Shown: piece by piece, positions 1 through 60,174 of the stretch | How positions within the stretch are numbered: position 1 is the first letter of the stretch | Layout: every line of letters begins with the position of its first letter | Notes under the pieces: model-generated | What the model was told of the DNA's origin: nothing | Database searches by the model: none | The model's input: only the letters and a program-made list of their open reading frames with translations | NCBI GenBank assembly: GCA_017415505.1 | Contig: JAFQGG010000011.1 | Coordinates: forward strand, 1 to 60,174 | Source: Clostridia bacterium | GTDB taxonomy: Bacteria; Bacillota; Clostridia; Christensenellales; Borkfalkiaceae | Direction: 5' to 3' | Length of the DNA: 60,174 nucleotides | Made by a program: the position numbers and the translations under genes

Positions 1-358
1 CGCGTAGAGCGCAACCTACGGTTGCTTGACTTTGGCATACTTCGCCTAACGGCGCGCTTGACAGCGGGTCTTGGGCTTCGCGCCCAAACCGCGCAAGGAA
101 CTTTGTCCCTTGACCCTTATTTCCAAAACTTAACCATGGTTAAGTTTTGGGATTATGCCACCATTTTGCGAAGCAAAATTTCATTGCGTAGCAATTTCAC
201 CCGCGTCAAGCGGATTTCATTCGGCGTAGCCGAATTTCATTAAAACTTAACCATGGTTAAGTTTTTGGACTTTTTCGACGGGAGTTTACTAACCGTAAAC
301 GAGCGAGAAAAAACGTAGTTCAACGCCGTATTGCGTAGCGGATTCTCCGTTTTACAAC
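1..358. repeat. Hairpin-mosaic repeat array 1
   Basis: This is non-coding. It is built from short inverted repeats and two copies of a 24-bp perfect palindrome (half-site AAAACTTAACCA plus its reverse complement) at 125-148 and 242-265. Positions 163-240 are a string of four small hairpins separated by TTTCA. The right end (about 266-357) is the module with hairpin CGGATTCTCCG that also ends the arrays at 13.5, 22.5 and 41.4 kb. The left end runs off the window. The array ends 2-3 bp from the stop codon of the PTS gene. Confidence 0.85.
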
Positions 359-359
359 C

Positions 360-1517
360 TTAGTCGGGAAGCTTTAAGTCCCCCTCCCTTATCCAACCTT
401 TCTTGCGCATAAATTCGGAAATGAGGAAGTTCAAAAGCGCAGGCAATACGAACATCAATAAAATGATGCCAAAATAACTAAACCAACCGCTCGTGTTGGC
501 GAACAAATCAAACACGCCGACAAGTCCGCTCGTACCCATACCGCCACCCGACGAACCGCATTGCAGGCGAAATACGCAAGTGGAAAGCGGTCCGCAAATC
601 GCACTCGATACGACCATGGGTAGCATAACGACGGGCTTTTTCATGATATTGGGGATTTGCAACATACTCGTGCCGACCCCTTGCGAAATCAACCCGCCAA
701 TCCCGTTTTCACGGAAGCTCGCCACGGCAAACCCGACCATGTGACACGCACATCCAACCGTTGCCGCACCGCCCGCGAGCAACATTGCCCGATAATTTTC
801 TATCGACACCGTACCTGCAAGGTATCCCGTTAATACGGGGCTTGCCACCGCGATCCAAATCGCCGCGGACGAGGTGGGCATCGTCAGCAACACGCCCATC
901 ACGACGGCAATCACGATCCCCATTACGAACGGCGTTACTCCCGTCGCAATCGCGATCAACACCCCGAGTTTATTCACCAACCAAATGAACGGGAAGGACA
1001 CGAATACGCCCGCAAACGACAGCAACAACGCGCCCAAGGGTATGAGCAAAATGTCCAACTTCGTCTTGCCCGCGTACAACGATACGAGTTCCACGACGAG
1101 CATGACCGTCACGTACGCGCCGATTGGATTCCCCGGCGCACCTAACCCGAGCACGGTAAACGCGCTCGCGCCGATCATTAGCTTATCGGCAAACGCCCCG
1201 ACCATGCCCGCAACCGCCGCCGAAAATATAAGCAGTTTATTCTTGCCGAGCGCGTGCGCAATCCCTACGCCTATCCCCGCGCCCATGAGCGATTTCGCAA
1301 TGCTCGCGATCGTATTAAGCGTTCCGCCGATATAATTATCCACGCCTATCCAACCCGCAATCTGCGCCAAAATCGTACCCGCGATCAGGGTCACGAACAA
1401 CCCCTGCGCCATACCCGAAAACGCCGTAATGAAAAAACGCTTCGGCATCTCCTTTAAGTACCCCTTGAACCGTGCCTTTACGCCCGCGTTCTCCACTTCT
1501 TTCGTTACTTCTTCCAT
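360..1517 (-). CDS. PTS transporter subunit IIC, PfoR-like (PTS_EIIC type 2)
   Basis: A 385-residue polytopic membrane protein. The Gly/Ala-rich helices, the N-terminal segment PKRFFITAFSGMAQGLFVT and the SNVGxC/GxCHMVG-like conserved regions match the PTS_EIIC_2 family, which includes the Clostridium perfringolysin regulator PfoR. About nine to ten transmembrane segments are visible. Members resemble the permease domain of sugar phosphotransferase systems but usually lack IIA/IIB domains, as here, so the substrate is unknown and a regulatory or non-PTS transport role is possible. The start ATG is preceded by GGAGG at good spacing. It is monocistronic, behind a promoter with two TATCGATA operator-like sites. 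Function is by family similarity only. Confidence 0.8.
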   Translation of the reverse strand: MEEVTKEVENAGVKARFKGYLKEMPKRFFITAFSGMAQGLFVTLIAGTILAQIAGWIGVDNYIGGTLNTIASIAKSLMGAGIGVGIAHALGKNKLLIFSAAVAGMVGAFADKLMIGASAFTVLGLGAPGNPIGAYVTVMLVVELVSLYAGKTKLDILLIPLGALLLSFAGVFVSFPFIWLVNKLGVLIAIATGVTPFVMGIVIAVVMGVLLTMPTSSAAIWIAVASPVLTGYLAGTVSIENYRAMLLAGGAATVGCACHMVGFAVASFRENGIGGLISQGVGTSMLQIPNIMKKPVVMLPMVVSSAICGPLSTCVFRLQCGSSGGGMGTSGLVGVFDLFANTSGWFSYFGIILLMFVLPALLNFLISEFMRKKGWIREGDLKLPD

Positions 1518-1541
1518 AATGAACCTCCATAGGATAAATTT

Positions 1542-1605
1542 TATCGATATAGATAAATTTTTATCGATATAATTGTATTATAACTTATTTTGCAAAAAAA
1601 AGCAA
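1542..1605 (-). promoter_or_regulatory. Promoter and paired TATCGATA operator of the PTS gene
   Basis: On the minus strand TTGCTT (1600-1605) and TATAAT (1577-1582) are 17 bp apart. Just downstream, TATCGATA occurs twice (1562-1569 and 1542-1549) with 20-bp periodicity, inside longer direct repeats of AATTTTATCGATATA-like sequence. Two 8-bp palindromes on the same helix face in the transcribed leader suggest a repressor operator. The repressor is not in the window. Confidence 0.6.
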
Positions 1606-1637
1606 CCGTTTGAAAGAAAATTTCCACAAAAAAACGG

Positions 1638-1653
1638 GGTTGGTTGCCCAACC
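1638..1653 (-). terminator. Intrinsic terminator after the DUF1540 gene
   Basis: Stem GGTTGG/CCAACC with a 4-nt loop. On the minus strand it is followed by CCG and a run of T. A T run is also present on the plus side, so it could work in both directions. Confidence 0.6.
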
Positions 1654-1677
1654 TCGCTTTTTTTTTACGCCGCCTGC

Positions 1678-1848
1678 TTATTTTCTTTCGAAACTGTCGC
1701 AACAGGTACAACTTTCGGCGTCGCAAGAACAGGTGTTGCCCACGTGAATCTTACGAAGCGTGCAGTAATCGCCCGAACGGTTATATTTACATTCGGTAAC
1801 GCCACAGCCGATCGAAGTATTGACTTCTTGACCTTTTTCGTTCATCAT
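1678..1848 (-). CDS. DUF1540 domain-containing small Cys-rich protein
   Basis: A 56-residue protein. The pattern GCGVTECKYN...CTLRKIHVG...CxC...CxCCDSF matches DUF1540, small Cys-rich proteins common in Clostridia and presumed to bind metal. The second of two adjacent ATG codons is also possible, but the first lies 9 nt from a strong AGGAGG. The upstream in-frame extension lacks a ribosome-binding site and was discarded. Cellular role is unknown. Confidence 0.85.
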   Translation of the reverse strand: MMNEKGQEVNTSIGCGVTECKYNRSGDYCTLRKIHVGNTCSCDAESCTCCDSFERK

Positions 1849-1902
1849 AATAAAAAACCTCCTTTTCGGTAAAAACAGTATGCGCAAAGCCGTTGCAGAT
1901 TA

Positions 1903-1931
1903 TTGACATTTTCAAAAATTTCCTGTAAAAT
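1903..1931 (+). promoter_or_regulatory. SigA-type promoter of rplI
   Basis: TTGACA (1903-1908) and TAAAAT (1926-1931) with a 17-bp spacer, about 35 bp upstream of the rplI start. It is divergent from the DUF1540 gene. Confidence 0.75.
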
Positions 1932-1966
1932 AGAAGTGTAATCCAATTCATAAGGAGAATTTTATC

Positions 1967-2407
1967 ATGAAAGTTTTATTGACGGCAGACGTGAAAGGCA
2001 CGGGCAAAAAAGGCGACGTCGTAGAAGTCGCGGACGGGTTTGGAAGAAACTTCCTTATTAAAAAAGGGCTTGCGGTCGTAGCGACGGCGTCCTCGGTGCA
2101 CGAAGCACAACAAAAAAAGGAATCGGCGGCGTTCCACAAAGCGGAAGAAGTAAAAGCGTTGAAAGCGTTGGCGGCTTCCCTCGACGGAAAATCGGTAGTC
2201 GTAAAAATCAAAACGGGCGAAAACGGAAAAACCTTCGGCAGTATCTCCTCCACGCACGTGGCGGCGGCACTTGCGGAAATGGGATTTGATATCGACAAAA
2301 AGAAAATTAAAATGGAGAGCGCGAAAACGCTCGGTTCGTACCCCGCGGAAGTACGGCTCATGGAAGGCGTAACGGCGAAAATTACCGTCGTCGTGCAAGC
2401 GCTGTAA
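1967..2407 (+). CDS. rplI: 50S ribosomal protein L9
   Basis: A 146-residue protein of normal length for L9. The N-terminal domain starts MKVLLTADVKGTGKKGDVV and contains the conserved GFGRNFLIKKGLA segment, followed by the long connecting helix and the C-terminal rRNA-binding domain. L9 binds domain V of 23S rRNA and limits frameshifting. AAGGAG lies 9 nt before the ATG. It stands alone here, with its own promoter and terminator, rather than in the rpsF-ssb-rpsR cluster found at 58.7-59.7 kb. Confidence 0.97.
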   Translation: MKVLLTADVKGTGKKGDVVEVADGFGRNFLIKKGLAVVATASSVHEAQQKKESAAFHKAEEVKALKALAASLDGKSVVVKIKTGENGKTFGSISSTHVAAALAEMGFDIDKKKIKMESAKTLGSYPAEVRLMEGVTAKITVVVQAL

Positions 2408-2418
2408 TAAAAAATCCT

Positions 2419-2454
2419 CGCGCCCGACGGCTAAGCCCGTCGGGCGCGTTTTTT
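2419..2454 (+). terminator. Terminator of rplI
   Basis: A 12-bp GC-rich stem (2419-2430 with 2437-2448) followed by six T. Confidence 0.9.
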
Positions 2455-2486
2455 GAAAATTCCTCTCGATAACCGCCCGTAACCGC

Positions 2487-2515
2487 TTGCCACCGACATA
2501 AAAATGTGATACAAT
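2487..2515 (+). promoter_or_regulatory. SigA-type promoter of the YitT gene
   Basis: TTGCCA (2487-2492) and TACAAT (2510-2515) with a 17-bp spacer. The start codon follows 31 nt later. Confidence 0.65.
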
Positions 2516-2546
2516 ATTATAGAATCTAAAAAAAGGTCGTACTTAT

Positions 2547-3542
2547 ATGGAAGAAAAAAATCAATCGGCGGAAGTTAGCGAAACGAACTATCCCCCCCTT
2601 CCCCCGAAAATTACGCGGGAGAATTTCCAAACCGAAGCCACGAGCACGAAAAGCAAAGTATTTTATTGGATAAAAACGGTTATTGGCTTGCTTATTTCCA
2701 CCTTTTTGGTATCGTTTGCCGCCAAATGCTTACTCGTTCCCAACGAGTTCACCGTCGGCGGTGCGGCGGGTATCGGTATTTTGCTCAACGCGGCGTTCGG
2801 AATCCCGCAAAGTATTATCGTATTTTGTATCAACGCCCCGCTCGTCATTTTATCCTACTTCTTCGTAAAAAAGAAGTTCGCCATTTTGACCTCGGCGCAC
2901 ATTATCCTGCAATCGGTTTGGCTCGCGTTTTTTGAAAACGTATGTCCCGACTTCGTTATCGAATTCGCCTCCAACGGCGAAAAGATTTACGCGGCGATCG
3001 CCACCGCCATTTGCATGGGCGTAGCCATCGGCTTGGCGTTCAAAATGGGCGGTTCTACGGGCGGTGCGGATATCGTCGCCGTCATGATCCAACGCAAGTT
3101 CGCGGCGACCTCGATCGCTTGGATGCTGTTCATTCTCAACTGCGTCGTTATCGGTTCGTCCATTTTCGTTTTCCAAGGCGAAACCCCCGCGCTCACCCTT
3201 TTGCCCATTATGATGTCCGTACTCGAATCGTACGTGGAAAGCCTCGTCAACGAAGCGGTGACGAAAGGTTTCCAATCGGCTATCGAATACCGTATCATTA
3301 CCGACAAGCCCGAGGAAATGTCGCTCGCCATCATGCAAGAATTAAGCCGTGGCGTTACGGCAATCCCTGCAAAAGGTATGTACACGAAAGAAGACCACAC
3401 CATGATTATGTGCGTAATCTCTCGTAGACAATCCCCCGTTCTTAAAAAGCTCATGAAACGGGTAGACCCCGACGCGTTCGCCGTCATGGCAAACGTTTCG
3501 CAGGTGGTAGGCTTAGGTTTCTACACGGGCGATATCGTATAA
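2547..3542 (+). CDS. YitT family membrane protein (DUF161/DUF2179)
   Basis: A 331-residue protein. After a hydrophilic, Pro-rich N-terminus of about 45 residues there are five to six transmembrane helices containing the family motifs VPNEFTVGGAAGIGILLN and GGSTGGADIVA. A soluble C-terminal DUF2179 domain begins near residue 230 (SAIEYRIITDKPEEM). YitT proteins are widespread in Bacillota; their transport or signalling role is not settled. The gene is flanked by its own promoter and terminator, so it is probably monocistronic. The Shine-Dalgarno (AAGG) is weak and somewhat distant. Confidence 0.9.
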   Translation: MEEKNQSAEVSETNYPPLPPKITRENFQTEATSTKSKVFYWIKTVIGLLISTFLVSFAAKCLLVPNEFTVGGAAGIGILLNAAFGIPQSIIVFCINAPLVILSYFFVKKKFAILTSAHIILQSVWLAFFENVCPDFVIEFASNGEKIYAAIATAICMGVAIGLAFKMGGSTGGADIVAVMIQRKFAATSIAWMLFILNCVVIGSSIFVFQGETPALTLLPIMMSVLESYVESLVNEAVTKGFQSAIEYRIITDKPEEMSLAIMQELSRGVTAIPAKGMYTKEDHTMIMCVISRRQSPVLKKLMKRVDPDAFAVMANVSQVVGLGFYTGDIV

Positions 3543-3555
3543 CCAATCCAAGAAA

Positions 3556-3578
3556 GTCGGGAAATCCCGACTTTTTTC
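3556..3578 (+). terminator. Terminator of the YitT gene
   Basis: Stem AGTCGGGA/TCCCGACT with a 2-nt loop of A, followed by a T run. Confidence 0.85.
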
Positions 3579-3660
3579 TCGTTCTTTCCCACTTTTGTCT
3601 AAAAAAATGAAAAAAAGCTTGATTTTTCAAGGTTTTTCGCGATTTTTTCGCTTTGAGCAC

Positions 3661-3690
3661 TTGACAAGCACGCCCTCAATACTGTATAAT
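3661..3690 (+). promoter_or_regulatory. Strong sigA-type promoter of the HU gene
   Basis: Perfect TTGACA (3661-3666) and perfect TATAAT (3685-3690), 18-bp spacer. Confidence 0.85.
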
Positions 3691-3749
3691 AAAATTACTT
3701 GAAAAACAAGCCGTTTTCAAGAATTTTATAAAAAAGGGGACAAACTCTT

Positions 3750-4022
3750 ATGAACAAAGGCGAATTTATCAAAGCAATGGCAGAAAAGGCAGGATTCTCT
3801 CAAAAAGACGCGGCAATCGCATACGACGCGTTTATCGACACCGTAACGGAAGCGTTGAAAGCGGGCGAAAAAGTGCAACTCGTCGGCTTCGGTTCTTTCG
3901 AAGTGAAAGACGTTGCGGCAAAGACGGGTATCAACCCCCGCACGGGCGAAAGCGTAGCTATCGAAGCAAGCAAGAAACCCGTTATGAAATTCGGGAAAGC
4001 TTACAAAGACCTTTTCAACTAA
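3750..4022 (+). CDS. hup: HU family DNA-binding protein
   Basis: A 90-residue protein, the standard length for HU. It begins MNKGEFIKAMAEKAGFS and carries the DNA-binding arm signature GFGSFEVKDVAAKTGINPRTGE with the intercalating Pro of NPRTGE. It is a histone-like dimer that bends and compacts DNA. A GGGG Shine-Dalgarno and a consensus promoter fit high expression. It is monocistronic. Confidence 0.97.
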   Translation: MNKGEFIKAMAEKAGFSQKDAAIAYDAFIDTVTEALKAGEKVQLVGFGSFEVKDVAAKTGINPRTGESVAIEASKKPVMKFGKAYKDLFN

Positions 4023-4038
4023 TTTCTATGAAAAAGAG

Positions 4039-4070
4039 AAACTCCGTCGCACACGCGACGGAGTTTTTTT
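4039..4070 (+). terminator. Terminator of the HU gene
   Basis: A 12-bp stem (4039-4050 with 4055-4066) running into seven T. It lies between the convergent HU and trpS genes. Confidence 0.85.
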
Positions 4071-4075
4071 GCGTC

Positions 4076-5119
4076 TTATTCGAAATAGTTAATTTTCATT
4101 GCCCTCTTTACTTCTAAAAGCGTTTGCGCCGCGACCGCGCGCGCCTTGTCGCTCCCCTCTTTGAGCATTGCCCAAATCGCAGGCAAATCCTTAGCAAGCT
4201 CTTCCCGCTTCGTACGAATGGGTTCGAGCGTTTCCTGCATAACGGCGTTGAGGAGTTTTTTCACCTTCATATCCCCCAAACCGCCACGCTCGTAATGCGC
4301 CTTCATTTCGTCGAGGTTGGCGTATTCGGGCAAATACCGCGCAAAATGCTCGTCGGTGGAGAACGCGTCGAGGTAGATAAACGTCGGATTGTTTTTCGTG
4401 TCGCCGGGGTCGGTCACTTTGATATGGTTGGGGTCGGTGTACATTCCCATTACCTTGCGTTTGATCTCGTCCGCGGAGTCGGAAAGGTAAATACAATTCC
4501 CAAGCGATTTGCTCATTTTCGCCATGCCGTCCGTACCGGGCAAGCGCAAACACGATTTATTTTCAGGCAACACCGCTTTCGGCTCGACGAGCGTTTCCCC
4601 GTACAGACCGTTAAAACTTCTCACGATTTCGCGCGCCTGTTCAAGCATGGGGAGTTGGTCCTCGCCCACGGGTACGATATTCGCCTTGAACGCGGTAATA
4701 TCCGCCGTTTGCGAAACGGGATAGGTCAAAAAGCCCATGGGAATCGATTGCTCGAAGTTGCGCATTTTCAGCTCCGTTTTCACCGTCGGATTGCGTTCCA
4801 AACGGGAAAGCGTGACGAGGTTCATATAATAGAAAGTAAGCTCGGTGAGCTGTTCGATATGCGATTGAATAAAAATCGTCGATTTTTTAGGATCAAGCCC
4901 GCAAGCGAGATAATCGAGCGCAACTTCCGTGATATTTGCGCGCACCTTATCGGGATTGTCGAAATTGTCGGTAAGCGCTTGCGCGTCCGCGATCATGATA
5001 AAAATATCGTCGTATTTCCCGCTGTTTTGCAATTCCACACGCCGTTTAAGCGAACCGACGTAGTGTCCGATATGCAACTTGCCCGTGGGTCTATCCCCCG
5101 TCAAAATAATATTTTTCAT
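4076..5119 (-). CDS. trpS: Tryptophan--tRNA ligase
   Basis: A 347-residue class Ic aminoacyl-tRNA synthetase. The HIGH-type motif [16 protein letters not shown] lies at residues 8-23 and the KMSKS loop appears as [10 protein letters not shown]. The family segment [19 protein letters not shown] is present. It charges tRNA-Trp in the cytosol. AGGAG lies 4-8 nt before the ATG. No T-box leader was seen in the 170 bp upstream, where such elements are common for Bacillota trpS. Confidence 0.97.
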
Positions 5120-5152
5120 AATAACTCCTTAATTTTTGCGCATACTGCAAGT

Positions 5153-5290
5153 ATGAAGAGATTCTTTTTAACGATTACGGCTTTTTTATTCGTTTGCACG
5201 ATCGCCGCGCTCGCTTGCGGTACGCACGCGTTCGAGCGTCGCACCCGCGCGCAAAGAAGCGCGCCTGCGTACTCGCGCATTTACCGTTAA
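5153..5290 (+). CDS. Possible small secreted peptide (45 aa)
   Basis: The reading frame starts MKRFFLTITAFLFVCTIAAL, a good signal-peptide core ending ALAC, followed by a basic tail. There is no Shine-Dalgarno. CATACTG (5141-5147), a 6 of 7 match to the sigG -10 element, ends 5 nt before the ATG, the same geometry as several sporulation genes here. No convincing sigG -35 lies 17-18 bp upstream. It sits between the divergent trpS start and the pyrE end. It may be a forespore gene or chance. Confidence 0.3.
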   Translation: MKRFFLTITAFLFVCTIAALACGTHAFERRTRAQRSAPAYSRIYR

Positions 5291-5293
5291 TTT

Positions 5294-5956
5294 TTATTTC
5301 GCACCGTATACGTTGCGATATTTATACATGGCGGGCAGGTGTTCCTTCCCGTCGATTACGCCGTCCTCGATTGCCGAGATAATGTCGTCCATCGTCACGA
5401 CGGAATACACGTCGATCCCAAACTCTTCCTTGGCTTGTTGCACGGCGGAAAGTTCGCTGTTGAGCGCCTTTTCTCTGCGATCGACGGAAATGATCATGCC
5501 CACGACCTTTACCTTTGCCGCCGCTTCGAGCTTGGGCAAAATTTCGCGAAGCGCCTTACCCGAGGTCATAACGTCCTCGATAATAATCACTCTTTCGCCG
5601 TCTTGAAGCTGTTTCCCGACGAACAAACCGCCCTCGCCGTGGTCCTTCGCTTCCTTTCTGTCAAAACAATAGTTGATTTCCTTTTCGTAATTCTTATACG
5701 TCGCGATCGCCGTCGCTACGGACAGGGGAATCCCCTTGTAGGCAGGTCCTACGAGCGTATCCGCATCCAAGCCGTTGTCTTGGATACAAGCGGCGTAATA
5801 CTCGCCGAGCTTTGCAAGCTGTTTGCCCGTCTTATAATTGCCCGTATTGATAAAGTAGGGCGCGATTCGTCCGCTCTTTAAGGTAAACTCACCGAATTTG
5901 AGTACCCCGTTCGAAACCATAAACCGAATAAATTCTTCTTTGTACGTATATTCCAT
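5294..5956 (-). CDS. pyrE: Orotate phosphoribosyltransferase
   Basis: A 220-residue enzyme converting orotate and PRPP to OMP. The PRPP-binding signature is VIIIEDVMTSGKALRE, and the N-terminal GEFTLKSGRIAPYFINTG region is typical. It is the last gene of the minus-strand pyr operon, 18 bp after pyrD. The start has GGAGGAGAT upstream. Length is normal for the family. Confidence 0.96.
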   Translation of the reverse strand: MEYTYKEEFIRFMVSNGVLKFGEFTLKSGRIAPYFINTGNYKTGKQLAKLGEYYAACIQDNGLDADTLVGPAYKGIPLSVATAIATYKNYEKEINYCFDRKEAKDHGEGGLFVGKQLQDGERVIIIEDVMTSGKALREILPKLEAAAKVKVVGMIISVDRREKALNSELSAVQQAKEEFGIDVYSVVTMDDIISAIEDGVIDGKEHLPAMYKYRNVYGAK

Positions 5957-5974
5957 TTTTATCTCCTCCGTTTT

Positions 5975-6892
5975 TTACTTTCCGTTCAGCACGAGCGTAC
6001 CCGTAAGCTCGCTAATATTTCGTACGCCGTGCCGATCGCACCAAGCGTTCAATCCCGCGATAATATTCGGCATCGCGAAGGGGTCGGTGAAGTTCGCCGT
6101 ACCCACCTGTACCGCCGTCGCACCCGCCATCAAAAACTCGATCGCGTCCTCCGCGCAGGTGATACCGCCCATACCGATTACGGGGATTTTCACCGCTTGC
6201 GACGCCTCGTAAGTCATGCGCACCGCAATCGGTTTCACGCCCGCGCCCGATACACCGCCCGTATTGTTGGCGATAATCGGTCTTCTACGCTCGATATCGA
6301 TTGCCATACCCGTTAGCGTATTGATGAGCGAAATCGCGTCCGCACCGCCCCGCTCCGCGGCTTTTGCGTTCTCGGCAATGCTTTCCACGTTCGGGGAAAG
6401 CTTGACGATCAGCGGGGTATTTTTCGCGCCGTTTTTCGCCACGCGCGACACTTCTTCCACCGTTTCGGGCTTGATCCCGAACGCCATACCCCCGCTCTTT
6501 ACGTTGGGGCAGGAAATATTCAACTCGATCATATCCACTTTGCCGTCGAGCTTGGCGCAAATGCCGTAGTAATCGTCCAAGGTCTTGCCCGCGACGTTGG
6601 CAATCACGCAAGTACCCGTGTTTTTCAACCATTCGAGGTCGTACTCTATAAAGTGCTCCACGCCGGGGTTTTGCAAACCCACCGCGTTGAGAATCACCCC
6701 GCGCGACTCCGCGATACGGGGTACGGGATTCCCCAAGCGGGGTTCGAGCGTAAGTCCTTTCGTAGATACGCCACCAAGCGTGCCGATATCGTACAGTTCG
6801 TTAAATTCGCGACCGAACCCGAAAGTTCCCGACGCCGCGATAACGGGGTTTTTAAGTTGCACCCCGCAAATATTCACCGATAAATTCGCCAT
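5975..6892 (-). CDS. pyrD: Dihydroorotate dehydrogenase B, catalytic subunit
   Basis: A 305-residue class 1B DHODH (PyrDB). The active-site region ELNISCPNVKSGGMAFG holds the catalytic Cys, and the FMN-binding barrel ends with GMGGITCAEDAIEFLMAGATAVQVG. Class 1B enzymes pass electrons through the PyrK subunit to NAD, and pyrK lies directly upstream in this operon. AGAGGA precedes the ATG. Oxidises dihydroorotate to orotate. Confidence 0.96.
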   Translation of the reverse strand: MANLSVNICGVQLKNPVIAASGTFGFGREFNELYDIGTLGGVSTKGLTLEPRLGNPVPRIAESRGVILNAVGLQNPGVEHFIEYDLEWLKNTGTCVIANVAGKTLDDYYGICAKLDGKVDMIELNISCPNVKSGGMAFGIKPETVEEVSRVAKNGAKNTPLIVKLSPNVESIAENAKAAERGGADAISLINTLTGMAIDIERRRPIIANNTGGVSGAGVKPIAVRMTYEASQAVKIPVIGMGGITCAEDAIEFLMAGATAVQVGTANFTDPFAMPNIIAGLNAWCDRHGVRNISELTGTLVLNGK

Positions 6893-6919
6893 AATTTTTT
6901 CCTCTTTCCAATCTCGCGT

Positions 6920-7675
6920 TTAGAGCGTCACTTCGTTCGCGTTGAACACGGGTCCGTCTTTGCATACGCGCGCTTTCCGTCCGTTCGTCAAATCGCAAAC
7001 GCACACGAGGCACGCCCCGATTCCGCAACCCATTCTCTCTTCCAAAGAAACGAAACAGGGCAAGTTTTCCTTTTCCGTCACCGCCTTCAACGCGCGGAGC
7101 ATGGGCGTAGGACCGCACGCAAGCACCACGTCGGGACGGTTGCCCTTTTCAAGGTCTTTGGCAAACGCTTGCACGGCGTTCATTTTTTCGCCGTAACTCC
7201 CGTCGTCCGTCACCGCGACGAACTTATCCGCCTTTTCAAACTCGTCCACACCGCAAACCGCGCCCGCGTTTCTATAACCGATATACGCGGAAATTTCTTT
7301 TTCGCCCGCGTATTGGCGTAAAACGGAAATGAGCGGGAACACGCCCACACCGCCCCCTACGAGGGCGACTTTCTTTTCCGTTTCTTCCACGAAAAACCCG
7401 TTCCCAAGAGGCATAAGCACCTTTAACTTCGTACCTGTCCCCATCTCTTTGAGTTTTTGCGTACCTTCGCCTTTGATTTGATAGCAAAAGGTAACTTCTT
7501 TTCCGTCCACTTTACAAACGGCGATCGGACGGCGCAACAGGTGCGTACCGCCCACGAAAATATCGCCGAACTGCCCGCAACGCACGCGGGGCTTTTCTTC
7601 GAGCGCGAAAGTTACCGCGTGGATATTCTCCGCGATTCGCTCGTTTTTCACAACGGTTGCAATATAATCTTTCAT
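6920..7675 (-). CDS. pyrK: Dihydroorotate dehydrogenase B, electron transfer subunit
   Basis: A 251-residue flavoprotein of the ferredoxin-reductase type. The FAD-binding RRPIAVCKVDG and NAD-binding GGGVGVFPLISVL segments are followed by the C-terminal [2Fe-2S] cluster motif CGIGACLVCVC plus a later Cys (VCKDGPVF). It partners PyrD. Its ATG lies 3 nt after the pyrF stop with no good Shine-Dalgarno, so it is probably translated by coupling to pyrF. Confidence 0.96.
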   Translation of the reverse strand: MKDYIATVVKNERIAENIHAVTFALEEKPRVRCGQFGDIFVGGTHLLRRPIAVCKVDGKEVTFCYQIKGEGTQKLKEMGTGTKLKVLMPLGNGFFVEETEKKVALVGGGVGVFPLISVLRQYAGEKEISAYIGYRNAGAVCGVDEFEKADKFVAVTDDGSYGEKMNAVQAFAKDLEKGNRPDVVLACGPTPMLRALKAVTEKENLPCFVSLEERMGCGIGACLVCVCDLTNGRKARVCKDGPVFNANEVTL

Positions 7676-7678
7676 GGC

Positions 7679-8587
7679 TTATTTTTTCATTACCCCTATG
7701 GTATTGCTCAGATCCTTTTGCATGGCAACGCACGCCGCGCGCGCCGCCTCGTAGTAAGTTCCGCCCAGCTTTTTATACGCGCACAAAATCCCGCGGGAGT
7801 TGTTCACTACCCCGCCAAGCCCGTTCGCGCCGAAACAGCTCTTTAACATTTCCGCGTTCCCGCCTTGCGCGCCGTAACCGGGGATAAGGAAGAAGGTGTG
7901 GGGCAATACCTTACGCAGGCGCGCCGCCTCCGTAGGGTGCGTCGCGCCGACGACCGCGCCTACCGCCGAATAGCCGTAGTTTCCGATCGTGCTCTCCCCC
8001 CATTTCTCTACCAAACCGCCCATAAGCTCGTACATGGGTACGCCGTTTTCCAAAACGAGATTTTGCACTTCCGCGCCCGAGGGGTTGGAAGTTTTCACGA
8101 GCACGAAAATACCCTTGTCCGCCTTTTCACATTCCTCTACGAACGGCGCGATCCCGTCCGTACCCAAGTACCCGTTCACCGTTACGTAGTCGGCGGGGAA
8201 CGCTTTGCGCGCGATCCCGTTCACTTGCGTTTCACCGAGGAAGGTTTTCGCATAGCAAGCCGCCGTCGAACCGATATCGTTGCGCTTGGCGTCCGCGATC
8301 ACCACGAGGTCTTTTTCCGCCGCGTATTTAAGCGTTTCTTCGTACGCTTTCATGCCCGCCACGCCGTACATTTCGTAGTAAGCGATTTGCACCTTGACGG
8401 AGGGTACGATATCGCGCACGGTGTCGATAATTTTCTTATTAAAATCAAATACGCGCTCCGCAACGCCCTCGAAAGTGGTAACGCCCGCTTTCATGTCGTC
8501 GGGCAAGTAGTCGAACAAGGTATCCAAACCCACGCAGGTGGGGTTTTGCATGGCGATAATGCCTTCGATAAGTCTATCCGTAATCAT
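7679..8587 (-). CDS. pyrF: Orotidine 5'-phosphate decarboxylase (type 2)
   Basis: A 302-residue enzyme, longer than the 230-residue type 1 form. The catalytic motif appears as DAKRNDIGST, and the N-terminal NPTCVGLDTLFDYLPDD segment is typical of the type 2 subgroup. It converts OMP to UMP. GGAGGAAGG lies directly before the ATG. Third gene of the pyr operon. Confidence 0.96.
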   Translation of the reverse strand: MITDRLIEGIIAMQNPTCVGLDTLFDYLPDDMKAGVTTFEGVAERVFDFNKKIIDTVRDIVPSVKVQIAYYEMYGVAGMKAYEETLKYAAEKDLVVIADAKRNDIGSTAACYAKTFLGETQVNGIARKAFPADYVTVNGYLGTDGIAPFVEECEKADKGIFVLVKTSNPSGAEVQNLVLENGVPMYELMGGLVEKWGESTIGNYGYSAVGAVVGATHPTEAARLRKVLPHTFFLIPGYGAQGGNAEMLKSCFGANGLGGVVNNSRGILCAYKKLGGTYYEAARAACVAMQKDLSNTIGVMKK

Positions 8588-8602
8588 ATTCCTTCCTCCG
8601 TT

Positions 8603-9865
8603 TTACGCTTGATATTTCACTTCGCCGTCCACGATCGTGTATTTCACCACGCCGTCGAGCTTATACCCGCCGAAAGGACTGTTTTTGCCCTTGCTCGCGA
8701 ATTTCGCGGGGTCTACCACCCAGCTTTCGTCCAAAGCGACGATCGTAAGGTCGGCAACGCCGCCCACCTTAATTTCGCCCCCTTCCAAACCGAGGATTTT
8801 CGCGGGCGCACCCGACATTTTTTCCGCGATTTCGTTGAGCGTGAACAAGCCCGTTTTGTAAAGATAGGTGATTGCAAAACCGAGCGAAGTTTCAATCCCG
8901 CTAATCCCGAACGTCGCGCTGTTGTACTCGACGTTTTTATCGTTGAGGTGGTGCGGTGCGTGGTCGGTGACGATACAGTCGATCGTGCCGTCTTTCAAAC
9001 CCGCGAGAATCGCCTGCTTGTCCGCCTCTTCGCGAATGGGCGGGTTTACCTTAGTGTTCGTATCGAAACGGGTGACGAGTTCGTCCGTCGCCGCGTAGTA
9101 GTGCGGACAGGTTTCCGCCGTTACCTTTATCCCCGCCTTTTTCGCCTCGCGAATAAGGCGTACGCCACTATGCGTGGATACGTGGCAAATATGCACGGGC
9201 ACGCCCAAGCTTTCGGCAAGCGCGATATCCCTTGCGATCATGATATCTTCCGCCGCGCGGGGAATCCCTTTTAAGCCCGCGATCGTGGAGCTTAACCCCT
9301 CGTTCACCACACCGCCGTCCACGAGGTCTTTGTCCTCGCAATGGCAAAGGCATTTAATATCGAAACCGCTCGCGTATTCCATCGCCAAACGCATGATACG
9401 GGAATTTTTCACGCTCACGCCGTCGTCGGAGATCGCCACCGCACCCGCTTTCTTCATTTCGCCGATTTCGGCGAGCTGTTCGCCTTTCAAGCCTTTCGTG
9501 ATCGCGCCGATCGGGTGCACCTTGCAAAGCCCCGCTTCCTGCGCTTTGTATTTAATATAGCTTACGACCACTTTATTATCCGCTACGGGATTGGTGTTGG
9601 GCATACAGCAAACTTGCGTGAAACCGCCCTTTACCGCCGCCTTGCAACCGCTCTCGATCGTTTCTTTGTGTTCAAAGCCCGGTTCGCGCAAATGTACGTG
9701 CATATCGATAAGCCCGGGAAAAATATGCTTTCCCGTCGCGTCGATTTCCTCGCTACCGTTCGCGGGAATATTCTCCGCGATCGATACGATTTTTCCGTCC
9801 TCGATCCACAAGTCTTTCTTTTCTACCGTGCCGTTCCAAACTACGTTGCCGTTTCTAATAATCAT
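8603..9865 (-). CDS. pyrC: Dihydroorotase
   Basis: A 420-residue class I dihydroorotase. Zinc ligands lie in GLIDMHVHLREPG, and later family motifs GMPNTNPVADN-like, CHVSTHSG and DHAPHH are present. It closes N-carbamoyl-aspartate to dihydroorotate. The start overlaps the pyrB stop in an ATGA arrangement, so the two are translationally coupled. Confidence 0.96.
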   Translation of the reverse strand: MIIRNGNVVWNGTVEKKDLWIEDGKIVSIAENIPANGSEEIDATGKHIFPGLIDMHVHLREPGFEHKETIESGCKAAVKGGFTQVCCMPNTNPVADNKVVVSYIKYKAQEAGLCKVHPIGAITKGLKGEQLAEIGEMKKAGAVAISDDGVSVKNSRIMRLAMEYASGFDIKCLCHCEDKDLVDGGVVNEGLSSTIAGLKGIPRAAEDIMIARDIALAESLGVPVHICHVSTHSGVRLIREAKKAGIKVTAETCPHYYAATDELVTRFDTNTKVNPPIREEADKQAILAGLKDGTIDCIVTDHAPHHLNDKNVEYNSATFGISGIETSLGFAITYLYKTGLFTLNEIAEKMSGAPAKILGLEGGEIKVGGVADLTIVALDESWVVDPAKFASKGKNSPFGGYKLDGVVKYTIVDGEVKYQA

Positions 9866-10803
9866 ACGTTTTTCTCCTTATTGTATTCCCTGTAATCGTT
9901 CAAAAGTTTCAACGCCGCCATACGCACCGCGATCCCCGAAAAGACCTGCGCTTCGATTCGGCTTTGGTCGTGATCGATCACCTTGCCCGTAAGCTCGACG
10001 CCACGGTTGACGGGTCCGGGGTGCATGATGATCGCGTTTTTCTTCGCAAGCTTTAACGCCGCGCAATCCACGCCGTAGAAATCGGCGTACTCGGCGAGCG
10101 AGGGGAAATTCCCCGCCTGTTGCCGTTCGAGTTGGATTCGAAGCCCCATTACGACGTCCGCGCCCTCGATCGCTTCCTCGCGCGTTTTACAAAGTTTCGC
10201 GCCCAAACGGTCGATTCCCTTTGGAATGAGCGTTTCGGGCGCGTGCATATACACTTCCGCGCCCATGGTCTTCAAACCGAACAGGTTGGATTTTGCCACG
10301 CGCGAATGTTTGATGTCGCCCAAAATCGCCACTTTCAACCCTTCCAGCGAGCCGAAATGCTCCCGCATGGTGAGCATATCCAAAAGCGCTTGCGTGGGGT
10401 GTTCGTTCATGCCGTCGCCCGCGTTGAGCACGCTTGCGTGCACCGTTTTGCCGAGCAGGTACGGCGCACCGCCCATGGGGTGGCGCATGATTAAAAAGTC
10501 GTTGAGTTGCGCGTCGAGCGTTTTGCCCGTATCCACGAGCGTTTCTCCTTTCGCCACCGACGACGCGCCCGCCGCGATATTGATTACCGTCGCGCCGAGG
10601 TATTTCGCCGCAAGCTCGAAGCTCGTGCGCGTGCGCGTGCTGTTTTCGTAGAAGAGAATGGTCGCCGTCTTACCGTGAAGGTAAGAAAGGCGTTTCTCGC
10701 CCGCTTTGAGATGGGCTTTCATTTCCGACGCTACGTCGAGTATCTCGGTGATCTCCTCTTTCGTTACGTCGATAAGCCCCACAAGGTCTTTTCTTTTGAG
10801 CAT
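9862..10803 (-). CDS. pyrB: Aspartate carbamoyltransferase catalytic subunit
   Basis: A 313-residue enzyme and first gene of the pyr operon. Carbamoyl-phosphate binding STRTRTSFE, HPTQALLDMLT and GDIKHSRVAKSN are clear. No regulatory pyrI subunit and no carAB lie nearby, so carbamoyl phosphate must come from genes outside the window. GGAG precedes the ATG. Transcription starts about 100 nt upstream from the promoter at 10911-10939. Confidence 0.97.
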   Translation of the reverse strand: MLKRKDLVGLIDVTKEEITEILDVASEMKAHLKAGEKRLSYLHGKTATILFYENSTRTRTSFELAAKYLGATVINIAAGASSVAKGETLVDTGKTLDAQLNDFLIMRHPMGGAPYLLGKTVHASVLNAGDGMNEHPTQALLDMLTMREHFGSLEGLKVAILGDIKHSRVAKSNLFGLKTMGAEVYMHAPETLIPKGIDRLGAKLCKTREEAIEGADVVMGLRIQLERQQAGNFPSLAEYADFYGVDCAALKLAKKNAIIMHPGPVNRGVELTGKVIDHDQSRIEAQVFSGIAVRMAALKLLNDYREYNKEKNV

Positions 10804-10840
10804 ATTGTTCTCCGTAGTTGAATTTTCCGTTTGCTATCTT

Positions 10841-10915
10841 GATATTGCGTTATAGGAATAAAAAGAACTTGCCTCAATCTTTTCAGTTCTTTTCCGTTCG
10901 CCGTCATTATAGTAT
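10841..10915 (-). other. pyr leader segment related to the MITE-like element
   Basis: Read on the minus strand, the pyr leader from the -10 region onward matches the right end of the 280-bp element at 23.7 kb: a shared TATAATGACG-CGAACGGAAAAG stretch, then TTGAGGCA, then TTTTATTCC. In the leader the arms AAAAGAACT and AGTTCTTTT pair over 9 bp around the TTGAGGCA loop. The element copy has changed arms (GAGCC/GGTTC) that still pair. It may be an attenuator, a protein-binding hairpin or a decayed insertion. It is not a convincing PyrR site. Confidence 0.5.
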
Positions 10916-10939
10916 ACCACTTTTTTCCTTACTTGTAAA
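10911..10939 (-). promoter_or_regulatory. Promoter of the pyrBCFKDE operon
   Basis: On the minus strand TTTACA (10934-10939) and TATACT (10911-10916) with a 17-bp spacer. A TATAAT overlaps slightly further downstream. Confidence 0.7.
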
Positions 10940-10964
10940 GGAGATAAAAGCCCGTTTTGAAAAA

Positions 10965-11660
10965 TCAATAGATTTTTACCAACCGAAACCCCGCCTTATC
11001 GCAAGAGGTGAGGTAGTACCCGATCCCGTTTTTCTCCGTTTTCAAAGGGAAGTACGCCGCGCCGTGGATATGCCCGAAAACGGCTTTTTCCACGCCGTTT
11101 TCCTCGAATAGGCGGGTGAAGAGTGTATCCTCGTTTTTAAGCGTAAAGGGCGGGTAGTGTATGAGCGCGATTTTTTTGTCCCCTTCGCACGCAAGACGGT
11201 TCGCCGAGTCGAAGGCGAGGCGAAAACGCTCCGCTTCGCGGAGGTAAAGCTTTTGGTCCTGTTCGGTGAAATCGGGACTGCCCGGGCAACTCCAACCGCG
11301 CGAGCCGACGATAACGAACTCGCCGATTTTCACCGCGTCCGTTTGCAAAAAGTAAAAGGAATCGTTCGGCGCGGCGGCGCGGACTTTGCCGATACCGCTC
11401 CACCAATAATCGTGATTCCCGCGGATAAAGACCTTTTTGCCGGGCAAATCTTGCAGGGAACGCAAGTCTTCCAACGCGCCCTCCAATTTCATAGCCCAGC
11501 TAATATCCCCCGCGATCAATACGATATCCCCGTCTTTCACCGTCGCGAGCCAATCGGATTTTATTTTTTCGAAATGCCCTTCCCAATTCCCGCCGAACAC
11601 CGCCATAGGCTTGTCCGCGGTCGCGGAAAGGTGCAAATCCCCAATCGCATAAACGTTCAT
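10965..11660 (-). CDS. Calcineurin-like metallophosphoesterase
   Basis: A 231-residue protein with the full set of dinuclear-metal motifs: GDLHLS, GDISWAM, GNHDYWW and GHIHG. The substrate is unknown. There is no Shine-Dalgarno. The ATG lies 6 nt after a TATAAT that has TTGCTT 17 bp upstream, so a leaderless transcript from a sigA-type promoter is predicted. It lies upstream of the pyr operon on the same strand, but the pyr promoter sits between them. Confidence 0.92.
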   Translation of the reverse strand: MNVYAIGDLHLSATADKPMAVFGGNWEGHFEKIKSDWLATVKDGDIVLIAGDISWAMKLEGALEDLRSLQDLPGKKVFIRGNHDYWWSGIGKVRAAAPNDSFYFLQTDAVKIGEFVIVGSRGWSCPGSPDFTEQDQKLYLREAERFRLAFDSANRLACEGDKKIALIHYPPFTLKNEDTLFTRLFEENGVEKAVFGHIHGAAYFPLKTEKNGIGYYLTSCDKAGFRLVKIY

Positions 11661-11666
11661 AGTTTT

Positions 11667-11695
11667 ATTATACCATTTTTCAAAGAAAAAAGCAA
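11667..11695 (-). promoter_or_regulatory. Promoter giving a predicted leaderless phosphoesterase mRNA
   Basis: Minus-strand TTGCTT (11690-11695) and TATAAT (11667-11672), 17-bp spacer. The -10 ends 6 nt before the ATG at 11660. Confidence 0.6.
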
Positions 11696-11734
11696 GGATT
11701 TACGCGCCGTTATCCAAGCTTTTACAAAGTAAAA

Positions 11735-11766
11735 GCGCCGCTTTACGGGCTAGCGTAAAGCGGCGC
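11735..11766 (-). terminator. Terminator after the 220-aa putative spore protein gene
   Basis: A 13-bp perfect stem (11735-11747 with 11754-11766). On the minus strand it is followed by TTTTACTTT. Confidence 0.85.
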
Positions 11767-11771
11767 GAAGT

Positions 11772-12434
11772 TTAGCATTTTCCGTTCGGACACCCGCCTT
11801 TGGATTGCGGATACAAAGGCAATTCGAAGAAGCCCGCGCAAACCTCCTGCGAGTATTCCTGCATGGGCGGTATCGCACAGTAGCCGTACGCGGGAATGAG
11901 GATTTCCACGGGCATGGCAATTTTGAGAATTACGGTCACGCAAATGGAAACGGTAAAGCCCTGCGTATCGGGATTGTAGACGCCCTCGGGTGCAACCGCG
12001 CTTACGACGGCACGCACCGTGTACGGGATAATGGAGGGGGCAGGTACGAACATAAGCACGTCTTGGTTCAACGAAACGGTCGCCGTCGCACTCCCCTCTA
12101 CACCCGCCGCGTCGGTGAATAACACTTCGAGCGGAACGGAAACGGTGGCTTGCACGCGCGCACAATGACGGTCGGCTTGCCGTTCGATATTGAGGTTGGT
12201 TACGGTCGCTTCCGCGCTCGTCGAGCGCGCGCTCACGAAAGTCAAGGGATATGTAGGGTTCTCAATGGAAAGATCGGTAAGCGTAAGAGAATAGTTTTCC
12301 AACTGCGTTTGCTTGATACCCGCGTCGAAAATCTTTTCCGCTTGAATACACACCTTTTCCGTCAAACCGTTTAACGGATTCCCCGTGATCGGACCGGGGC
12401 ATTTATCCGATTGAAAATTGGAAAAAAAGGACAT
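11772..12434 (-). CDS. Conserved hypothetical protein, possible spore-surface protein
   Basis: A 220-residue protein of predicted beta-rich character with no signal peptide. It starts MSFFSNFQSDKCPGPITGN and ends with a Cys/Gly tail GGCPNGKC. The middle contains alternating Thr/Val-rich strands. I do not recognise a named domain with certainty; it is loosely like the SPOCS/DUF3794-type proteins of Clostridia. A perfect sigK-type -10 element (CATANNNTA) upstream and the Cys-rich ends would fit late mother-cell expression and the spore coat, but this is inference. A strong AGGAGG precedes the ATG. Confidence 0.6.
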   Translation of the reverse strand: MSFFSNFQSDKCPGPITGNPLNGLTEKVCIQAEKIFDAGIKQTQLENYSLTLTDLSIENPTYPLTFVSARSTSAEATVTNLNIERQADRHCARVQATVSVPLEVLFTDAAGVEGSATATVSLNQDVLMFVPAPSIIPYTVRAVVSAVAPEGVYNPDTQGFTVSICVTVILKIAMPVEILIPAYGYCAIPPMQEYSQEVCAGFFELPLYPQSKGGCPNGKC

Positions 12435-12499
12435 GGTATACCTCCTGTTGCAAAGATTCCGAGCGTTTCCCGCTCGGCTTTTCGCGTTTTCGCTTATTA

Positions 12500-12527
12500 T
12501 ATCGTATGCAACGCACGCGGGAAGTGT
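12500..12527 (-). promoter_or_regulatory. Candidate sigK-type promoter of the 220-aa gene
   Basis: Minus-strand CATACGATA (12500-12508) matches the sigK -10 consensus CATANNNTA fully. AC dinucleotides lie 15 and 17 bp upstream where the short sigK -35 is expected. A hairpin (arms CCGAGCG/CGCTCGG) follows in the 60-nt leader. Confidence 0.45.
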
Positions 12528-12540
12528 GCAAAGCTTTCAT

Positions 12541-13486
12541 TTACGGTGTTACTACACCGCCCTTTTGACGGCTTTTTTTGCTCTCACAAAAACTTAACCG
12601 TGGTTAAGTTTTTATTTTGTCTTAAAATGCCGACTCTACTATGAGTAGACTTGCCGTTTTCGGGCGTTTTTACGGCTTCTCAAAACTTAACCATGGTTAA
12701 GTTTTGAGATTTGGTGTAAAATTAGCCTGTTCGTCGTCCTCTGACGAGGATAACGCTTCGCGTGAGCGCAATCTTCGATTGCTTAGCTTGGGGCTTTTCT
12801 TCCGTTCTTCGAACGGGACTGCCGTCGGCGTAGGGGTTTCACCCCTACACCCCACAAGGAACTTCGTCCCTTGACCCTTATTTCCAAAACTTAACCATGG
12901 GCAGGCTAAGCCTGCACCTAGTTTTGTCTATCATTCTTGGTCGGGCTACTACACCGCCGTTTCGACAGCTTTTTTGCTCTTACCGACCCCTTTTCTAAAA
13001 ACTTAACCATGGTTAAGTTTTGGTTCGTTGCGGGTTTTCCGTTCAACTTTGTGCCGAGTGAAGGAAAACGGCGCAAGACGCGAGCAAGACAAGGAGAACG
13101 AGGACAATCCGACGGGAGCGTACTTGTCCGTACGTGACCGAGGGTTGCCACAGCGCAACACTATATTGCATAGCGGATTCTCCGCGTTCACCAACCAACT
13201 TGAATAAACCGAAGTAAAACGGTGCAAGACGCAAGCAAGACAAGGAGAACGAGGACAATCCGACGGGAGCGTACTTTTCCGTACGCGAGCAAGGATTCCC
13301 GCAGTTCGACGAAGTATTGCGCAGTGCCCCGTCTACCGACCAACTTGAATAAACCGAAGTAAAACGGAGCAAGACGCAAGCAGTTCAAGGCGCGCGAGGA
13401 TAACCCGAGGGAGCGTACTAACCCGTACGTGACCGAGGGTTGCCACAGCGCAACGAAGAAATGCGACGCGGATTCTCCGTTTTACA
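12541..13486. repeat. Hairpin-mosaic repeat array 2
   Basis: About 0.95 kb of non-coding repeats. The 24-bp palindrome occurs at 12589-12612 (one central change), 12682-12705 and 12998-13021, with a half-copy at 12886-12900 joined to a GCAGG-TAA-CCTGC hairpin module. Positions 13022-13486 hold about four tandem copies of a roughly 110-bp unit containing GTAC-rich and CGGATTCTCCG hairpins. The array's right-hand end supplies the stop codon of the LysM gene. Confidence 0.85.
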
Positions 13487-13769
13487 GGATTACAAGCATG
13501 CCGGGATATAACACCCCTCCCCCGTTTCGCTTTTCGTAGTTCTCCACGCTACCGCATAATAACGGTTTGGTGTCGGTCGCGCAGGCGCGGTAGGCGTTCC
13601 CGCGTTCGGGAGGAATGAACAGGATTTGCCCGGGTTGCACTTCTTCCGTTAAGCCGTTCTCGCGTGCGAGTAAATACGCCGATACGCTAAACGCCTCGGC
13701 GATTTGTCGGAGCGTTTGCCCTTCTTTGACTTTATAATATTTTTTAATCAACGGTTTTAACTTGGTCAC
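13482..13769 (-). CDS. LysM domain-containing protein
   Basis: With the GTG start at 13769 the protein has 95 residues: a basic N-terminus (TKLKPLIKKYYKVK) and a LysM domain from about residue 12 (YKVKEGQTLRQIAEAFSVSAY...LARENGL...VQPGQILFIP). LysM binds peptidoglycan. There is no signal peptide. No ATG exists between the upstream frame and the domain, and GTG gives the family-like start TKLKP. The stop TAA lies inside repeat array 2. It diverges from spoVB across a region with sigE-like elements on both strands, suggesting a mother-cell spore protein. Confidence 0.65.
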   Translation of the reverse strand: MTKLKPLIKKYYKVKEGQTLRQIAEAFSVSAYLLARENGLTEEVQPGQILFIPPERGNAYRACATDTKPLLCGSVENYEKRNGGGVLYPGMLVIL

Positions 13770-13806
13770 GACATAGCGTATGCGCTTTGCCCCAAAAATA
13801 TGCCTG

Positions 13807-13835
13807 TCATATTGAGCGCGCAAGGCTCGTACAAT
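13807..13835. promoter_or_regulatory. SigE-type promoter of spoVB, possibly bidirectional
   Basis: Plus strand: TCATATT (13807-13813) matches sigE -35 KMATATW perfectly, the spacer is 14 bp, and CGTACAAT (13828-13835) matches CATACAMT at 7 of 8. The spoVB ATG follows 7 nt later. On the minus strand the imperfectly symmetric sequence offers GTATATT, 14 bp, then CGCTCAAT, a weaker sigE match directed at the LysM gene. Confidence 0.7.
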
Positions 13836-13842
13836 ATACCGT

Positions 13843-15363
13843 ATGAATAGAAAAACCGCTCCCAAAAAATCAACGCCCTTTGCCACCGCTTCGCTCGTTA
13901 CGGGTTTGTCCGTCGCCGAGCGGGGCTTGGGCTTTTTGTACCGAATCGTACTCTCCCGTTTGCTCGGCGCGGAGGGCGTAGGTTTATACCAAGTCGCCCT
14001 GTCCGTCTTTTCCGTTTTTTTGACAATCGGCACGGGCGGAATCCCTATCACCGTTTCTCGGCTCATATCCAAAAGTAAAGCGGAAAACGACCTAAAAGGC
14101 GAAGCCCGCGCCGTCGGCGCGGGCGCGTTGCTTTGCGTACTTCTTACGCTTCCCGCCGTTCTCTTGTTCGTCCTCTTTCCAAAAAGCGTTGCCTTTCTCT
14201 TCTCCGACGCCCGTTGCGTGCCCGTGTTCCGAATCCTCATGCTCGGACTTATTCTCTCCGCGCTCTACGCGGTCGTTCGGGGCAGTTTTTGGGGCAACAA
14301 AAAATTCCTGCTCCCTTCCCTACTCGAACTCGCGGAAGAATCGGTCATGGTAATCGCGGGCGTTTTGCTCCTGCAAAACGTTACCACCGTCCACGACGGC
14401 GCGAACCGCGCGGCTTGGGCGGTGGTCATATCCTACCTGTTCTCTTTCACCGCCTCCACCCTTTGTTTCTTCTTCCAAGGCGGTAAGTTATCCGCCCCCA
14501 AAACTGCGTTCAAACCGCTGTTCAACGCAACCCTGCCTATCACTTCCGTCCGCGCGAGCGGTTCTCTCGTCAACTCCGCCGTCGCCGTGCTTCTCCCCGC
14601 TATGCTCATCCGTGCAGGCGCGAGCGAATCGGACGCGCTTCGTCTGTTCGGGATTCTTTCGGGCATGGCGATTCCCGTCCTGTTCATTCCCTCGACCGTC
14701 GTCGGATCGCTTGCCCTCGTGCTCGTACCCGAGCTTTCGGAGGATTTCTATCGCCACAACGAAAAGCGACTGCACAAAAATATCTTACGCGGGCTTACCG
14801 TGGCGTTTCTCGTCGCCTGTTTTCTTATTCCGTTTTTCTACGCGCTCGGCGACGAATTGGGACTTCTCGCGTTCGCCGAACCGCTCGCAGGAGAATTTAT
14901 CCGCAACGGTTGCGTACTCCTTTTGCCCATGAGTCTTACCATGATCTCCACCGCTATGCTAAACTCCATGGGCTTTGAAAAACAAACTTTCGTCTTTTAT
15001 TTCGTCGGTGCGGCGGCTATGCTGTTGTGCGTGCTTTTACTCCCGCCACTTTGCGGTGCGTACGCGTATCTTATCGGCTTGGGCGCGAGCTTTCTTGCCA
15101 CCGCCGTTTGCAATCTCGTACTTCTCGGCAAAAAATGCAAGGGGATTTTCCGTCCGTTCCTATCCAAGAAACTGCACCCCGCGCTTCGCGCGCTTTGCAC
15201 CGTGCCCGTTCTTTCCCTACTCGGCGCGATCGTCACCGTCCTCTTTTCCCGCGCGTTCGGGCAATTCCTCGCTCTGCTCCTTTCCGCGCTAACCCTGCTT
15301 TTAGCCGTCTTTTTGCTTTGGTTCGTACTCGGCGTTTTCCCCCGCAAAAAACGGCAATCGTAA
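13843..15363 (+). CDS. spoVB: Stage V sporulation protein B / MATE-like oligosaccharide flippase
   Basis: A 506-residue polytopic protein with about 14 transmembrane helices. The family motif LGFLYRIVLSRLLGAEGVGLYQ lies near residues 28-50, and the GGIPITVSRLIS segment follows. SpoVB-type proteins are lipid-linked precursor flippases of the MurJ/Wzx superfamily, and SpoVB is needed for spore cortex synthesis. The sigE promoter match agrees with the known sigE control of spoVB in Bacillus. The ATG has no Shine-Dalgarno and lies at the predicted transcription start. Confidence 0.88.
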   Translation: MNRKTAPKKSTPFATASLVTGLSVAERGLGFLYRIVLSRLLGAEGVGLYQVALSVFSVFLTIGTGGIPITVSRLISKSKAENDLKGEARAVGAGALLCVLLTLPAVLLFVLFPKSVAFLFSDARCVPVFRILMLGLILSALYAVVRGSFWGNKKFLLPSLLELAEESVMVIAGVLLLQNVTTVHDGANRAAWAVVISYLFSFTASTLCFFFQGGKLSAPKTAFKPLFNATLPITSVRASGSLVNSAVAVLLPAMLIRAGASESDALRLFGILSGMAIPVLFIPSTVVGSLALVLVPELSEDFYRHNEKRLHKNILRGLTVAFLVACFLIPFFYALGDELGLLAFAEPLAGEFIRNGCVLLLPMSLTMISTAMLNSMGFEKQTFVFYFVGAAAMLLCVLLLPPLCGAYAYLIGLGASFLATAVCNLVLLGKKCKGIFRPFLSKKLHPALRALCTVPVLSLLGAIVTVLFSRAFGQFLALLLSALTLLLAVFLLWFVLGVFPRKKRQS

Positions 15364-15401
15364 CTTTTTTCGTTTTTTCCCTACTTTTTCCCTCGTTACT
15401 C

Positions 15402-15430
15402 TTGACAATAGCGAAGATTTGGAGTACAAT
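15402..15430 (+). promoter_or_regulatory. SigA-type promoter of pgi
   Basis: TTGACA (15402-15407), 17 bp, TACAAT (15425-15430). Confidence 0.75.
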
Positions 15431-15464
15431 ATATACGAAGAGTTTTTTATAAAAGGAGTACAAA

Positions 15465-16898
15465 ATGGCTTACAAAACAAGAGAATGGCGTAAATCCATG
15501 CGCGTAACGCTGGATTACAACAATATGACGGACAAATTCCTCGGCGACAAAGGCTTCACCGCAAGAGCGCTTTCCGCTTATTCTGCGCGCGCAACGCAAG
15601 CGTGGCACTACGTAAACGACAACAGAGGCAAAGACGAGTTGTTCATGGGTTGGACGGAACTTCCCTACAACCAAAAGGAAATCGTCGCCGACATTTTGCA
15701 AACGGCGAAAACGGTGCGCTCGAAATTCCAATATTTCGTCGTACTCGGTATCGGCGGTAGCGCGCTCGGCCCTATCATGGCGTTCAACGCGCTTTGCCAC
15801 TTGCATTACAACGATTTGCCCCGTAGCAAGAGAAAAGGACCTAAATTCTACGTGGAAGACAACGTAGACCCCGTTAGAATGCAAGCGCTTCTCGACGTAA
15901 TCGACCCGAAAAAGACGTGCTTCAACGTCATTTCCAAATCGGGCGCGACGAGCGAAACGATGGCGCAATATCTCGTAATTCTTGACCTGCTCACGAAAGC
16001 GGGCGTGGACGTGAAAGAAAACGTGATCTTCACCACCGACGCGAAAAAGGGCAACCTCAAAAAGATTTCCGACGAAGTGGGCGGAATTAAGAGTTATATC
16101 CTTCCCGACGGCGTCGGCGGAAGATTCTCCCAGCTCTCTCCCGTAGGGCTTCTCCCCGCGGCGGTTTGCGGTATCGATATCAAAGGCTTACTTGCCGGCG
16201 CGGCGTATATGGACTATTTGTGCAAGAACTCGAATATGCGCAAAAACCCCGCGCTCATGAGCGCCGTTTTGCAAGTGGCGTCCATGGAAAACGGGAAAAA
16301 TATCGGCGTTATGATGCCCTACTCGGACAACTTGAAATATCTCGCCGATTGGTATTGCCAACTTTGGGCGGAATCGCTCGGCAAGAACGAAACGCTTGAC
16401 GGCGCGCCTTGCAATATCGGTCAAACGCCCGTAAAATCGCTCGGCGTAACCGACCAACACTCGCAAGTACAGCTCTACACCGAAGGTCCTTACGACAAGG
16501 TCGTTACCTTCCTCTCGCTCAAAAAGTACGGCTGTGAAATGCCCATTCCCCACGGTTGCGAAAATATCCCCGACGTAGCGTTCCTCGGCGGACACACCAT
16601 GGAAGAACTTATCCAAGCGGAAAACGCCGCGACGGCGTACGCGCTCACCAAGGCAGGCAGACTCAACTACACGCTTTGGATTCCCGAGCTCAACGCGTTC
16701 ACCTTGGGTCAGCTTTTGTTCCTCTTCGAATTGCAAACGGCGTACGCGGGCGCGATGTTCAACATCAACACCTTCAACCAACCGGGCGTAGAAGAAGGCA
16801 AAAAAGCAACTTTCGCACTCCTTGGCAAAGCGGGTTACGCGGAGAAGAAAAAGGAGCTTGACTCCCTTCCCGAAAAGTCGAATACCTGTATCGTATAA
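15465..16898 (+). CDS. pgi: Glucose-6-phosphate isomerase
   Basis: A 477-residue enzyme with the sugar isomerase (SIS) motifs VVLGIGGSALGP and NVISKSGATSETMAQY, and GGRFSQLSPVGLLP, typical of phosphoglucose isomerase. It interconverts glucose-6-phosphate and fructose-6-phosphate. AAGGAG lies before the ATG. The gene has its own promoter and terminator. Confidence 0.95.
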   Translation: MAYKTREWRKSMRVTLDYNNMTDKFLGDKGFTARALSAYSARATQAWHYVNDNRGKDELFMGWTELPYNQKEIVADILQTAKTVRSKFQYFVVLGIGGSALGPIMAFNALCHLHYNDLPRSKRKGPKFYVEDNVDPVRMQALLDVIDPKKTCFNVISKSGATSETMAQYLVILDLLTKAGVDVKENVIFTTDAKKGNLKKISDEVGGIKSYILPDGVGGRFSQLSPVGLLPAAVCGIDIKGLLAGAAYMDYLCKNSNMRKNPALMSAVLQVASMENGKNIGVMMPYSDNLKYLADWYCQLWAESLGKNETLDGAPCNIGQTPVKSLGVTDQHSQVQLYTEGPYDKVVTFLSLKKYGCEMPIPHGCENIPDVAFLGGHTMEELIQAENAATAYALTKAGRLNYTLWIPELNAFTLGQLLFLFELQTAYAGAMFNINTFNQPGVEEGKKATFALLGKAGYAEKKKELDSLPEKSNTCIV

Positions 16899-16913
16899 CC
16901 TTTCAACGCATAC

Positions 16914-16949
16914 CTGCCCGTCGCAAATTTGCGACGGGCAGAATTTTTT
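16914..16949 (+). terminator. Terminator of pgi
   Basis: Long stem CTGCCCGTCGCAAA/TTTGCGACGGGCAG followed by a T run. The left arm overlaps one copy of the recurring AACGCATACCTGCCC motif. Confidence 0.85.
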
Positions 16950-17075
16950 TTGCTTTCGCGTTTATTTCTTCGCCGTTCCGTCCATAATAAGTCTACAAAA
17001 ATTCGTAACGGAAAAACGGCTTCCCTACATATAATAAAACAAGGGAGTGTTCGTTTTTCAAAAGAGGTAGATAGT

Positions 17076-17435
17076 ATGAACGTGAAACGCGGTGAACTGT
17101 ATTACGCAGACCTTTCCCCCGTCGTGGGAAGCGAGCAGGGCGGTATACGCCCCGTACTCGTCGTGCAAAACGACGTGGGCAATAAATACTCCCCCACCAT
17201 AATCGCTGCCGCCGTCACGAGCAAAATCAACAAAGCCAAACTTCCCACCCATATCGAAATCCCGCCCGCGTTCGGTTTGGCAAAGGAAAGCGTGATTTTG
17301 CTCGAACAAATCCGTACTTTGGATAAACGACGGCTCAAAGAACGAATCGGCGAGCTTCCGCCCTCCACCATGTCCCGCGTCAATCGCGCCATTTTGATAA
17401 GCTTAGGTTTTCCCGTAACCACACAAATTGAATAA
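17076..17435 (+). CDS. Type II toxin, EndoA/MazF family endoribonuclease
   Basis: A 119-residue protein beginning [18 protein letters not shown], with the PemK/MazF signature [20 protein letters not shown] and the C-terminal [14 protein letters not shown]. It is close in pattern to Bacillus EndoA (NdoA), which cleaves mRNA at UACAU. AGAGG precedes the ATG. The usual CopG-like antitoxin gene (endoAI) and alr are not next to it: pgi lies upstream and no small frame fits in the 150 bp between. It may pair with a distant antitoxin. Confidence 0.9.
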
Positions 17436-17440
17436 CGCTA

Positions 17441-17468
17441 CGCCTTTCTGTTTTAGAAAGGCGTTTTT
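17441..17468 (+). terminator. Terminator of the EndoA gene
   Basis: Stem CGCCTTTCT/AGAAAGGCG, 5-nt loop, then TTTTT. Confidence 0.8.
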
Positions 17469-17500
17469 CTCGCAAAATATCCCCGTTTCTCCAATAAAAA

Positions 17501-17531
17501 ACAAATTTCTCGCGTAAATTTGTTTTATACT
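17501..17531 (+). promoter_or_regulatory. Inverted repeat and -10 upstream of spoIIE
   Basis: ACAAATTT and AAATTTGT form a perfect 8-bp inverted repeat (17501-17508 and 17516-17523) directly before TATACT (17526-17531). There is no good sigA -35 at normal spacing and no clear Spo0A box. The repeat is a possible regulator site. Confidence 0.4.
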
Positions 17532-17554
17532 ATCAAGGAATAAGGAGATATTTT

Positions 17555-19861
17555 ATGTATATCAAACGAATAGACCGTTCACAAATTTTTCTACATATCC
17601 TATTCGCCGTCGCCATGCTCTTTTTACGGCAGGTCGGCGACAACGGCGAACCGCTCGCGCTTGCTCTCGCCTACGCCATGCCGTTCGCGGGGCTATCCCC
17701 CGTTCTCTCCCCCGTTTGCTTTTTTCTCGTCACGCTCACGGGTTGGAACGGCAGGGAAATTTTACTCGCGCTCGCGCAAAGCGGGTTGCTCAGTTTGGGC
17801 TTTTTCCTGCGCAACCGTCTACAAACCGCAGGCAAACCGAAGACGGCGCTCGCGCCCCTTTTCGCGCTCTCGTTTGCACTCGCGCTGTTCGTGGCATTCG
17901 CGCCCTTTACCCCTTACGAACTGCCCTTTGACGGCGTAGCGAATTTCAACGCGCTTTTGCAAAAGGTAGTCGTATCCGCGCTCGTGTTCCTGCTCTCCGC
18001 CGTATTCACCGTCGCCCTAAAAGCGTTGCTCAAAAAATTCCTCAAATGCCGTTTGAAGGGCGAAGAGATCGTTTTTTGCATGCTCTTTTTCGTTCTCGTC
18101 GGAGTGGGCGTATGCCGACTTTTTAGCGTGAACGCATACCTGGGTATCGCGTTTTTCGTCTTACTCGTCTTTTCCTGCGTCACCAAGGACTCAACCGCGC
18201 TCGTATGCGCGTTCGTGCTCGCCCTGCCCGCGTACCTCGTCGCGGGGCTTTCCCCCGCACGCTTTTTCGTATACGGAATCGCCGTCGGGCTGTTCATGAA
18301 ATCGGGAAGACTTGCAGGCGCGTGTGCGCTCCTGTCCGTATTTTTCGTATTCGGGTACGCGGACGGGCTGTACGCGTACCCCACCGAGCAACTCGTGCGC
18401 TCGATCCTCTCCGCCACGCTCCCCGCGCTCTTATTTATGCTTTTACCGCCGTCCCTTATGCGGAGCATGGAAAACCGTTTAATTTTTTATCGGGAAAAGC
18501 ACCTTTCCCGCGTTGCCATCAACCGCAATCGCTCCGCAATCGGGAAACAGCTGTTTGAAATCTCCGACGTGTTCCGCGAAATCGAAGCCACCTTTTCCGC
18601 GCTCGGCACGACGGAAGCGGAAGCGGGCGCGAAAGAATACATTCGCGGTTGCGTGGTCGAAGAGGCGTGCAAGATTTGCCCGCAATACCGTTCCTGTCAG
18701 CGCAAAGGCGTTTTGCAAGACCTTGGCAAACTCGTGGAAGTGGGGTGCATGAAGGGAAAAACGAGCTTGATCGACGTACCGAAAAAGCTTGCGGACGCGT
18801 GCGTGAATCAAAGCAATATCCTCTACGCCGTCAACCGCCGAATCGGGGAGTATAGAAAATATATGCTCGAAACGGAAAACGCCGCTTCGGGCAGAGCGCT
18901 TCTCGCTGGACAAGCGCAGGGCGTAAGCGAAATTTTGCGCAACCTTGCTTTGGAGCAAAGCGAGCCTTTGCGCATTTACACGGACAAGGAACACGCGCTC
19001 AACCTCGCTTTTCTCAGCGCAGGAATCGTATGCTCGGAAGTACTCGTCTACGGTGAGGAAGACGGGATTACCCTATCCCTCGTCACTTTCGGGCGCGCCG
19101 ACGTAAAAAAAATCGCCGCGGTGGCGAGCAATCAACTTGGAATCCCTATGATGATTTCCGAACGAATTACCCTTTCCGCGGACAAATTTTGTTGTATTTT
19201 GCGCAAAAAGCCCGTCTTTGACGCGGCGTTCGGGGTTGCGACGGCGCGCAAAGCGGGCGAATCGGCAAGCGGGGATACCCACTCGGTTATTAAGATCGAC
19301 GAACGCAGGTTTATGGTCGCGCTCTCCGACGGCATGGGGAGCGGTGAGTACGCGCGCCGTATCTCCGAAAGCACGATTACCCTGCTCGAAAGCTTTTACC
19401 GCGCCAAAATGCCGTCCGAAACGGTGCTTTCCACGATCAATAAACTGCTCACTTTTTCCAAAGAGGAAACTTTCGCGTGCGTGGATATCGCAATCGTCAA
19501 CCTCGACGACGGCAGGGCGGATATCGTCAAAATAGGTTCGCCCGTCGGGTTTATCCTTTCGGGGAGTACGGTGAAGGTATTGGAAGGCGGGTCTTTGCCC
19601 TTGGGGATTCTCGATTCCCTTCACCCCGACACGCAATCATACGAGCTTAAAGAAAACGACACGCTCCTATTTTTAAGCGACGGTGTGACGGACGCGTTCG
19701 GCTCGACCGCCGATTTATACGAGGTCTTGAAAAAAGTGCCGTCGGGCAACCCGCAACAGCTCGTCGATTTGCTAATGGAGCAAGCGTTATACGCCTACGG
19801 GGGCGTTGCGAAAGACGATATGACCGCGCTCGCCGTACGGTTGTTCCGTTCGGCGGTGTAA
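17555..19861 (+). CDS. spoIIE: Stage II sporulation protein E (SpoIIE), PP2C phosphatase
   Basis: A 768-residue protein. About ten transmembrane helices fill residues 10-310. A cytoplasmic linker follows with a Cys cluster (CVVEEACKICPQYRSC, near 370). The C-terminal PP2C-type phosphatase spans about 560-765, with metal-binding Asp in ALSDGMGSGEYA and FLSDGVTDAFG. In Bacillus SpoIIE dephosphorylates SpoIIAA and so frees sigF in the forespore. AAGGAG lies 8 nt before the ATG, unlike the leaderless late sporulation genes in this window. Confidence 0.95.
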   Translation: MYIKRIDRSQIFLHILFAVAMLFLRQVGDNGEPLALALAYAMPFAGLSPVLSPVCFFLVTLTGWNGREILLALAQSGLLSLGFFLRNRLQTAGKPKTALAPLFALSFALALFVAFAPFTPYELPFDGVANFNALLQKVVVSALVFLLSAVFTVALKALLKKFLKCRLKGEEIVFCMLFFVLVGVGVCRLFSVNAYLGIAFFVLLVFSCVTKDSTALVCAFVLALPAYLVAGLSPARFFVYGIAVGLFMKSGRLAGACALLSVFFVFGYADGLYAYPTEQLVRSILSATLPALLFMLLPPSLMRSMENRLIFYREKHLSRVAINRNRSAIGKQLFEISDVFREIEATFSALGTTEAEAGAKEYIRGCVVEEACKICPQYRSCQRKGVLQDLGKLVEVGCMKGKTSLIDVPKKLADACVNQSNILYAVNRRIGEYRKYMLETENAASGRALLAGQAQGVSEILRNLALEQSEPLRIYTDKEHALNLAFLSAGIVCSEVLVYGEEDGITLSLVTFGRADVKKIAAVASNQLGIPMMISERITLSADKFCCILRKKPVFDAAFGVATARKAGESASGDTHSVIKIDERRFMVALSDGMGSGEYARRISESTITLLESFYRAKMPSETVLSTINKLLTFSKEETFACVDIAIVNLDDGRADIVKIGSPVGFILSGSTVKVLEGGSLPLGILDSLHPDTQSYELKENDTLLFLSDGVTDAFGSTADLYEVLKKVPSGNPQQLVDLLMEQALYAYGGVAKDDMTALAVRLFRSAV

Positions 19862-19875
19862 TAAAAAAAGCAAAA

Positions 19876-19907
19876 CAACCACCCTTCGTCTATGCAAAGG
19901 GTGGTTG
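19876..19907 (-). terminator. Terminator of the ABC ATPase gene (shared with spoIIE end)
   Basis: Stem CAACCACCCTT/AAGGGTGGTTG with a 10-nt loop. On the minus strand it is followed by TTTTGCTTTTTTT. It lies between convergent genes. Confidence 0.85.
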
Positions 19908-19932
19908 CCAATTTATCAAAGGAAGTCAAGAA

Positions 19933-21345
19933 TTATTCTTCGTCTTTCGTTTCAACCGTTTCTTCGGTTTCTTCTTTTACGACAGGCGCTTCGTCAACGA
20001 CGGGAGCTTCCGCAGCAGCTTTCTTCGCCGCCATCTTCGCCATTCTTGCGTCTTTTCTTGCTTGCGCTTTCATTTCTTTCGTCACGATACGAGCCGCGTC
20101 GATCTTCGCGCGCATTTCTTGGGGTGTAGGAGGCACGAACGCAGAACCTTCCGCGTTTTCTTCGATAACTTCGTAGCCCTCGTCTCTTTCAAGAAGGGTT
20201 GCTTCCGTTTCACCGTCGAACATATGAATGTGGTGCGCGTCGAACGCAAGTTCGATAACGTCCTTCAAAGCTACAACCGCACGGCTGGAAATCTTCGCGA
20301 TCATTTGCGTGGAGTTGTCGATAACCGAGCTTTCCTTGCCTTCGTGGTCAAGTTCGCAGTAGATTTGCGTTTCCGCACCGAGTTTTTCGATAACTTCTAC
20401 ACGCGCCTTAATAACCGTTTCGGGCGAGTTGGAAATGAACATTTGATCTTGGTGAATATCTTCGGGACGAACGCCGAGCGTGATCTTCTTGCCGGTATCG
20501 AGATATTCGTTGATATTCTTGATTCTCGCCGCAACGGACTTAGGAAGAAGGATCTTGTTGTTGCCCGTGAATTCCACGTATACTTTGCCTTCCGAGCTAC
20601 TAAGGGTGGATTCTTTGAAGAAGTTCATTTGAGGCGTACCGATGAAGCCCGCAACGAAAAGGTTTACGGGATAATCGTACAAGTTTTGAGGGGTATCTAC
20701 CTGTTGCATGAAACCGTCTTTCATAACGACGATTCTCGTACCCATCGTCATAGCTTCTACTTGGTCGTGCGTAACGTAGATGAACGTCGTAGCAAGACGA
20801 GCGTGAAGCTTGGAAATTTCCGTTCTCATCGAAGCACGGAGTTTCGCGTCGAGGTTGGACAAAGGTTCGTCGAGAAGGAACACTTTGGGTTCACGAACGA
20901 TCGTACGACCGAGCGCAACACGTTGACGTTGACCGCCGGAAAGTGCCTTGGGTTTACGGGAGAGGTAATCGGTGATACCGAGAATTTCCGCAGCCGCTTT
21001 TACCTTTTGGTCGATAATTTCCTTGGGTACTTTTCTAAGTTTAAGACCGAACGCCATGTTGTCGTATACGGACATATGGGGATACAACGCATAGTTTTGG
21101 AATACCATGGCGATATCTCTGTCCTTGGGAACGACGTCGTTCACGAGTTTACCGTCGATATAGAGCTCGCCCGAAGAAATTTCTTCAAGCCCTGCAATCA
21201 TACGAAGCGTAGTGGATTTACCGCAACCGGAAGGTCCTACGAGTACAATGAATTCCTTATCTCTAATATCGAGACAGAAATCGAAAACCGCCTGTACACC
21301 GGAAGGGTATACTTTGTTGATGCCTTTCAGCAAAAGTCCTGACAT
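19933..21345 (-). CDS. Sugar ABC transporter ATP-binding protein (MsmX/UgpC type) with acidic/basic tail
   Basis: A 470-residue protein. Residues 1-240 are the ATPase: GPSGCGKST, LSGGQRQRVALGR, VFLLDEPLSNLDA and VTHDQVEAM. Residues 240-370 are the TOBE/MalK regulatory domain (GVRPEDI). After about 385 there is an unusual tail: first Ala/Lys-rich helices, then a Val/Glu-rich acidic end. MsmX/UgpC-type ATPases energise several carbohydrate importers; no permease genes lie nearby, which fits a shared ATPase. The ATG at 21345 is 7 nt from GGAGGA; a TTG further upstream would put the ribosome site inside the gene. Confidence 0.9.
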   Translation of the reverse strand: MSGLLLKGINKVYPSGVQAVFDFCLDIRDKEFIVLVGPSGCGKSTTLRMIAGLEEISSGELYIDGKLVNDVVPKDRDIAMVFQNYALYPHMSVYDNMAFGLKLRKVPKEIIDQKVKAAAEILGITDYLSRKPKALSGGQRQRVALGRTIVREPKVFLLDEPLSNLDAKLRASMRTEISKLHARLATTFIYVTHDQVEAMTMGTRIVVMKDGFMQQVDTPQNLYDYPVNLFVAGFIGTPQMNFFKESTLSSSEGKVYVEFTGNNKILLPKSVAARIKNINEYLDTGKKITLGVRPEDIHQDQMFISNSPETVIKARVEVIEKLGAETQIYCELDHEGKESSVIDNSTQMIAKISSRAVVALKDVIELAFDAHHIHMFDGETEATLLERDEGYEVIEENAEGSAFVPPTPQEMRAKIDAARIVTKEMKAQARKDARMAKMAAKKAAAEAPVVDEAPVVKEETEETVETKDEE

Positions 21346-21389
21346 AATCTTTTCCTCCAAAATGGATTTACATATTTTTCGATACTACT

Positions 21390-21418
21390 ATTTTACTACA
21401 TTTACAAAAAAAATACAA
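21390..21418 (-). promoter_or_regulatory. Promoter of the ABC ATPase gene
   Basis: Minus-strand TTGTAT (21413-21418), 17 bp, TAAAAT (21390-21395). Confidence 0.65.
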
Positions 21419-21506
21419 TAGACAAATCCCACAAACTTGTCCTTTCCGTTTGTATACTTTGCACAAGTTTTCCCTATTTCCCACGCCTTGCCCCGTTTTT
21501 TCGCTT

Positions 21507-21830
21507 TTACATTTTTTCAAAGCGTTCAACGGGCGAAACGAACACGGTCGCGCCCCCGACGAGCACTTCCGCTTTATAATACCCGAACGCAGGCACGCCC
21601 GCGTTTACGACGGAAGGAATGGGCTCCATGCGCCGAGCGCAATGCTTGCGAATGATTTCCAAAACGCCGTCCACGCCGTCGTCGTCCACGCCGATAAGGA
21701 GCGTTACGTTCCCCGCTTTCAAAAAACCGCCCGTCGTCGCCATGCGCGTGAACGAGATTTTTTCTTCGGTGAGCGCGTCGCACACTTCCCCCGAGTCTTT
21801 TTTGTTTACGATTGCCGTTATCATTTTCAT
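21507..21830 (-). CDS. darA: Cyclic-di-AMP receptor DarA (PII-like)
   Basis: A 107-residue protein matching the DarA/PstA (YaaQ) family: MITAIVNKKDSGEVCDALTEEKISFTRMATTGGFLKAGNVTLLIGVDD. The conserved T-loop-like region RMATTGGFLKAGN and the C-terminal GGATVFV...FEKM are present. DarA is a trimeric PII-like protein that binds c-di-AMP. AGGGGG lies about 9 nt before the ATG. A second in-frame ATG two codons later is less well spaced. Confidence 0.93.
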   Translation of the reverse strand: MKMITAIVNKKDSGEVCDALTEEKISFTRMATTGGFLKAGNVTLLIGVDDDGVDGVLEIIRKHCARRMEPIPSVVNAGVPAFGYYKAEVLVGGATVFVSPVERFEKM

Positions 21831-21901
21831 AAGGTTATCCCCCTTTTATTTTACGATGGATTTCGAGCGAAAATTCCGCTCGTTTTGCAAAGCAAAATTA
21901 T

Positions 21902-22548
21902 TGGCAGGATAATCCTGCACCTAATTTTGTCTATCATTCTCGGTCGGGTTACTACACCGCCGTTTTGACAGCTTTTTTGCTCTCACCAGCCCCTTTTCTA
22001 AAAACTTAACCATGGGCAGGATAATCCTGCACCTAATTTTGTCTATCGCTCCGTTTCGGGTTACTACACCGCCTTTTTGACAGCTTTTTTGCTCTCACAA
22101 ACCCTTATTTCTAAAACTTAACCATGGTTAAGTTTTTGTTTTGCCTTAAAATACCGACTCTACTCCCAGTAGAGTTGCGTTTTTGGGGCGGTTTTTTTGG
22201 ATTTGCAAAACTTAACCATGGTTAAGTTTTGGTTCGTTGCGGGTTTTCCGTTCAACTTTGTGCCAAGCGAAGTAAAACGGTGCAAGACGCGAGTAGTTCA
22301 AGGAGCGCGAGGATAACCCGAGGGAGCGTACTTATGCGTACGTGACCGAGGGTTGCCACAGCGCGACGACGAAATACGAAGCGGATTCTCCGCGGTTACC
22401 GCCTCGCCCGAATAAACCGAAGTAAAACGGAGCAAGACGCGAGTAGTTCAAGGAGCGCGCGGCTTTCCCGACGGGAGTTTACTAACCGTAAACGAGCAAG
22501 GGAAAACGCAAGCGCGACGAAGAAATACGAAGCGGATTCTCCGTTTTA
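21902..22548. repeat. Hairpin-mosaic repeat array 3
   Basis: About 650 bp. It opens with two tandem roughly 100-bp units, each starting GCAGGATAATCCTGC. The 24-bp palindrome follows at 22113-22136 and 22207-22230, with a half-copy at 22001-22015. Then come two roughly 110-bp units with GTAC and CGGATTCTCCG hairpins. The terminal GTTTTAC contains the stop codon of the aldo/keto reductase gene. Confidence 0.85.
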
Positions 22549-23466
22549 CGGGAGAGTTTTGCCGGTGGAAAGATATAAACCATACCACTCTTCGCGGGTC
22601 AACGATATTTCCGAGACGGCGCATAAGTTGCGCATACGCTCGGGGTTGGTCGTGCCCGTCACCACTTGCGCAAACGCAGGGTGGCGTAAAATCCAAGCCA
22701 ACGCGATTGCTTCGCTCGTGCAACCGTATTTTTCCGCGAGCGCGGAGAGTTTTGCGTTTAATTGCGGGAACTTCTCGTTCCCAACGAATACGCCCTCGAA
22801 AAACCCGTACTGCAACGGCGACCAAGCCTGCAACGCGATATTATGCAAACGGCAATAATCGAGCGTATCGCCCGCGCGCGTTACGGCGGAGTCGCCGTTC
22901 GTGTTCACGTTGAACCCCGCGTCCACGAGTGCCGTATGCCCCAACGAGAATTGCATTTGATTAGCAACGATTTGCACACCGCTCGCACGCAAAATCTCCA
23001 TTTGTAACGCGGAGAAATTGCTCACGCCGAACAGGCGCACCTTGCCGTTCGCGCGGAGTTTTTCAAACGCCGTCGCAATCTCGTCCGCTTCCATTAAAGT
23101 ATCGGGGCGGTGCAATAAAAATATATCGATATATTCGGTGTTCAACCGTTTCAAGCTATTGTCCACGGAGTTCAAAATATACTCGGCGGAAAAATCGTAC
23201 CACCGACCCGTTTCGCTCTTGCATATTCCGCATTTGGTTTGAATAAGGTATTCCTTTCTCGAAAGTCCCAAATCCTTGACCGCCACGCCGAAAATGCGCT
23301 CGCAATCCCCCTTGCCGTAAATATCGGCAAGATCGAAGGTATTCACGCCGTTGCGCACCGCTTCGACGATAAGATTTTCCGTTTCCTGCAACGGTTTATC
23401 GGCGATCCGCATACAGCCCATCGCCACGCGCGAGGCGTTGATACCGTGAAGATTACAATATTTCAT
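22546..23466 (-). CDS. Aldo/keto reductase
   Basis: A 306-residue protein of the YdhF-like aldo/keto reductase group. Catalytic residues are visible as FDLADIYGKG (Asp, Tyr), IQTKCGI (Lys) and LLHRPD (His). The C-terminal NADPH-binding segment TGTTNPERM is present. The substrate is unknown. It is a cytosolic NAD(P)H-dependent oxidoreductase by family. A GGGGAG site precedes the ATG. The stop codon lies in the end of repeat array 3. Its promoter probably lies in or next to the left inverted repeat of the mobile-like element. Confidence 0.92.
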   Translation of the reverse strand: MKYCNLHGINASRVAMGCMRIADKPLQETENLIVEAVRNGVNTFDLADIYGKGDCERIFGVAVKDLGLSRKEYLIQTKCGICKSETGRWYDFSAEYILNSVDNSLKRLNTEYIDIFLLHRPDTLMEADEIATAFEKLRANGKVRLFGVSNFSALQMEILRASGVQIVANQMQFSLGHTALVDAGFNVNTNGDSAVTRAGDTLDYCRLHNIALQAWSPLQYGFFEGVFVGNEKFPQLNAKLSALAEKYGCTSEAIALAWILRHPAFAQVVTGTTNPERMRNLCAVSEISLTREEWYGLYLSTGKTLP

Positions 23467-23491
23467 ACTTTTTTCTCCCCTTTTTCTTTAT

Positions 23492-23771
23492 TATACTATA
23501 AAGGAATAAGCCGAACCTGATTTTGAGCGCCGAATTTTGCGCTATACTTCGTTAAAAGCCTTGATAAACCGTTTGGTTGCCCTTCGGCTTTCGCCTCGTC
23601 TATCTCTAAAATTCGGTCGCTGAAAATTGCTTTGCACCTCAATGCGCGGATTTTTGAGCTATTTTTCGTGAGGAGGAAGCAATTATACTTACCGTATTAT
23701 AATGACGACGAACGGAAAAGAGCCAAAAAGACGCACATTGAGGCAGGTTCGTTTTATTCCTTTATAGTATA
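23492..23771. mobile_element. MITE-like element with 28-bp terminal inverted repeats
   Basis: The 280-bp non-coding segment begins TATACTATAAAGGAATAA (23492) and ends with its reverse complement (to 23771). About 25 of 28 positions match between ends. The core 23550-23596 recurs with one mismatch at 39355-39401 after the AraC gene. The right end resembles the pyr leader. Each end carries a -10-like TATAGTATA(AT), so the element could supply promoters to the flanking genes. No transposase is present. A target duplication cannot be fixed because the ends are AT-palindromic. Confidence 0.6.
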
Positions 23772-23809
23772 GCACAATTTCCTAATTATGTCAACGGTTG
23801 AAAGGAAAT

Positions 23810-24442
23810 TTATTCTTCCTTGAACGCGGAATAATACTCTTTCCCGCGGGTTATTTGCACGCGACCTTGCATATAGTCGATCAAACCCTTTTCAAACGCC
23901 TCGCCGTCCGTCTTTTTCACCGCTACGGTAAAGGTTACCTTATCCGTATAATCGGTGGAAAGCAGGGAGCAGGTATGCGTTGAAATATATTTTTGCACGC
24001 CGTCGATACCCGTATAATCGACGGCGATTTCGTATTCGGTGCAAACTTGTAAAACGCGGATATCCGCCTCGTCCAAGCACTCGGCGACGGACGAGGAATA
24101 CGCGCGCACCAAACCACCTGCGCCCAATTTCACCCCGCCGAAATACCGCACGACCGCAACCGCCGTTTCGAACAGTTTTTTCGCTTTTAGCACTTCGAGC
24201 ATAGGCACGCCCGCCGTGCCTTGCGGTTCGCCGTCGTCGGAAAAGCGTTGCAAGTTCCCGATTTTATCGGCAACGAACGCAAAGCACACGTGCGTAGCAA
24301 GCGTATGCGCTTTGCGGATTTCCGCAATAAATCCCCGCGCCTCTTCCTCGCTTTCCACGTGCGCGCAATAGGTGATAAACCGCGATTTTTCGATAACCTT
24401 TTCCCGCTCGTGGCGGGCGTAGACGGTACGGACCTTTTCCAT
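23810..24442 (-). CDS. YigZ family protein (IMPACT/UPF0029)
   Basis: A 210-residue protein of normal length. The N-terminal IMPACT domain has the family motifs EKSRFITYCAHV, ATHVCFAFVADK, FSDDGEPQGTAGVPMLEVL and VVRYFGGVKLGAGGLVRAYS. A DUF1949-type C-terminal domain follows. The biochemical role is unknown. AAGGAAAAG precedes the ATG. The CDS contains a copy of the 12-mer motif on its coding strand side. Confidence 0.93.
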   Translation of the reverse strand: MEKVRTVYARHEREKVIEKSRFITYCAHVESEEEARGFIAEIRKAHTLATHVCFAFVADKIGNLQRFSDDGEPQGTAGVPMLEVLKAKKLFETAVAVVRYFGGVKLGAGGLVRAYSSSVAECLDEADIRVLQVCTEYEIAVDYTGIDGVQKYISTHTCSLLSTDYTDKVTFTVAVKKTDGEAFEKGLIDYMQGRVQITRGKEYYSAFKEE

Positions 24443-24458
24443 AACTTTTCCTTTTGAA

Positions 24459-24481
24459 AAAGGCGGCTTTACACCGCCTTT
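24459..24481 (-). terminator. Terminator of tyrS
   Basis: Stem AAAGGCGG/CCGCCTTT with a 7-nt loop. On the minus strand it is followed by a T run. It lies between tyrS and yigZ. Confidence 0.8.
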
Positions 24482-24484
24482 CGT

Positions 24485-25678
24485 TTATTTTACGATTATT
24501 TTCAAATGCATTTTTTTGCCTTTATGCAAAACGAACTCTTTGGACGGCACGGGCATATTCGCGTCCGTCACCTTCGTTTCGTCCACGGAAACACCGCCTT
24601 GCTCGATAAGTCTTCTCGCTTCGCCCTTGGACTTTGCAACGCCCGCCGCCACCATAGCGTCCACGACCGTTTCCACGCCCTCTACTTCTTTCGTCAACAG
24701 CTCCGCGCTACCGCCGCCGAACGCCGCGCGCGCTTGGCTTTGCGCCACCGTCGCTTTTTCCTCGCCGTGTACCTCTTTGGTAAGCTCGTAAGCAAGCACT
24801 TCTTTCGCCTTGTTCATACGCTCGTCCTTGTAACGGCAAAGCTCCTCAATTTCTTCCACGGGCAGGAACGTAAGCAGTTTCATGCACTTCTCCACGTCGC
24901 CGTCGTCGATATTTCTCCAATATTGATAAAACTCGTACGGCGTGGTTTTATTCTCGTCCAACCAAACCGCGCCCTTCGCCGTCTTACCCATCTTTTTACC
25001 GTCGGAAGTGGTAAGCAGGGTAAATGTCATGGCGTACGCAGGCTTTTGCTCCTTGATACGGATGAGGTTCGCGCCCGCGAGGATATTACTCCATTGATCG
25101 TCCCCGCCAAGCTCTAATTGACAGCCGAATTTCCTATACAGCACGAGGAAATCGTACGCCTGCATGAGCATATAGTTAAATTCCAAGAAGGAAAGACCGC
25201 GCTCCAAGCGTTGTTTGAAACATTCCGCCGTCAACATTCTGTTCACGGAGAAATGCGCGCCGATATCCCGCAAAAATTCCACGTAGTTCAAATCGAGAAG
25301 CCAATCCCCGTTGTCCACGATCACCGCCGCGTTCTCGCCCTCGAAGCTCACGAATTTCGACATTTGCTTTTTGAAACATTCTACGTTGTGGCGAATCGTT
25401 TCCTTCGTCATCATAGAACGCATATCCGTTCTGCCCGACGGGTCGCCGATCATTGCCGTACCGCCACCGATCAAAATTACGGGTTTATGCCCCGCCTGTT
25501 GCATATGGTGCATGGCGATAAGTTGCATGAAATGCCCCACGTGCAACGAATCCGCCGTGGGATCGAACCCAATATAAAAAGGTACGCTTTCCTTGCCGAG
25601 CTTTTCGTAAAGCTCTTCCTCGTACACCGTTTGTTTTACAAACCCGCGCGCTCTAAGCGTATCCATTACGTTTGCCAT
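24485..25678 (-). CDS. tyrS: Tyrosine--tRNA ligase
   Basis: A 397-residue class I synthetase. The HIGH region is [15 protein letters not shown] and the KMSKS loop is the variant [13 protein letters not shown], both usual for the TyrZ-like branch. The C-terminal S4 RNA-binding domain covers about residues 330-397 ([14 protein letters not shown]). TAGGAGA precedes the ATG. No T-box leader was seen upstream. Confidence 0.96.
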
Positions 25679-25711
25679 AATTTTTCTCCTATCTTTTGCT
25701 TTTGTATAAGT

Positions 25712-25966
25712 TTACACTTTTTCCCCGCAAAAGTCAAGCGTTTTGCGCCCGTCCGCAAGCATTTGCGGGCGTTTCGCCCACCTTTTCGCCGTCGAAAGCA
25801 CCGTCCCGCTCCCCACGACGATCGTCAACTCCCCCAACATTTGCGCCACCACCTCTTCTTTCGTGCGGTTTTGTAAACTCTCCACCAAACGACGGTTGAT
25901 TTCCCCGTTCCTCTTTTCTAAACGCGCCTTTTCCATATTCTCCAATAAAATCTCAAATCTCGTCAT
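25712..25966 (-). CDS. Hypothetical small protein (84 aa)
   Basis: A mostly helical, charged 84-residue protein (MTRFEILLENMEKARLEKRNGEINR...). It has no signal peptide or recognised domain. AAGGAG lies 8 nt before the ATG, which supports real translation. It ends 33 bp before the tyrS start on the same strand and may be co-transcribed with it. It diverges from the WYL regulator. Confidence 0.55.
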   Translation of the reverse strand: MTRFEILLENMEKARLEKRNGEINRRLVESLQNRTKEEVVAQMLGELTIVVGSGTVLSTAKRWAKRPQMLADGRKTLDFCGEKV

Positions 25967-26015
25967 GTTTTTTCTCCTTGTTTTTCTTTTCTACCCATAT
26001 TATACCACAATAAAC

Positions 26016-26045
26016 TTGACATATGCCTGTCATATATGATAAAAT
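26016..26045 (+). promoter_or_regulatory. Promoter and inverted repeat upstream of the WYL regulator
   Basis: TTGACA (26016-26021), 18 bp, TAAAAT (26040-26045). The spacer contains the inverted repeat ATATG-5-CATAT (26021-26035), well placed for an autoregulatory operator. Confidence 0.55.
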
Positions 26046-26071
26046 ATTTTTAGAAAAGGAGAAAATTTTTT

Positions 26072-26998
26072 ATGAAATACGGGATTTTATTGGAAATGCT
26101 GTTCGATCTTTTGGAAAAACGGACGGTAACGGCGCAGGCGTTCGCGGACAAATTCGAAATTTCGGTGCGAACGGTGTACCGCTACGTGGACGAGCTTTCG
26201 TTCGTCCTGCCCATACAAGTCATGCGCGGGCGCAACGGCGGGATTTGCATTTCGGATAGCTACAAACTACCCAAAGGTTTTATGACGAAGGAAGAATACG
26301 AGTCGGCAATCGAGGCGTTGGAAGTCATGTATTCCCAACTCCCCGAGTCGCGCTTTTTGGACGCAAAGCGCAAGCTTTCCTCGCAGTTAAAATCGGAAAC
26401 GCGAGATCTTGCCCATTCGGGGGAATTGGGCACGATCTTAATCGACGGCGGTACTTGGGGCGACTCCGCGCTTTTCTCCGAAAAAATGCGATTATTCGAG
26501 GAATGTATCAAGGAGCGTATCGTGCTAGAAATCGAATACCATTCGAGGGGCGGTGAAAAGACCCTGCGAAAAATCGAACCGCACGTACTTGTGTTCAAGC
26601 AAAACGTTTGGTACGCCTACTCGTTTTGCCATTTGAAACGAGAGTTTCGACTGTTCCGTTTGGGGCGGGTGCACTCGGCAATGAAAACGGACGAACGGTT
26701 TTTCAAACGCCCGTTCGAACGGGAGGATATCCCACTTAATTTTTGGACGGACGAAACGCAAGCGATCGAAGCGCGCTTCGAAGTCGCCGACGAAGCATTC
26801 GCCGACGTACAGGATTGGCTCGGCGGAGAAAATTTATACGAAGCAAACGGAAAATGGCAAGCGAGCGTTCGCCTGCCCGACGGCGAGGGCTTGGTGTTGA
26901 AAATTTTGAGCATGGGCGCGGGCGTAAAAGTCCTTTATCCCGAATCCCTCAAACAACGCGTAAAAGAAACAGCAAAAGCGATTGCAAAGCAATATTAA
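26072..26998 (+). CDS. HTH/WYL domain transcriptional regulator (YafY-like)
   Basis: A 308-residue protein. Residues 1-60 form an HTH_11-type winged helix (LLEMLFDLLEKRTVTAQAFADKFEISVRTVYRYVDEL). Residues 140-225 form the WYL domain, seen as VLEIEYHSRGGEKTLRKIEPH...WYAYSFCHLKREFRLFRLGRV. A WCX-type C-terminal domain follows. Ligand and targets are unknown. AAAGGAG precedes the ATG. An inverted repeat lies in its own promoter, suggesting autoregulation. Confidence 0.92.
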   Translation: MKYGILLEMLFDLLEKRTVTAQAFADKFEISVRTVYRYVDELSFVLPIQVMRGRNGGICISDSYKLPKGFMTKEEYESAIEALEVMYSQLPESRFLDAKRKLSSQLKSETRDLAHSGELGTILIDGGTWGDSALFSEKMRLFEECIKERIVLEIEYHSRGGEKTLRKIEPHVLVFKQNVWYAYSFCHLKREFRLFRLGRVHSAMKTDERFFKRPFEREDIPLNFWTDETQAIEARFEVADEAFADVQDWLGGENLYEANGKWQASVRLPDGEGLVLKILSMGAGVKVLYPESLKQRVKETAKAIAKQY

Positions 26999-27067
26999 AC
27001 GGAGGGGCAAGCTCCTTTGCTTGACGCCTTTACGTTCTCTCCACCAAACGCTTCTTTTTTCTACCCA

Positions 27068-27417
27068 CATGTAAACCAATTTTGGTTTACATGTTTTTTC
27101 TCTCTCATCTCTTTCCTTCCGCTACTATATGCGCGCCCCGCCAAGCATTTTTGTTTTCCGTATCAAGTGCCCCATGTAAACCAAAATTGGTTTACATGGG
27201 GTTCATCTTTCTCGTCTTCCCTCTGTCGTTATATGCGCTCCGTCAAACATTTTTTCTTTCCGCCCCCAAGCTTTATTCTCCATGTAAACCAATTTTGGTT
27301 TACATGTGGTTTTTCTTCCATCTTTCCCGTCTTCCCACTGCCGTTATATGCGCTCCCTCAAATATTTTTCCTTTCCGCGCCAAGCGTTTTTCATGTAAAC
27401 CAATTTTGGTTTACGTG
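27068..27417. repeat. Tandem array with 26-bp palindrome (half-site CATGTAAACCAAT)
   Basis: Four copies of a near-perfect 26-bp palindrome begin near 27068, 27174, 27281 and 27392. They are separated by similar spacers of about 80 bp, rich in pyrimidines and containing a conserved TATATGCGC core, giving three full units of 105-110 bp. The family is distinct from the AAAACTTAACCA palindrome. It fills most of the 528-bp gap after the WYL gene. No coding potential is seen. Confidence 0.85.
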
Positions 27418-27471
27418 GGTTAGCCCTTTTTTCCTATCAAGCCTTTTGTTTGATAGCCCGACATATAGGAA

Positions 27472-27507
27472 TAGCCACCCAACCGCAAGGGTTGGGTGGC
27501 TAAGTTT
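27472..27507 (+). terminator. Hairpin terminator at the end of the palindrome array
   Basis: Stem TAGCCACCCAACC/GGTTGGGTGGCTA (13 bp), 5-nt loop, then AAGTTTTTA. It may end plus-strand transcription from the WYL side or minus-strand transcription of the remnant gene. Confidence 0.65.
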
Positions 27508-27526
27508 TTAGATTGAATATCCAAAA

Positions 27527-27715
27527 TTATCCAATAAAAGTATTATTATCCGCGTTTACGGTAGGATTATAAGAAGTATCGTGAGCTTGAAGATATATTG
27601 CACCGCCCAAAGAACTCTTCGTCACAAACGTATTACCGTTCAAAATGACGGGATTGCCAGATGCGTATTTACCCAAGTAAATGGAATTTCCTCTCGTTTC
27701 ACCTTTGCAAGGCTC
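27527..27715 (-). pseudogene. 3' remnant of a beta-helix surface protein gene
   Basis: The frame encodes a C-terminal piece in the style of the adjacent giant protein: repeated Asn/Gly turns such as NSIYLGKYASGNPVILNGNTFV and the end NADNNTFIG. It has no start or ribosome site. The open frame continues upstream only through the terminator of the adjacent gene. It is probably the tail of a paralogue lost by deletion. A displaced 3' end that once belonged to the neighbour is an alternative. Confidence 0.5.
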
Positions 27716-27729
27716 GTATAAAAATGGAA

Positions 27730-27755
27730 AAGCGGTGAGCCGAAGCTCACCGCTT
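27730..27755 (-). terminator. Terminator of the SipW-type surface protein gene
   Basis: An 11-bp stem AAGCGGTGAGC/GCTCACCGCTT with tetraloop (CGAA on the plus strand). On the minus strand it is followed by a T-rich stretch. Confidence 0.75.
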
Positions 27756-27839
27756 AAAAGTTTATTAGAATCAATGCGTTTATAAAACACTTTTCTAACT
27801 CTTTCTTTGACTACGCCAAACGGCGTTGACAAAATTTGA

Positions 27840-30800
27840 TTAGTTCAACGTTACCTTGTCAACGTTAGCAACAAGCGTTGCAAGATTGTCAGCCGTAACC
27901 ACTACGCCGTCAAGTTTGCAGTTTTCAAGCGTAACCGCACCTCTCGCATCAATCTGATAACCTGCTACAAATTCGCAGTTTACGAACTTAGCATCGTTAT
28001 AAGGACGGCAGAATTTATAACCAGAACCCTCGCCAAACGAACAGTTGGTAAAGATAACTTCCTTGTGCACAGCCGAGAAACTCGTCCAGCCATTCACTTT
28101 ACAATCCGTCAAGTATACACCATACGCAGAATTACCAGCATCGGAGTTGAACGTGTAAACAACGTTTTTAAACTCAACGTTTTCAATATATACGTCCGCA
28201 TTTGCACCAGGCATAAAGATACCACGCATTGCACCCGCAACCGTCAAGTTCTTAATCGTACCACCCGTCGCACTAATAGCACAATCCCACGTATCATTTG
28301 CACCATTAACAGTCAAAGTGTAACCGTTTCCATCAACAACGTGACCTTTCGTCACTTCGATACCCGCCTTGCTGTAACCACCTTTCGTTGCGGTCATCGT
28401 AATATCGTTAATGAAGATTACGTCTTCATTCGCTTTAAGAGCCACTTTCAACGAATCCCCGTTAGAAACTGCCGTAACGCCGTCGATTACGATTTTTGCG
28501 CCCGTAGCCGTATTTTTAATTTCAAGCGTACCTTCAATTTTGTTATTGGTCATCGTCAAGGTCGAATAGTCAGCCGTACCGCGAAGAATGATAACCGCGT
28601 CGCCATCGTTACATTCCGATTTCAACGTGTTGTTCTTTACCTCATAAACTTCCTTAGCACCCGAACCGCCCGAGCTTTCACCAAAACGAAGTGCATAGCC
28701 TTTTACGTTGAACTTACAGTCGTCAACCGTTACGTTCGTGCTGTTATTGAAGTTTGCGCCGTTCTTAGAGTTAACGGTACACTTTTCAACGAGCACACCG
28801 TCAATACCTTTTACTTGCATCAACGAATGCGCATTGGCGGTAGCCGTACAGCCTTTAACCGTCAAGTTCTTGTCACCGCCCGTGTAGGACTTAATACCAA
28901 CCGCGCCAGCTACGTCAAACGTACAATTTTCAACCGTTACGTTGCAGGTGTAACGAGTAGCATTCGTGCCGTCGCCAAGATTAATACAAGCATCTTGGGA
29001 AATGCTTTGTGCATTGAAGTTAACACCCACAATCGTCAAGCCCGCCGTCGTATACGTGCCCGATTTCCCATCAACGGTGATAACGCCAGCAACGGTGTTG
29101 CCGTTACCTGCAATCGTGATTTGCACGTCAGGTTTTTGAGCAACGGTTACGTCCCCGTTGATAGGACCAGCCAAATTAACGGTTGCATTACCCGTTGCGT
29201 TGTTCAACTTCGTTTGAAGTGCCGACGCGCTACCAACGTATTCAACGCCGTCGATTACGAGAATACCCGTACCCGTGGTGCCGTAAGCCGCACCAGCGAT
29301 TTCGTTGCCCGTAAGGTCAACGGCTACGTTTGCGGAAAGCTTGCCCGTGAACTTGCAGTTCGTGAGGGTAACGCTCGTACCGCTTTGATTATGCCATACA
29401 CCTACAACACCGCCCATTTCGTCAGCTTCTTCCGCTTCTTCCGCACCGTAAATTTCTACGTCACCGGAAACGGTTACGTTAGTAAACTTGTTGTTATAGT
29501 GCGCGATACCGAACGCACCGCCTACGTCGCAAGTAGAACCGTATACGTCAATATTAGAAGTAATGTCCTTAAATTCGTGACCGCCTTCACCGTTGAAACC
29601 AACGACGCCACCAACGTACGTTCTGTACGCCGTGCCGTTTTCAACGGAATTCGCGCTTACGTAAGAACCTTCGTTTACGTTAACCGTTACGTCCGTCCAG
29701 TTTGCATACGCGTTTTTACCGCCAACCGTACCAACGTACGCCATACCGTCTACTTCTACGTTACCCGTTACGTTGATATTCGTATATTTAGAGGTGTACG
29801 GCGTACCAGCTACAACGCCAACGTTCAATCTACCAACTACTTTCGCGTTGTCAATCGTTACGTTCTTGATTTCGCCGTTTTTCGTAACTCCGAAAAGACC
29901 TACGTTGCTCTTTCCAGCCATACGAACGTCAAGGTTGCTGATAACGAAACCGTTACCGTCGAACGTACCGTTGAAAGAGGTGGAGGAATTACCGATAGGC
30001 ATCCAGGTTACACCTGCAAGGTCGATGTTCGCGCCAAGCTTAACCGTCTTGCCCGCGTAAGAATTTCCGCCGTTTACCGATTCCGCAAACGTAACGAATT
30101 CTTGAACGCTGGTAATCATAATCTCTTTATTTTCGGTTTCTTCAAAGCTTACTTCTTCCGCAGTCGTAATGGATACTTCGCAGAAGTGGGAAACTTCGTA
30201 AGAAATAACCCCGCCCGTTACGGTTGCATACGTTACGAATTCGCCGTCGTGAGAAACTTCCACTTTCGTGCCTTCCGCAAACGCGCTACCTACGGGAAGC
30301 GTTACGGTTATTTTACCGAGCGCATCGGAAAGGTCAACTTCGTTACCGTCTTGGTCAATGAGTTCAAGCGTTTCAAACGTAACGGTGTTGTTCGTTGCAT
30401 CCACGATAGGAGCGGACGCCGCAATGGACACGGACGTTACTTCACTATCAAATTCGTTATACACGCTTGCAGGAACGATAAATGTTACGTTACTTTCCAT
30501 CGAAGATCTAAGGATAAGATCATCACCGTTATCGGGTGCTTCTTCAGGTGCGGTCATAATGGGCGCGCCCGTATCGTAGTCAGGTCCGAAGCTGTCGTTT
30601 TCAGACGCCAACTGCGTTGCAAACACGTTGATACCGAGGTCGATTTGAGGAACGTTTACGCCGTCGTGGTTCGCTTTGTTGTCAACCGTTTCAGGCATAT
30701 AAACGACCATTGCAAGGTATTTTTCCGTACCCGCAAAAAGTTTATCCGCTTCATTGTAACCTTTGGAAATTTTTTGACCGTCATTGCCAACCGACAAAAG

Positions 30801-31256
30801 CGCGTCTTCGCGCGTTTCGTACATAATCGCCGCTTTATCCGAATTGTCCGAAATTTCCACTGCGTCCGTGCTATCCATACCGAAGTATATGTAATCGGAA
30901 AGTCTAAGCGTTTCGCCCGCCACGTTCTTACCCGTCGTTTCGGAAACGATATTTACGCCGAATTGATACTTGAAGTCAAGCGAGCCTGCGTTCGCAAGTC
31001 TGAAGTATGCAACTTCGGTTGCACCCGGTTCCCAAAGCTGGTTGGTAAGGATATTGGATTGACCTTTCACGTCTTCCCAAGAATCACCGTCCCAGTATTC
31101 AAGTTCCACGTCGAGATTACCCGACTTGATGACATTGTTGCTACTCGTTACGGAATCCGTAAACCAAGCGAACGTCGTGCCTACAAGCATGGAAGCGCTC
31201 ATCGTCATTGCAACCGCGCCCATAACCAATGCTTTCATTCCTTTCTTTTTTGCCAT
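27840..31256 (-). CDS. Large SipW-dependent-type surface protein with GLUG/beta-helix repeats
   Basis: An 1138-residue exported protein. Residues 1-45 are a SipW-type signal peptide (KALVMGAVAMTMSASMLVG, then TFAWFTDSVTSSNN) and residues 30-225 resemble TasA/camelysin. A beta-sandwich-like linker spans about 240-385. GLUG-type repeats (GTFDGNGFVISNL, NVGLFGVTKNGEIKNV) follow. The C-terminal half is a right-handed beta-helix rich in Asn, with segments such as VTVENCTFDV and FTNCSFGEG. No LPxTG or SLH anchor is visible. Role is probably adhesion or matrix. The ATG at 31256 follows GGAGG; the more upstream in-frame codon was rejected. Base composition is more AT-rich than neighbours. Confidence 0.85.
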   Translation of the reverse strand: MAKKKGMKALVMGAVAMTMSASMLVGTTFAWFTDSVTSSNNVIKSGNLDVELEYWDGDSWEDVKGQSNILTNQLWEPGATEVAYFRLANAGSLDFKYQFGVNIVSETTGKNVAGETLRLSDYIYFGMDSTDAVEISDNSDKAAIMYETREDALLSVGNDGQKISKGYNEADKLFAGTEKYLAMVVYMPETVDNKANHDGVNVPQIDLGINVFATQLASENDSFGPDYDTGAPIMTAPEEAPDNGDDLILRSSMESNVTFIVPASVYNEFDSEVTSVSIAASAPIVDATNNTVTFETLELIDQDGNEVDLSDALGKITVTLPVGSAFAEGTKVEVSHDGEFVTYATVTGGVISYEVSHFCEVSITTAEEVSFEETENKEIMITSVQEFVTFAESVNGGNSYAGKTVKLGANIDLAGVTWMPIGNSSTSFNGTFDGNGFVISNLDVRMAGKSNVGLFGVTKNGEIKNVTIDNAKVVGRLNVGVVAGTPYTSKYTNINVTGNVEVDGMAYVGTVGGKNAYANWTDVTVNVNEGSYVSANSVENGTAYRTYVGGVVGFNGEGGHEFKDITSNIDVYGSTCDVGGAFGIAHYNNKFTNVTVSGDVEIYGAEEAEEADEMGGVVGVWHNQSGTSVTLTNCKFTGKLSANVAVDLTGNEIAGAAYGTTGTGILVIDGVEYVGSASALQTKLNNATGNATVNLAGPINGDVTVAQKPDVQITIAGNGNTVAGVITVDGKSGTYTTAGLTIVGVNFNAQSISQDACINLGDGTNATRYTCNVTVENCTFDVAGAVGIKSYTGGDKNLTVKGCTATANAHSLMQVKGIDGVLVEKCTVNSKNGANFNNSTNVTVDDCKFNVKGYALRFGESSGGSGAKEVYEVKNNTLKSECNDGDAVIILRGTADYSTLTMTNNKIEGTLEIKNTATGAKIVIDGVTAVSNGDSLKVALKANEDVIFINDITMTATKGGYSKAGIEVTKGHVVDGNGYTLTVNGANDTWDCAISATGGTIKNLTVAGAMRGIFMPGANADVYIENVEFKNVVYTFNSDAGNSAYGVYLTDCKVNGWTSFSAVHKEVIFTNCSFGEGSGYKFCRPYNDAKFVNCEFVAGYQIDARGAVTLENCKLDGVVVTADNLATLVANVDKVTLN

Positions 31257-31264
31257 AATTAACC

Positions 31265-31420
31265 TCCGCAAAAAAATATTGTTTGAGTATTTATATTCAT
31301 ACTTTTACCTCATTATAACACACCCCCCCCCCTTTGTCAAGCATTTTATAACCATTTCGAAATATTTTTTGGCTATGTCACAGAAAACGGTGGATTTACG
31401 CAAAAATATTTTTTTGCGGA
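31265..31420. other. Inverted 16-bp repeats flanking the surface-protein promoter
   Basis: TCCGCAAAAAAATATT (31265-31280) is the exact reverse complement of 31405-31420. The pair brackets the promoter and poly-G tract, with 124 bp between arms and some further imperfect matching inward. This layout is that of an invertible promoter, but the right arm is part of a local palindrome (31400-31419) and both arms are AT-rich. No invertase gene is in the window. Confidence 0.35.
31312..31340 (-). promoter_or_regulatory. Promoter of the surface protein with a G10 tract in the spacer
   Basis: Minus-strand TTGACA (31335-31340) and TATAAT (31312-31317), both perfect, are 17 bp apart. Ten of those 17 bases are an uninterrupted G run (C run on the plus strand at 31323-31332). 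Slippage of the run would change the spacer and so the promoter strength. Confidence 0.8.
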
Positions 31421-31580
31421 TTGACGAGAAAAATACAAGAAAGACAAGCGTTTTGTGCGCGCGCATACTTGGAAAGTATGAAAACGAGCAAAACACGAAG
31501 TATTTCACAGAATTTTTCCGTCAAAAATCAACCGAGTGATGGGACAGAGCCTTTTTTTTAATTTCTTTATCCCGAAAACG

Positions 31581-31609
31581 GAATATCCGCACGCGGGCGC
31601 GCTTATACT
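31581..31609 (+). promoter_or_regulatory. SigE-type promoter of murG-yunB
   Basis: GAATATC (31581-31587, 6 of 7 to KMATATW), 14 bp, CTTATACT (31602-31609, 6 of 8 to CATACAMT). The murG ATG lies 6 nt downstream. The 240 bp between here and the surface-protein promoter hold no gene, only AT-rich sequence and a short hairpin near 31463. Confidence 0.55.
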
Positions 31610-31615
31610 ATATAT

Positions 31616-32671
31616 ATGAAAAAGATTTTATTTACGGGCGGGGGAAGCGCGGGGCACGTCGTACCTAATATCGCGCTTTTCGAACAGCTCTTATCCGAAG
31701 GCGAAACGGACGTTTGTTATATGGGTACGAACGGCATTGAAAAACGTATTCTTTCCGAATGGAAAGTGCCCTTTTACGAAATCGAGTGTCCAAAACTCGT
31801 GCGCGGGGGCGGTATTTCGGTATGGAAACGAAACGCCAAAATACCGTTTTCCTTTTTTCGCGCGGTGAAAGACGCGAAACGGGGCTTGCGCGTTTTACGC
31901 CCCGACGCCGTATTTTCTAAGGGCGGTTACGTCGCCCTGCCCGTCGTAATCGCCGCGTGGCAAATGAAGATTCCCTGCTACGCCCACGAAAGCGATTTTT
32001 CCGCAGGGCTTGCCAACCGTATTTCCGCGCGGTTTTGCAAGAAAATTTTCACCTCGTTCCCCGAAACGGCGAAAAAGCTCAAACGGGGCGCTTTTAGCGG
32101 TGCGCCCGTCAAACGCTCGGTATTTGCTTGCACGCGCGCGGAAGCGCGAAAAAAATACGGGATCGGTTTTCAAGAAAAAGTACTGCTCGTTTTCGGGGGC
32201 GGAAGCGGTAGTGAGGTCATCAATCAAGCAATTCGCGCGCAACTTAAAACGCTCACGAAAACTTTCGTCGTCTTACACGCGTGCGGGAAAGGCAACCTCG
32301 CGGATATACGGGAGAAAGGGTATATACAAACGGAATTCATCAAAGACATGGGTACGGCGTACGCCTGCGCGGACGCCGTCGTTTCTCGCGCGGGCGCAGG
32401 AACGGTTTTCGAGCTTCTCGCGCTCAAAAAGCCCGCCCTCCTTATCCCTCTCGAAGGGCAAACGCGAGGCGATCAAATCGAGAACGCCGAGTATTTTGAA
32501 AAGCGCGGGCTTTGCCGAGTCCTCAAACAAAGCGAGCTTTCTCGCCTTAGCGAGGAAGCAAAAAACACGCTCGAAGATACCGAGCTTAAAAAACGGCTCT
32601 CCGCGCACGAGTACCCGCTCGGCAACGAGCGGATTTTGAGTGAATTGAAAAGGGCGATTCAAAATGGGTAA
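31616..32671 (+). CDS. murG: MurG-like glycosyltransferase, probably sporulation-specific
   Basis: A 351-residue GT28 enzyme. The N-terminal lipid-acceptor domain has FTGGGSAGHVVPNIAL and the C-terminal UDP-GlcNAc domain has LVFGGGSGSEVIN and SRAGAGTVFELLALKKPALLIPL. MurG adds GlcNAc to lipid I to make lipid II. This copy is not in a dcw cluster. It overlaps yunB by 8 nt and has a sigE-like promoter and no Shine-Dalgarno, so I infer a mother-cell enzyme for cortex precursor synthesis rather than the vegetative MurG. Confidence 0.88.
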   Translation: MKKILFTGGGSAGHVVPNIALFEQLLSEGETDVCYMGTNGIEKRILSEWKVPFYEIECPKLVRGGGISVWKRNAKIPFSFFRAVKDAKRGLRVLRPDAVFSKGGYVALPVVIAAWQMKIPCYAHESDFSAGLANRISARFCKKIFTSFPETAKKLKRGAFSGAPVKRSVFACTRAEARKKYGIGFQEKVLLVFGGGSGSEVINQAIRAQLKTLTKTFVVLHACGKGNLADIREKGYIQTEFIKDMGTAYACADAVVSRAGAGTVFELLALKKPALLIPLEGQTRGDQIENAEYFEKRGLCRVLKQSELSRLSEEAKNTLEDTELKKRLSAHEYPLGNERILSELKRAIQNG

Positions 32672-33362
32672 GTTTCGGGAATACGACCTACCCGCTTACC
32701 CGCCGAAAAGAAAAAAACGCCGTTTGAAACGGCGGTTATTTTTCATACTCGTTTCCGCGGTGGGAATTTTCATTCTTCTGTTTATTTATTTCCAACGCAA
32801 CGTGACGCGCGTGCTCATTTCCATTAGCGAAGCGACGATGCGCGCGAGTACCACCGTTGCCGTCAACGACGCGGTATATTATACCCTCTCCGACGATATG
32901 CGTTACGAGGACCTCGTTACCGTCACCCGCAACGAGGCGGGTGAAATCGTGGGCGTTTCCGCAAACTCGCTCAAAATCAACAAGATCGCCCGCGACACCG
33001 CTTCCATCTCCCAATCCAACCTAAAAAATTTGAGTCTAAACGGAATCCCCGTGCCCCTCGGCGCGCTCACGGGCATAGAGGCGTTTGCGGGGTTAGGTCC
33101 GAGTATTCAATTCCGTATCATTCCCGTAAGTAGCGTTTCGTGCGATTTTTCCTCTACCTTTGAAAGCGTGGGTATCAACCAAACGAAGCACTCTATCTAT
33201 CTCAACGTAATTGCGGATATTAGTATCGTCATGCCTTCGCGAACGGAGAATTTCGCCGTCACGACGGAAATTCTCGTCGGGGAATCGGTTATCGTCGGGC
33301 AAATCCCCGACGCGTATCTACAATCGGACGTCTTTGGCAATAAGCCCAATTTAACGGCGTGA
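32664..33362 (+). CDS. yunB: Sporulation protein YunB
   Basis: A 232-residue protein. A very basic N-terminus (KRKKRRLKRRLFF) precedes a single transmembrane helix at about 28-48; the rest is extracytoplasmic. The segments AVNDAVYYTL and IPLG-type PVPLGALTGIEAFAGLGPSIQFRIIPV match YunB. In Bacillus yunB is sigE-controlled; its function is not understood. The ATG overlaps the murG stop, so the two are translationally coupled. Confidence 0.88.
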   Translation: MGKFREYDLPAYPPKRKKRRLKRRLFFILVSAVGIFILLFIYFQRNVTRVLISISEATMRASTTVAVNDAVYYTLSDDMRYEDLVTVTRNEAGEIVGVSANSLKINKIARDTASISQSNLKNLSLNGIPVPLGALTGIEAFAGLGPSIQFRIIPVSSVSCDFSSTFESVGINQTKHSIYLNVIADISIVMPSRTENFAVTTEILVGESVIVGQIPDAYLQSDVFGNKPNLTA

Positions 33363-33384
33363 ACGCATACCTGCCCTCGCGTTT

Positions 33385-33768
33385 TTAATTCTTTTTCGAG
33401 CGGGAACGGAACAGCATAGCCATGAGAAACGAGAATATGACCGCCGCCGACACTCCCGCGCTCGCCGCGGAAAGTGCGCCCGTAAACGCGCCGAACAAGC
33501 CTTTTTGCGCGCCCTTCATTGCGCCGTTCGCCAATAAATACCCAAAGCCCGAGATAGGAACGGTCGCGCCCGCGCCCGCAAAATCCACGAGGTATTGATA
33601 CAATCCCAAGCCCTGCAAAATCACCCCGCAAAGCATAAAAGTGACGAGTATTTTTCCCGCCGTGAGGTCGGTATAGTTGATTACCACTTGCGCGATCGCG
33701 CAAATCGTACCGCCCACGGCGAACGCCTTAATAAACCCCCAAAAAATTTCCAAATACTGTTCAAACAT
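33385..33768 (-). CDS. spoVAE: Stage V sporulation protein AE
   Basis: A 127-residue membrane protein with four helices matching SpoVAE(b): FWGFIKAFAVGGTICAIAQVVINYT, GAGATVPISGFGYLLANGAMKGA. It is a component of the SpoVA channel that moves Ca-dipicolinate across the spore inner membrane. GAGGGG precedes the ATG. It follows spoVAD by 10 bp. Confidence 0.93.
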   Translation of the reverse strand: MFEQYLEIFWGFIKAFAVGGTICAIAQVVINYTDLTAGKILVTFMLCGVILQGLGLYQYLVDFAGAGATVPISGFGYLLANGAMKGAQKGLFGAFTGALSAASAGVSAAVIFSFLMAMLFRSRSKKN

Positions 33769-33778
33769 TCTATTCCCC

Positions 33779-34768
33779 TCACAAATTCTCTATCGCGACC
33801 GCGTGGCAAATTCCGGGGATACTCTCCCCTTGCCCGCTCGATACGGTAGAAAGCAACGCGCCCGTCGCGCAAAAAAGAACGCGGTTTAACTCCCGTTTTT
33901 TTATTTTATCCATAATATACGAATGGAACACCACCGCGCTACAACCCGCACCGCTACCGCCTTGGAATTCGTCCTCGATTACGTTATAGATAATCTCCCC
34001 GCAATCGACGTGATTTTTTTGTATATCCACGCCCTTTTCCCAAAGCAGGTCTTTGAGGATTCTACTGCCCAACGCGCCGAGGTCGCCCGTCACGATCAAA
34101 TCGTAATCGTCGGCGGTTCTGCCCGTATCTTTGAAGTGCGCCAAAATCGAATGAGCTGCGCTTGGACTCATTGCCGCGCCCATGTTGTTTACGTCGGTAA
34201 TACCGAAATCCACGACCTTACCAAAGGTCGCCGAAGTGATTGCGATATCGCTTCCCTTATCCGCAATCACGCACCCGCCCGCACCCGTCACCGTCCATTG
34301 TGACTGGGGCGGGCGGGTATTGCCAAGCTCCAAGGGGTATCTATACTGCCGTTCGGCGGAAGAAAAGTGACTACCCGTCGCCGCGACCACGCGCCGAAAA
34401 TACCCCGCGTTGACGAGCGCGCCCGCCAACGCCATACTCTCGGACATGGTAGAACACGCGCTATACACGCCAAGGAACGGGAAATCAAAATCGCGCGCGG
34501 CGAACGAGGCGGAAATAATTTGATTGAGCAAATCGCCTGAAATCAACATATCGATATCCGACTCTTTGAGTTTCGCGTTTTCGATTGCCTTCGATATGGC
34601 GTACGAAAGCATTTTGCACTCCGCCTTTTCGTAGGTGCTTTCTCCAAAAGTATCGTCGTCAAGCGTTCTATCCACGAAGTTCCCCACTACGCCCGCACAC
34701 TCTTTCGGGCCTGCCACCGTGCCCGTCGCCACGATTCTCGGTTTATTTTCAAAAAATATCGTTTGCAT
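33779..34768 (-). CDS. spoVAD: Stage V sporulation protein AD
   Basis: A 329-residue protein with a thiolase/ketoacyl-synthase-like fold as known for SpoVAD, which binds dipicolinic acid. Motifs include GVYSACSTMSESMALAGALV, GAGGCVIAD and GGSGAGCSAVVFHSYI. The start at MQTIFFENKP is normal for the family. There is no Shine-Dalgarno; instead a consensus sigG promoter ends 8 nt upstream. The in-frame stretch further upstream would put the promoter inside the gene and was rejected. Confidence 0.94.
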   Translation of the reverse strand: MQTIFFENKPRIVATGTVAGPKECAGVVGNFVDRTLDDDTFGESTYEKAECKMLSYAISKAIENAKLKESDIDMLISGDLLNQIISASFAARDFDFPFLGVYSACSTMSESMALAGALVNAGYFRRVVAATGSHFSSAERQYRYPLELGNTRPPQSQWTVTGAGGCVIADKGSDIAITSATFGKVVDFGITDVNNMGAAMSPSAAHSILAHFKDTGRTADDYDLIVTGDLGALGSRILKDLLWEKGVDIQKNHVDCGEIIYNVIEDEFQGGSGAGCSAVVFHSYIMDKIKKRELNRVLFCATGALLSTVSSGQGESIPGICHAVAIENL

Positions 34769-34776
34769 ATCATAAG

Positions 34777-34806
34777 TAGTATGAAAAGCACTCGCAATTT
34801 TTATAC
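34777..34806 (-). promoter_or_regulatory. SigG-type promoter of spoVAD-spoVAE
   Basis: Minus-strand GTATA (34802-34806, matches GHATR), 18 bp, CATACTA (34777-34783, full match to CATNMTA). The -10 ends 8 nt before the ATG. Confidence 0.75.
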
Positions 34807-34814
34807 GCTCCCAT

Positions 34815-34850
34815 AATATTGCGCGCACCCGTTAGGGTGCGCGCAATATT
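34815..34850 (-). terminator. Long perfect hairpin after the DUF4838 gene
   Basis: A 16-bp perfect stem (34815-34830 with 34835-34850), 4-nt loop. The flanking T tract is weak, but position suggests a terminator for the DUF4838 genes. It sits beside the spoVAD -35. Confidence 0.6.
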
Positions 34851-34879
34851 CATGCTCTATATACATTTAGAGATCAGCC

Positions 34880-37060
34880 TTATTTTTTCAATTTCCCGAC
34901 GCGCTTTTTCACGACGATTTCCAAAGCGTTTTCCTTTTCGCCCGTGCGAAGGTATTCTTCCACGAAAACTTTCGCGGCGTCCATAACGTTATAATCGGAA
35001 TCCAAGAACACGCACCAACCTTTTACGTCCGCAAAATACGCATAGCCGCTAAGGTCCAAGCCCTCTTTATAAAATTCTTTGGTCATGGCGTTTTTGCCCA
35101 CCATAATTCCGCGCTCCCAATACGCGGGATAGATAGCGTTATCCTTTTCAATGGGCACGGTAAAGCCCGTTTTTTCAAAGACGCACCGTTGGATATATTC
35201 CGCCGCGCGCAATTCCTCTTGCGTGGGGCTTTGCCCCGTAATGAGCTTGTATTTCGATTGGTTATCGCTTACAAAATCAATAAAAATCGGCACGACTTCG
35301 CCTTGGCGTTTCACGCCGATCGCGTCGGCGAGCGCATAAAACTTCTCTTCGTAGGCAATATTTTCACCGCCGAAATACGCCTCCGCGTTCCGCAAAATCA
35401 TGCGAACGGGCGTAATCAATACCGTTTGCAAGCGTTTTACGAATACGGCTTTTTCTTCCGCGGAAAGGGCGGAAGTTTGCACCTTTTGAATCGCCCCGTC
35501 CAGCAACGCTTCCATTTCTTGCAAAAATTCGAGCGGATATTCCTTGGGATTAAAGAATCCCGCTTTCGTTTCGCCGAGGCTAAGATGGAAACCGCGCGCT
35601 ATCTTTTCCGCAAAAAAACTTTCCATTCTTTGAATGAACGCTAATACTTCCTCCGCGCCCAACCCAAAATAAATAGATACGTATTCCTTTACGATTTCTT
35701 CCACGTCCAAAGCCGTATTCCAAAACAGCTTGGAGCATACGTAGGATTTTAATTCGTCCTGCCAAACCGTACCGATATTATACGCGCCTTGTTTCATGAT
35801 ATAGCTCATGCCGATTCTTTCGCAAAGCTGCAAGTTGCGTTTCAAATAGGACAAATTCGCAAAATACAAAAAATAATCAAAGAAACAGCAGTTATAATCC
35901 CACAGCATTATATTTTTCGTCAACGCCGACCAGCCCTCTATCTGCGTGCGAATACATTCGTTTTGCCGAGGATCGTCGAACGCGTAGGTATAATTCGCGG
36001 CGTCTAACGGCGCGTAGCGGATATGCAAATCCTTATCGGGGATCACCTTTGGAGAAATGGGTTTGCCGTCTTTTACGGGCGGATTGACCGTTGCGGAATA
36101 CGCAAAGGTAACCAATTTCTTATCAAACGTCTTGCCTTGCTCGGCAAATCTTTTACGGGCTTGGGCAATCACGTTGTTCATAAACACCATCATAATGCCC
36201 GAATCGCCGTATTCCGCCCGCGCCTTTTCGCATTTTGGACAATGACAGCGCGCGTTGGAATTATCCACCCTGCCGAACATAAAATATTTCGCTTCGGGGT
36301 CGTCCGCTATATACTTCATAAGGGAATCTACCGTAACGGATATAACGCTACAATCCACGCTCTCGTCGTATTCCCCGTCTTCCGTCAAACCGTTGGTATA
36401 GCAAAGCTCCACCGCGTCGAACAAACGAAACCCCTTATATTGATACACGCTGAAAAATTCAGGGTGCGTGTCCTTATATTTCTCGTAAGGCACGTAAAGG
36501 TTCGAGTTATGGCTACTTGGAATCCCTTTATACCATTTACTTCTCAAACCGTACGCTTCCGCCTCCGGGCAATAATCGGCGGTATATTTATAACGCAAAT
36601 TGACGAGCGCGTCTTCGTACGCGCTACTGCAAAGATAGGTGCGTTGCCCCGAAATGGGCACGCGTTTTACGGTTTTTTCTTCCACGATAAGCTTCTCGCT
36701 TACGGGCACGTATTCGCAATCCCGAGAGATAAAGCGAACGCCCAAATAAAGCTCCAAAAATTCGTAAACGCCAAAGATAACGCTCTTTTCGCTTTGCCCG
36801 AAAATGTAAACGTTCCCGTTTTTGGGCACGATATAAAAACCGTCTTCGTTCAAATCGCTTACGCCGTACTCCTCTATCAACGACGCGGATTTTTCGTTTA
36901 CGCCCAACGAAATAAAATGCGCTTGATTCGTATAGGCAAGAATGGAAAACCCGCAGGCTTTCCGTATGAATTTTTCCAGCTCCGCTTTGGCAAACTCCAA
37001 GCCTTTCGAGCCGTCCGTAATAATACCGTAATCCGCACAGGAAATTCTATCTATTTGCAT
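34880..37060 (-). CDS. DUF4838 domain-containing protein (glycoside hydrolase-like)
   Basis: A 726-residue cytosolic-looking protein without a signal peptide. The N-terminal ~130 residues resemble the alpha-glucuronidase/hexosaminidase N-terminal domain (GVYEFLELYLGVRFISRDCEYVP). DUF4838, a TIM-barrel-like module, spans about 150-420 and includes a CHCPKC metal-like motif (RCHCPKCEKARAEYG). A C-terminal helical plus alpha/beta region follows (KQGAYNIGTVWQDELKSYV). Members are linked to polysaccharide breakdown; substrate unknown. The ATG at 37060 is close to GTGAGG. It is the second gene after the shorter paralogue and is probably controlled by the AraC protein next door. Confidence 0.8.
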   Translation of the reverse strand: MQIDRISCADYGIITDGSKGLEFAKAELEKFIRKACGFSILAYTNQAHFISLGVNEKSASLIEEYGVSDLNEDGFYIVPKNGNVYIFGQSEKSVIFGVYEFLELYLGVRFISRDCEYVPVSEKLIVEEKTVKRVPISGQRTYLCSSAYEDALVNLRYKYTADYCPEAEAYGLRSKWYKGIPSSHNSNLYVPYEKYKDTHPEFFSVYQYKGFRLFDAVELCYTNGLTEDGEYDESVDCSVISVTVDSLMKYIADDPEAKYFMFGRVDNSNARCHCPKCEKARAEYGDSGIMMVFMNNVIAQARKRFAEQGKTFDKKLVTFAYSATVNPPVKDGKPISPKVIPDKDLHIRYAPLDAANYTYAFDDPRQNECIRTQIEGWSALTKNIMLWDYNCCFFDYFLYFANLSYLKRNLQLCERIGMSYIMKQGAYNIGTVWQDELKSYVCSKLFWNTALDVEEIVKEYVSIYFGLGAEEVLAFIQRMESFFAEKIARGFHLSLGETKAGFFNPKEYPLEFLQEMEALLDGAIQKVQTSALSAEEKAVFVKRLQTVLITPVRMILRNAEAYFGGENIAYEEKFYALADAIGVKRQGEVVPIFIDFVSDNQSKYKLITGQSPTQEELRAAEYIQRCVFEKTGFTVPIEKDNAIYPAYWERGIMVGKNAMTKEFYKEGLDLSGYAYFADVKGWCVFLDSDYNVMDAAKVFVEEYLRTGEKENALEIVVKKRVGKLKK

Positions 37061-37076
37061 TTTCCTCACCCCTGTA

Positions 37077-38243
37077 TTACTCGTCTATTCTTTTTACCTC
37101 GCAAAAAATATGCGTAAACACTTTATCCCCTTCCCGCTTTACGATATTTTCGGCAAAATATTTCGTCGCGCCTAAAATATCCGTTCCGCTCATAATGAAA
37201 AAGCATCTGCCTATCGATTGCAACCAGTATTCCTTATCCGATAAATCAATACCGTCTTTGAAAAACTCACGCGAAACCCCGTTCACGCCGATCAAAAAGC
37301 CCTTGGAGCGCGACGACGGCCAAACGTTGTTCCAATCGTCGTCCACGATCGGTACGCTGAGCCCGTAGTTGGTTTGCAAGTAGTTTTGCAAATACTCGGC
37401 GCTTGCTTTTTCTTCCGCCGTCGGCGTTTTGGTCGTTACGATCTTGTACTCGCTTTGCCCGCCGTTGCCGATCTCGATATAAAGAGGCAGAGTTTCCGCC
37501 AGCTTTTCGATATTCGCTTTTTTCATGATTCGGTAGAATTCTTTTTCTAAGTCCTCGTACGCAAAGCCTTTATAATCGTGTTTATTGGCGAGCATCATTC
37601 TAAGCGGTGTGAGCGTCACCATTTCCAAACGGAAAATGTACGCTTCCTTTTCCCGCTCGCTAAGCGAAGACTTTTCTATTTCCAAAAAGCCGTCTTGCAA
37701 CGCGCGGTAAACCGAGAGCAAAAACTCCACGGGACAGTTTTCGTGCCCCACGAACTTCTCGTCCGTACCCAAGCTAATATGCAAACCGTTTTCTATGCGT
37801 TCCTTAAAAAACGCTTCCATCGTTTGCAAGAAGGCAAGCACCGTTTTGCTTGCAGGTCCGTAATACAGCGTTACGTATTCCTTTTGCAAGTCCTCGACGG
37901 ATAGATCTAAATCCCAATACAGCTTGGAGGCAATATACGCTTTCATTTCCGCTTGCCATTCCCGTCTTACGTTGTACGCGCCCTGATTAAACACGTACGA
38001 AAAACGGTTCTCCGCTTGACAGCTTTCCGTCAAGTCGAACTCGTCGTATCTTTTTTTGTCGGGATAATCGGAGCAGGCGGAAAACGCAACGATTTTTCCG
38101 TTCAGCTTCGCGCAAAAAACCGAATCGCAAGAAATTCTTAAAATAACGCGCTCGCGTTCCTGTACGCGAAACGAATCTATAAACTCCGCATACGAGTCTT
38201 CCCGTTGCGACTGCAACCAAATAGGCAACGCTTTTGCAAACAT
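37077..38243 (-). CDS. DUF4838 paralogue lacking the central domain
   Basis: A 388-residue protein. Residues about 80-388 align along their length with the C-terminal 310 residues of the neighbour (NQGAYNVRREWQAEMKAYIASKLYWD against KQGAYNIGTVWQDELKSYV). Residues 1-75 are a different, beta-sandwich-like start resembling rhamnosidase N-terminal domains (FCAKLNGKIVAFSACSDYPDKKRYDEFDLT). The DUF4838 core is missing, so it is either a non-catalytic subunit or the in-frame product of a deletion. A hairpin (CTTGAC/GTCAAG, 38009-38029) lies at the junction. No good Shine-Dalgarno. Confidence 0.65.
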   Translation of the reverse strand: MFAKALPIWLQSQREDSYAEFIDSFRVQERERVILRISCDSVFCAKLNGKIVAFSACSDYPDKKRYDEFDLTESCQAENRFSYVFNQGAYNVRREWQAEMKAYIASKLYWDLDLSVEDLQKEYVTLYYGPASKTVLAFLQTMEAFFKERIENGLHISLGTDEKFVGHENCPVEFLLSVYRALQDGFLEIEKSSLSEREKEAYIFRLEMVTLTPLRMMLANKHDYKGFAYEDLEKEFYRIMKKANIEKLAETLPLYIEIGNGGQSEYKIVTTKTPTAEEKASAEYLQNYLQTNYGLSVPIVDDDWNNVWPSSRSKGFLIGVNGVSREFFKDGIDLSDKEYWLQSIGRCFFIMSGTDILGATKYFAENIVKREGDKVFTHIFCEVKRIDE

Positions 38244-38286
38244 TTTTCACTCTCAAAATTTCATTTATAGGATAGTTACCATAATT

Positions 38287-38315
38287 ATTATACCACGCAT
38301 TTTTGCTTTTGTCTT
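38287..38315 (-). promoter_or_regulatory. Promoter of the DUF4838 gene pair
   Basis: Minus-strand AAGACA (38310-38315), 17 bp, TATAAT (38287-38292). The weak -35 suits activation by the divergent AraC regulator. Confidence 0.55.
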
Positions 38316-38384
38316 GCGATTTCTTATTAAGGTTGGCGGAAAAATATCGTTTTTTTATTATTTTGATTCAAGAAGCGTTTGCCG

Positions 38385-38413
38385 TTGACTTTTTCGTAAA
38401 AATGCTTTATAAT
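38385..38413 (+). promoter_or_regulatory. Promoter of the AraC gene
   Basis: TTGACT (38385-38390), 17 bp, TATAAT (38408-38413). Confidence 0.7.
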
Positions 38414-38444
38414 CTTATAAAGGAATCAAAGTTTGGAGAAGCAT

Positions 38445-39314
38445 ATGCAACAACCGTACAATATATTTTCACGTTCAAACTTTATAAAAAAGACCTGTAA
38501 ATTTTCCGCGTCTTACGAAGCGCATTCTATCCAAATGCATAAACATTCTTTTTGGAAGTTCGTTTTTTTCGAGCGCGGAAACGTTCGGCATTACTTAAAC
38601 GAGGGGATCGTCAACGATATAGACGAGGGTACGATCATATTATTGAAGCCCAACGATTCGCACGAAATAAAAACGCGAAAAGCCAAAACGCATTTTCACG
38701 TGGATTTATATGCAAATAACGCGGAATTTCTCGCGTTATGCGAGTTGATCGACAAAAACGCCTATACGAAATTCCTCAACGCGCAAGCCTTAATGACGAT
38801 AAAGCCCGACGAAAACGCTTTATCTTATATTAAAGAACGGTTATCCTTGATTCAATATTATCAAAAAATAAACGACGAGGCGCACGCCTTATCCGTATAT
38901 ATCCCCTTGCTTGCGGAAATGATTTCTTTGTTTTGGAATTATTGCGTGAACGCCCGCAACGACGCCGACGAAAATTTTTACAACTTCCTCGCTAAAATCA
39001 ATACGCCGGAATACGTATGCGCACCGCTTGAAAAAATTATTCAATTAAGCGGTTACAGCCATAGCCATTTATGCAAAATTTTTAAGCAAAAAACGGGTCA
39101 ATCCTTAAAAGATTACCACACGCAGTTAAAGGTGGAATACGCCGTTTCTTTGCTTTTGAACGCGCAACTTTCCATTTTGGATATTTCCACCGCGTTAGGA
39201 TATTCGAGTTTGAGTCATTTTATTAAAATCTTCAAGGCGCATACCTCGCTCACGCCCGTGCAATACCGCAAAAAGCTTATTTTTAACCGCGATTACTTAA
39301 CCAAAACAATATAA
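38445..39314 (+). CDS. AraC family transcriptional regulator
   Basis: A 289-residue protein. The N-terminal cupin-like sensor (MHKHSFWKFVFFERGNVRHYLNEG) precedes two C-terminal helix-turn-helix motifs (LEKIIQLSGYSHSHLCKIFKQKTGQSLKDY and ILDISTALGYSSLSHFIKIFKAHTSLTP). It probably senses a sugar and activates the divergent DUF4838 pair. The ATG at 38445 has GGAGAAG upstream. Confidence 0.9.
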   Translation: MQQPYNIFSRSNFIKKTCKFSASYEAHSIQMHKHSFWKFVFFERGNVRHYLNEGIVNDIDEGTIILLKPNDSHEIKTRKAKTHFHVDLYANNAEFLALCELIDKNAYTKFLNAQALMTIKPDENALSYIKERLSLIQYYQKINDEAHALSVYIPLLAEMISLFWNYCVNARNDADENFYNFLAKINTPEYVCAPLEKIIQLSGYSHSHLCKIFKQKTGQSLKDYHTQLKVEYAVSLLLNAQLSILDISTALGYSSLSHFIKIFKAHTSLTPVQYRKKLIFNRDYLTKTI

Positions 39315-39319
39315 TCTAA

Positions 39320-39520
39320 GCCCAGATTTTAGCGAAGAATTGAATCGTCTACGGCGTTAAAAGCCTTGATAAACCGTTTGGTTGACCTTCGGCTTTCGCC
39401 TTGTATCCGAAATAAATTCTTTCGCTATAAATTGCTTCGCACCCCAAAGCTTTATATTGCTTTGGTTAACCTAACGAGGCAAAAAGCCCCAAAAGGGCAC
39501 GCTTATGGGCACACTCGACT
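39320..39520. repeat. Second, degraded copy of the MITE-like element core
   Basis: Positions 39355-39401 match 23550-23596 with a single mismatch, and weaker similarity continues on both sides (GATTTT-AGCG on the left, AAATTGCTT-GCACC on the right). The terminal inverted repeats are not recognisable. It fills the gap between the AraC stop and the spoVAC end, at one edge of the cassette that splits the spoVA genes. Confidence 0.6.
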
Positions 39521-39524
39521 CTTC

Positions 39525-39977
39525 TTACAAAAACAAATAGAGCAAGCCCACCGCCGTACCCGCCAAAACGCCGAATACGATAATCGGTCCTGCAACGGTG
39601 AACATTTTCGCCGCCAAGCCGTATACCATGCCTTCCGTCTTAAACTCTATCGCGGGCGAAGCCACGCTGTTGGCAAAGCCCGTGATCGGTACGATCGAGC
39701 CTGCGCCCGCGTTTTTTCCGATCCTGTCGTATACGCCAAGCCCCGTCAACAGCGTGCCTAAAAATATGAGCGCCACGCTCACCGCGCCCGCAAGCTCGTC
39801 CCCCGAAAGGGAAAACGCGTATTCGAAAATATAGCGCAAAAACTGCCCGATCGTACAGATCAAGCCCCCGACTAAAAAGGCGCGCAAGCAATTTTTGAAA
39901 TGGTTGGTGGGCGGGTCGAACGAGTTCACGTAAGCGATATAGTTCTTGTTGTAATTCTTTCTATTTTTGCCCGTCAT
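39525..39977 (-). CDS. spoVAC: Stage V sporulation protein AC
   Basis: A 150-residue membrane protein of normal SpoVAC length with four helices and the motifs NCLRAFLVGGLICTIGQ and GAGSIVPITGFANSVASPAIEFKTEG. SpoVAC is the mechanosensitive channel-like part of the dipicolinate transporter. Its ATG starts 1 nt after the TGA of a 33-codon frame, and AGGTG lies just upstream, so translational coupling is likely. It is separated from spoVAD by 4.7 kb. Confidence 0.93.
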   Translation of the reverse strand: MTGKNRKNYNKNYIAYVNSFDPPTNHFKNCLRAFLVGGLICTIGQFLRYIFEYAFSLSGDELAGAVSVALIFLGTLLTGLGVYDRIGKNAGAGSIVPITGFANSVASPAIEFKTEGMVYGLAAKMFTVAGPIIVFGVLAGTAVGLLYLFL

Positions 39978-39978
39978 C

Positions 39979-40080
39979 TCACACCTGCCCCCTTTCTTCC
40001 GATTTTTTCGGCGCGGGAAAACAAGTTTCCCGCTCGTCGCGCGAACGAAGTTCCGTTTCGTATACTTTTATTTTTTTCAT
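39979..40080 (-). CDS. Short ORF upstream of spoVAC (33 aa)
   Basis: The frame begins MKKIKVYETELRSRDERET and is hydrophilic. It has no Shine-Dalgarno. A sigG-like promoter places its ATG 5 nt after the -10, as in other sporulation genes here, and its stop is 1 nt from the spoVAC ATG. It may be a leaderless first cistron or a leader peptide that delivers ribosomes to spoVAC. No similarity recognised. Confidence 0.4.
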   Translation of the reverse strand: MKKIKVYETELRSRDERETCFPAPKKSEERGQV

Positions 40081-40085
40081 AAGCG

Positions 40086-40115
40086 TAGCTTGCGCAAGGC
40101 AGGCAAAAAATATAC
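40086..40115 (-). promoter_or_regulatory. SigG-like promoter of the spoVAC unit
   Basis: Minus-strand GTATA (40111-40115), 18 bp, CAAGCTA (40086-40092, 6 of 7 to CATNMTA). The -35 overlaps the end of the recR terminator. Confidence 0.5.
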
Positions 40116-40138
40116 GGCGCGGATTTCTCCGCGCCGTA
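40113..40138 (-). terminator. Terminator of recR
   Basis: An 11-bp stem TACGGCGCGGA/TCCGCGCCGTA, 4-nt loop. On the minus strand it is followed by TATTTTTT. Confidence 0.8.
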
Positions 40139-40157
40139 AAATCGTCCAAATATTTAA

Positions 40158-40751
40158 TCAAAGAGTGTTTCGTTCTATAAACGCGCGCGCAAGCGTCACG
40201 TCGTCCGTGTACTCGATTTCCGAACCGACGGGAATCCCGTGCGCAAGGCGCGTAACCGTGACTTCAAGCGGTTTAATAAGCTTGGCGATATACATTGCCG
40301 TAGCGTCGCCCGAAACGTCGGGGTTGGTAGCGACGATTACCTCTTTCACACCCCCCTCGTTGATACGCGCGAGTAGCTCGCGGATACGGATATCGTTCGG
40401 ACCTATCCCAGAAAGCGGGTCGATTACGCCGTGCAATACGTGATACACGCCCTTGAACTCCCGCAATTTCTCGATCGCGGCGACGTCCTTGGGTTCTTTG
40501 ACCACGCAAATCAAACTCTTGTCGCGCGTTCGACAAATCCCACAAGTTTCCTCTTCCGTAAAATTACCGCAAATTTTGCAGTACTTCACCTTGCGTTTCA
40601 CGCCGAGAATCGCTTCCGCGAACGCCCTCGCCTCCGACTCGGACATATCGATTATTTTGTAAGCGTAGCGTTGCGCCGTCTTTTTTCCCACGCCGGGGAG
40701 CTTGGAAAACTCGTTGACGAGTTTTCCGATAGGTTCAATAAAAATATCCAT
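40158..40751 (-). CDS. recR: Recombination protein RecR
   Basis: A 197-residue protein. Helix-hairpin-helix ([13 protein letters not shown]), a C4 zinc finger ([19 protein letters not shown]) and a Toprim domain ([13 protein letters not shown]...[14 protein letters not shown]) are in the usual order. RecR loads RecA with RecFO. The ATG at 40751 has AAGGA upstream. It normally follows dnaX-ybaB, as here, but repeat array 4 separates it from ybaB. Confidence 0.96.
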
Positions 40752-40784
40752 AATATTCCTTCTTTGCAAAATACCGTTTTAACG

Positions 40785-41401
40785 GTTTTTTGCTTTTACC
40801 AAAAAAACTTAACCATGGTTAAGTTTTTATTTTGTCTTAAAATGCCGACTCTACGCACAGTAGAGTTGTGTTTTTCTGGCGGTTTTTGAATTTCCAAAAC
40901 TTAACCATGGTTAAGTTTTTCGTCTTTCCCTGACGGGATTAACGCTTCGCGTGAAGCGCAACCTACGGTTGCTTGTCTTTGGCTTACTTCGCCTATCGGC
41001 GCGCTTGACAGCGGGTCTTGAGCTTCGCGCCCAAACCGCGCAAGGAACTTCGTCCCTTGACCCGTGTTACTAAAACTTAACCATGGTTAAGTTTTGGAAT
41101 TGTACCGCCATTTTGCGGAGCAAAATTTCATTGCGTAGCAATTTCACCCGCCATAGGCGGATTTCATTCGGCGTAGCCGAATTTCATTGTGTTAATGACC
41201 GAGGGTTGCCACAGCGCAACGCTGTATTGCGACGCGGATTCTCCGCGTTCACCGACCAGCTTGAATAAACCGAAGTAAAACGGAGCAAGACGCAAGCAAG
41301 ACAAGGCGAACGAGGCTTTTTCGACGGGAGTTTACTAACCGTAAACGAGCAAGAAAAAACGCAGTTCAACGCAGTATTGCGTAGCGGATTCTCCGTTTTA
41401 C
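40785..41401. repeat. Hairpin-mosaic repeat array 4
   Basis: About 620 bp inserted between ybaB and recR. The 24-bp palindrome lies at 40804-40827, 40896-40919 and 41072-41095. Between them are modules shared with array 1: a chain of TTCG-looped hairpins (40940-41065) and the TTTCA-separated hairpin string (41110-41188). The last 200 bp carry the CGGATTCTCCG unit twice. The right end lies 1 bp from the ybaB stop codon. Confidence 0.85.
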
Positions 41402-41402
41402 A

Positions 41403-41735
41403 TTAGAGCATTCCGCCTAATCCACCCATATCCCCATACTTGCCCATCTTTTCTTCGTAGACTTTGTCCGCTTTGGCGTAGCCGTCGTTGATGGCTGCCA
41501 TGATGAGGTCTTCGAGCATTTCGACGTCGGTGGGGTCAACGATACTTTCGTCCAGCTCGATTCCGTTGATGATTTTTTTCGCGTTCATGTAGACGACGAC
41601 GGCTTCGCTCGCCGCCGTGCCGACGATTTCCCAATCGTCCAAAAGTTGCGAGGTCTTTTCCATTTCTTCCTGCATTTTTTGCGCTTGGCGCATTAAGTTT
41701 TGCATTCCGTTGTTTCCGCCTTTGAATCCTGCCAT
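41403..41735 (-). CDS. YbaB/EbfC family nucleoid-associated protein
   Basis: A 110-residue protein matching YbaB: NLMRQAQKMQEEMEKTSQLL...VVVYMNAKKIINGIELDESIVDP..VEMLEDLIMAAINDGYAKA. It is a DNA-binding dimer, conserved between dnaX and recR in bacteria. CGGAGG precedes the ATG. Its stop codon is 1 bp from repeat array 4. Confidence 0.95.
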   Translation of the reverse strand: MAGFKGGNNGMQNLMRQAQKMQEEMEKTSQLLDDWEIVGTAASEAVVVYMNAKKIINGIELDESIVDPTDVEMLEDLIMAAINDGYAKADKVYEEKMGKYGDMGGLGGML

Positions 41736-41768
41736 TTTTTTATCCTCCGAAATTTTATATTTATACTC

Positions 41769-43508
41769 TTATTTTATATCCATTTTCGTACCGCGGAAAG
41801 TTTCCTTGATCGTTTCCACGTCGTCGTTGACCGTGTTCCCCGCTTTCCCGCGAAGTTTTACCGCAAATCCACTCTCGTCAATCCCGATTCCCGCGAACGA
41901 ATCGCGAATCAATCCGTAATGCTCGGGCTTGGACAAAGAACGGTATATCGTGTCGCTATCCGTGTACAGCGTAAACACGCCGTCTTCGTACGCGTAATCG
42001 AGGTCCATGCAAATCGCAAACACCACGCCACTTTTCCCCGTCTTGCGCAAATACCGCAAGAACGTGCCGAACGTCGCTTTCGCGTCGCCCGTCGCTACGC
42101 GCGGTTTCACCGTCGGCGCGGGCACAGGCGCAGGCTCGGGTTTGGGTTGCGGGTTTTTCACGGTTGGCGCATCCGCGGGGTCGAAATACACGCTCCCGCC
42201 CGTTTCCTCTTCGTCGGGGGGCGCTTCCATTTGCGAATACCCGTTATCGTCCTCCATCGGCGCAGGCGGTACGGGCGGGGCGGGCGGTACGGGCGGTTGA
42301 ACGGGCACGGGCGGAGGCGTGGGCGCAACCCTGCCCCCCTCGTTTTGCACGACGACCCCGTTTTTCACCGCTTCTTCCAGCGCCGAAATTCGAGCGAGCA
42401 ACGCTTCGATATCGTAATCGGCTTTGGGCATACTCACCTTCAAAACCGCCGTTTCGAACAACACGCGGGGGGACGCGGAATATTTCAAGTTTTGCTCCAC
42501 CTCCGCGAAAATTTCCGTCGCGCGGAGCAAACCGTGTCCGTCCGTGCATTTTGCCACGCGCACCACCTCGGCGTACGATTCGTCGGGCAACGCGAGTATA
42601 TTTTTCCCGTCGCGACAAATTTTCGCCACCGCGCAGGAATTGAAAAAGTTCATAATATCTTTTACGAGCACGCCCACGCTTTTGCCCGCCGACAAGAACG
42701 CCTCGGCGCGCTCGAACGCTTTGCCCGCGTTCCCGCAAAGCGCGGCTTCGCAAAACTCTGCCACGCCCGAAAAATCCGCACCGCCCAAGACGGTCGTTAC
42801 GTCCGCGTAAGTAAGTTTTCCGCTCGTATACGAAACGCAAGTATCCGCAATCGACAGCATATCGCGCACGCTACCCGCGCCCGCGCGGGCAATCGCCGAA
42901 ATCGCCTCTTCCTCGTACTTTTTGCCAATCTTATCGAACACGAAACGAAGTCTATTTTCAAGGTCGGCTTGCGGAATCAACTTAAAATCGAAGCGCATAC
43001 ACCGCGACAAAATCGTCGCGGGAATCTTCGCCGATTCCGTCGTCGCGAGAATGAATACCGCGTGCGAGGGCGGTTCTTCCAAGGTCTTCAACAGCGCGTT
43101 GAACGCGCCCGTCGAAAGCATATGCACCTCGTCGATAATATACACTTTATATCTACCGCCCACGGGGGGATACTGCACTTTTTCCCGCAAGTCGCGCATC
43201 TCGTCCACGCCGTTATTAGACGCCGCGTCAATTTCGGAAATATCGAGGTTGGACGGGTCGGCGAGCGCCTTACACGCCGCGCACTTCCCGCACGGCGAGC
43301 CGTCCTTGGGCGACTCGCAGTTGATCGCCGAAGCGAATATTTTCGCTATACTCGTTTTGCCCGTTCCGCGCGGACCGCAAAACAAATACGCGTGCCCAAT
43401 CCTGCCCGTTTCTATTTGGTTTTTCAATACGGTGACGATATGTTCCTGCCGTACCACGTCGCTAAGCGTGCTCGGTCTAAACGCACGGTATAATGCCAAA
43501 TACGCCAT
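41769..43508 (-). CDS. dnaX: DNA polymerase III subunits gamma/tau
   Basis: A 579-residue clamp-loader ATPase. Walker A GPRGTGKTSIAKIFASAIN, zinc module CGKCAACK, Walker B IIDEVHML and the SRC motif LSRCMRFDFK occupy the first 220 residues. After about residue 370 a Pro-rich linker (PVPVQPPVPPAPPVPPAP) and a tau-like C-terminal domain follow. CGGAGG precedes the ATG. No SRP RNA gene was seen upstream, where some Bacillota carry it. Confidence 0.96.
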   Translation of the reverse strand: MAYLALYRAFRPSTLSDVVRQEHIVTVLKNQIETGRIGHAYLFCGPRGTGKTSIAKIFASAINCESPKDGSPCGKCAACKALADPSNLDISEIDAASNNGVDEMRDLREKVQYPPVGGRYKVYIIDEVHMLSTGAFNALLKTLEEPPSHAVFILATTESAKIPATILSRCMRFDFKLIPQADLENRLRFVFDKIGKKYEEEAISAIARAGAGSVRDMLSIADTCVSYTSGKLTYADVTTVLGGADFSGVAEFCEAALCGNAGKAFERAEAFLSAGKSVGVLVKDIMNFFNSCAVAKICRDGKNILALPDESYAEVVRVAKCTDGHGLLRATEIFAEVEQNLKYSASPRVLFETAVLKVSMPKADYDIEALLARISALEEAVKNGVVVQNEGGRVAPTPPPVPVQPPVPPAPPVPPAPMEDDNGYSQMEAPPDEEETGGSVYFDPADAPTVKNPQPKPEPAPVPAPTVKPRVATGDAKATFGTFLRYLRKTGKSGVVFAICMDLDYAYEDGVFTLYTDSDTIYRSLSKPEHYGLIRDSFAGIGIDESGFAVKLRGKAGNTVNDDVETIKETFRGTKMDIK

Positions 43509-43521
43509 GTAATTCCCTCCG

Positions 43522-44103
43522 TTATTTATTCTCTTTCTCCAACGCCTTGATTAGCTTTCTCTTGCTTCTTTGAATCGCGTTATCCACGCTCTTTTGCGAT
43601 TTGCCCGTCGTTTCGCATATCTCCAAGCAACTCGCGCCGTCGAGATACATCGTAAACACCTTAAACTCTATATCCGTGAGCTCACGGCTCATCATTTTAT
43701 TCAAACGCCGTCTGTCGTCGTCGCAAATCACCGTTTGTTCGGGGTCGGAATCGGCGTACAGCAACGGCAAGTCCGCAAACGGCACGGAATTGTTCAACGG
43801 CGCGTGTTTCTTGCTCGCCCCGTTTTTCACCGCGTCCACGATTCGGCGGTATATGCACACCCCCGCGAAGGTCTTGAAACTGCCCGAGCCCGTCTTATAT
43901 TTCCCGATCGCTTGATACAGCCCGATCATACCCTCTTGCAAGAGGTCTTCCGTTTCCCCGTTGGCGAGGAAAAACTTACGCGCGTACGCGCGCACGAGGT
44001 TTCCGTGCCGAAAAAGAATCTTCTCTTCCGCCGTTTTATCCCCCGCCTGCGCGAGTGCGACGAGTTCCTCGTCCGTCATTTTGTCGAGCGTTTTTTCCGT
44101 CAT
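43522..44103 (-). CDS. sigH: RNA polymerase sigma factor, SigH-like
   Basis: A 193-residue sigma-70 family protein. Region 2 contains EDLLQEGMIGLYQAIGKYKTGSGSFKTFAGVCIYRRIVDAVK and region 4 contains LTDIEFKVFTMYLDGASCLEICETTGKSQKSVDNAIQRSKRKL. The length and the mrnC-rlmB-sigH order are those of SigH (Spo0H), which drives the start of sporulation. The ATG at 44103 follows the rlmB stop directly (TAATATG), so coupling is likely; the Shine-Dalgarno is weak. Confidence 0.9.
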   Translation of the reverse strand: MTEKTLDKMTDEELVALAQAGDKTAEEKILFRHGNLVRAYARKFFLANGETEDLLQEGMIGLYQAIGKYKTGSGSFKTFAGVCIYRRIVDAVKNGASKKHAPLNNSVPFADLPLLYADSDPEQTVICDDDRRRLNKMMSRELTDIEFKVFTMYLDGASCLEICETTGKSQKSVDNAIQRSKRKLIKALEKENK

Positions 44104-44104
44104 A

Positions 44105-44824
44105 TTATCTGCACCGATTGCGTACCACTTCGTACGCGGCAATCCCCAACGCCACCGAAGCGTTGAGGGAATTTACCTTGCCCTGCAAGGGTATGGAAAG
44201 CACCTTGTCGCACTTTTCCTTCGTCAAGCGTTTCACCCCGCTGTCTTCGCCCCCGACCACGAGCGCGATATTCCCCTCGAATTTCTCCTCGTAGATATCC
44301 TCTCCGCCCGCTTCGAGCGCGTATACCCAATACCCGCTTTTTTGCAAAGTTTCCACCGCTTGGTTGAGGTTGGGCACTTTCGCCACTTTGATATGCTCCG
44401 CCGCACCCGCGGAAATACGGATCACGCTTTCCGTCACCGACGCGCTACCCGATTTAGGAATAACTACGCCGTCCGCGCCCGCGCACTCCGCCACACGCAA
44501 AATACTGCCGAGGTTATGCACGTCCTCGATCCCGTCGCAAAGCACGATAAAACCGCCCTTTTCGCTCTTCTTTTCCGCGATAATATCTTCCAAGTCAAAA
44601 TACTCGTAATCGGTGGTGAACGCGATCACGCCTTGGTGCTTTTTCGTTACGCTCTCCTTATCGAGCACCTGCTTGTCCACGAATTGTACGCGGATATTTC
44701 TCTTTCGCGCCTGCGCGAAAATCACGGACGCAGAACCCTGCGCCCCCTTTTCAATGAGCAGTTTATCGATATTTTTTCCCGTTTTCAACAGTTCTAAAAC
44801 CGCGTTTCTTCCTTCCGTTTTCAT
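44105..44824 (-). CDS. rlmB: 23S rRNA (guanosine-2'-O-)-methyltransferase RlmB
   Basis: A 239-residue SPOUT/TrmH methyltransferase. The N-terminal substrate-binding domain starts EGRNAVLELLKTGKNIDKLLIE. The knotted SAM-binding part shows DGIEDVHNLGSILRVAECAGADGVVIP, LVVGGEDSGVKRL and IPLQGKVNSLNASVALGIAAYE. GAGGAA lies before the ATG. It is between mrnC and sigH; the yacP gene often found here in Bacillota is missing. Confidence 0.94.
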   Translation of the reverse strand: MKTEGRNAVLELLKTGKNIDKLLIEKGAQGSASVIFAQARKRNIRVQFVDKQVLDKESVTKKHQGVIAFTTDYEYFDLEDIIAEKKSEKGGFIVLCDGIEDVHNLGSILRVAECAGADGVVIPKSGSASVTESVIRISAGAAEHIKVAKVPNLNQAVETLQKSGYWVYALEAGGEDIYEEKFEGNIALVVGGEDSGVKRLTKEKCDKVLSIPLQGKVNSLNASVALGIAAYEVVRNRCR

Positions 44825-44836
44825 AATCGTTCCTCT

Positions 44837-45274
44837 TTAAGGTTTATATACTTTTTCCGCGGTTTGCCCCCGCAACTCGCTCTCGTCCAAGAAGGACAAC
44901 AGCTCTTCGATTCTATCCGTTTCCCCCGCGAGATACAAATATCCTATCACCGCTTCAAACCCCGTCGAGCGCGCGTATTCCACCGCGGTCGCGTTTTTGC
45001 TTTTCGTCGCCTTTTTCGCGTTCCTACCCCGCTTGAACACGCTCTCTTCGTCCTCGGTAAACAGCGGTAACACCCTGTCCAAAAACGCGCTTTGCCCGCG
45101 CGCGGACACTACCTTCGCCGCGGCGCGTTGAAAATCGGCGGCTTTGCCCGTTCCCGAGCGCACGAGTTTTTCCCGCACGAACAGCGAACAAACCGCGTCG
45201 CCCAAAAAAGCGAGCGTTACGGCGTTGATCCGTCCCGCTTCCGTTTTTTCAAGCCTTTCCATTCCCGTAAACAC
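44837..45274 (-). CDS. mrnC: Mini-ribonuclease 3
   Basis: A 145-residue RNase III-like domain without a dsRBD. The signature LAFLGDAVCSLFVREKLV and the EYARSTGFEAVIGYLYL motif hold the catalytic acidic residues. It matures 23S rRNA ends in Bacillota. The GTG start at 45274 is 5 nt from GGGAGG; the in-frame ATG four codons later is too far from it. Confidence 0.93.
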   Translation of the reverse strand: MFTGMERLEKTEAGRINAVTLAFLGDAVCSLFVREKLVRSGTGKAADFQRAAAKVVSARGQSAFLDRVLPLFTEDEESVFKRGRNAKKATKSKNATAVEYARSTGFEAVIGYLYLAGETDRIEELLSFLDESELRGQTAEKVYKP

Positions 45275-45306
45275 GCTTTCCTCCCATTTTCGGTTATTCT
45301 CATTCT

Positions 45307-45335
45307 ATTATACCACAACGGCAAAAAAATGACAA
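45307..45335 (-). promoter_or_regulatory. Promoter of the mrnC-rlmB-sigH-dnaX-ybaB run
   Basis: Minus-strand TTGTCA (45330-45335), 17 bp, TATAAT (45307-45312). Confidence 0.7.
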
Positions 45336-45350
45336 GCGATTATCGCCCTT

Positions 45351-46058
45351 TCAAAGGACAAAATCGCCAAGAAACGCCATTACGCCCGCCACTACGCTTT
45401 CCGCTAACTTCCGTTGCCACGCCACGCTTTGCAACAACGCCTCGTCCGCGGGGCTGGAAAGAAACCCGCATTCGAGAATCACCGACGGCGCGGAGGTACA
45501 TTCGAGCATGAAATACTCGCCCGACGAGGCGTTCCTGCCCTTGACCCCCTCCGTTTTATACAGCGCGTTCAGCGACGATTGAAGCGCGAGCGCAAGGCGC
45601 TTGCTCTCCTCCCGTTTTTTGCTGTAAAACACCTGCGCCCCGCGCGAGGTTGAAGAGGGATAAAAGTTTTGGTGCACGGACAAAACGAGCGCGGGATCGG
45701 CGTTTTCAACGATCTCCTTGCGCTTTTGCATATCCCGTTTTTTGAACCCCTTTGCGGTCGTGCCGTACAGTCCCGCGTCCGTCTTGCGCGTGAGCGTGAC
45801 CGCAAAACCCATATCCTCGAACGCCTCTTTCAAACGAAAGGTAACGGCGAGGTTGAGATCGCTCTCCTTTATCCCCGTCGTCTTACCGACCACACCGCCG
45901 TCTACACCGCCGTGCCCCGCGTCCAATACGATCCGCATTTCCGTTTGCGAAGCGGAAAACACCGTTTGCGGAGCAAGCAACGCCCGCACGCATAACCCGA
46001 TTGCCGTTACGAAAACCACCGCCACCGCCGTTACGGTGGCAACCCAATTCTTATTCAT
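45351..46058 (-). CDS. cwlD: N-acetylmuramoyl-L-alanine amidase CwlD (germination/cortex)
   Basis: A 235-residue protein. An N-terminal signal anchor (WVATVTAVAVVFVTAIGL) precedes an Amidase_3 domain with VLDAGHGGVDGG, SVHQNFYPS and ECGFLSSPADEALL. CwlD acts in making muramic lactam in spore cortex, and in Bacillus it is made under sigE and sigG. The upstream sigE match supports this identity over a vegetative amidase. There is no usable Shine-Dalgarno; the ATG is 6 nt from the -10. Confidence 0.87.
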   Translation of the reverse strand: MNKNWVATVTAVAVVFVTAIGLCVRALLAPQTVFSASQTEMRIVLDAGHGGVDGGVVGKTTGIKESDLNLAVTFRLKEAFEDMGFAVTLTRKTDAGLYGTTAKGFKKRDMQKRKEIVENADPALVLSVHQNFYPSSTSRGAQVFYSKKREESKRLALALQSSLNALYKTEGVKGRNASSGEYFMLECTSAPSVILECGFLSSPADEALLQSVAWQRKLAESVVAGVMAFLGDFVL

Positions 46059-46064
46059 ACCCTT

Positions 46065-46093
46065 ATTCTATGCGCCCCCGCGCGGGAATATGC
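46065..46093 (-). promoter_or_regulatory. SigE-type promoter of cwlD
   Basis: Minus-strand GCATATT (46087-46093, full match to KMATATW), 14 bp, CATAGAAT (46065-46072, 7 of 8 to CATACAMT). The ATG lies 6 nt downstream. Confidence 0.7.
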
Positions 46094-46134
46094 CCCGTAT
46101 TTTTCTCGTTCAACGCATACCTGCCCCAATAAAA

Positions 46135-46161
46135 CGCCGTTCCGTGACAGACGGAACGGCG
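46135..46161 (-). terminator. Terminator of the DeoC-like gene
   Basis: An 11-bp stem CGCCGTTCCGT/ACGGAACGGCG, 5-nt loop. On the minus strand it is followed by TTTTATT. Confidence 0.8.
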
Positions 46162-46167
46162 GTTTAT

Positions 46168-47052
46168 TTACAGAAAAGTCAAGCGACCGTCCACGATACG
46201 GCAACGGTAGTTGGTTTCCTCGTTTCGCGTTTTTGCGATCGGCGCGGGCGGGGTCGGAGGGGGTTGTATTTTCGGTTTTTCGTTTGCGGGCGGGGTATAC
46301 GCAGGCGGTTCGTTCGTTTCGCGCAGCCAAGCGGAATAGATTTCCCACGCCCGTTGCGTGGCGATACGCCCCACGCCCGCGGAAATCAACCGCTTATACT
46401 CGTCGAGCGTTTCCACCCCCGTCACTTCCAATTCACAACCGCCCGTAAGGTCGATCCGCAGTTTTTCGCAACCCGCGAAGTGCGGTACGCTAAAAAATCT
46501 TGCACCCGTTTCGCACGCGATTCGGGCGATACGGGAAAGCGCGGTGGGCGAAAAAATACTTTCCGCGCGCACCTTCAACGGCGTTTTGCCCACGGCGCGT
46601 TTCACCCGTTTAAGCTCTCTTCGAATTTCCCCGTACCGACAGCCCTCTACGAGCGAGGGCGCGAGCGTGAGCGTAATTTCCTCCGCGCCTCGCTTGCGCG
46701 CGAGGCGCGCTTCCAAAGCTTTTACCTTCGCGAGCGTTTCCCCGTCCCCGCCGATTTTGCAGTCCGTTTTCACCCCGCTTCCTTTCAAGCACGCCACCGT
46801 GCGCGCAAGCTTTGAAAGGGGCACTTTCACGGCGGCTTGCCGAGTGCGAATCGCCCGTTGGCACACCCTTTGAATATCCTCGCCCGCGGGCAAATCCGAT
46901 TCCGCTTTCGCGATCGCCGTCACCACTTCCGCCGTGCGTTTCTGCCGTTTGTAGGCGCGGAATTCTTCCATATCCGACGGGGAAAGCACGGGAGTTTTTA
47001 TCGCGTCGTCTTTCGTAAGAGAAGTTTGATCGTTATGCGTTTGCTGTTCCAT
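46168..47052 (-). CDS. DeoC-like TIM-barrel pseudoenzyme with Pro-rich tail, probably forespore-expressed
   Basis: A 294-residue protein. After a charged 75-residue N-terminus, residues about 75-240 follow deoxyribose-phosphate aldolase in order: TDCKIGGDGETLAKVKALEA, GAEEITLTLAPSLVEG, GARFFSVPHFAG, ELEVTGVETLDEYKRLISAGVGRIAT. The Schiff-base Lys position (VKTSTG in DERA) reads FFSVPHF and the second Lys (KASGG) reads ELEVTG, so the known chemistry should be lost. The C-terminus is Pro-rich (PPAYTPP...IQPPPTPPAP). No Shine-Dalgarno; a sigG promoter ends 5 nt before this ATG, which I used to choose the start. Confidence 0.65.
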   Translation of the reverse strand: MEQQTHNDQTSLTKDDAIKTPVLSPSDMEEFRAYKRQKRTAEVVTAIAKAESDLPAGEDIQRVCQRAIRTRQAAVKVPLSKLARTVACLKGSGVKTDCKIGGDGETLAKVKALEARLARKRGAEEITLTLAPSLVEGCRYGEIRRELKRVKRAVGKTPLKVRAESIFSPTALSRIARIACETGARFFSVPHFAGCEKLRIDLTGGCELEVTGVETLDEYKRLISAGVGRIATQRAWEIYSAWLRETNEPPAYTPPANEKPKIQPPPTPPAPIAKTRNEETNYRCRIVDGRLTFL

Positions 47053-47057
47053 GGTTT

Positions 47058-47087
47058 GAGTATGCGACAAAGCAAGCGCGTTTATTC
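47058..47087 (-). promoter_or_regulatory. SigG-type promoter of the DeoC-like gene
   Basis: Minus-strand GAATA (47083-47087, matches GHATR), 18 bp, CATACTC (47058-47064, 6 of 7 to CATNMTA). The ATG lies 5 nt downstream. Confidence 0.6.
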
Positions 47088-47133
47088 CAATTTTAGCCAA
47101 TTTATGACAACGAAAAAACTGTATACTTTCCTC

Positions 47134-47391
47134 ATGAACGACGCAATTTTCGGAATCCTTGGACTACTCGTCCTCTTTATCTTATCCTTCTTCGCGGTAC
47201 ATATTATCAAACTCGCGAAAATCGGCTACCGCGCGCAAAAGACCCCGACCCAGCCTAAGCCCAAACGGGAAGAAGTCAAAAAAGAAGCTCCCCCAAAGCA
47301 AAATTTAGGAGAGCCCGTTTACTATATCGTCGAACGGAAACGGCGCACGAAATCCAGCTATTCCGCGCCCAAAGAAATCCGTTTCAAATAA
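47134..47391 (+). CDS. Small single-pass membrane protein (85 aa)
   Basis: A transmembrane helix (IFGILGLLVLFILSFFAVHII) is followed by a Lys/Pro-rich cytoplasmic tail (KTPTQPKPKREEVKKEAPPK) and a Tyr/Arg-rich end. The family is unknown. There is no Shine-Dalgarno. TATACT lies 6 nt before this ATG, the same geometry as the leaderless genes, though the sigma class is unclear. An upstream ATG at 47104 would place the -10 inside the gene. It diverges from the DeoC-like gene. Confidence 0.55.
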   Translation: MNDAIFGILGLLVLFILSFFAVHIIKLAKIGYRAQKTPTQPKPKREEVKKEAPPKQNLGEPVYYIVERKRRTKSSYSAPKEIRFK

Positions 47392-47394
47392 ATT

Positions 47395-47838
47395 TTATTC
47401 TTCTTCCGTTTTGAGCGTTTTGCTCAAAACGACTTTGGCTTGCTTTTCCGATTCCCCGCCTTCCAAATCTTCCGTTTGGTCGTTGTATTTTTGCAAATTA
47501 CCGCCGTCCGCCCAAAGCCGTTCTAAATGATAGAACAAACGGGTTTCGTCGTTGAAAATATGCACGATTACGTCGCCGTAATCCACCACGCCCCAACGCC
47601 CGTCGCGAACGCCTTCCGTGCGGGAAGGCACTAACCCAAGTTGCGCTTCCACGAGCTCTTCCACCCGCTCGCCCATCGCGCGGATTTGCGGGGCGTTGCT
47701 ACCGCTTGCGATTACGAAATAATCGCAAAGATCCGTCTTTTCCCGTACGTATAAACATACGATATCCTTACCGCGCTTTTCCGAAAGCGCCTTACACACC
47801 GTTAAAGCCAACACTCTGCTCGTCGTTTGATTTTCCAT
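47395..47838 (-). CDS. rsfS: Ribosome silencing factor RsfS
   Basis: A 147-residue protein of the Iojap/RsfS family: ALSEKRGKDIVCLYVREKTDLCDYFVIASGSNAPQIRAMGERVEE, RDGRWGVVDYGDVIVHIFNDETRLFYHLERLW. It binds L14 and blocks subunit joining in poor conditions. A Lys/Glu-rich tail extends past the usual end. It lies 8 bp after the nadD-yqeK fusion, the classic nadD-yqeK-rsfS order. Confidence 0.95.
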   Translation of the reverse strand: MENQTTSRVLALTVCKALSEKRGKDIVCLYVREKTDLCDYFVIASGSNAPQIRAMGERVEELVEAQLGLVPSRTEGVRDGRWGVVDYGDVIVHIFNDETRLFYHLERLWADGGNLQKYNDQTEDLEGGESEKQAKVVLSKTLKTEEE

Positions 47839-47845
47839 AATATCC

Positions 47846-49018
47846 TCACTCGTTCCTTAAATTTTTATAATATTCGTACGCTTCTTTCGTTAAGGGATAC
47901 ACCCATTCCCCCTTTCCTTCCAAAAACGCAACCGTCTGTCTTAACGCCTCTTCCAAGCACTCGTCTAGCCCCGCTTCCTTGGGAAGCGCGGGATTTTTTT
48001 TCTCGAACAACTCCCGAAGCTTTTCCACTCCCTCGTAGCTTCGATTCGGTTCTATCATGTCCGCAAGAAAAATAAGTTTTCCAAGCGCGCTCATACCCGC
48101 TTTTCCGCTCGTGTGGAAACGGATCGCGTCGAGTACTTCGCCGTCCGTCACGCCAAACGCGTGCTCCGCAAGGTACGCCCCCGCGAATTGGTGCGTCACT
48201 TCGCGGGGAATCTCTCCCCACTTTGCGGGCGGGACGAACCCTTTTAGAAGGGGCGAACCGCTTTCCAAATTTTTCGCGCAATCGTGAAAGAGGGAAGCTA
48301 AAATCGCCTTTCTCTCGGACACGCCGAGCGAAACCGCCCGTTTCGCCGCCACGAACGCCACGCGCAAACTGTGCGCCACGCGAGCGGGCTTTTCTAACGC
48401 CAACGCCTTTTCCGCGTTTTCGATTGCATACAGCTTATTCTCCCGTATATACGCCTCCGTTTCTTCCGTCACCAACGGCGTTAAACGCATACCTGCCCCC
48501 GCCAAAACGCGAACCTGCGTCGAAGAAACGGGCGCGCCGTTATAACCGATTAAAACGAATTCTTTGCCGAACCGACGGGTAAACCCCGAAAGCTCTTTTT
48601 GCGCCCAACCCTCTTTTTCGTCGCGGGCGCAAACGGCAAGCGTTGCGTTCGATAAAATATCCTCGGGATTTTTCCAAGTGGGAAAATCCCGCAACATATC
48701 CGTACCGACCAACCAAAAAAGCTCCGCTTCCTTATATATTTCGCGGAAATGACGGCAGGTAAGATAGGTATAGCTCGTCCCGCCCTTCGTAATTTCGTAA
48801 TCGCTCACCTCGGCGTTCGGCACGCACGCAAACGCGATTTTACAAAGCTCCAAACGGTGACGATCGGGCGCAAGCTCTTTCCCTTTTTTATGCGGAGGAG
48901 AAGCCACGGGCATCACGATCAACTTATCGAGCGCAAGCGTTTTCACCGCGCTTTCCGCCAAACGGATATGCTCACAATGCACGGGGTCGAACGAACCGCC
49001 GAAAATTCCTATTCTCAT
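47846..49018 (-). CDS. Fused nicotinate-nucleotide adenylyltransferase (NadD) and HD hydrolase (YqeK)
   Basis: A 390-residue two-domain protein. Residues 1-200 are NadD: GIFGGSFDPVHCEHIRLAE, PPHKKGK, and SSTQVR near residue 165. Residues 205-390 are YqeK, an HD-domain Ap4A hydrolase (HSLRVAFVAAKRA, LFHDCAKNL, HQFAGAYLAEHAFG). In most Bacillota these are separate neighbouring genes, so the fusion follows conserved order. AGGAGG precedes the ATG. NadD acts in NAD synthesis. Confidence 0.93.
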   Translation of the reverse strand: MRIGIFGGSFDPVHCEHIRLAESAVKTLALDKLIVMPVASPPHKKGKELAPDRHRLELCKIAFACVPNAEVSDYEITKGGTSYTYLTCRHFREIYKEAELFWLVGTDMLRDFPTWKNPEDILSNATLAVCARDEKEGWAQKELSGFTRRFGKEFVLIGYNGAPVSSTQVRVLAGAGMRLTPLVTEETEAYIRENKLYAIENAEKALALEKPARVAHSLRVAFVAAKRAVSLGVSERKAILASLFHDCAKNLESGSPLLKGFVPPAKWGEIPREVTHQFAGAYLAEHAFGVTDGEVLDAIRFHTSGKAGMSALGKLIFLADMIEPNRSYEGVEKLRELFEKKNPALPKEAGLDECLEEALRQTVAFLEGKGEWVYPLTKEAYEYYKNLRNE

Positions 49019-49058
49019 TCGCCCCTCCTTTCGTCAAAATTCTCGCTTCCGTAGTATA

Positions 49059-49087
49059 AGTATAGCATATTTTTTTCTTTTTTTCAA
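49059..49087 (-). promoter_or_regulatory. Promoter of nadD-yqeK-rsfS
   Basis: Minus-strand TTGAAA (49082-49087), 17 bp, TATACT (49059-49064). Confidence 0.6.
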
Positions 49088-49117
49088 GTTTATAACGCCA
49101 CAAATTTGGCAAAAATC
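49088..49117 (+). promoter_or_regulatory. SigF-type promoter
   Basis: GTTTA (49088-49092, full match to GYWTA), 15 bp, GGCAAAAATC (49108-49117, 9 of 10 to GGNRANANTW). The ATG at 49123 lies 5 nt downstream. Confidence 0.6.
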
Positions 49118-49122
49118 TAAAT

Positions 49123-49890
49123 ATGAAAAAATCAGCGTTCTATTCAGATATACTTTTTAGCTTTTCCCTCGTGGGAATTTTCACGCTTTGTTTCTTTCGG
49201 TACTTGCGTATCGCGCTCTTCCCCGCGCTTCTTCTCGCGTTTGCTTGCGGAGTACTCGCCGCGACGGCAAACGGCGCGTGGCTACAAAGCAAACGCCAAA
49301 CGCTTCTCCTTCGAAAATCGGACGAAGAAGAAAAGCAAAAACTGCTTTTGCACCTCGCCCTGCTTTCCGACGAGCAAAAAACCGTCTTTTTTCAAAAGGT
49401 TTTGTCCGCGCGGGGCGAAGTCAAGCGGTTTTCCCGCCTGCGCCTTACGACGAAAGAGGAATTTTTCTTCCTCTGCTTCCGTTTTAAGCCCCTCTCCGCC
49501 GACGAGGTTTCCGCCGTATACCGTCTAAAAACGAACAAACGGCGGGTAATCTTATGCGGGGAAGCGGACGATTCGGCGCGCCGTCTTTGCGATAGAGTGA
49601 ATATTCAACTTTGCGAGGGCGAGCGCGTGTACGAAGAAGTAAAAACCGCGCAAGCCCTGCCCGACGCCTATCTCGGCGATTCGCCGAAAACGAAACGCCG
49701 TTTGCGATTGTGCTTTGCCAAAAGCAACAGCCGTCGTTTTCTCACGGCGGGCGCGCTCGTACTTTTAACCTCTTTGATCACGCCCTTTCCACGCTACTAT
49801 CTCATTTTCGGTTCTGCGCTTCTCGCGCTTGCCGTTATCGTGCGCATTTTTGGAAAATCTCCACAAACGCCACAGGCAGGTACGAGATAA
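49123..49890 (+). CDS. Unknown membrane protein, probably forespore-expressed
   Basis: A 255-residue protein. Two transmembrane helices near residues 10-50 and two near 210-245 flank a basic cytoplasmic domain of about 150 residues (LRKSDEEEKQKLLLHLALLSDEQKTVFFQKVL...). No known domain was recognised. The sigF-type promoter and missing Shine-Dalgarno indicate an early forespore, leaderless gene. Its 3' end overlaps the convergent nnr gene by 56 bp. Confidence 0.65.
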   Translation: MKKSAFYSDILFSFSLVGIFTLCFFRYLRIALFPALLLAFACGVLAATANGAWLQSKRQTLLLRKSDEEEKQKLLLHLALLSDEQKTVFFQKVLSARGEVKRFSRLRLTTKEEFFFLCFRFKPLSADEVSAVYRLKTNKRRVILCGEADDSARRLCDRVNIQLCEGERVYEEVKTAQALPDAYLGDSPKTKRRLRLCFAKSNSRRFLTAGALVLLTSLITPFPRYYLIFGSALLALAVIVRIFGKSPQTPQAGTR

Positions 49891-51346
49891 TATCGCTCGC
49901 CGTCAAGGCGTATTCCCCGAATTTTTCTTTCGCAAGCTCCGCCGAACGACCCGTTAGATACGCGCCTGCGCAAGCCGACTCGAACGCGCTCGCGCCCTGC
50001 GCGCAAAGCCCTGCGAGAAGTCCCGCGAGCACGTCGCCGCTCCCGCCCTTGGCTTGCCCGCTCGTACCCGCGCAATTCAACGCCGTACGCGCGCCGTCGC
50101 AAACGACGGAAACGGCGTTTTTCAACAATACGGTAACACCGTATTTTTCCGCGAACGCCTTGGGCGCGCGGATTCCGCCGTCCAAAACGGACTGCACGCT
50201 CTCCCCCGACAATCTCGAAAACTCCTTGATATGCGGCGTCAATAAGACGGCGCATTTTTTGTGCGCGAAAACCTCGTCCAAATTTTCAAACGCCGAAAGG
50301 GAATGGAGCGCGTCCGCGTCCAAGATAAGCTTTCCCTCGTAATTTTCCAAAAGGTATCGCGCGCCGAGCGCGACTTCTTTGGAAACGCCCGTGCCCATAC
50401 CGTACGCGATCGAGTCGCAGGAGAGCAACCCCAAAAACGCTTCCTTGGAAAAGACGAGTTCCCCGCCCTCGCAAAGGGGTTGCAAAATCGCTTCGGGGGC
50501 TTTCAAGATATAATGCGGGAGTACGGCTTTGGGGGTGTACAGCGTAGTATACCCCGCGCCCGAGCGCAAGCACGCCGAAACGGCAAGATACGCCGCGCCC
50601 GTGTATTTTTCGCTCCCCGCGACGATTCCCGCGCGCCCGTAAGTACCTTTATGCGAAAAGCGTTTGCGCGCGGGCAAAGCGGATTTTACGATCTCGCCGT
50701 CGATAAGATACGCGTATAAATCTTTCGGCAAAACGATCCCGATATCGGCGCGGACGATTTCGCCCGCGCAATCGATTCCCTCGCCCATGAGCACGCCCGT
50801 TTTCAATTCCCCGATACACAGCGTTTCGTCCGCTTGCACGGCGACGCTTTCCACGCGCCCGTTATCCCCGTTCACGCCCGAGGGGATATCCGCAGAGAGT
50901 ACCTTTGCCCCCGCAAGGCGCACGGCGTTAATTGCCTCTATCGCCAAAGCGTATTCTTTGGACGGCGCGCCGTGAAACCCCGTACCCAACAAGCAGTCCA
51001 CGACGAGCGCGTATTCGCCTTTTGGCAATTCGTCAAATACCTGCCCGCCCGCTTTTTCGTATTCTTCACGACGGCTCGCGCACGCTTCGCCCGTGCGTTT
51101 CCCCAAAAACGCCACTTCCACTTCTCTACCGCGGTTTTTCAAAAGTCTTGCGCAAACGAACCCGTCGCCACCGTTGTTCCCGCCCCCGCAAACGCAAAGC
51201 ACGCGCCCCGTCGGCGCGAGTTTTTCCGCCTCTTCGCACAGGCGTTTGCCCGCCCGTTCCATAAGGAGCAGGGCGGGCACGCCACGCTTTTCTATCGTGT
51301 ACCCGTCCGCCTCCCGCATTTCTTCCGCCGTCAAAACCCAACGCAT
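49835..51346 (-). CDS. nnr: Bifunctional NAD(P)H-hydrate epimerase/dehydratase
   Basis: A 503-residue protein. The N-terminal YjeF_N epimerase domain shows VCGGGNNGGDGFVCARLL and the C-terminal ADP-dependent dehydratase domain ends GTSGQAKGGSGDVLAGLLAGL. It repairs hydrated NAD(P)H. It starts 2 bp after the birA stop and is the last gene of recX-birA-nnr. Confidence 0.95.
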   Translation of the reverse strand: MRWVLTAEEMREADGYTIEKRGVPALLLMERAGKRLCEEAEKLAPTGRVLCVCGGGNNGGDGFVCARLLKNRGREVEVAFLGKRTGEACASRREEYEKAGGQVFDELPKGEYALVVDCLLGTGFHGAPSKEYALAIEAINAVRLAGAKVLSADIPSGVNGDNGRVESVAVQADETLCIGELKTGVLMGEGIDCAGEIVRADIGIVLPKDLYAYLIDGEIVKSALPARKRFSHKGTYGRAGIVAGSEKYTGAAYLAVSACLRSGAGYTTLYTPKAVLPHYILKAPEAILQPLCEGGELVFSKEAFLGLLSCDSIAYGMGTGVSKEVALGARYLLENYEGKLILDADALHSLSAFENLDEVFAHKKCAVLLTPHIKEFSRLSGESVQSVLDGGIRAPKAFAEKYGVTVLLKNAVSVVCDGARTALNCAGTSGQAKGGSGDVLAGLLAGLCAQGASAFESACAGAYLTGRSAELAKEKFGEYALTASDIISYLPVAFVEIFQKCAR

Positions 51347-51347
51347 A

Positions 51348-52046
51348 TCAAACCTCCGTCCGCAGGGAAATTTCTCCCGCGGAAAACCGCTTTTCTCCGT
51401 CCGCCGTCCGCGCGATAAGTCCGCCCGTTTCGTCTACGCCAAGCACCGTTGCGCGCACGCGTTTTTCCCCGACGATCAAGGTAACCTCCTCTCGTATCCA
51501 ACCCAAATACCGCGCGTACTTTTCCGCCGTTTCTTCCCGGCAAAGATGTTCCGTCAACACCCGTTCCACCTCTAAAAGAGAAAGTCTTTTCCCCGTTCGT
51601 TCAAACGCCGTCGTCGCAATTTCCCGCAAGTCCTCGGGCAACGGGTTGTAAACATTCAACCCGATCCCCACGACCGACGAGGAAACGAACGCGCCCGAAA
51701 AGGTGTTTTCAATCAAGATCCCGCAAATTTTTTTACCGCCCACGAAGATATCGTTGGGCCACTTGATTTTCGGTTGTAAACCGAAAAAGGCGAGCGTTTC
51801 GCACACCGCCGCCGCAGCCGTTTGCATAATCAAAAACGCGCGCGTAGCGGGCAACGCTTTATAAAAGGTGAGCTTGGTATAATACAGTCCGCCCTCGTTA
51901 GAGGAAAACGACCTACCTTTCGTGCCCCTACCCCCCGTTTGCGTTTTGGCGACCACGATCAAATCTTCCCCCGCGCTCCGCCTTGCTTTCGCGTACTCGT
52001 TCGTCGAGTCTATTTCCTCAAAATACTCCCGTTTGATCCCGTTCAT
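51348..52046 (-). CDS. birA: Biotin--[acetyl-CoA-carboxylase] ligase
   Basis: A 232-residue ligase with GRGTKGRSFSSNEGGLYYT, KWPNDIFVGGKKICGILIE and a C-terminal SH3-like domain. The N-terminal DNA-binding domain of BirA repressors is absent, so it is a monofunctional ligase. Its upstream site reads GGGGCAGGTACGAGATG, a variant of the motif that recurs in this window. Confidence 0.94.
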   Translation of the reverse strand: MNGIKREYFEEIDSTNEYAKARRSAGEDLIVVAKTQTGGRGTKGRSFSSNEGGLYYTKLTFYKALPATRAFLIMQTAAAAVCETLAFFGLQPKIKWPNDIFVGGKKICGILIENTFSGAFVSSSVVGIGLNVYNPLPEDLREIATTAFERTGKRLSLLEVERVLTEHLCREETAEKYARYLGWIREEVTLIVGEKRVRATVLGVDETGGLIARTADGEKRFSAGEISLRTEV

Positions 52047-52061
52047 CTCGTACCTGCCCCG

Positions 52062-52685
52062 TCAATCCTCTTCTATATCCCCGAGCGTAGAAAGCGCGTT
52101 TTTCGCCGTTTCGTAGTCGAAGCCCTTGCCCGTCAAGTACCGATACGCCTTTTGTAAATTCTCCCGCGTAGGCTCTTTCCCGCGCATATACTTTTGCAAA
52201 AGCGTTTTCGCGGCGGTTTCTTGCGTATCGCCGTCCAACCCTTCGAGCGCGCCGTCGATTTCCTCGTCGGAAACGCCCTTGGCTTTAAGCTCCATGCGAA
52301 TCAACCGACCGCCCTTTTTGCGCGAGGCAAACTCCACGTACGCCTCGGCGTACTCGCCGTCGTCCAAAAAACCGTAGCCACGCATTTTTTCTAAAACGAA
52401 CTCGATCACGACGGGCAAATACCCCTTTTTCGTGAGGAAATCGCGCACCTGTTTTTCCGTTTTCCGCGTAGCGGAAACGTGGGTGAGCGCCTTATCGAGC
52501 GCGGTGTTTTTCTCGCTTTCGAGCTGTATTTGCGCAAGGCGTTCGGGCGTGACGGTTTGCCCTGTTTTCAAGCGGTTTTTGATTACCGCTTCCAGCGTCA
52601 AACCGCAACAAAACCTGCCGTCGATATAGATATTGCACCTCGTCTTATCTTTTATTTGGGGCGTGATCGCCGTAATTTCGTTCAT
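52062..52685 (-). CDS. recX: Regulatory protein RecX
   Basis: A 207-residue RecA modulator built of repeated three-helix units (KALTHVSATRKTEKQVRDFLTKKGYLP, YAEAYVEFASRKKGGRLIRMELKAKGVSDEEIDGAL, AYRYLTGKGFDYETAKNAL). It is longer than the E. coli protein, as usual in Bacillota. The Shine-Dalgarno is weak. First gene of recX-birA-nnr. Confidence 0.92.
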   Translation of the reverse strand: MNEITAITPQIKDKTRCNIYIDGRFCCGLTLEAVIKNRLKTGQTVTPERLAQIQLESEKNTALDKALTHVSATRKTEKQVRDFLTKKGYLPVVIEFVLEKMRGYGFLDDGEYAEAYVEFASRKKGGRLIRMELKAKGVSDEEIDGALEGLDGDTQETAAKTLLQKYMRGKEPTRENLQKAYRYLTGKGFDYETAKNALSTLGDIEED

Positions 52686-52715
52686 ACTTCCCGTCCTTGC
52701 GTAGTTTCGTCTTTC

Positions 52716-52744
52716 ATTCTACCACACGGCGAGAAAAAAGTCAA
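52716..52744 (-). promoter_or_regulatory. Promoter of recX-birA-nnr
   Basis: Minus-strand TTGACT (52739-52744), 17 bp, TAGAAT (52716-52721). Confidence 0.65.
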
Positions 52745-52813
52745 ACGCGTGACGCGCTTGGCGCGGAAAAATAGAAAAACGCGAAAATTTTCGCGTTTTT
52801 CCCGCCCAATCCG

Positions 52814-52842
52814 TTTACAAAATCGGTAAATTGTGCTACAAT
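52814..52842 (+). promoter_or_regulatory. Promoter of the phosphoribosyltransferase gene
   Basis: TTTACA (52814-52819), 17 bp, TACAAT (52837-52842). Confidence 0.7.
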
Positions 52843-52873
52843 GATAGTAACCAAAGCGCAAGGAGCGAACACC

Positions 52874-53416
52874 ATGAAATATCATAGAGTCGATTTACAG
52901 GGCTTTCAAGCCGATTTACCCATTTTGCCCCTCCCCGGCGGTATTTCTATCGCCTTTTTCAACCTGCACGGCGACAGCGAAATGACCGAGCATTGCGCGA
53001 AAAAACTCGCGCCCGCGCTTGTCGATTGCGACGTGCTTATCACCGCCGAATCCAAGGGTTTACAGCTTTGCCATTGTATTTCAAGAGAACTTGGAAAGCG
53101 GTTTTACGCCGTGGCGCGAAAGAGCAAAAAACTGTACATGCAAGACGGTATCGAATTGACGATCGAATCGTCGATCACGACGGGCAAAGCGCAAACTTTC
53201 TACCTCTCCCGCCACGACGCGGAGCTTATCAAGGGCAAAAAGGTGGGAATCGTAGACGACGTAGTGTCTACGGGCGCGTCGCTTCGCGGTTTGGAAGCGC
53301 TCGTGGAAAAGGCGGGCGGAATCGTGCACAAGAAAGCGTTCGTACTCGCGGAAGCGGAAGCGGCGGAACGCAAGGACGTCGTATTCCTCGCCTCTATCCC
53401 CATTTTCAACGATTAA
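52874..53416 (+). CDS. Phosphoribosyltransferase family protein (adenine PRTase-like)
   Basis: A 180-residue type I PRTase. The PRPP loop is KVGIVDDVVSTGASLRGLEALV. The DVLITAESKGLQLCHCISRELGKRFYAVARKSKKLYM stretch follows the pattern of Apt-like enzymes. The base specificity cannot be assigned with certainty; adenine or xanthine is likely. AGGAG lies 8 nt before the ATG at 52874; the in-frame ATG farther upstream lies in the promoter and was rejected. Confidence 0.85.
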   Translation: MKYHRVDLQGFQADLPILPLPGGISIAFFNLHGDSEMTEHCAKKLAPALVDCDVLITAESKGLQLCHCISRELGKRFYAVARKSKKLYMQDGIELTIESSITTGKAQTFYLSRHDAELIKGKKVGIVDDVVSTGASLRGLEALVEKAGGIVHKKAFVLAEAEAAERKDVVFLASIPIFND

Positions 53417-53465
53417 CCCGACGCGAATCGATCTTGGAAGGCTAAGAAGGAAAAAAATTACAAAA

Positions 53466-53497
53466 ACGGCAACGATTTTCTTCGTTGCCGTCGTTTT
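53466..53497 (+). terminator. Terminator of the phosphoribosyltransferase gene
   Basis: Stem ACGGCAACGA/TCGTTGCCGT, 6-nt loop, then CGTTTTTT. Confidence 0.85.
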
Positions 53498-53512
53498 TTA
53501 TAGCGGAAACAC

Positions 53513-53541
53513 TTGCATTTTTTGTAAATATAGTATATAAT
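53513..53541 (+). promoter_or_regulatory. Promoter of the giant repeat protein gene
   Basis: TTGCAT (53513-53518), 17 bp, TATAAT (53536-53541). Confidence 0.7.
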
Positions 53542-53609
53542 GTAAATACCGTAAACTGCGGTATTATCCTATTTTGCGAATCAACTTTTCTCCCAAGGAG
53601 GTTTTATTT

Positions 53610-56600
53610 ATGAAAGATTACGATCGCGAATACGAACCCAAACGCAAGGAAACCAAGAAAAAAGGCGGTGGATTTCTCGGTAAATTCATTGCGCTTTTGC
53701 TCGGTTTCGTGCTCGGCGTTACGGGCGTAGTAGGAGGCGTTGCCGGCGTGGGCTGGTACGCGCTTACCCAACCGGTCAACGAGGTGGAAAACAAAGTGAA
53801 CGGGGTTGCGGGCACGGATATCGACCTGCAAAAATACCTCACCGATACATACTATAAGGGCACGGTGAAAGACCTGCTCGGCGGCGTAGTCGGCGCGGCG
53901 CAGGCGTTTGCCGAGGGCACTGGCTCGTTCGGCACGCTCAACGCTATCTCCCCCGCCGTCGGCGACGCGCTGAACAAGCTCACCGATAAAATCGTGAGCT
54001 TGGGTGCGGAAATGCCCCGCGAGGAAATTTACGAGGGCTTGCTCTCTACCAAGCTCGCCGATTTCGGCGCGTTCCTCGTTTCCGTTCTCGACAGCGTTCG
54101 CGTGGGCGAAATGTTGCTCGGCACGGGCGCGTTTAACTACGAAACGATGAAAAACGACTCGCTTATGCTCCTCTTCTTCTACGGCGTGGAAGGCGAGGAT
54201 TATACGCTCGACGAAGAGAATCAAAAAATCGTGGCGAGCGACCCGCTCACCGTAGGCGATTTGCGCGCAAACGGCTTGACGATGAACCTGCAAACGATTC
54301 CCCTCGATACGCTTATCGCCGCGGACAGCGATATGATGTGCGCTATTTTGTACGGCTCGTCCGCGCGCTATGAAAAGGACGGCGAGGGCGTAATTACCAT
54401 GAAGCCCGCCGTGTATACCTTGGAAGACCGTGGCGACGGCGAAAAGATTTACGACGATAAAGACAACGCGTACGAACTTACGAATACGGACGGCGTACTC
54501 ACGATCACCGTAAACGAAAAAACGCAATACCTCGAAGGGATCGAGGGCAACGCCTACCGCGCGTTCAAGGACGCGGAAAAGACGCAACCCGTCCTTTATA
54601 GCAAGACCACGATCGGCGATTTGCAAAACAACCCCACCTCCGTTTTGAAGAGCGTGCGCCTTGCGGACGTTATGGAAGTAACGGCGGACGACAAGATCAT
54701 GGCGACGATCGCCTACGGCGAAGAGGGCGTGGATTGGAAACGCGCTTCGGCGGACGACCCCACCATTATCCCCATTAACCCGCCCAAAACGATTGCCGAT
54801 TTGACCAACGTGAACGACCTTTTGGATACGATCACGCTCGAATCGCTCATGACGATTGATAAAAACGACGGCATGATGCGCGCGCTTGCGTACGGCGATT
54901 CTTGGAAGTACACCACCGAGAAAAACGCCGAGGGCGTCGTGACGGCGGTGCACATGAAGCAAATGCGCTACACCTTCGACGAAACGGAAAACGCGTTCTT
55001 TGACGAAGCGGGCGAAAAGGTGCTTGCCCGCGCGGAAGTTAAAGACGCAAGCGCGGGAATCCTCGCGTTTGCCCTGCTCGACGACAAGGGCAACGAAACG
55101 GATTCTTTCTACCTCAAAGCCACGGACGCGACGGGCAAGAACTTTATCGCGTTCCAAGACCAAGCTTGCACGGAAGCGAAAAAGTATTCCAAGACGACGA
55201 TCAAGCATTTGCAGGACGATCCCGACGGAATCTTGCACGGTATCGAGCTTGGCTCGGCTATGAAAATCGACGGCAGTTCCAACCCCATTTTGATTCAGCT
55301 TGCCTACGGCGAAGAGGGCGTGGATTACGAGCTTAACGGCACGGAAATCGTACCCCTGCCCGGCGGGAAAAAGCCCACGACGATCGGCGATTTGCAAGAG
55401 GACGGCAAAATGGACGAAACGATCTCCAATATGCCCCTCGCCTCGATCATGACGAATATCGATTACACCGATTCCATGATCCTCGCGCTGTTGTACGGCG
55501 CACAGTGGCGGTATACTCCCGTGAAAGACGGCGGTGCGACGGTAGGCGTGGAAATGAACCAAGTCGTCTATACGCGCCAAGACGGAAAATTCTACGACGC
55601 GGGCGGTAACGAAATCGTCGGCACGCTCGGCGCGCTCGACGGGGATAAATACCCGTTCACGCTCGACGAAGAAACCTTCTACTTAAAGACCAACGACAAT
55701 ACGACCTTTACGGCGTGGAAATACGAAGACCCGAGCAAACCTTATCTTTACAAGGAAACGACGATCGGGAAGTTGCAAAACGACCCCTCTTCCATTCTCA
55801 ACGATATCGAGCTGGGCACGGCGCTCGGCGTAACGAAGGACTCGAACAAGGTGCTTATCGCTATCGCCTACGGAAAGCAGGATATCGATTACAGAATCGA
55901 TACGGAAACGGGCAAAATCGTTCCTATCAATCCGCCCACGACGATCAAGGCGCTTTCGGAAAATTCCGATTCCATTATCAACGGTATTTATATCGCGGAC
56001 GCGGTGAACGTGAACGCCGATTCCCACCCCGTTCTTATCGCCTTGGCGTACGGTAGCGGATACACCAAGAACGCGGATAAGACGGTGACCCCCGCCGACG
56101 GGCAAACGCCTCGCACCATTTCCCAGCTCAGCGGGGAAAACAGCAAAACGCTTATCGACGAGATCACCCTTGAAGACGCGCTCGGCGTGACGGCGACCTC
56201 GGACAAAATGCTCCGTTCGCTCGCGTTCGGTCGGGAAGGCGTGCAATATCACTACGACGAAACTACGCAAACCTTCGTAATGCACGAGGTATTCTATACC
56301 TACGACGAAACTACGCAAACCTACGCCGATTGCAACGGCAATCCCTTGCAGTTGCAATCCCCCGTCGCGCCCTCCAATTCGAGCGATTTCACGCTTACCT
56401 TGCAAGACGGCTCTACTTTAACTTTGACGAAAGACCCCGCGCGGGAAAACACCTATTTCGAAAAGAAGAGCGACGGCAGTTTGAACAAGTACCAAAAATC
56501 GACGATCGGTTCGCTTAGCGCGGACACTTCGGCAATCCTCGACAACGTAACGCTCGAAGACGCGCTTTCCCTCAACGATCAATCCCACCCCGTCCTGCTC

Positions 56601-58538
56601 GCGCTCGCGTACGGAAACGGATATATCAAGAACGCGGACGGCACGGTTTCCCCCGCGGACGGAGAACAGCTTCGCACGATTTCCGCACTTAGCGGGGACA
56701 ACAGCACCGAGCTTATCAACGAGATCACGCTCGAAGACGCGCTCGGAATCACGCACGAATCCGACCGTATCATTCGCGCGCTTGCGTTCGGTACGGAAAA
56801 CGTGCAATACTATATCGACAAAGACAACGGCAACGCGATCGTTATGAACCAAGTCTACTACACTTGGAACGAGGACGTGGACGGCAAGGCGTATATCCAC
56901 GACCATACGGACGCGATTTTGGACCTTGCTTCCCCCGCCAACCTTACGGCAAGCGATATTGAAAACCTCGGCGAAACCAAGATTCTTACTCTGACGGTGA
57001 AGCTAAGCGATACGGAAACGGAAACGCTCCGTCTTGTGAAAGACGCCGTATACCACGATAGGCTCTTAAAGGTAGACGAAAACGGCAATCCCGTGTACTA
57101 CGAAAAAGCGACGATCGGCGATTTGAGCGGAAGCAGTCAAGACCTGCTCAACGAGATCACCTTACAAGACGCGCTCGGCATTAAGTCCTTCGAAGAGGAA
57201 ACGGACGCGTTCAAGAAAGCGATCGCGTTCTCCAAGGACGGCAAGCCGTACACGATCGGACAGCTCAGCAACGATCCCTCGACGATCGTCAACGAAATCC
57301 ACCTCGACTCGGTAATGACGCCCAACCCCGCGAGCGCAATGACCATGTATCTGCTTTACGGCAAAAAGAATATCCATTTCACCGTGAAAAAGCAGGCGGA
57401 AATGACGGAAGCGGAAAAAGCGCACGCTACGCAAATCGAGGAAAAGGACGAGTACGTGGTCATGCTCCAAAAGCAAATGGCGGTGCATTACGCGGACGGA
57501 AAATACCACTTGCATAACGAATACGGCGAACCCGTGTACGCGAATAACTCGACCGATTTCGTCGAGCTTACCCCGATTACGACCGTCGGTGGCGTCGTCA
57601 CCGTGTTCGAGTATTCTATCGTAGACGAAGAAGGTATCGCGCACCTCTACCGTTTGCAAAAGGCGAACGGTTTGCCCGATATCCGAATCAAAAACGCCAA
57701 GGATAATTCGCTCGTACAGGGCTTTGACACCTACGCGCCCGCGTACTACGTGCAAGCGGAAAAGAAAGACGATTACGGCAACGCGCACTCGGGCGTGTTC
57801 GAAGCGGCGTATTACGAGCATAACAAGATGGGCGATTTGACGAGCGGTGAAACGGAGATCGTCACGCACCTCACCGAACGCCTTACCTTGGAAGAGGTGC
57901 TTGAAGCGGACGAAGTGAATAACAATACCTTCCTCTCCCACCTCTCGCACACGGTAATCGACGAATTGCCCGAGGCAATCGATTCGCTCACTGTCACGCA
58001 GGTATTCGAAGATCAGGTATTTGAAACGAAAAAGGACGCGAGCGGGAACGCCATACTCGTCAACGGACAGCCTATATATATTATAAGAGAAGAACAGGCG
58101 GACGGCTCGGTGACGGTGCTCGAAGTGTACAAAAACCCCAAAAACGAGAAGTATTACACCTCGTACGCGCTCAACGGTAGCGAATATAGCTACGCAGGCG
58201 AGGTAGACGGCAATAAACGCGCGCTTACGGGTACTTGGAAATACCTTCTCACCGATCCCGCGACGGGCGAAACGAAAGATTGCGCCGTGACGGATATCAA
58301 CTCGCTCGTGGATAACATGACGCAAAATATCCAAGACGCAACGCTCGGCGAGCTTGTCGAAGACGGTATTATCACTTTCCAAGACGACGCCGACCAAACG
58401 GCGGAAGTAAAGAAAACGAAATTCTTGAATTCGCAGTTCACCAACCCGTATAATACGACGCAAACGTATAGGCTGAAAGACATGAGCATTATCGCCATGA
58501 TCGAATTGATTATGAGTATGTCCTCGCAAGCACCGTAA
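53610..58538 (+). CDS. Giant membrane-anchored repeat protein of unknown function
   Basis: A 1642-residue protein. A basic cytoplasmic start (KRKETKKKGG) precedes one transmembrane helix at about 25-50; the rest should lie outside the membrane. From about residue 200 to 1300 there are some twelve divergent repeats with the pattern T-I-G-D-L-Q, then I/L-rich segment, then D-x5-A-L-A-Y-G (for example TIGDLQNNPTSVLKSVRL with IMATIAYG, and TIGQLSNDPSTIV). They alternate in length, about 55 and 80-110 residues. Interspersed segments (YTWNED, YTYDET) recall beta-hairpins. No known domain was recognised. AAGGAGG precedes the ATG. Confidence 0.8.
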   Translation: MKDYDREYEPKRKETKKKGGGFLGKFIALLLGFVLGVTGVVGGVAGVGWYALTQPVNEVENKVNGVAGTDIDLQKYLTDTYYKGTVKDLLGGVVGAAQAFAEGTGSFGTLNAISPAVGDALNKLTDKIVSLGAEMPREEIYEGLLSTKLADFGAFLVSVLDSVRVGEMLLGTGAFNYETMKNDSLMLLFFYGVEGEDYTLDEENQKIVASDPLTVGDLRANGLTMNLQTIPLDTLIAADSDMMCAILYGSSARYEKDGEGVITMKPAVYTLEDRGDGEKIYDDKDNAYELTNTDGVLTITVNEKTQYLEGIEGNAYRAFKDAEKTQPVLYSKTTIGDLQNNPTSVLKSVRLADVMEVTADDKIMATIAYGEEGVDWKRASADDPTIIPINPPKTIADLTNVNDLLDTITLESLMTIDKNDGMMRALAYGDSWKYTTEKNAEGVVTAVHMKQMRYTFDETENAFFDEAGEKVLARAEVKDASAGILAFALLDDKGNETDSFYLKATDATGKNFIAFQDQACTEAKKYSKTTIKHLQDDPDGILHGIELGSAMKIDGSSNPILIQLAYGEEGVDYELNGTEIVPLPGGKKPTTIGDLQEDGKMDETISNMPLASIMTNIDYTDSMILALLYGAQWRYTPVKDGGATVGVEMNQVVYTRQDGKFYDAGGNEIVGTLGALDGDKYPFTLDEETFYLKTNDNTTFTAWKYEDPSKPYLYKETTIGKLQNDPSSILNDIELGTALGVTKDSNKVLIAIAYGKQDIDYRIDTETGKIVPINPPTTIKALSENSDSIINGIYIADAVNVNADSHPVLIALAYGSGYTKNADKTVTPADGQTPRTISQLSGENSKTLIDEITLEDALGVTATSDKMLRSLAFGREGVQYHYDETTQTFVMHEVFYTYDETTQTYADCNGNPLQLQSPVAPSNSSDFTLTLQDGSTLTLTKDPARENTYFEKKSDGSLNKYQKSTIGSLSADTSAILDNVTLEDALSLNDQSHPVLLALAYGNGYIKNADGTVSPADGEQLRTISALSGDNSTELINEITLEDALGITHESDRIIRALAFGTENVQYYIDKDNGNAIVMNQVYYTWNEDVDGKAYIHDHTDAILDLASPANLTASDIENLGETKILTLTVKLSDTETETLRLVKDAVYHDRLLKVDENGNPVYYEKATIGDLSGSSQDLLNEITLQDALGIKSFEEETDAFKKAIAFSKDGKPYTIGQLSNDPSTIVNEIHLDSVMTPNPASAMTMYLLYGKKNIHFTVKKQAEMTEAEKAHATQIEEKDEYVVMLQKQMAVHYADGKYHLHNEYGEPVYANNSTDFVELTPITTVGGVVTVFEYSIVDEEGIAHLYRLQKANGLPDIRIKNAKDNSLVQGFDTYAPAYYVQAEKKDDYGNAHSGVFEAAYYEHNKMGDLTSGETEIVTHLTERLTLEEVLEADEVNNNTFLSHLSHTVIDELPEAIDSLTVTQVFEDQVFETKKDASGNAILVNGQPIYIIREEQADGSVTVLEVYKNPKNEKYYTSYALNGSEYSYAGEVDGNKRALTGTWKYLLTDPATGETKDCAVTDINSLVDNMTQNIQDATLGELVEDGIITFQDDADQTAEVKKTKFLNSQFTNPYNTTQTYRLKDMSIIAMIELIMSMSSQAP

Positions 58539-58623
58539 AAAAAGAATTTAGAGGAAAGGCGCGCCCTTTCCTCTTTTTTTGCCAAAATTCCCGAAAATAA
58601 ATAGAAAAAATAGGCAAAATCGA

Positions 58624-58652
58624 TTGACTAATCTTTGAAAAAAGGATATAAT
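58624..58652 (+). promoter_or_regulatory. Promoter of rpsF-ssb-rpsR
   Basis: TTGACT (58624-58629), 17 bp, TATAAT (58647-58652). Confidence 0.8.
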
Positions 58653-58659
58653 ATTTCTA

Positions 58660-58729
58660 CACGGTTTAATGTGCCGTGAAACCTTGCACGCCAAAAGCGT
58701 GCCGAAATACGACCGGGAGGTGAAAAGTT
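58660..58729 (+). promoter_or_regulatory. Candidate S6:S18-binding leader of rpsF
   Basis: The 70-nt leader has hairpins CACGG/CCGTG (58660-58678) and GCACGC/GCGTGC (58685-58701), the latter followed by CCGAAATACGACCG. Many bacteria regulate this operon through an S6:S18-binding hairpin carrying a conserved CCG, and position and content here fit. The exact fold was not computed. Confidence 0.45.
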
Positions 58730-59014
58730 ATGGCTAAATACGAAATGCTTTATTTGATCAACAACGATTTGACCGACGAAGCAAAGGACGCCAAAATTGC
58801 GAAGTTCGAAGGTGTTGTATCTTCGATGGGCGGCAACGTTTTGTCCACGGACAAGTGGGGAACGAAGAAAACCGCTTACCCTATCAACTTCAAAAACGAA
58901 GCGTACTACGTACTTATGACGTTCGAAGCGGACGGCAAAGTCGTTGAAGAGCTTAAACGTATTGCGCTTATCGACGCAGATATCGTTAGACGCTTGATCA
59001 CGAAGCTCAACTAA
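58730..59014 (+). CDS. rpsF: 30S ribosomal protein S6
   Basis: A 94-residue S6 with YEMLYLINNDLTDEAK, TDKWGTKKTAYPINFKNEAYYVLMTFEA and the C-terminal DADIVRRLITKL. GGGAGGTG precedes the ATG. First gene of the conserved rpsF-ssb-rpsR operon. Confidence 0.97.
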   Translation: MAKYEMLYLINNDLTDEAKDAKIAKFEGVVSSMGGNVLSTDKWGTKKTAYPINFKNEAYYVLMTFEADGKVVEELKRIALIDADIVRRLITKLN

Positions 59015-59031
59015 GTTAAGAGGGAAAATTT

Positions 59032-59460
59032 ATGAACAAAGTATTTTTAATCGGAAACCTTACGCGCGATCCCGAGCTCACCGAAACGGCTTCGGGGGTT
59101 GCGGTTTGTCACTTCGCGATTGCGGTGAATAGAAACTATTCCTCGCAAGACGGCGAGCGTCAAACGGACTTCTTTAACTGTACGGCGTGGCGTTCCACGG
59201 CGGAAACGGTTGCGCGTTACACCAAGAAAGGCAAGAAAGTTGCCGTGGTCGGAAGCGTTCAGCTCCGCAACTACGAGGACAACCAAGGCGTGAAGCGTAC
59301 GGCGGTAGATATTATCGTACAGGACGTAGAATTCCTTTCCCCTCGCGACAGCGGTGATTCGTTCGACGAAATCGACGACGCACCCGCACCCAGAGCGGCT
59401 GCACCCAAGCGCAAGCCCGTGTTGCAAGCAATGGACGACGATTCCGACATCCCCTTCTAA
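59032..59460 (+). CDS. ssb: Single-stranded DNA-binding protein
   Basis: A 142-residue SSB. The OB fold starts MNKVFLIGNLTRDPELTET and contains FFNCTAWRSTAETVARYTKKGKKVAVVGSVQLRNYED. The acidic tip DDDSDIPF is the conserved partner-binding C-terminus. AGAGGG precedes the ATG. It lies between rpsF and rpsR as in most Bacillota. Confidence 0.97.
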   Translation: MNKVFLIGNLTRDPELTETASGVAVCHFAIAVNRNYSSQDGERQTDFFNCTAWRSTAETVARYTKKGKKVAVVGSVQLRNYEDNQGVKRTAVDIIVQDVEFLSPRDSGDSFDEIDDAPAPRAAAPKRKPVLQAMDDDSDIPF

Positions 59461-59490
59461 GGGACAAAAATAATTTAAGGAGAAACAGTC

Positions 59491-59739
59491 ATGGAAGAAA
59501 AAGCACCCGTAAAAAAGGTATATAAGAAAATGCCTCGTAAAAAGGTTTGCGCGTTCTGCCAAGAAAAGCTTGACGTTATCGATTACAAAGACGTAAACCG
59601 TCTTAAAAAATTCATTGCGGAAGGCGGCAAGATTTTGCCTCGCAGAATGAGCGGCACGTGCGCTGCGCACCAAAGAACGCTTGCTACGGCTATTAAGCGT
59701 GCAAGAATCGTTGCGCTTCTCCCCTTCAAAGGCGAGTAA
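59491..59739 (+). CDS. rpsR: 30S ribosomal protein S18
   Basis: An 82-residue S18 with the family core [49 protein letters not shown]. An N-terminal CAFC pair and a later Cys suggest the zinc-type form of S18, though the fourth usual ligand is not obvious. AAGGAG precedes the ATG. Confidence 0.97.
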
Positions 59740-59752
59740 TTAAAAAAAATAT

Positions 59753-59783
59753 TTCCCGAAGCTATGCTTCGGGAATTTTTTTT
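59753..59783. terminator. Bidirectional terminator after rpsR
   Basis: Stem TTCCCGAAGC/GCTTCGGGAA with a 3-nt loop. Eight T follow on the plus strand and a T run also follows on the minus strand, so it can serve both rpsR and the convergent collagen-like gene. Confidence 0.85.
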
Positions 59784-59827
59784 GTCTTAAATTCAAATTG
59801 CGCGCTTTCGTCGCGCGAGATTCGTTT

Positions 59828-60174
59828 TTAAGTTTCCATAAGCCCCGCCGCACGCAACGCCGCGAGAATCTCGTTGATTTTCTCCGCGTTGCTCGTCGGC
59901 GTTGCGTCCGTCACCACCGCGTCGGCTACCGCCGCCGCGGGCGTTACCACGCCAGGCTCACCCTGCGGTCCTTGCGGACCGGCAGGACCTTGTGGACCGA
60001 CCTCGCCTTGAATCCCTTGTTCGCCCTGTGGACCAGCAGGACCTTGTGGACCGACCTCGCCTTGAATCCCTTGTTCGCCCTGTGGACCAGCAGGACCTTG
60101 TGGACCGACCTCGCCTTGAATCCCTTGTTCGCCCTGTGGACCAGCAGGACCTTGTGGACCGACCTCGCCTTGAA
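59828..60174 (-). CDS. Collagen-like protein, 3' end (partial)
   Basis: The open frame runs in from the window edge and ends at TAA (59828-59830). It encodes Gly-X-Y triplets, [19 protein letters not shown] repeating every 18 residues, then a non-collagen end of about 45 residues ([13 protein letters not shown]...[16 protein letters not shown]). No start lies in the window. Bacterial collagen-like proteins are usually surface or exosporium filaments; with so little sequence, either is possible. Confidence 0.85.
59982..60174. repeat. 54-bp perfect tandem repeats in the collagen-like gene
   Basis: The DNA repeats exactly with a 54-bp period (for example starts at 60001, 60055 and 60109), encoding 18 residues or six Gly-X-Y triplets. 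Identity at DNA level suggests recent expansion. The window or contig may end here for that reason. Confidence 0.9.

Follow-up and report, generated by a model that had tools for sequence, protein, structure and literature searches.

A predicted minor leaderless mode of translation, including conserved sporulation-type units, in a genus of uncultured gut Clostridia

Leaderless starts are a known mode of translation initiation. Zheng et al. (2011, PMC3160421) described leaderless ("TA-led") genes by a TANNNT -10 signal ~10-12 bp before the start, as a minority of genes; as far as the main text of that survey goes, they are found in 56 of 209 Firmicutes genomes, at 4.2% (range 2.4-16.6), and are concentrated in Lactobacillales and Mycoplasma, the string "Clostridi" being absent there. 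Maps of transcription start sites (TSS) in clostridia report leaderless mRNAs in small to moderate numbers: 15 genes in C. difficile (PMC7438776), ~2-3% in three solventogenic clostridia (PMC9045289), 4% of intergenic-sense TSS in C. phytofermentans (PMC5171806), and 212 transcripts among genes with detected proteins in C. acetobutylicum (PMC4533764). In the sections of these papers on which we drew, sporulation regulons are not singled out, and the C. phytofermentans candidates differ in generally having an RBS and another upstream TSS. Among sporulation genes, a likeness is found in Streptomyces coelicolor sspA, a sporulation-specific SigF-dependent gene for whose promoter leaderless initiation is discussed in the part consulted (PMC4282423), although this is a single gene in another phylum with another kind of sporulation. 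None of the titles or abstract openings among the literature matches listed, a coverage that mostly excludes subscription journals, concerned leaderless sporulation regulons in endospore formers. The starts described here resemble the TA-led genes, as presented in the main text of that survey, in their close -10 and in being a minority of genes, and differ in belonging to an uncultured Clostridia lineage and in carrying sporulation-type as well as sigma-A-type promoters. What is new is the strongly conserved setting, a fixed subset of spore-forming genes together with some ordinary ones.

The window (i.e., the whole 60,174-nt stretch of DNA that was analyzed) belongs to a metagenome-assembled genome (MAG) of 1.82 Mb in 54 contigs, 94% complete, and the 80 nearest SpoVAD loci in named genomes come from gut MAGs of deer, sheep, chicken and other sources, mostly labelled Clostridia or Clostridiales, a single record each carrying the names Christensenella and Candidatus Gallimonas. 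The initial annotation had placed a sporulation-type -10 close to the ATG of six genes that lack a usable Shine-Dalgarno (SD) site, and this was upheld (Table 1). All six start codons are ATG, and the end of the -10 lies 6-8 nt upstream: 6 nt at murG (TATACT), cwlD (CATAGAAT), the DeoC-like gene (CATACT) and the unknown gene at 49123 (GGCAAAAAT), 7 nt at spoVB (GTACAAT, as read in the upstream sequence) and 8 nt at spoVAD (CATACTA). SD duplex energies are -2.0 kcal/mol for spoVB, -1.5 for murG, +3.6 for spoVAD, +1.0 for the DeoC-like gene and -4.7 for cwlD, the weakest SD-less case among them. The gene at 49123 is absent from the gene caller's output, and its value was taken from a 20-member group (median 0.7, 0 of 20 rows at or below -5). 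Compared with B. subtilis-type consensus sequences, -35 and -10 boxes stand at proper spacing upstream of all six starts, and on that basis we assign these two-box stretches putatively to sigE, sigF and sigG types.

Table 1. Features of the window discussed in the text (positions in the window; promoter types as assigned above).
Feature	Position	Strand	Details
spoVB promoter, sigE-type	13807..13836	+	-35 TCATATT, -10 GTACAATA; core 14 nt from ATG 13843
spoVB, predicted leaderless	13843..15363	+	TIGR02900 E=7.6e-53, below equivalog cut-off
murG2-yunB promoter, sigE-type	31581..31609	+	-35 GAATATCC, -10 TATACT; 6 nt to ATG 31616
murG2-yunB unit	31616..33362	+	murG2 31616-32671, predicted leaderless head; yunB 32664-33362
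spoVAD promoter, sigG-type	34777..34806	-	-35 GTATA, -10 CATACTA; core 15 nt from ATG 34768
spoVAD unit	33385..34768	-	spoVAD 33779-34768, predicted leaderless; SpoVAC/SpoVAEB-family gene 33385-33768 with SD
Small conserved ORF ahead of spoVAC, 33 aa	39979..40080	-	stop 1 nt before spoVAC start 39977
cwlD promoter, sigE-type	46065..46092	-	-35 CATATT, -10 CATAGAAT; core 14 nt from ATG 46058
cwlD, predicted leaderless	45351..46058	-	TIGR02883 E=1.5e-48, below equivalog cut-off
DeoC-like promoter, sigG/sigF-type	47058..47088	-	-35 GGAATA, -10 GCATACT; ATG 47052
DeoC-like gene beside cwlD, predicted leaderless	46168..47052	-	TIGR00126 48.8 bits, below cut-off
Unknown-gene promoter, sigF-type	49088..49116	+	GTTTA, 15 nt, GGCAAAAAT; 6 nt before ATG 49123
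Unknown protein with hydrophobic segments, predicted leaderless	49123..49890	+	alignment of 11 members
Metallophosphoesterase (comparison), sigA-type leaderless geometry	10965..11660	-	TATAAT 6 nt before ATG, without SD

SpoVAD and YunB score above their curated cut-offs, and SpoVB and CwlD match their own equivalogs below cut-off. Matches to the DeoC-like gene exceed 100 bits in 22 of the 25 genus genomes searched, and the protein at 49123-49890 has no match in Pfam or NCBIfam; both are putative sporulation genes, so called because of their promoter sequences only. spoVB, murG2 and the gene at 49123 are each divergent from their upstream neighbour.

SD energies of -5 kcal/mol or lower were found for 41 of the 52 gene calls in the window. 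The remaining 11 comprise five of the six starts and those called at 13769 (-), 17615 (+), 32760 (+), 7675 (-), 11660 (-) and 38535 (+), the first three of these six being doubtful or wrong. As a correction to the initial annotation, an ordinary gene of the window, its metallophosphoesterase, shares the geometry of the six starts, being SD-less with a TATAAT. For the wider genome, we surveyed 805 kb (44% of the source genome; 649 genes, 401 transcription-unit heads), with gene starts picked on coding score and SD, and therefore biased against leaderless calls, and with the same count in eight other distance intervals as the chance level for -10 placement. A sporulation-type -10 at 3-8 nt was found at 6 of 78 SD-less heads (0-3 in the other intervals), but this automatic count adds little to the earlier argument that six such cases are hard to get by chance, because all 6 heads lie inside the window, 2 of them are doubtful GTG starts (the other 4 being genes already noted), and the start of spoIIIAA was misplaced. 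The case against chance rests instead on the conservation of the spacing among genus relatives.

This conservation was followed in 25 of 37 genus genomes for cwlD, spoVB, YunB, the DeoC-like gene and the gene at 49123, with upstream regions read by eye or by regular expression. The cwlD spacing is kept in 25 of 25 loci read, the core lying 13-16 nt ahead of the ATG in 23, with values of 14 and 18 nt in the remaining two, which fell outside the regular expression and were taken by eye (G001 and G008). The spoVB core lies 12-14 nt ahead of the ATG in 23/23 loci read, and the DeoC-like spacing is kept in 22/22 (a single value in 19, two loci 3-4 nt longer, and one, G017, likewise taken by eye outside the expression). 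At the gene at 49123, for which 20 of 25 loci were taken, all 20 have a single spacing value. Across these four genes, none of the 90 genus rows reached an SD energy of -5 or lower, and the proteins of relatives with the kept spacing share 36-69% identity with those of the window. Outside the window, the same holds for spoIIIAA, whose family search preceded any sight of its promoter: among the 17 genus genomes that gave a match, 13 loci were read, and in all 13 the core lies 14-15 nt ahead of the ATG and the -35, TTCTA, is conserved. In the source genome the spoIIIAA match scores 155 bits, below the family cut-off, and is followed downstream by SpoIIIAC and SpoIIIAE matches. A terminator-like repeat precedes spoIIIAA (by eye). 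In outgroup families, also by eye, the likely spoIIIAA start follows a purine-rich, SD-like stretch in 8 of 11 families shown, and spoVB is mixed, with an SD-like stretch in 2 of 7 families (G043, G045) and a close -10 in others (e.g., G049). Wrong start codons or chance motif matches are an exceedingly improbable explanation of the six starts: the gene caller did misplace the starts of spoIIE, spoIIR and spoIIIAA, and short AT-rich motifs are common, but the family matches of MurG and SpoVAD start at the ATG or right beside it, and conservation over 13-25 genomes excludes chance.

Two of the six loci vary within the genus. Of 22 murG2 loci entered, 18 came with upstream sequence (4 without), and in 4 of these the -10 lies exactly 6 nt from the ATG with no SD (energies -1.5 to +1.9). 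The other 14 carry an SD (-5.2 to -12.1), with the -10 at 19-46 nt in 12 and none matched by the pattern in 2, and no intermediate form occurs among the 18, i.e., close spacing and SD stand in an either/or relation. For spoVAD, the reading by eye covered 23 genus loci among the matches listed (of 37). Of these, about 15 have an SD behind a spoVAC-type upstream end, 4 have their own -10 close to a start (G000, G004, G021, G027), and 4 have their own promoter and a leader (G008, G019, G032, G033).

The same geometry is found at promoters of sigA type. In the 805 kb, 78 of 401 heads lack an SD, and a sigA-like -10 lies 3-8 nt before the start in 23 of these vs. 4 of the 323 SD heads (p = 2e-14); the other distance intervals gave 1-7 such cases (mean 3.5). 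All 23 start with ATG, vs. 43 of the 55 other SD-less heads, and 15 SD-less heads carry an exact TATAAT 5-7 nt ahead of the start. The 23 include spoVB, murG and cwlD; the 20 others compare with 3-4 expected by chance. Families were scanned for 15 of these 20, and comprise UvrD/PcrA, HhH-GPD DNA repair, RuvX, an RlmL-type methyltransferase, MATE, PHP, an Fe-S protein, VTT, AraC-/HTH-type regulators, a lipase, the metallophosphoesterase of the window and one without clear match. Of the 20, only 4 had a homologue in the genus stretches compared, and 4/4 keep the close -10, one of them also scoring -8.1 for SD. Samples of 40 kb each, in which the signals are too small for statements on single genomes, gave 10 close sigA-type cases in ten genus relatives (background ~3) and 9 in ten other families of the order (~3.7), and in 40 kb of E. 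coli K-12 none of 4 SD-less heads has a close -10. Because of the similar weak excess in the ten other families, the leaderless mode may extend beyond the genus.

At the other 55 SD-less heads (of 78), a sigA-like -10 is absent from the 3-8 nt interval, so that other non-SD starts, or wrong start calls, also exist. This lends something to the idea that the six mRNAs have longer leaders, from upstream promoters or read-through, with SD-free translation by another route and the -10-like sequences being incidental. We regard this as very unlikely, given that spoVB, murG2 and the gene at 49123 diverge from their upstream neighbours, that spoIIIAA lies (by eye) behind a terminator-like repeat, that the spacing is kept over the genus, and that every murG2 locus with more room has an SD.

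Is the spore programme as a whole leaderless, as the initial annotation suggested for much of it? A scan for sporulation heads, run on 44% of the genome, gave a divided picture. Of 12 family-defined heads, 6 are leaderless by prediction (spoVB, murG2-yunB, spoVAD, cwlD, spoIIIAA and, probably, the small ORF before spoVAC), and 6 have SD leaders (spoIVA, spoIIR, spoIIID, spoVT, a SipL-domain gene and spoIIE). The small ORF has no Pfam match and only a weak -10 in the source genome (CAAGCTA), but similar ORFs precede spoVAC in 8 relatives, and it is probably the leaderless head of the spoVAC unit. spoVAC itself, considered as a leadered counterexample, was dropped because of this conserved ORF ahead of it; in the window, other genes lie between spoVAD and spoVAC. 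Among the SD-led genes, spoIVA has SD energies of -10.5 to -12.7 and its nearest -10-like core 33-114 nt from the start in 27 of 28 rows (30 of 34 loci read, with G001 and G002 left out of the count), the ambiguous row, G028, having an in-frame upstream ATG 15 nt after CATACGATA. An SD leader was likewise seen at spoIIR (18 loci read by eye of 33), and an M23-peptidase-like gene combines a sigE-type promoter with an SD leader. SASP and GPR, sought as test genes, had no match in the genus genomes searched.

Two-box promoter searches of the 805 kb gave few sites. The sigG-type pattern matched 7 times, twice before an ORF (the DeoC-like gene and veg), with the ATG at 5 nt in both, and the sigF-type pattern 4 times, twice before an ORF, at 2 and 6 nt. 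The sigE-type TTCTA pattern matched 8 times, with ORFs behind four matches at 6, 35, 39 and 55 nt, spoIIIAA alone having its ATG at 6 nt, and a second sigE-type pattern 5 times, twice before an ORF, at 11 and 52 nt. From these distances, and on very small numbers, the promoters of forespore type seem to lie nearer to the ATG than those of mother-cell type. CATACTA followed by 5-9 nt and ATG matched 4 times in the whole genome (spoVAD, a VTT-domain gene and two sites with only a 31- or 54-codon frame) vs. 13 times in the reversed control, so this pattern alone has no power.

Leaderless starts are enriched among the sporulation heads (6/12 vs. 20/389 other heads, Fisher p = 3e-5), which is suggestive only, since the pattern was first noticed in the window itself; outside the window the comparison is 1/6 vs. 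19/360 (p = 0.29). Earlier sets gave the same outcome (6/11 vs. 23/390 and 1/5 vs. 22/360). All the sporulation-type leaderless heads that the automatic search of the 805 kb picked up lie inside the window, in part because it misplaced the spoIIIAA start. A selective translation of the sporulation sigma regulons from leaderless mRNAs, i.e., a leaderless spore programme as such, can draw on this enrichment and on the strict sigG-type search, in which both ORF matches have the ATG 5 nt after the box. It nevertheless appears unlikely, with six spo-type heads SD-led, 1 of 6 heads leaderless outside the window, and sigma-A-type genes sharing the geometry; what stands of the earlier claim is that the six starts of the window are most likely leaderless.

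The sequences show promoter-like elements next to the ATG, the lack of an SD, a spacing kept in genus relatives and, at murG2, an either/or of spacing and SD, and the six genes are most likely transcribed into leaderless mRNAs. We consider it about 80% probable that the genus has a minor but general leaderless mode, with a conserved subset of units under sigE/sigF/sigG-type promoters among its members. Leaderless mRNAs would then be a minor, general way of starting translation in this genus of uncultured gut Clostridia, with spoVB, cwlD, spoIIIAA, the DeoC-like gene and the sigF-type gene at 49123 as the conserved subset, joined in some species by murG2-yunB and spoVAD. Polymerase carrying a sporulation sigma factor would start at the A of the ATG or no more than ~2 nt from it, the ribosome would engage the 5'-terminal AUG without SD pairing, and later genes of the unit would be translated from ordinary SD sites; the transcription start, the acting sigma factor and the mode of ribosome entry are what we infer here.

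It is tempting to speculate on what divides the two kinds of units. As a hypothesis guessed from 12 units, leaderless units may encode low-copy membrane proteins and enzymes, with coat, regulator and signal genes SD-led (e.g., SpoIVA, SipL-type, SpoIIR, SpoIIID and SpoVT, products that are abundant or regulatory). In late B. subtilis sporulation, ribosomes pile up at SD sites, as reported in the part of that study consulted (PMC11339384). A quite improbable extension, which we offer as speculation, is that the sporulation units with leaderless starts make up a developmental class of translation, active as SD-dependent initiation slows late in sporulation: mRNAs with a 5'-terminal AUG for low-copy membrane proteins and cortex enzymes would stay translated independently of SD pairing, and selection for late translation would fix the -10-to-ATG distance over the genus.

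For annotation, leaderless-type starts are ones that gene callers can misplace in MAGs, as with spoIIIAA here. The murG2 and spoVAD loci would be natural switches between leaderless and SD-led forms, and could help to find out what advantage leaderless initiation brings. Overall, in this Clostridia lineage, which has sporulation genes, a defined set of core units appears, on the evidence of sequence comparison, to be leaderless throughout the genus.

In many loci of the window's genus of uncultured gut Clostridia, inspection by eye places the −10 elements of spoIVA and spoIIR inside a terminator-like hairpin: a sigE-type −10 element for spoIVA (read on L254, a stretch other than the window) and a sigF-type −10 element for spoIIR (on another such stretch, L035) each lie within the 5' arm, with a T-run following the hairpin. 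Transcripts initiated there would be made without the 5' arm and would escape termination, and read-through from upstream into either gene would be halted at the hairpin. Separately, the spoIIR coding sequence, on L035 near 12000-12100 and in relatives, opens with codons that appear, by eye only, to be unusually conserved at the DNA level, with a GCATAATTTTTTTATTGTCAATCATAATAAG-like sequence.

Further features of the window and of one other stretch are listed in the table. A GGGGCAGGTAYGCG-like string recurs 5' of sporulation genes in several genomes, and in several relatives it lies upstream of spoVAD, spoVAC or cwlD. The small ORF preceding spoVAC, present in this genome and 8 relatives, encodes 32-38 aa with an R[DE]ERE[TS]CF-like motif and returned no match in a Pfam search; in this genome spoVAC starts 1 nt past its stop. 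Across the genus loci read, a spoVAC-type end precedes spoVAD in about 15 of 23, and one of the two DUF4838-type genes of the intervening segment in this genome carries a GH67 N-terminal match. Of the 25 genus genomes searched for the DeoC-like protein, 22 gave a match scoring more than 100 bits, and the promoter-to-ATG layout of the gene for this protein is resembled by that of a VEG-family gene on a further stretch, L499, where a sigG-like two-box promoter stands 5 nt from box to ATG.

Features located in the window and on stretch L499
Feature	Location	Strand	Remark
Two DUF4838-type genes and other genes	window 34880-38243		separate spoVAC from spoVAD in this genome
Conserved small ORF	window 39979-40080	−	5' of spoVAC
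Gut-1 RNA (RF01706)	window 41136-41197	−	53.2 bits
GGGGCAGGTAYGCG-like string	window near 46113-46137	−	upstream of cwlD
DeoC-like protein gene	window 46168-47052	−	adjoins cwlD
VEG-family gene (PF06257)	L499:13737-13976	+	

Most genus genomes retain SpoVAD, SpoIVA and SpoIIR. Neither the GPR germination protease (PF03418) nor alpha/beta-type SASP (PF00269) was matched in any of the 37 genus genomes (G000-G036, 0/37 for each); among 24 genomes from the order's other families, GPR was present in 18 and SASP in 7. If spores are formed in this genus, the protection of their DNA may be achieved differently.
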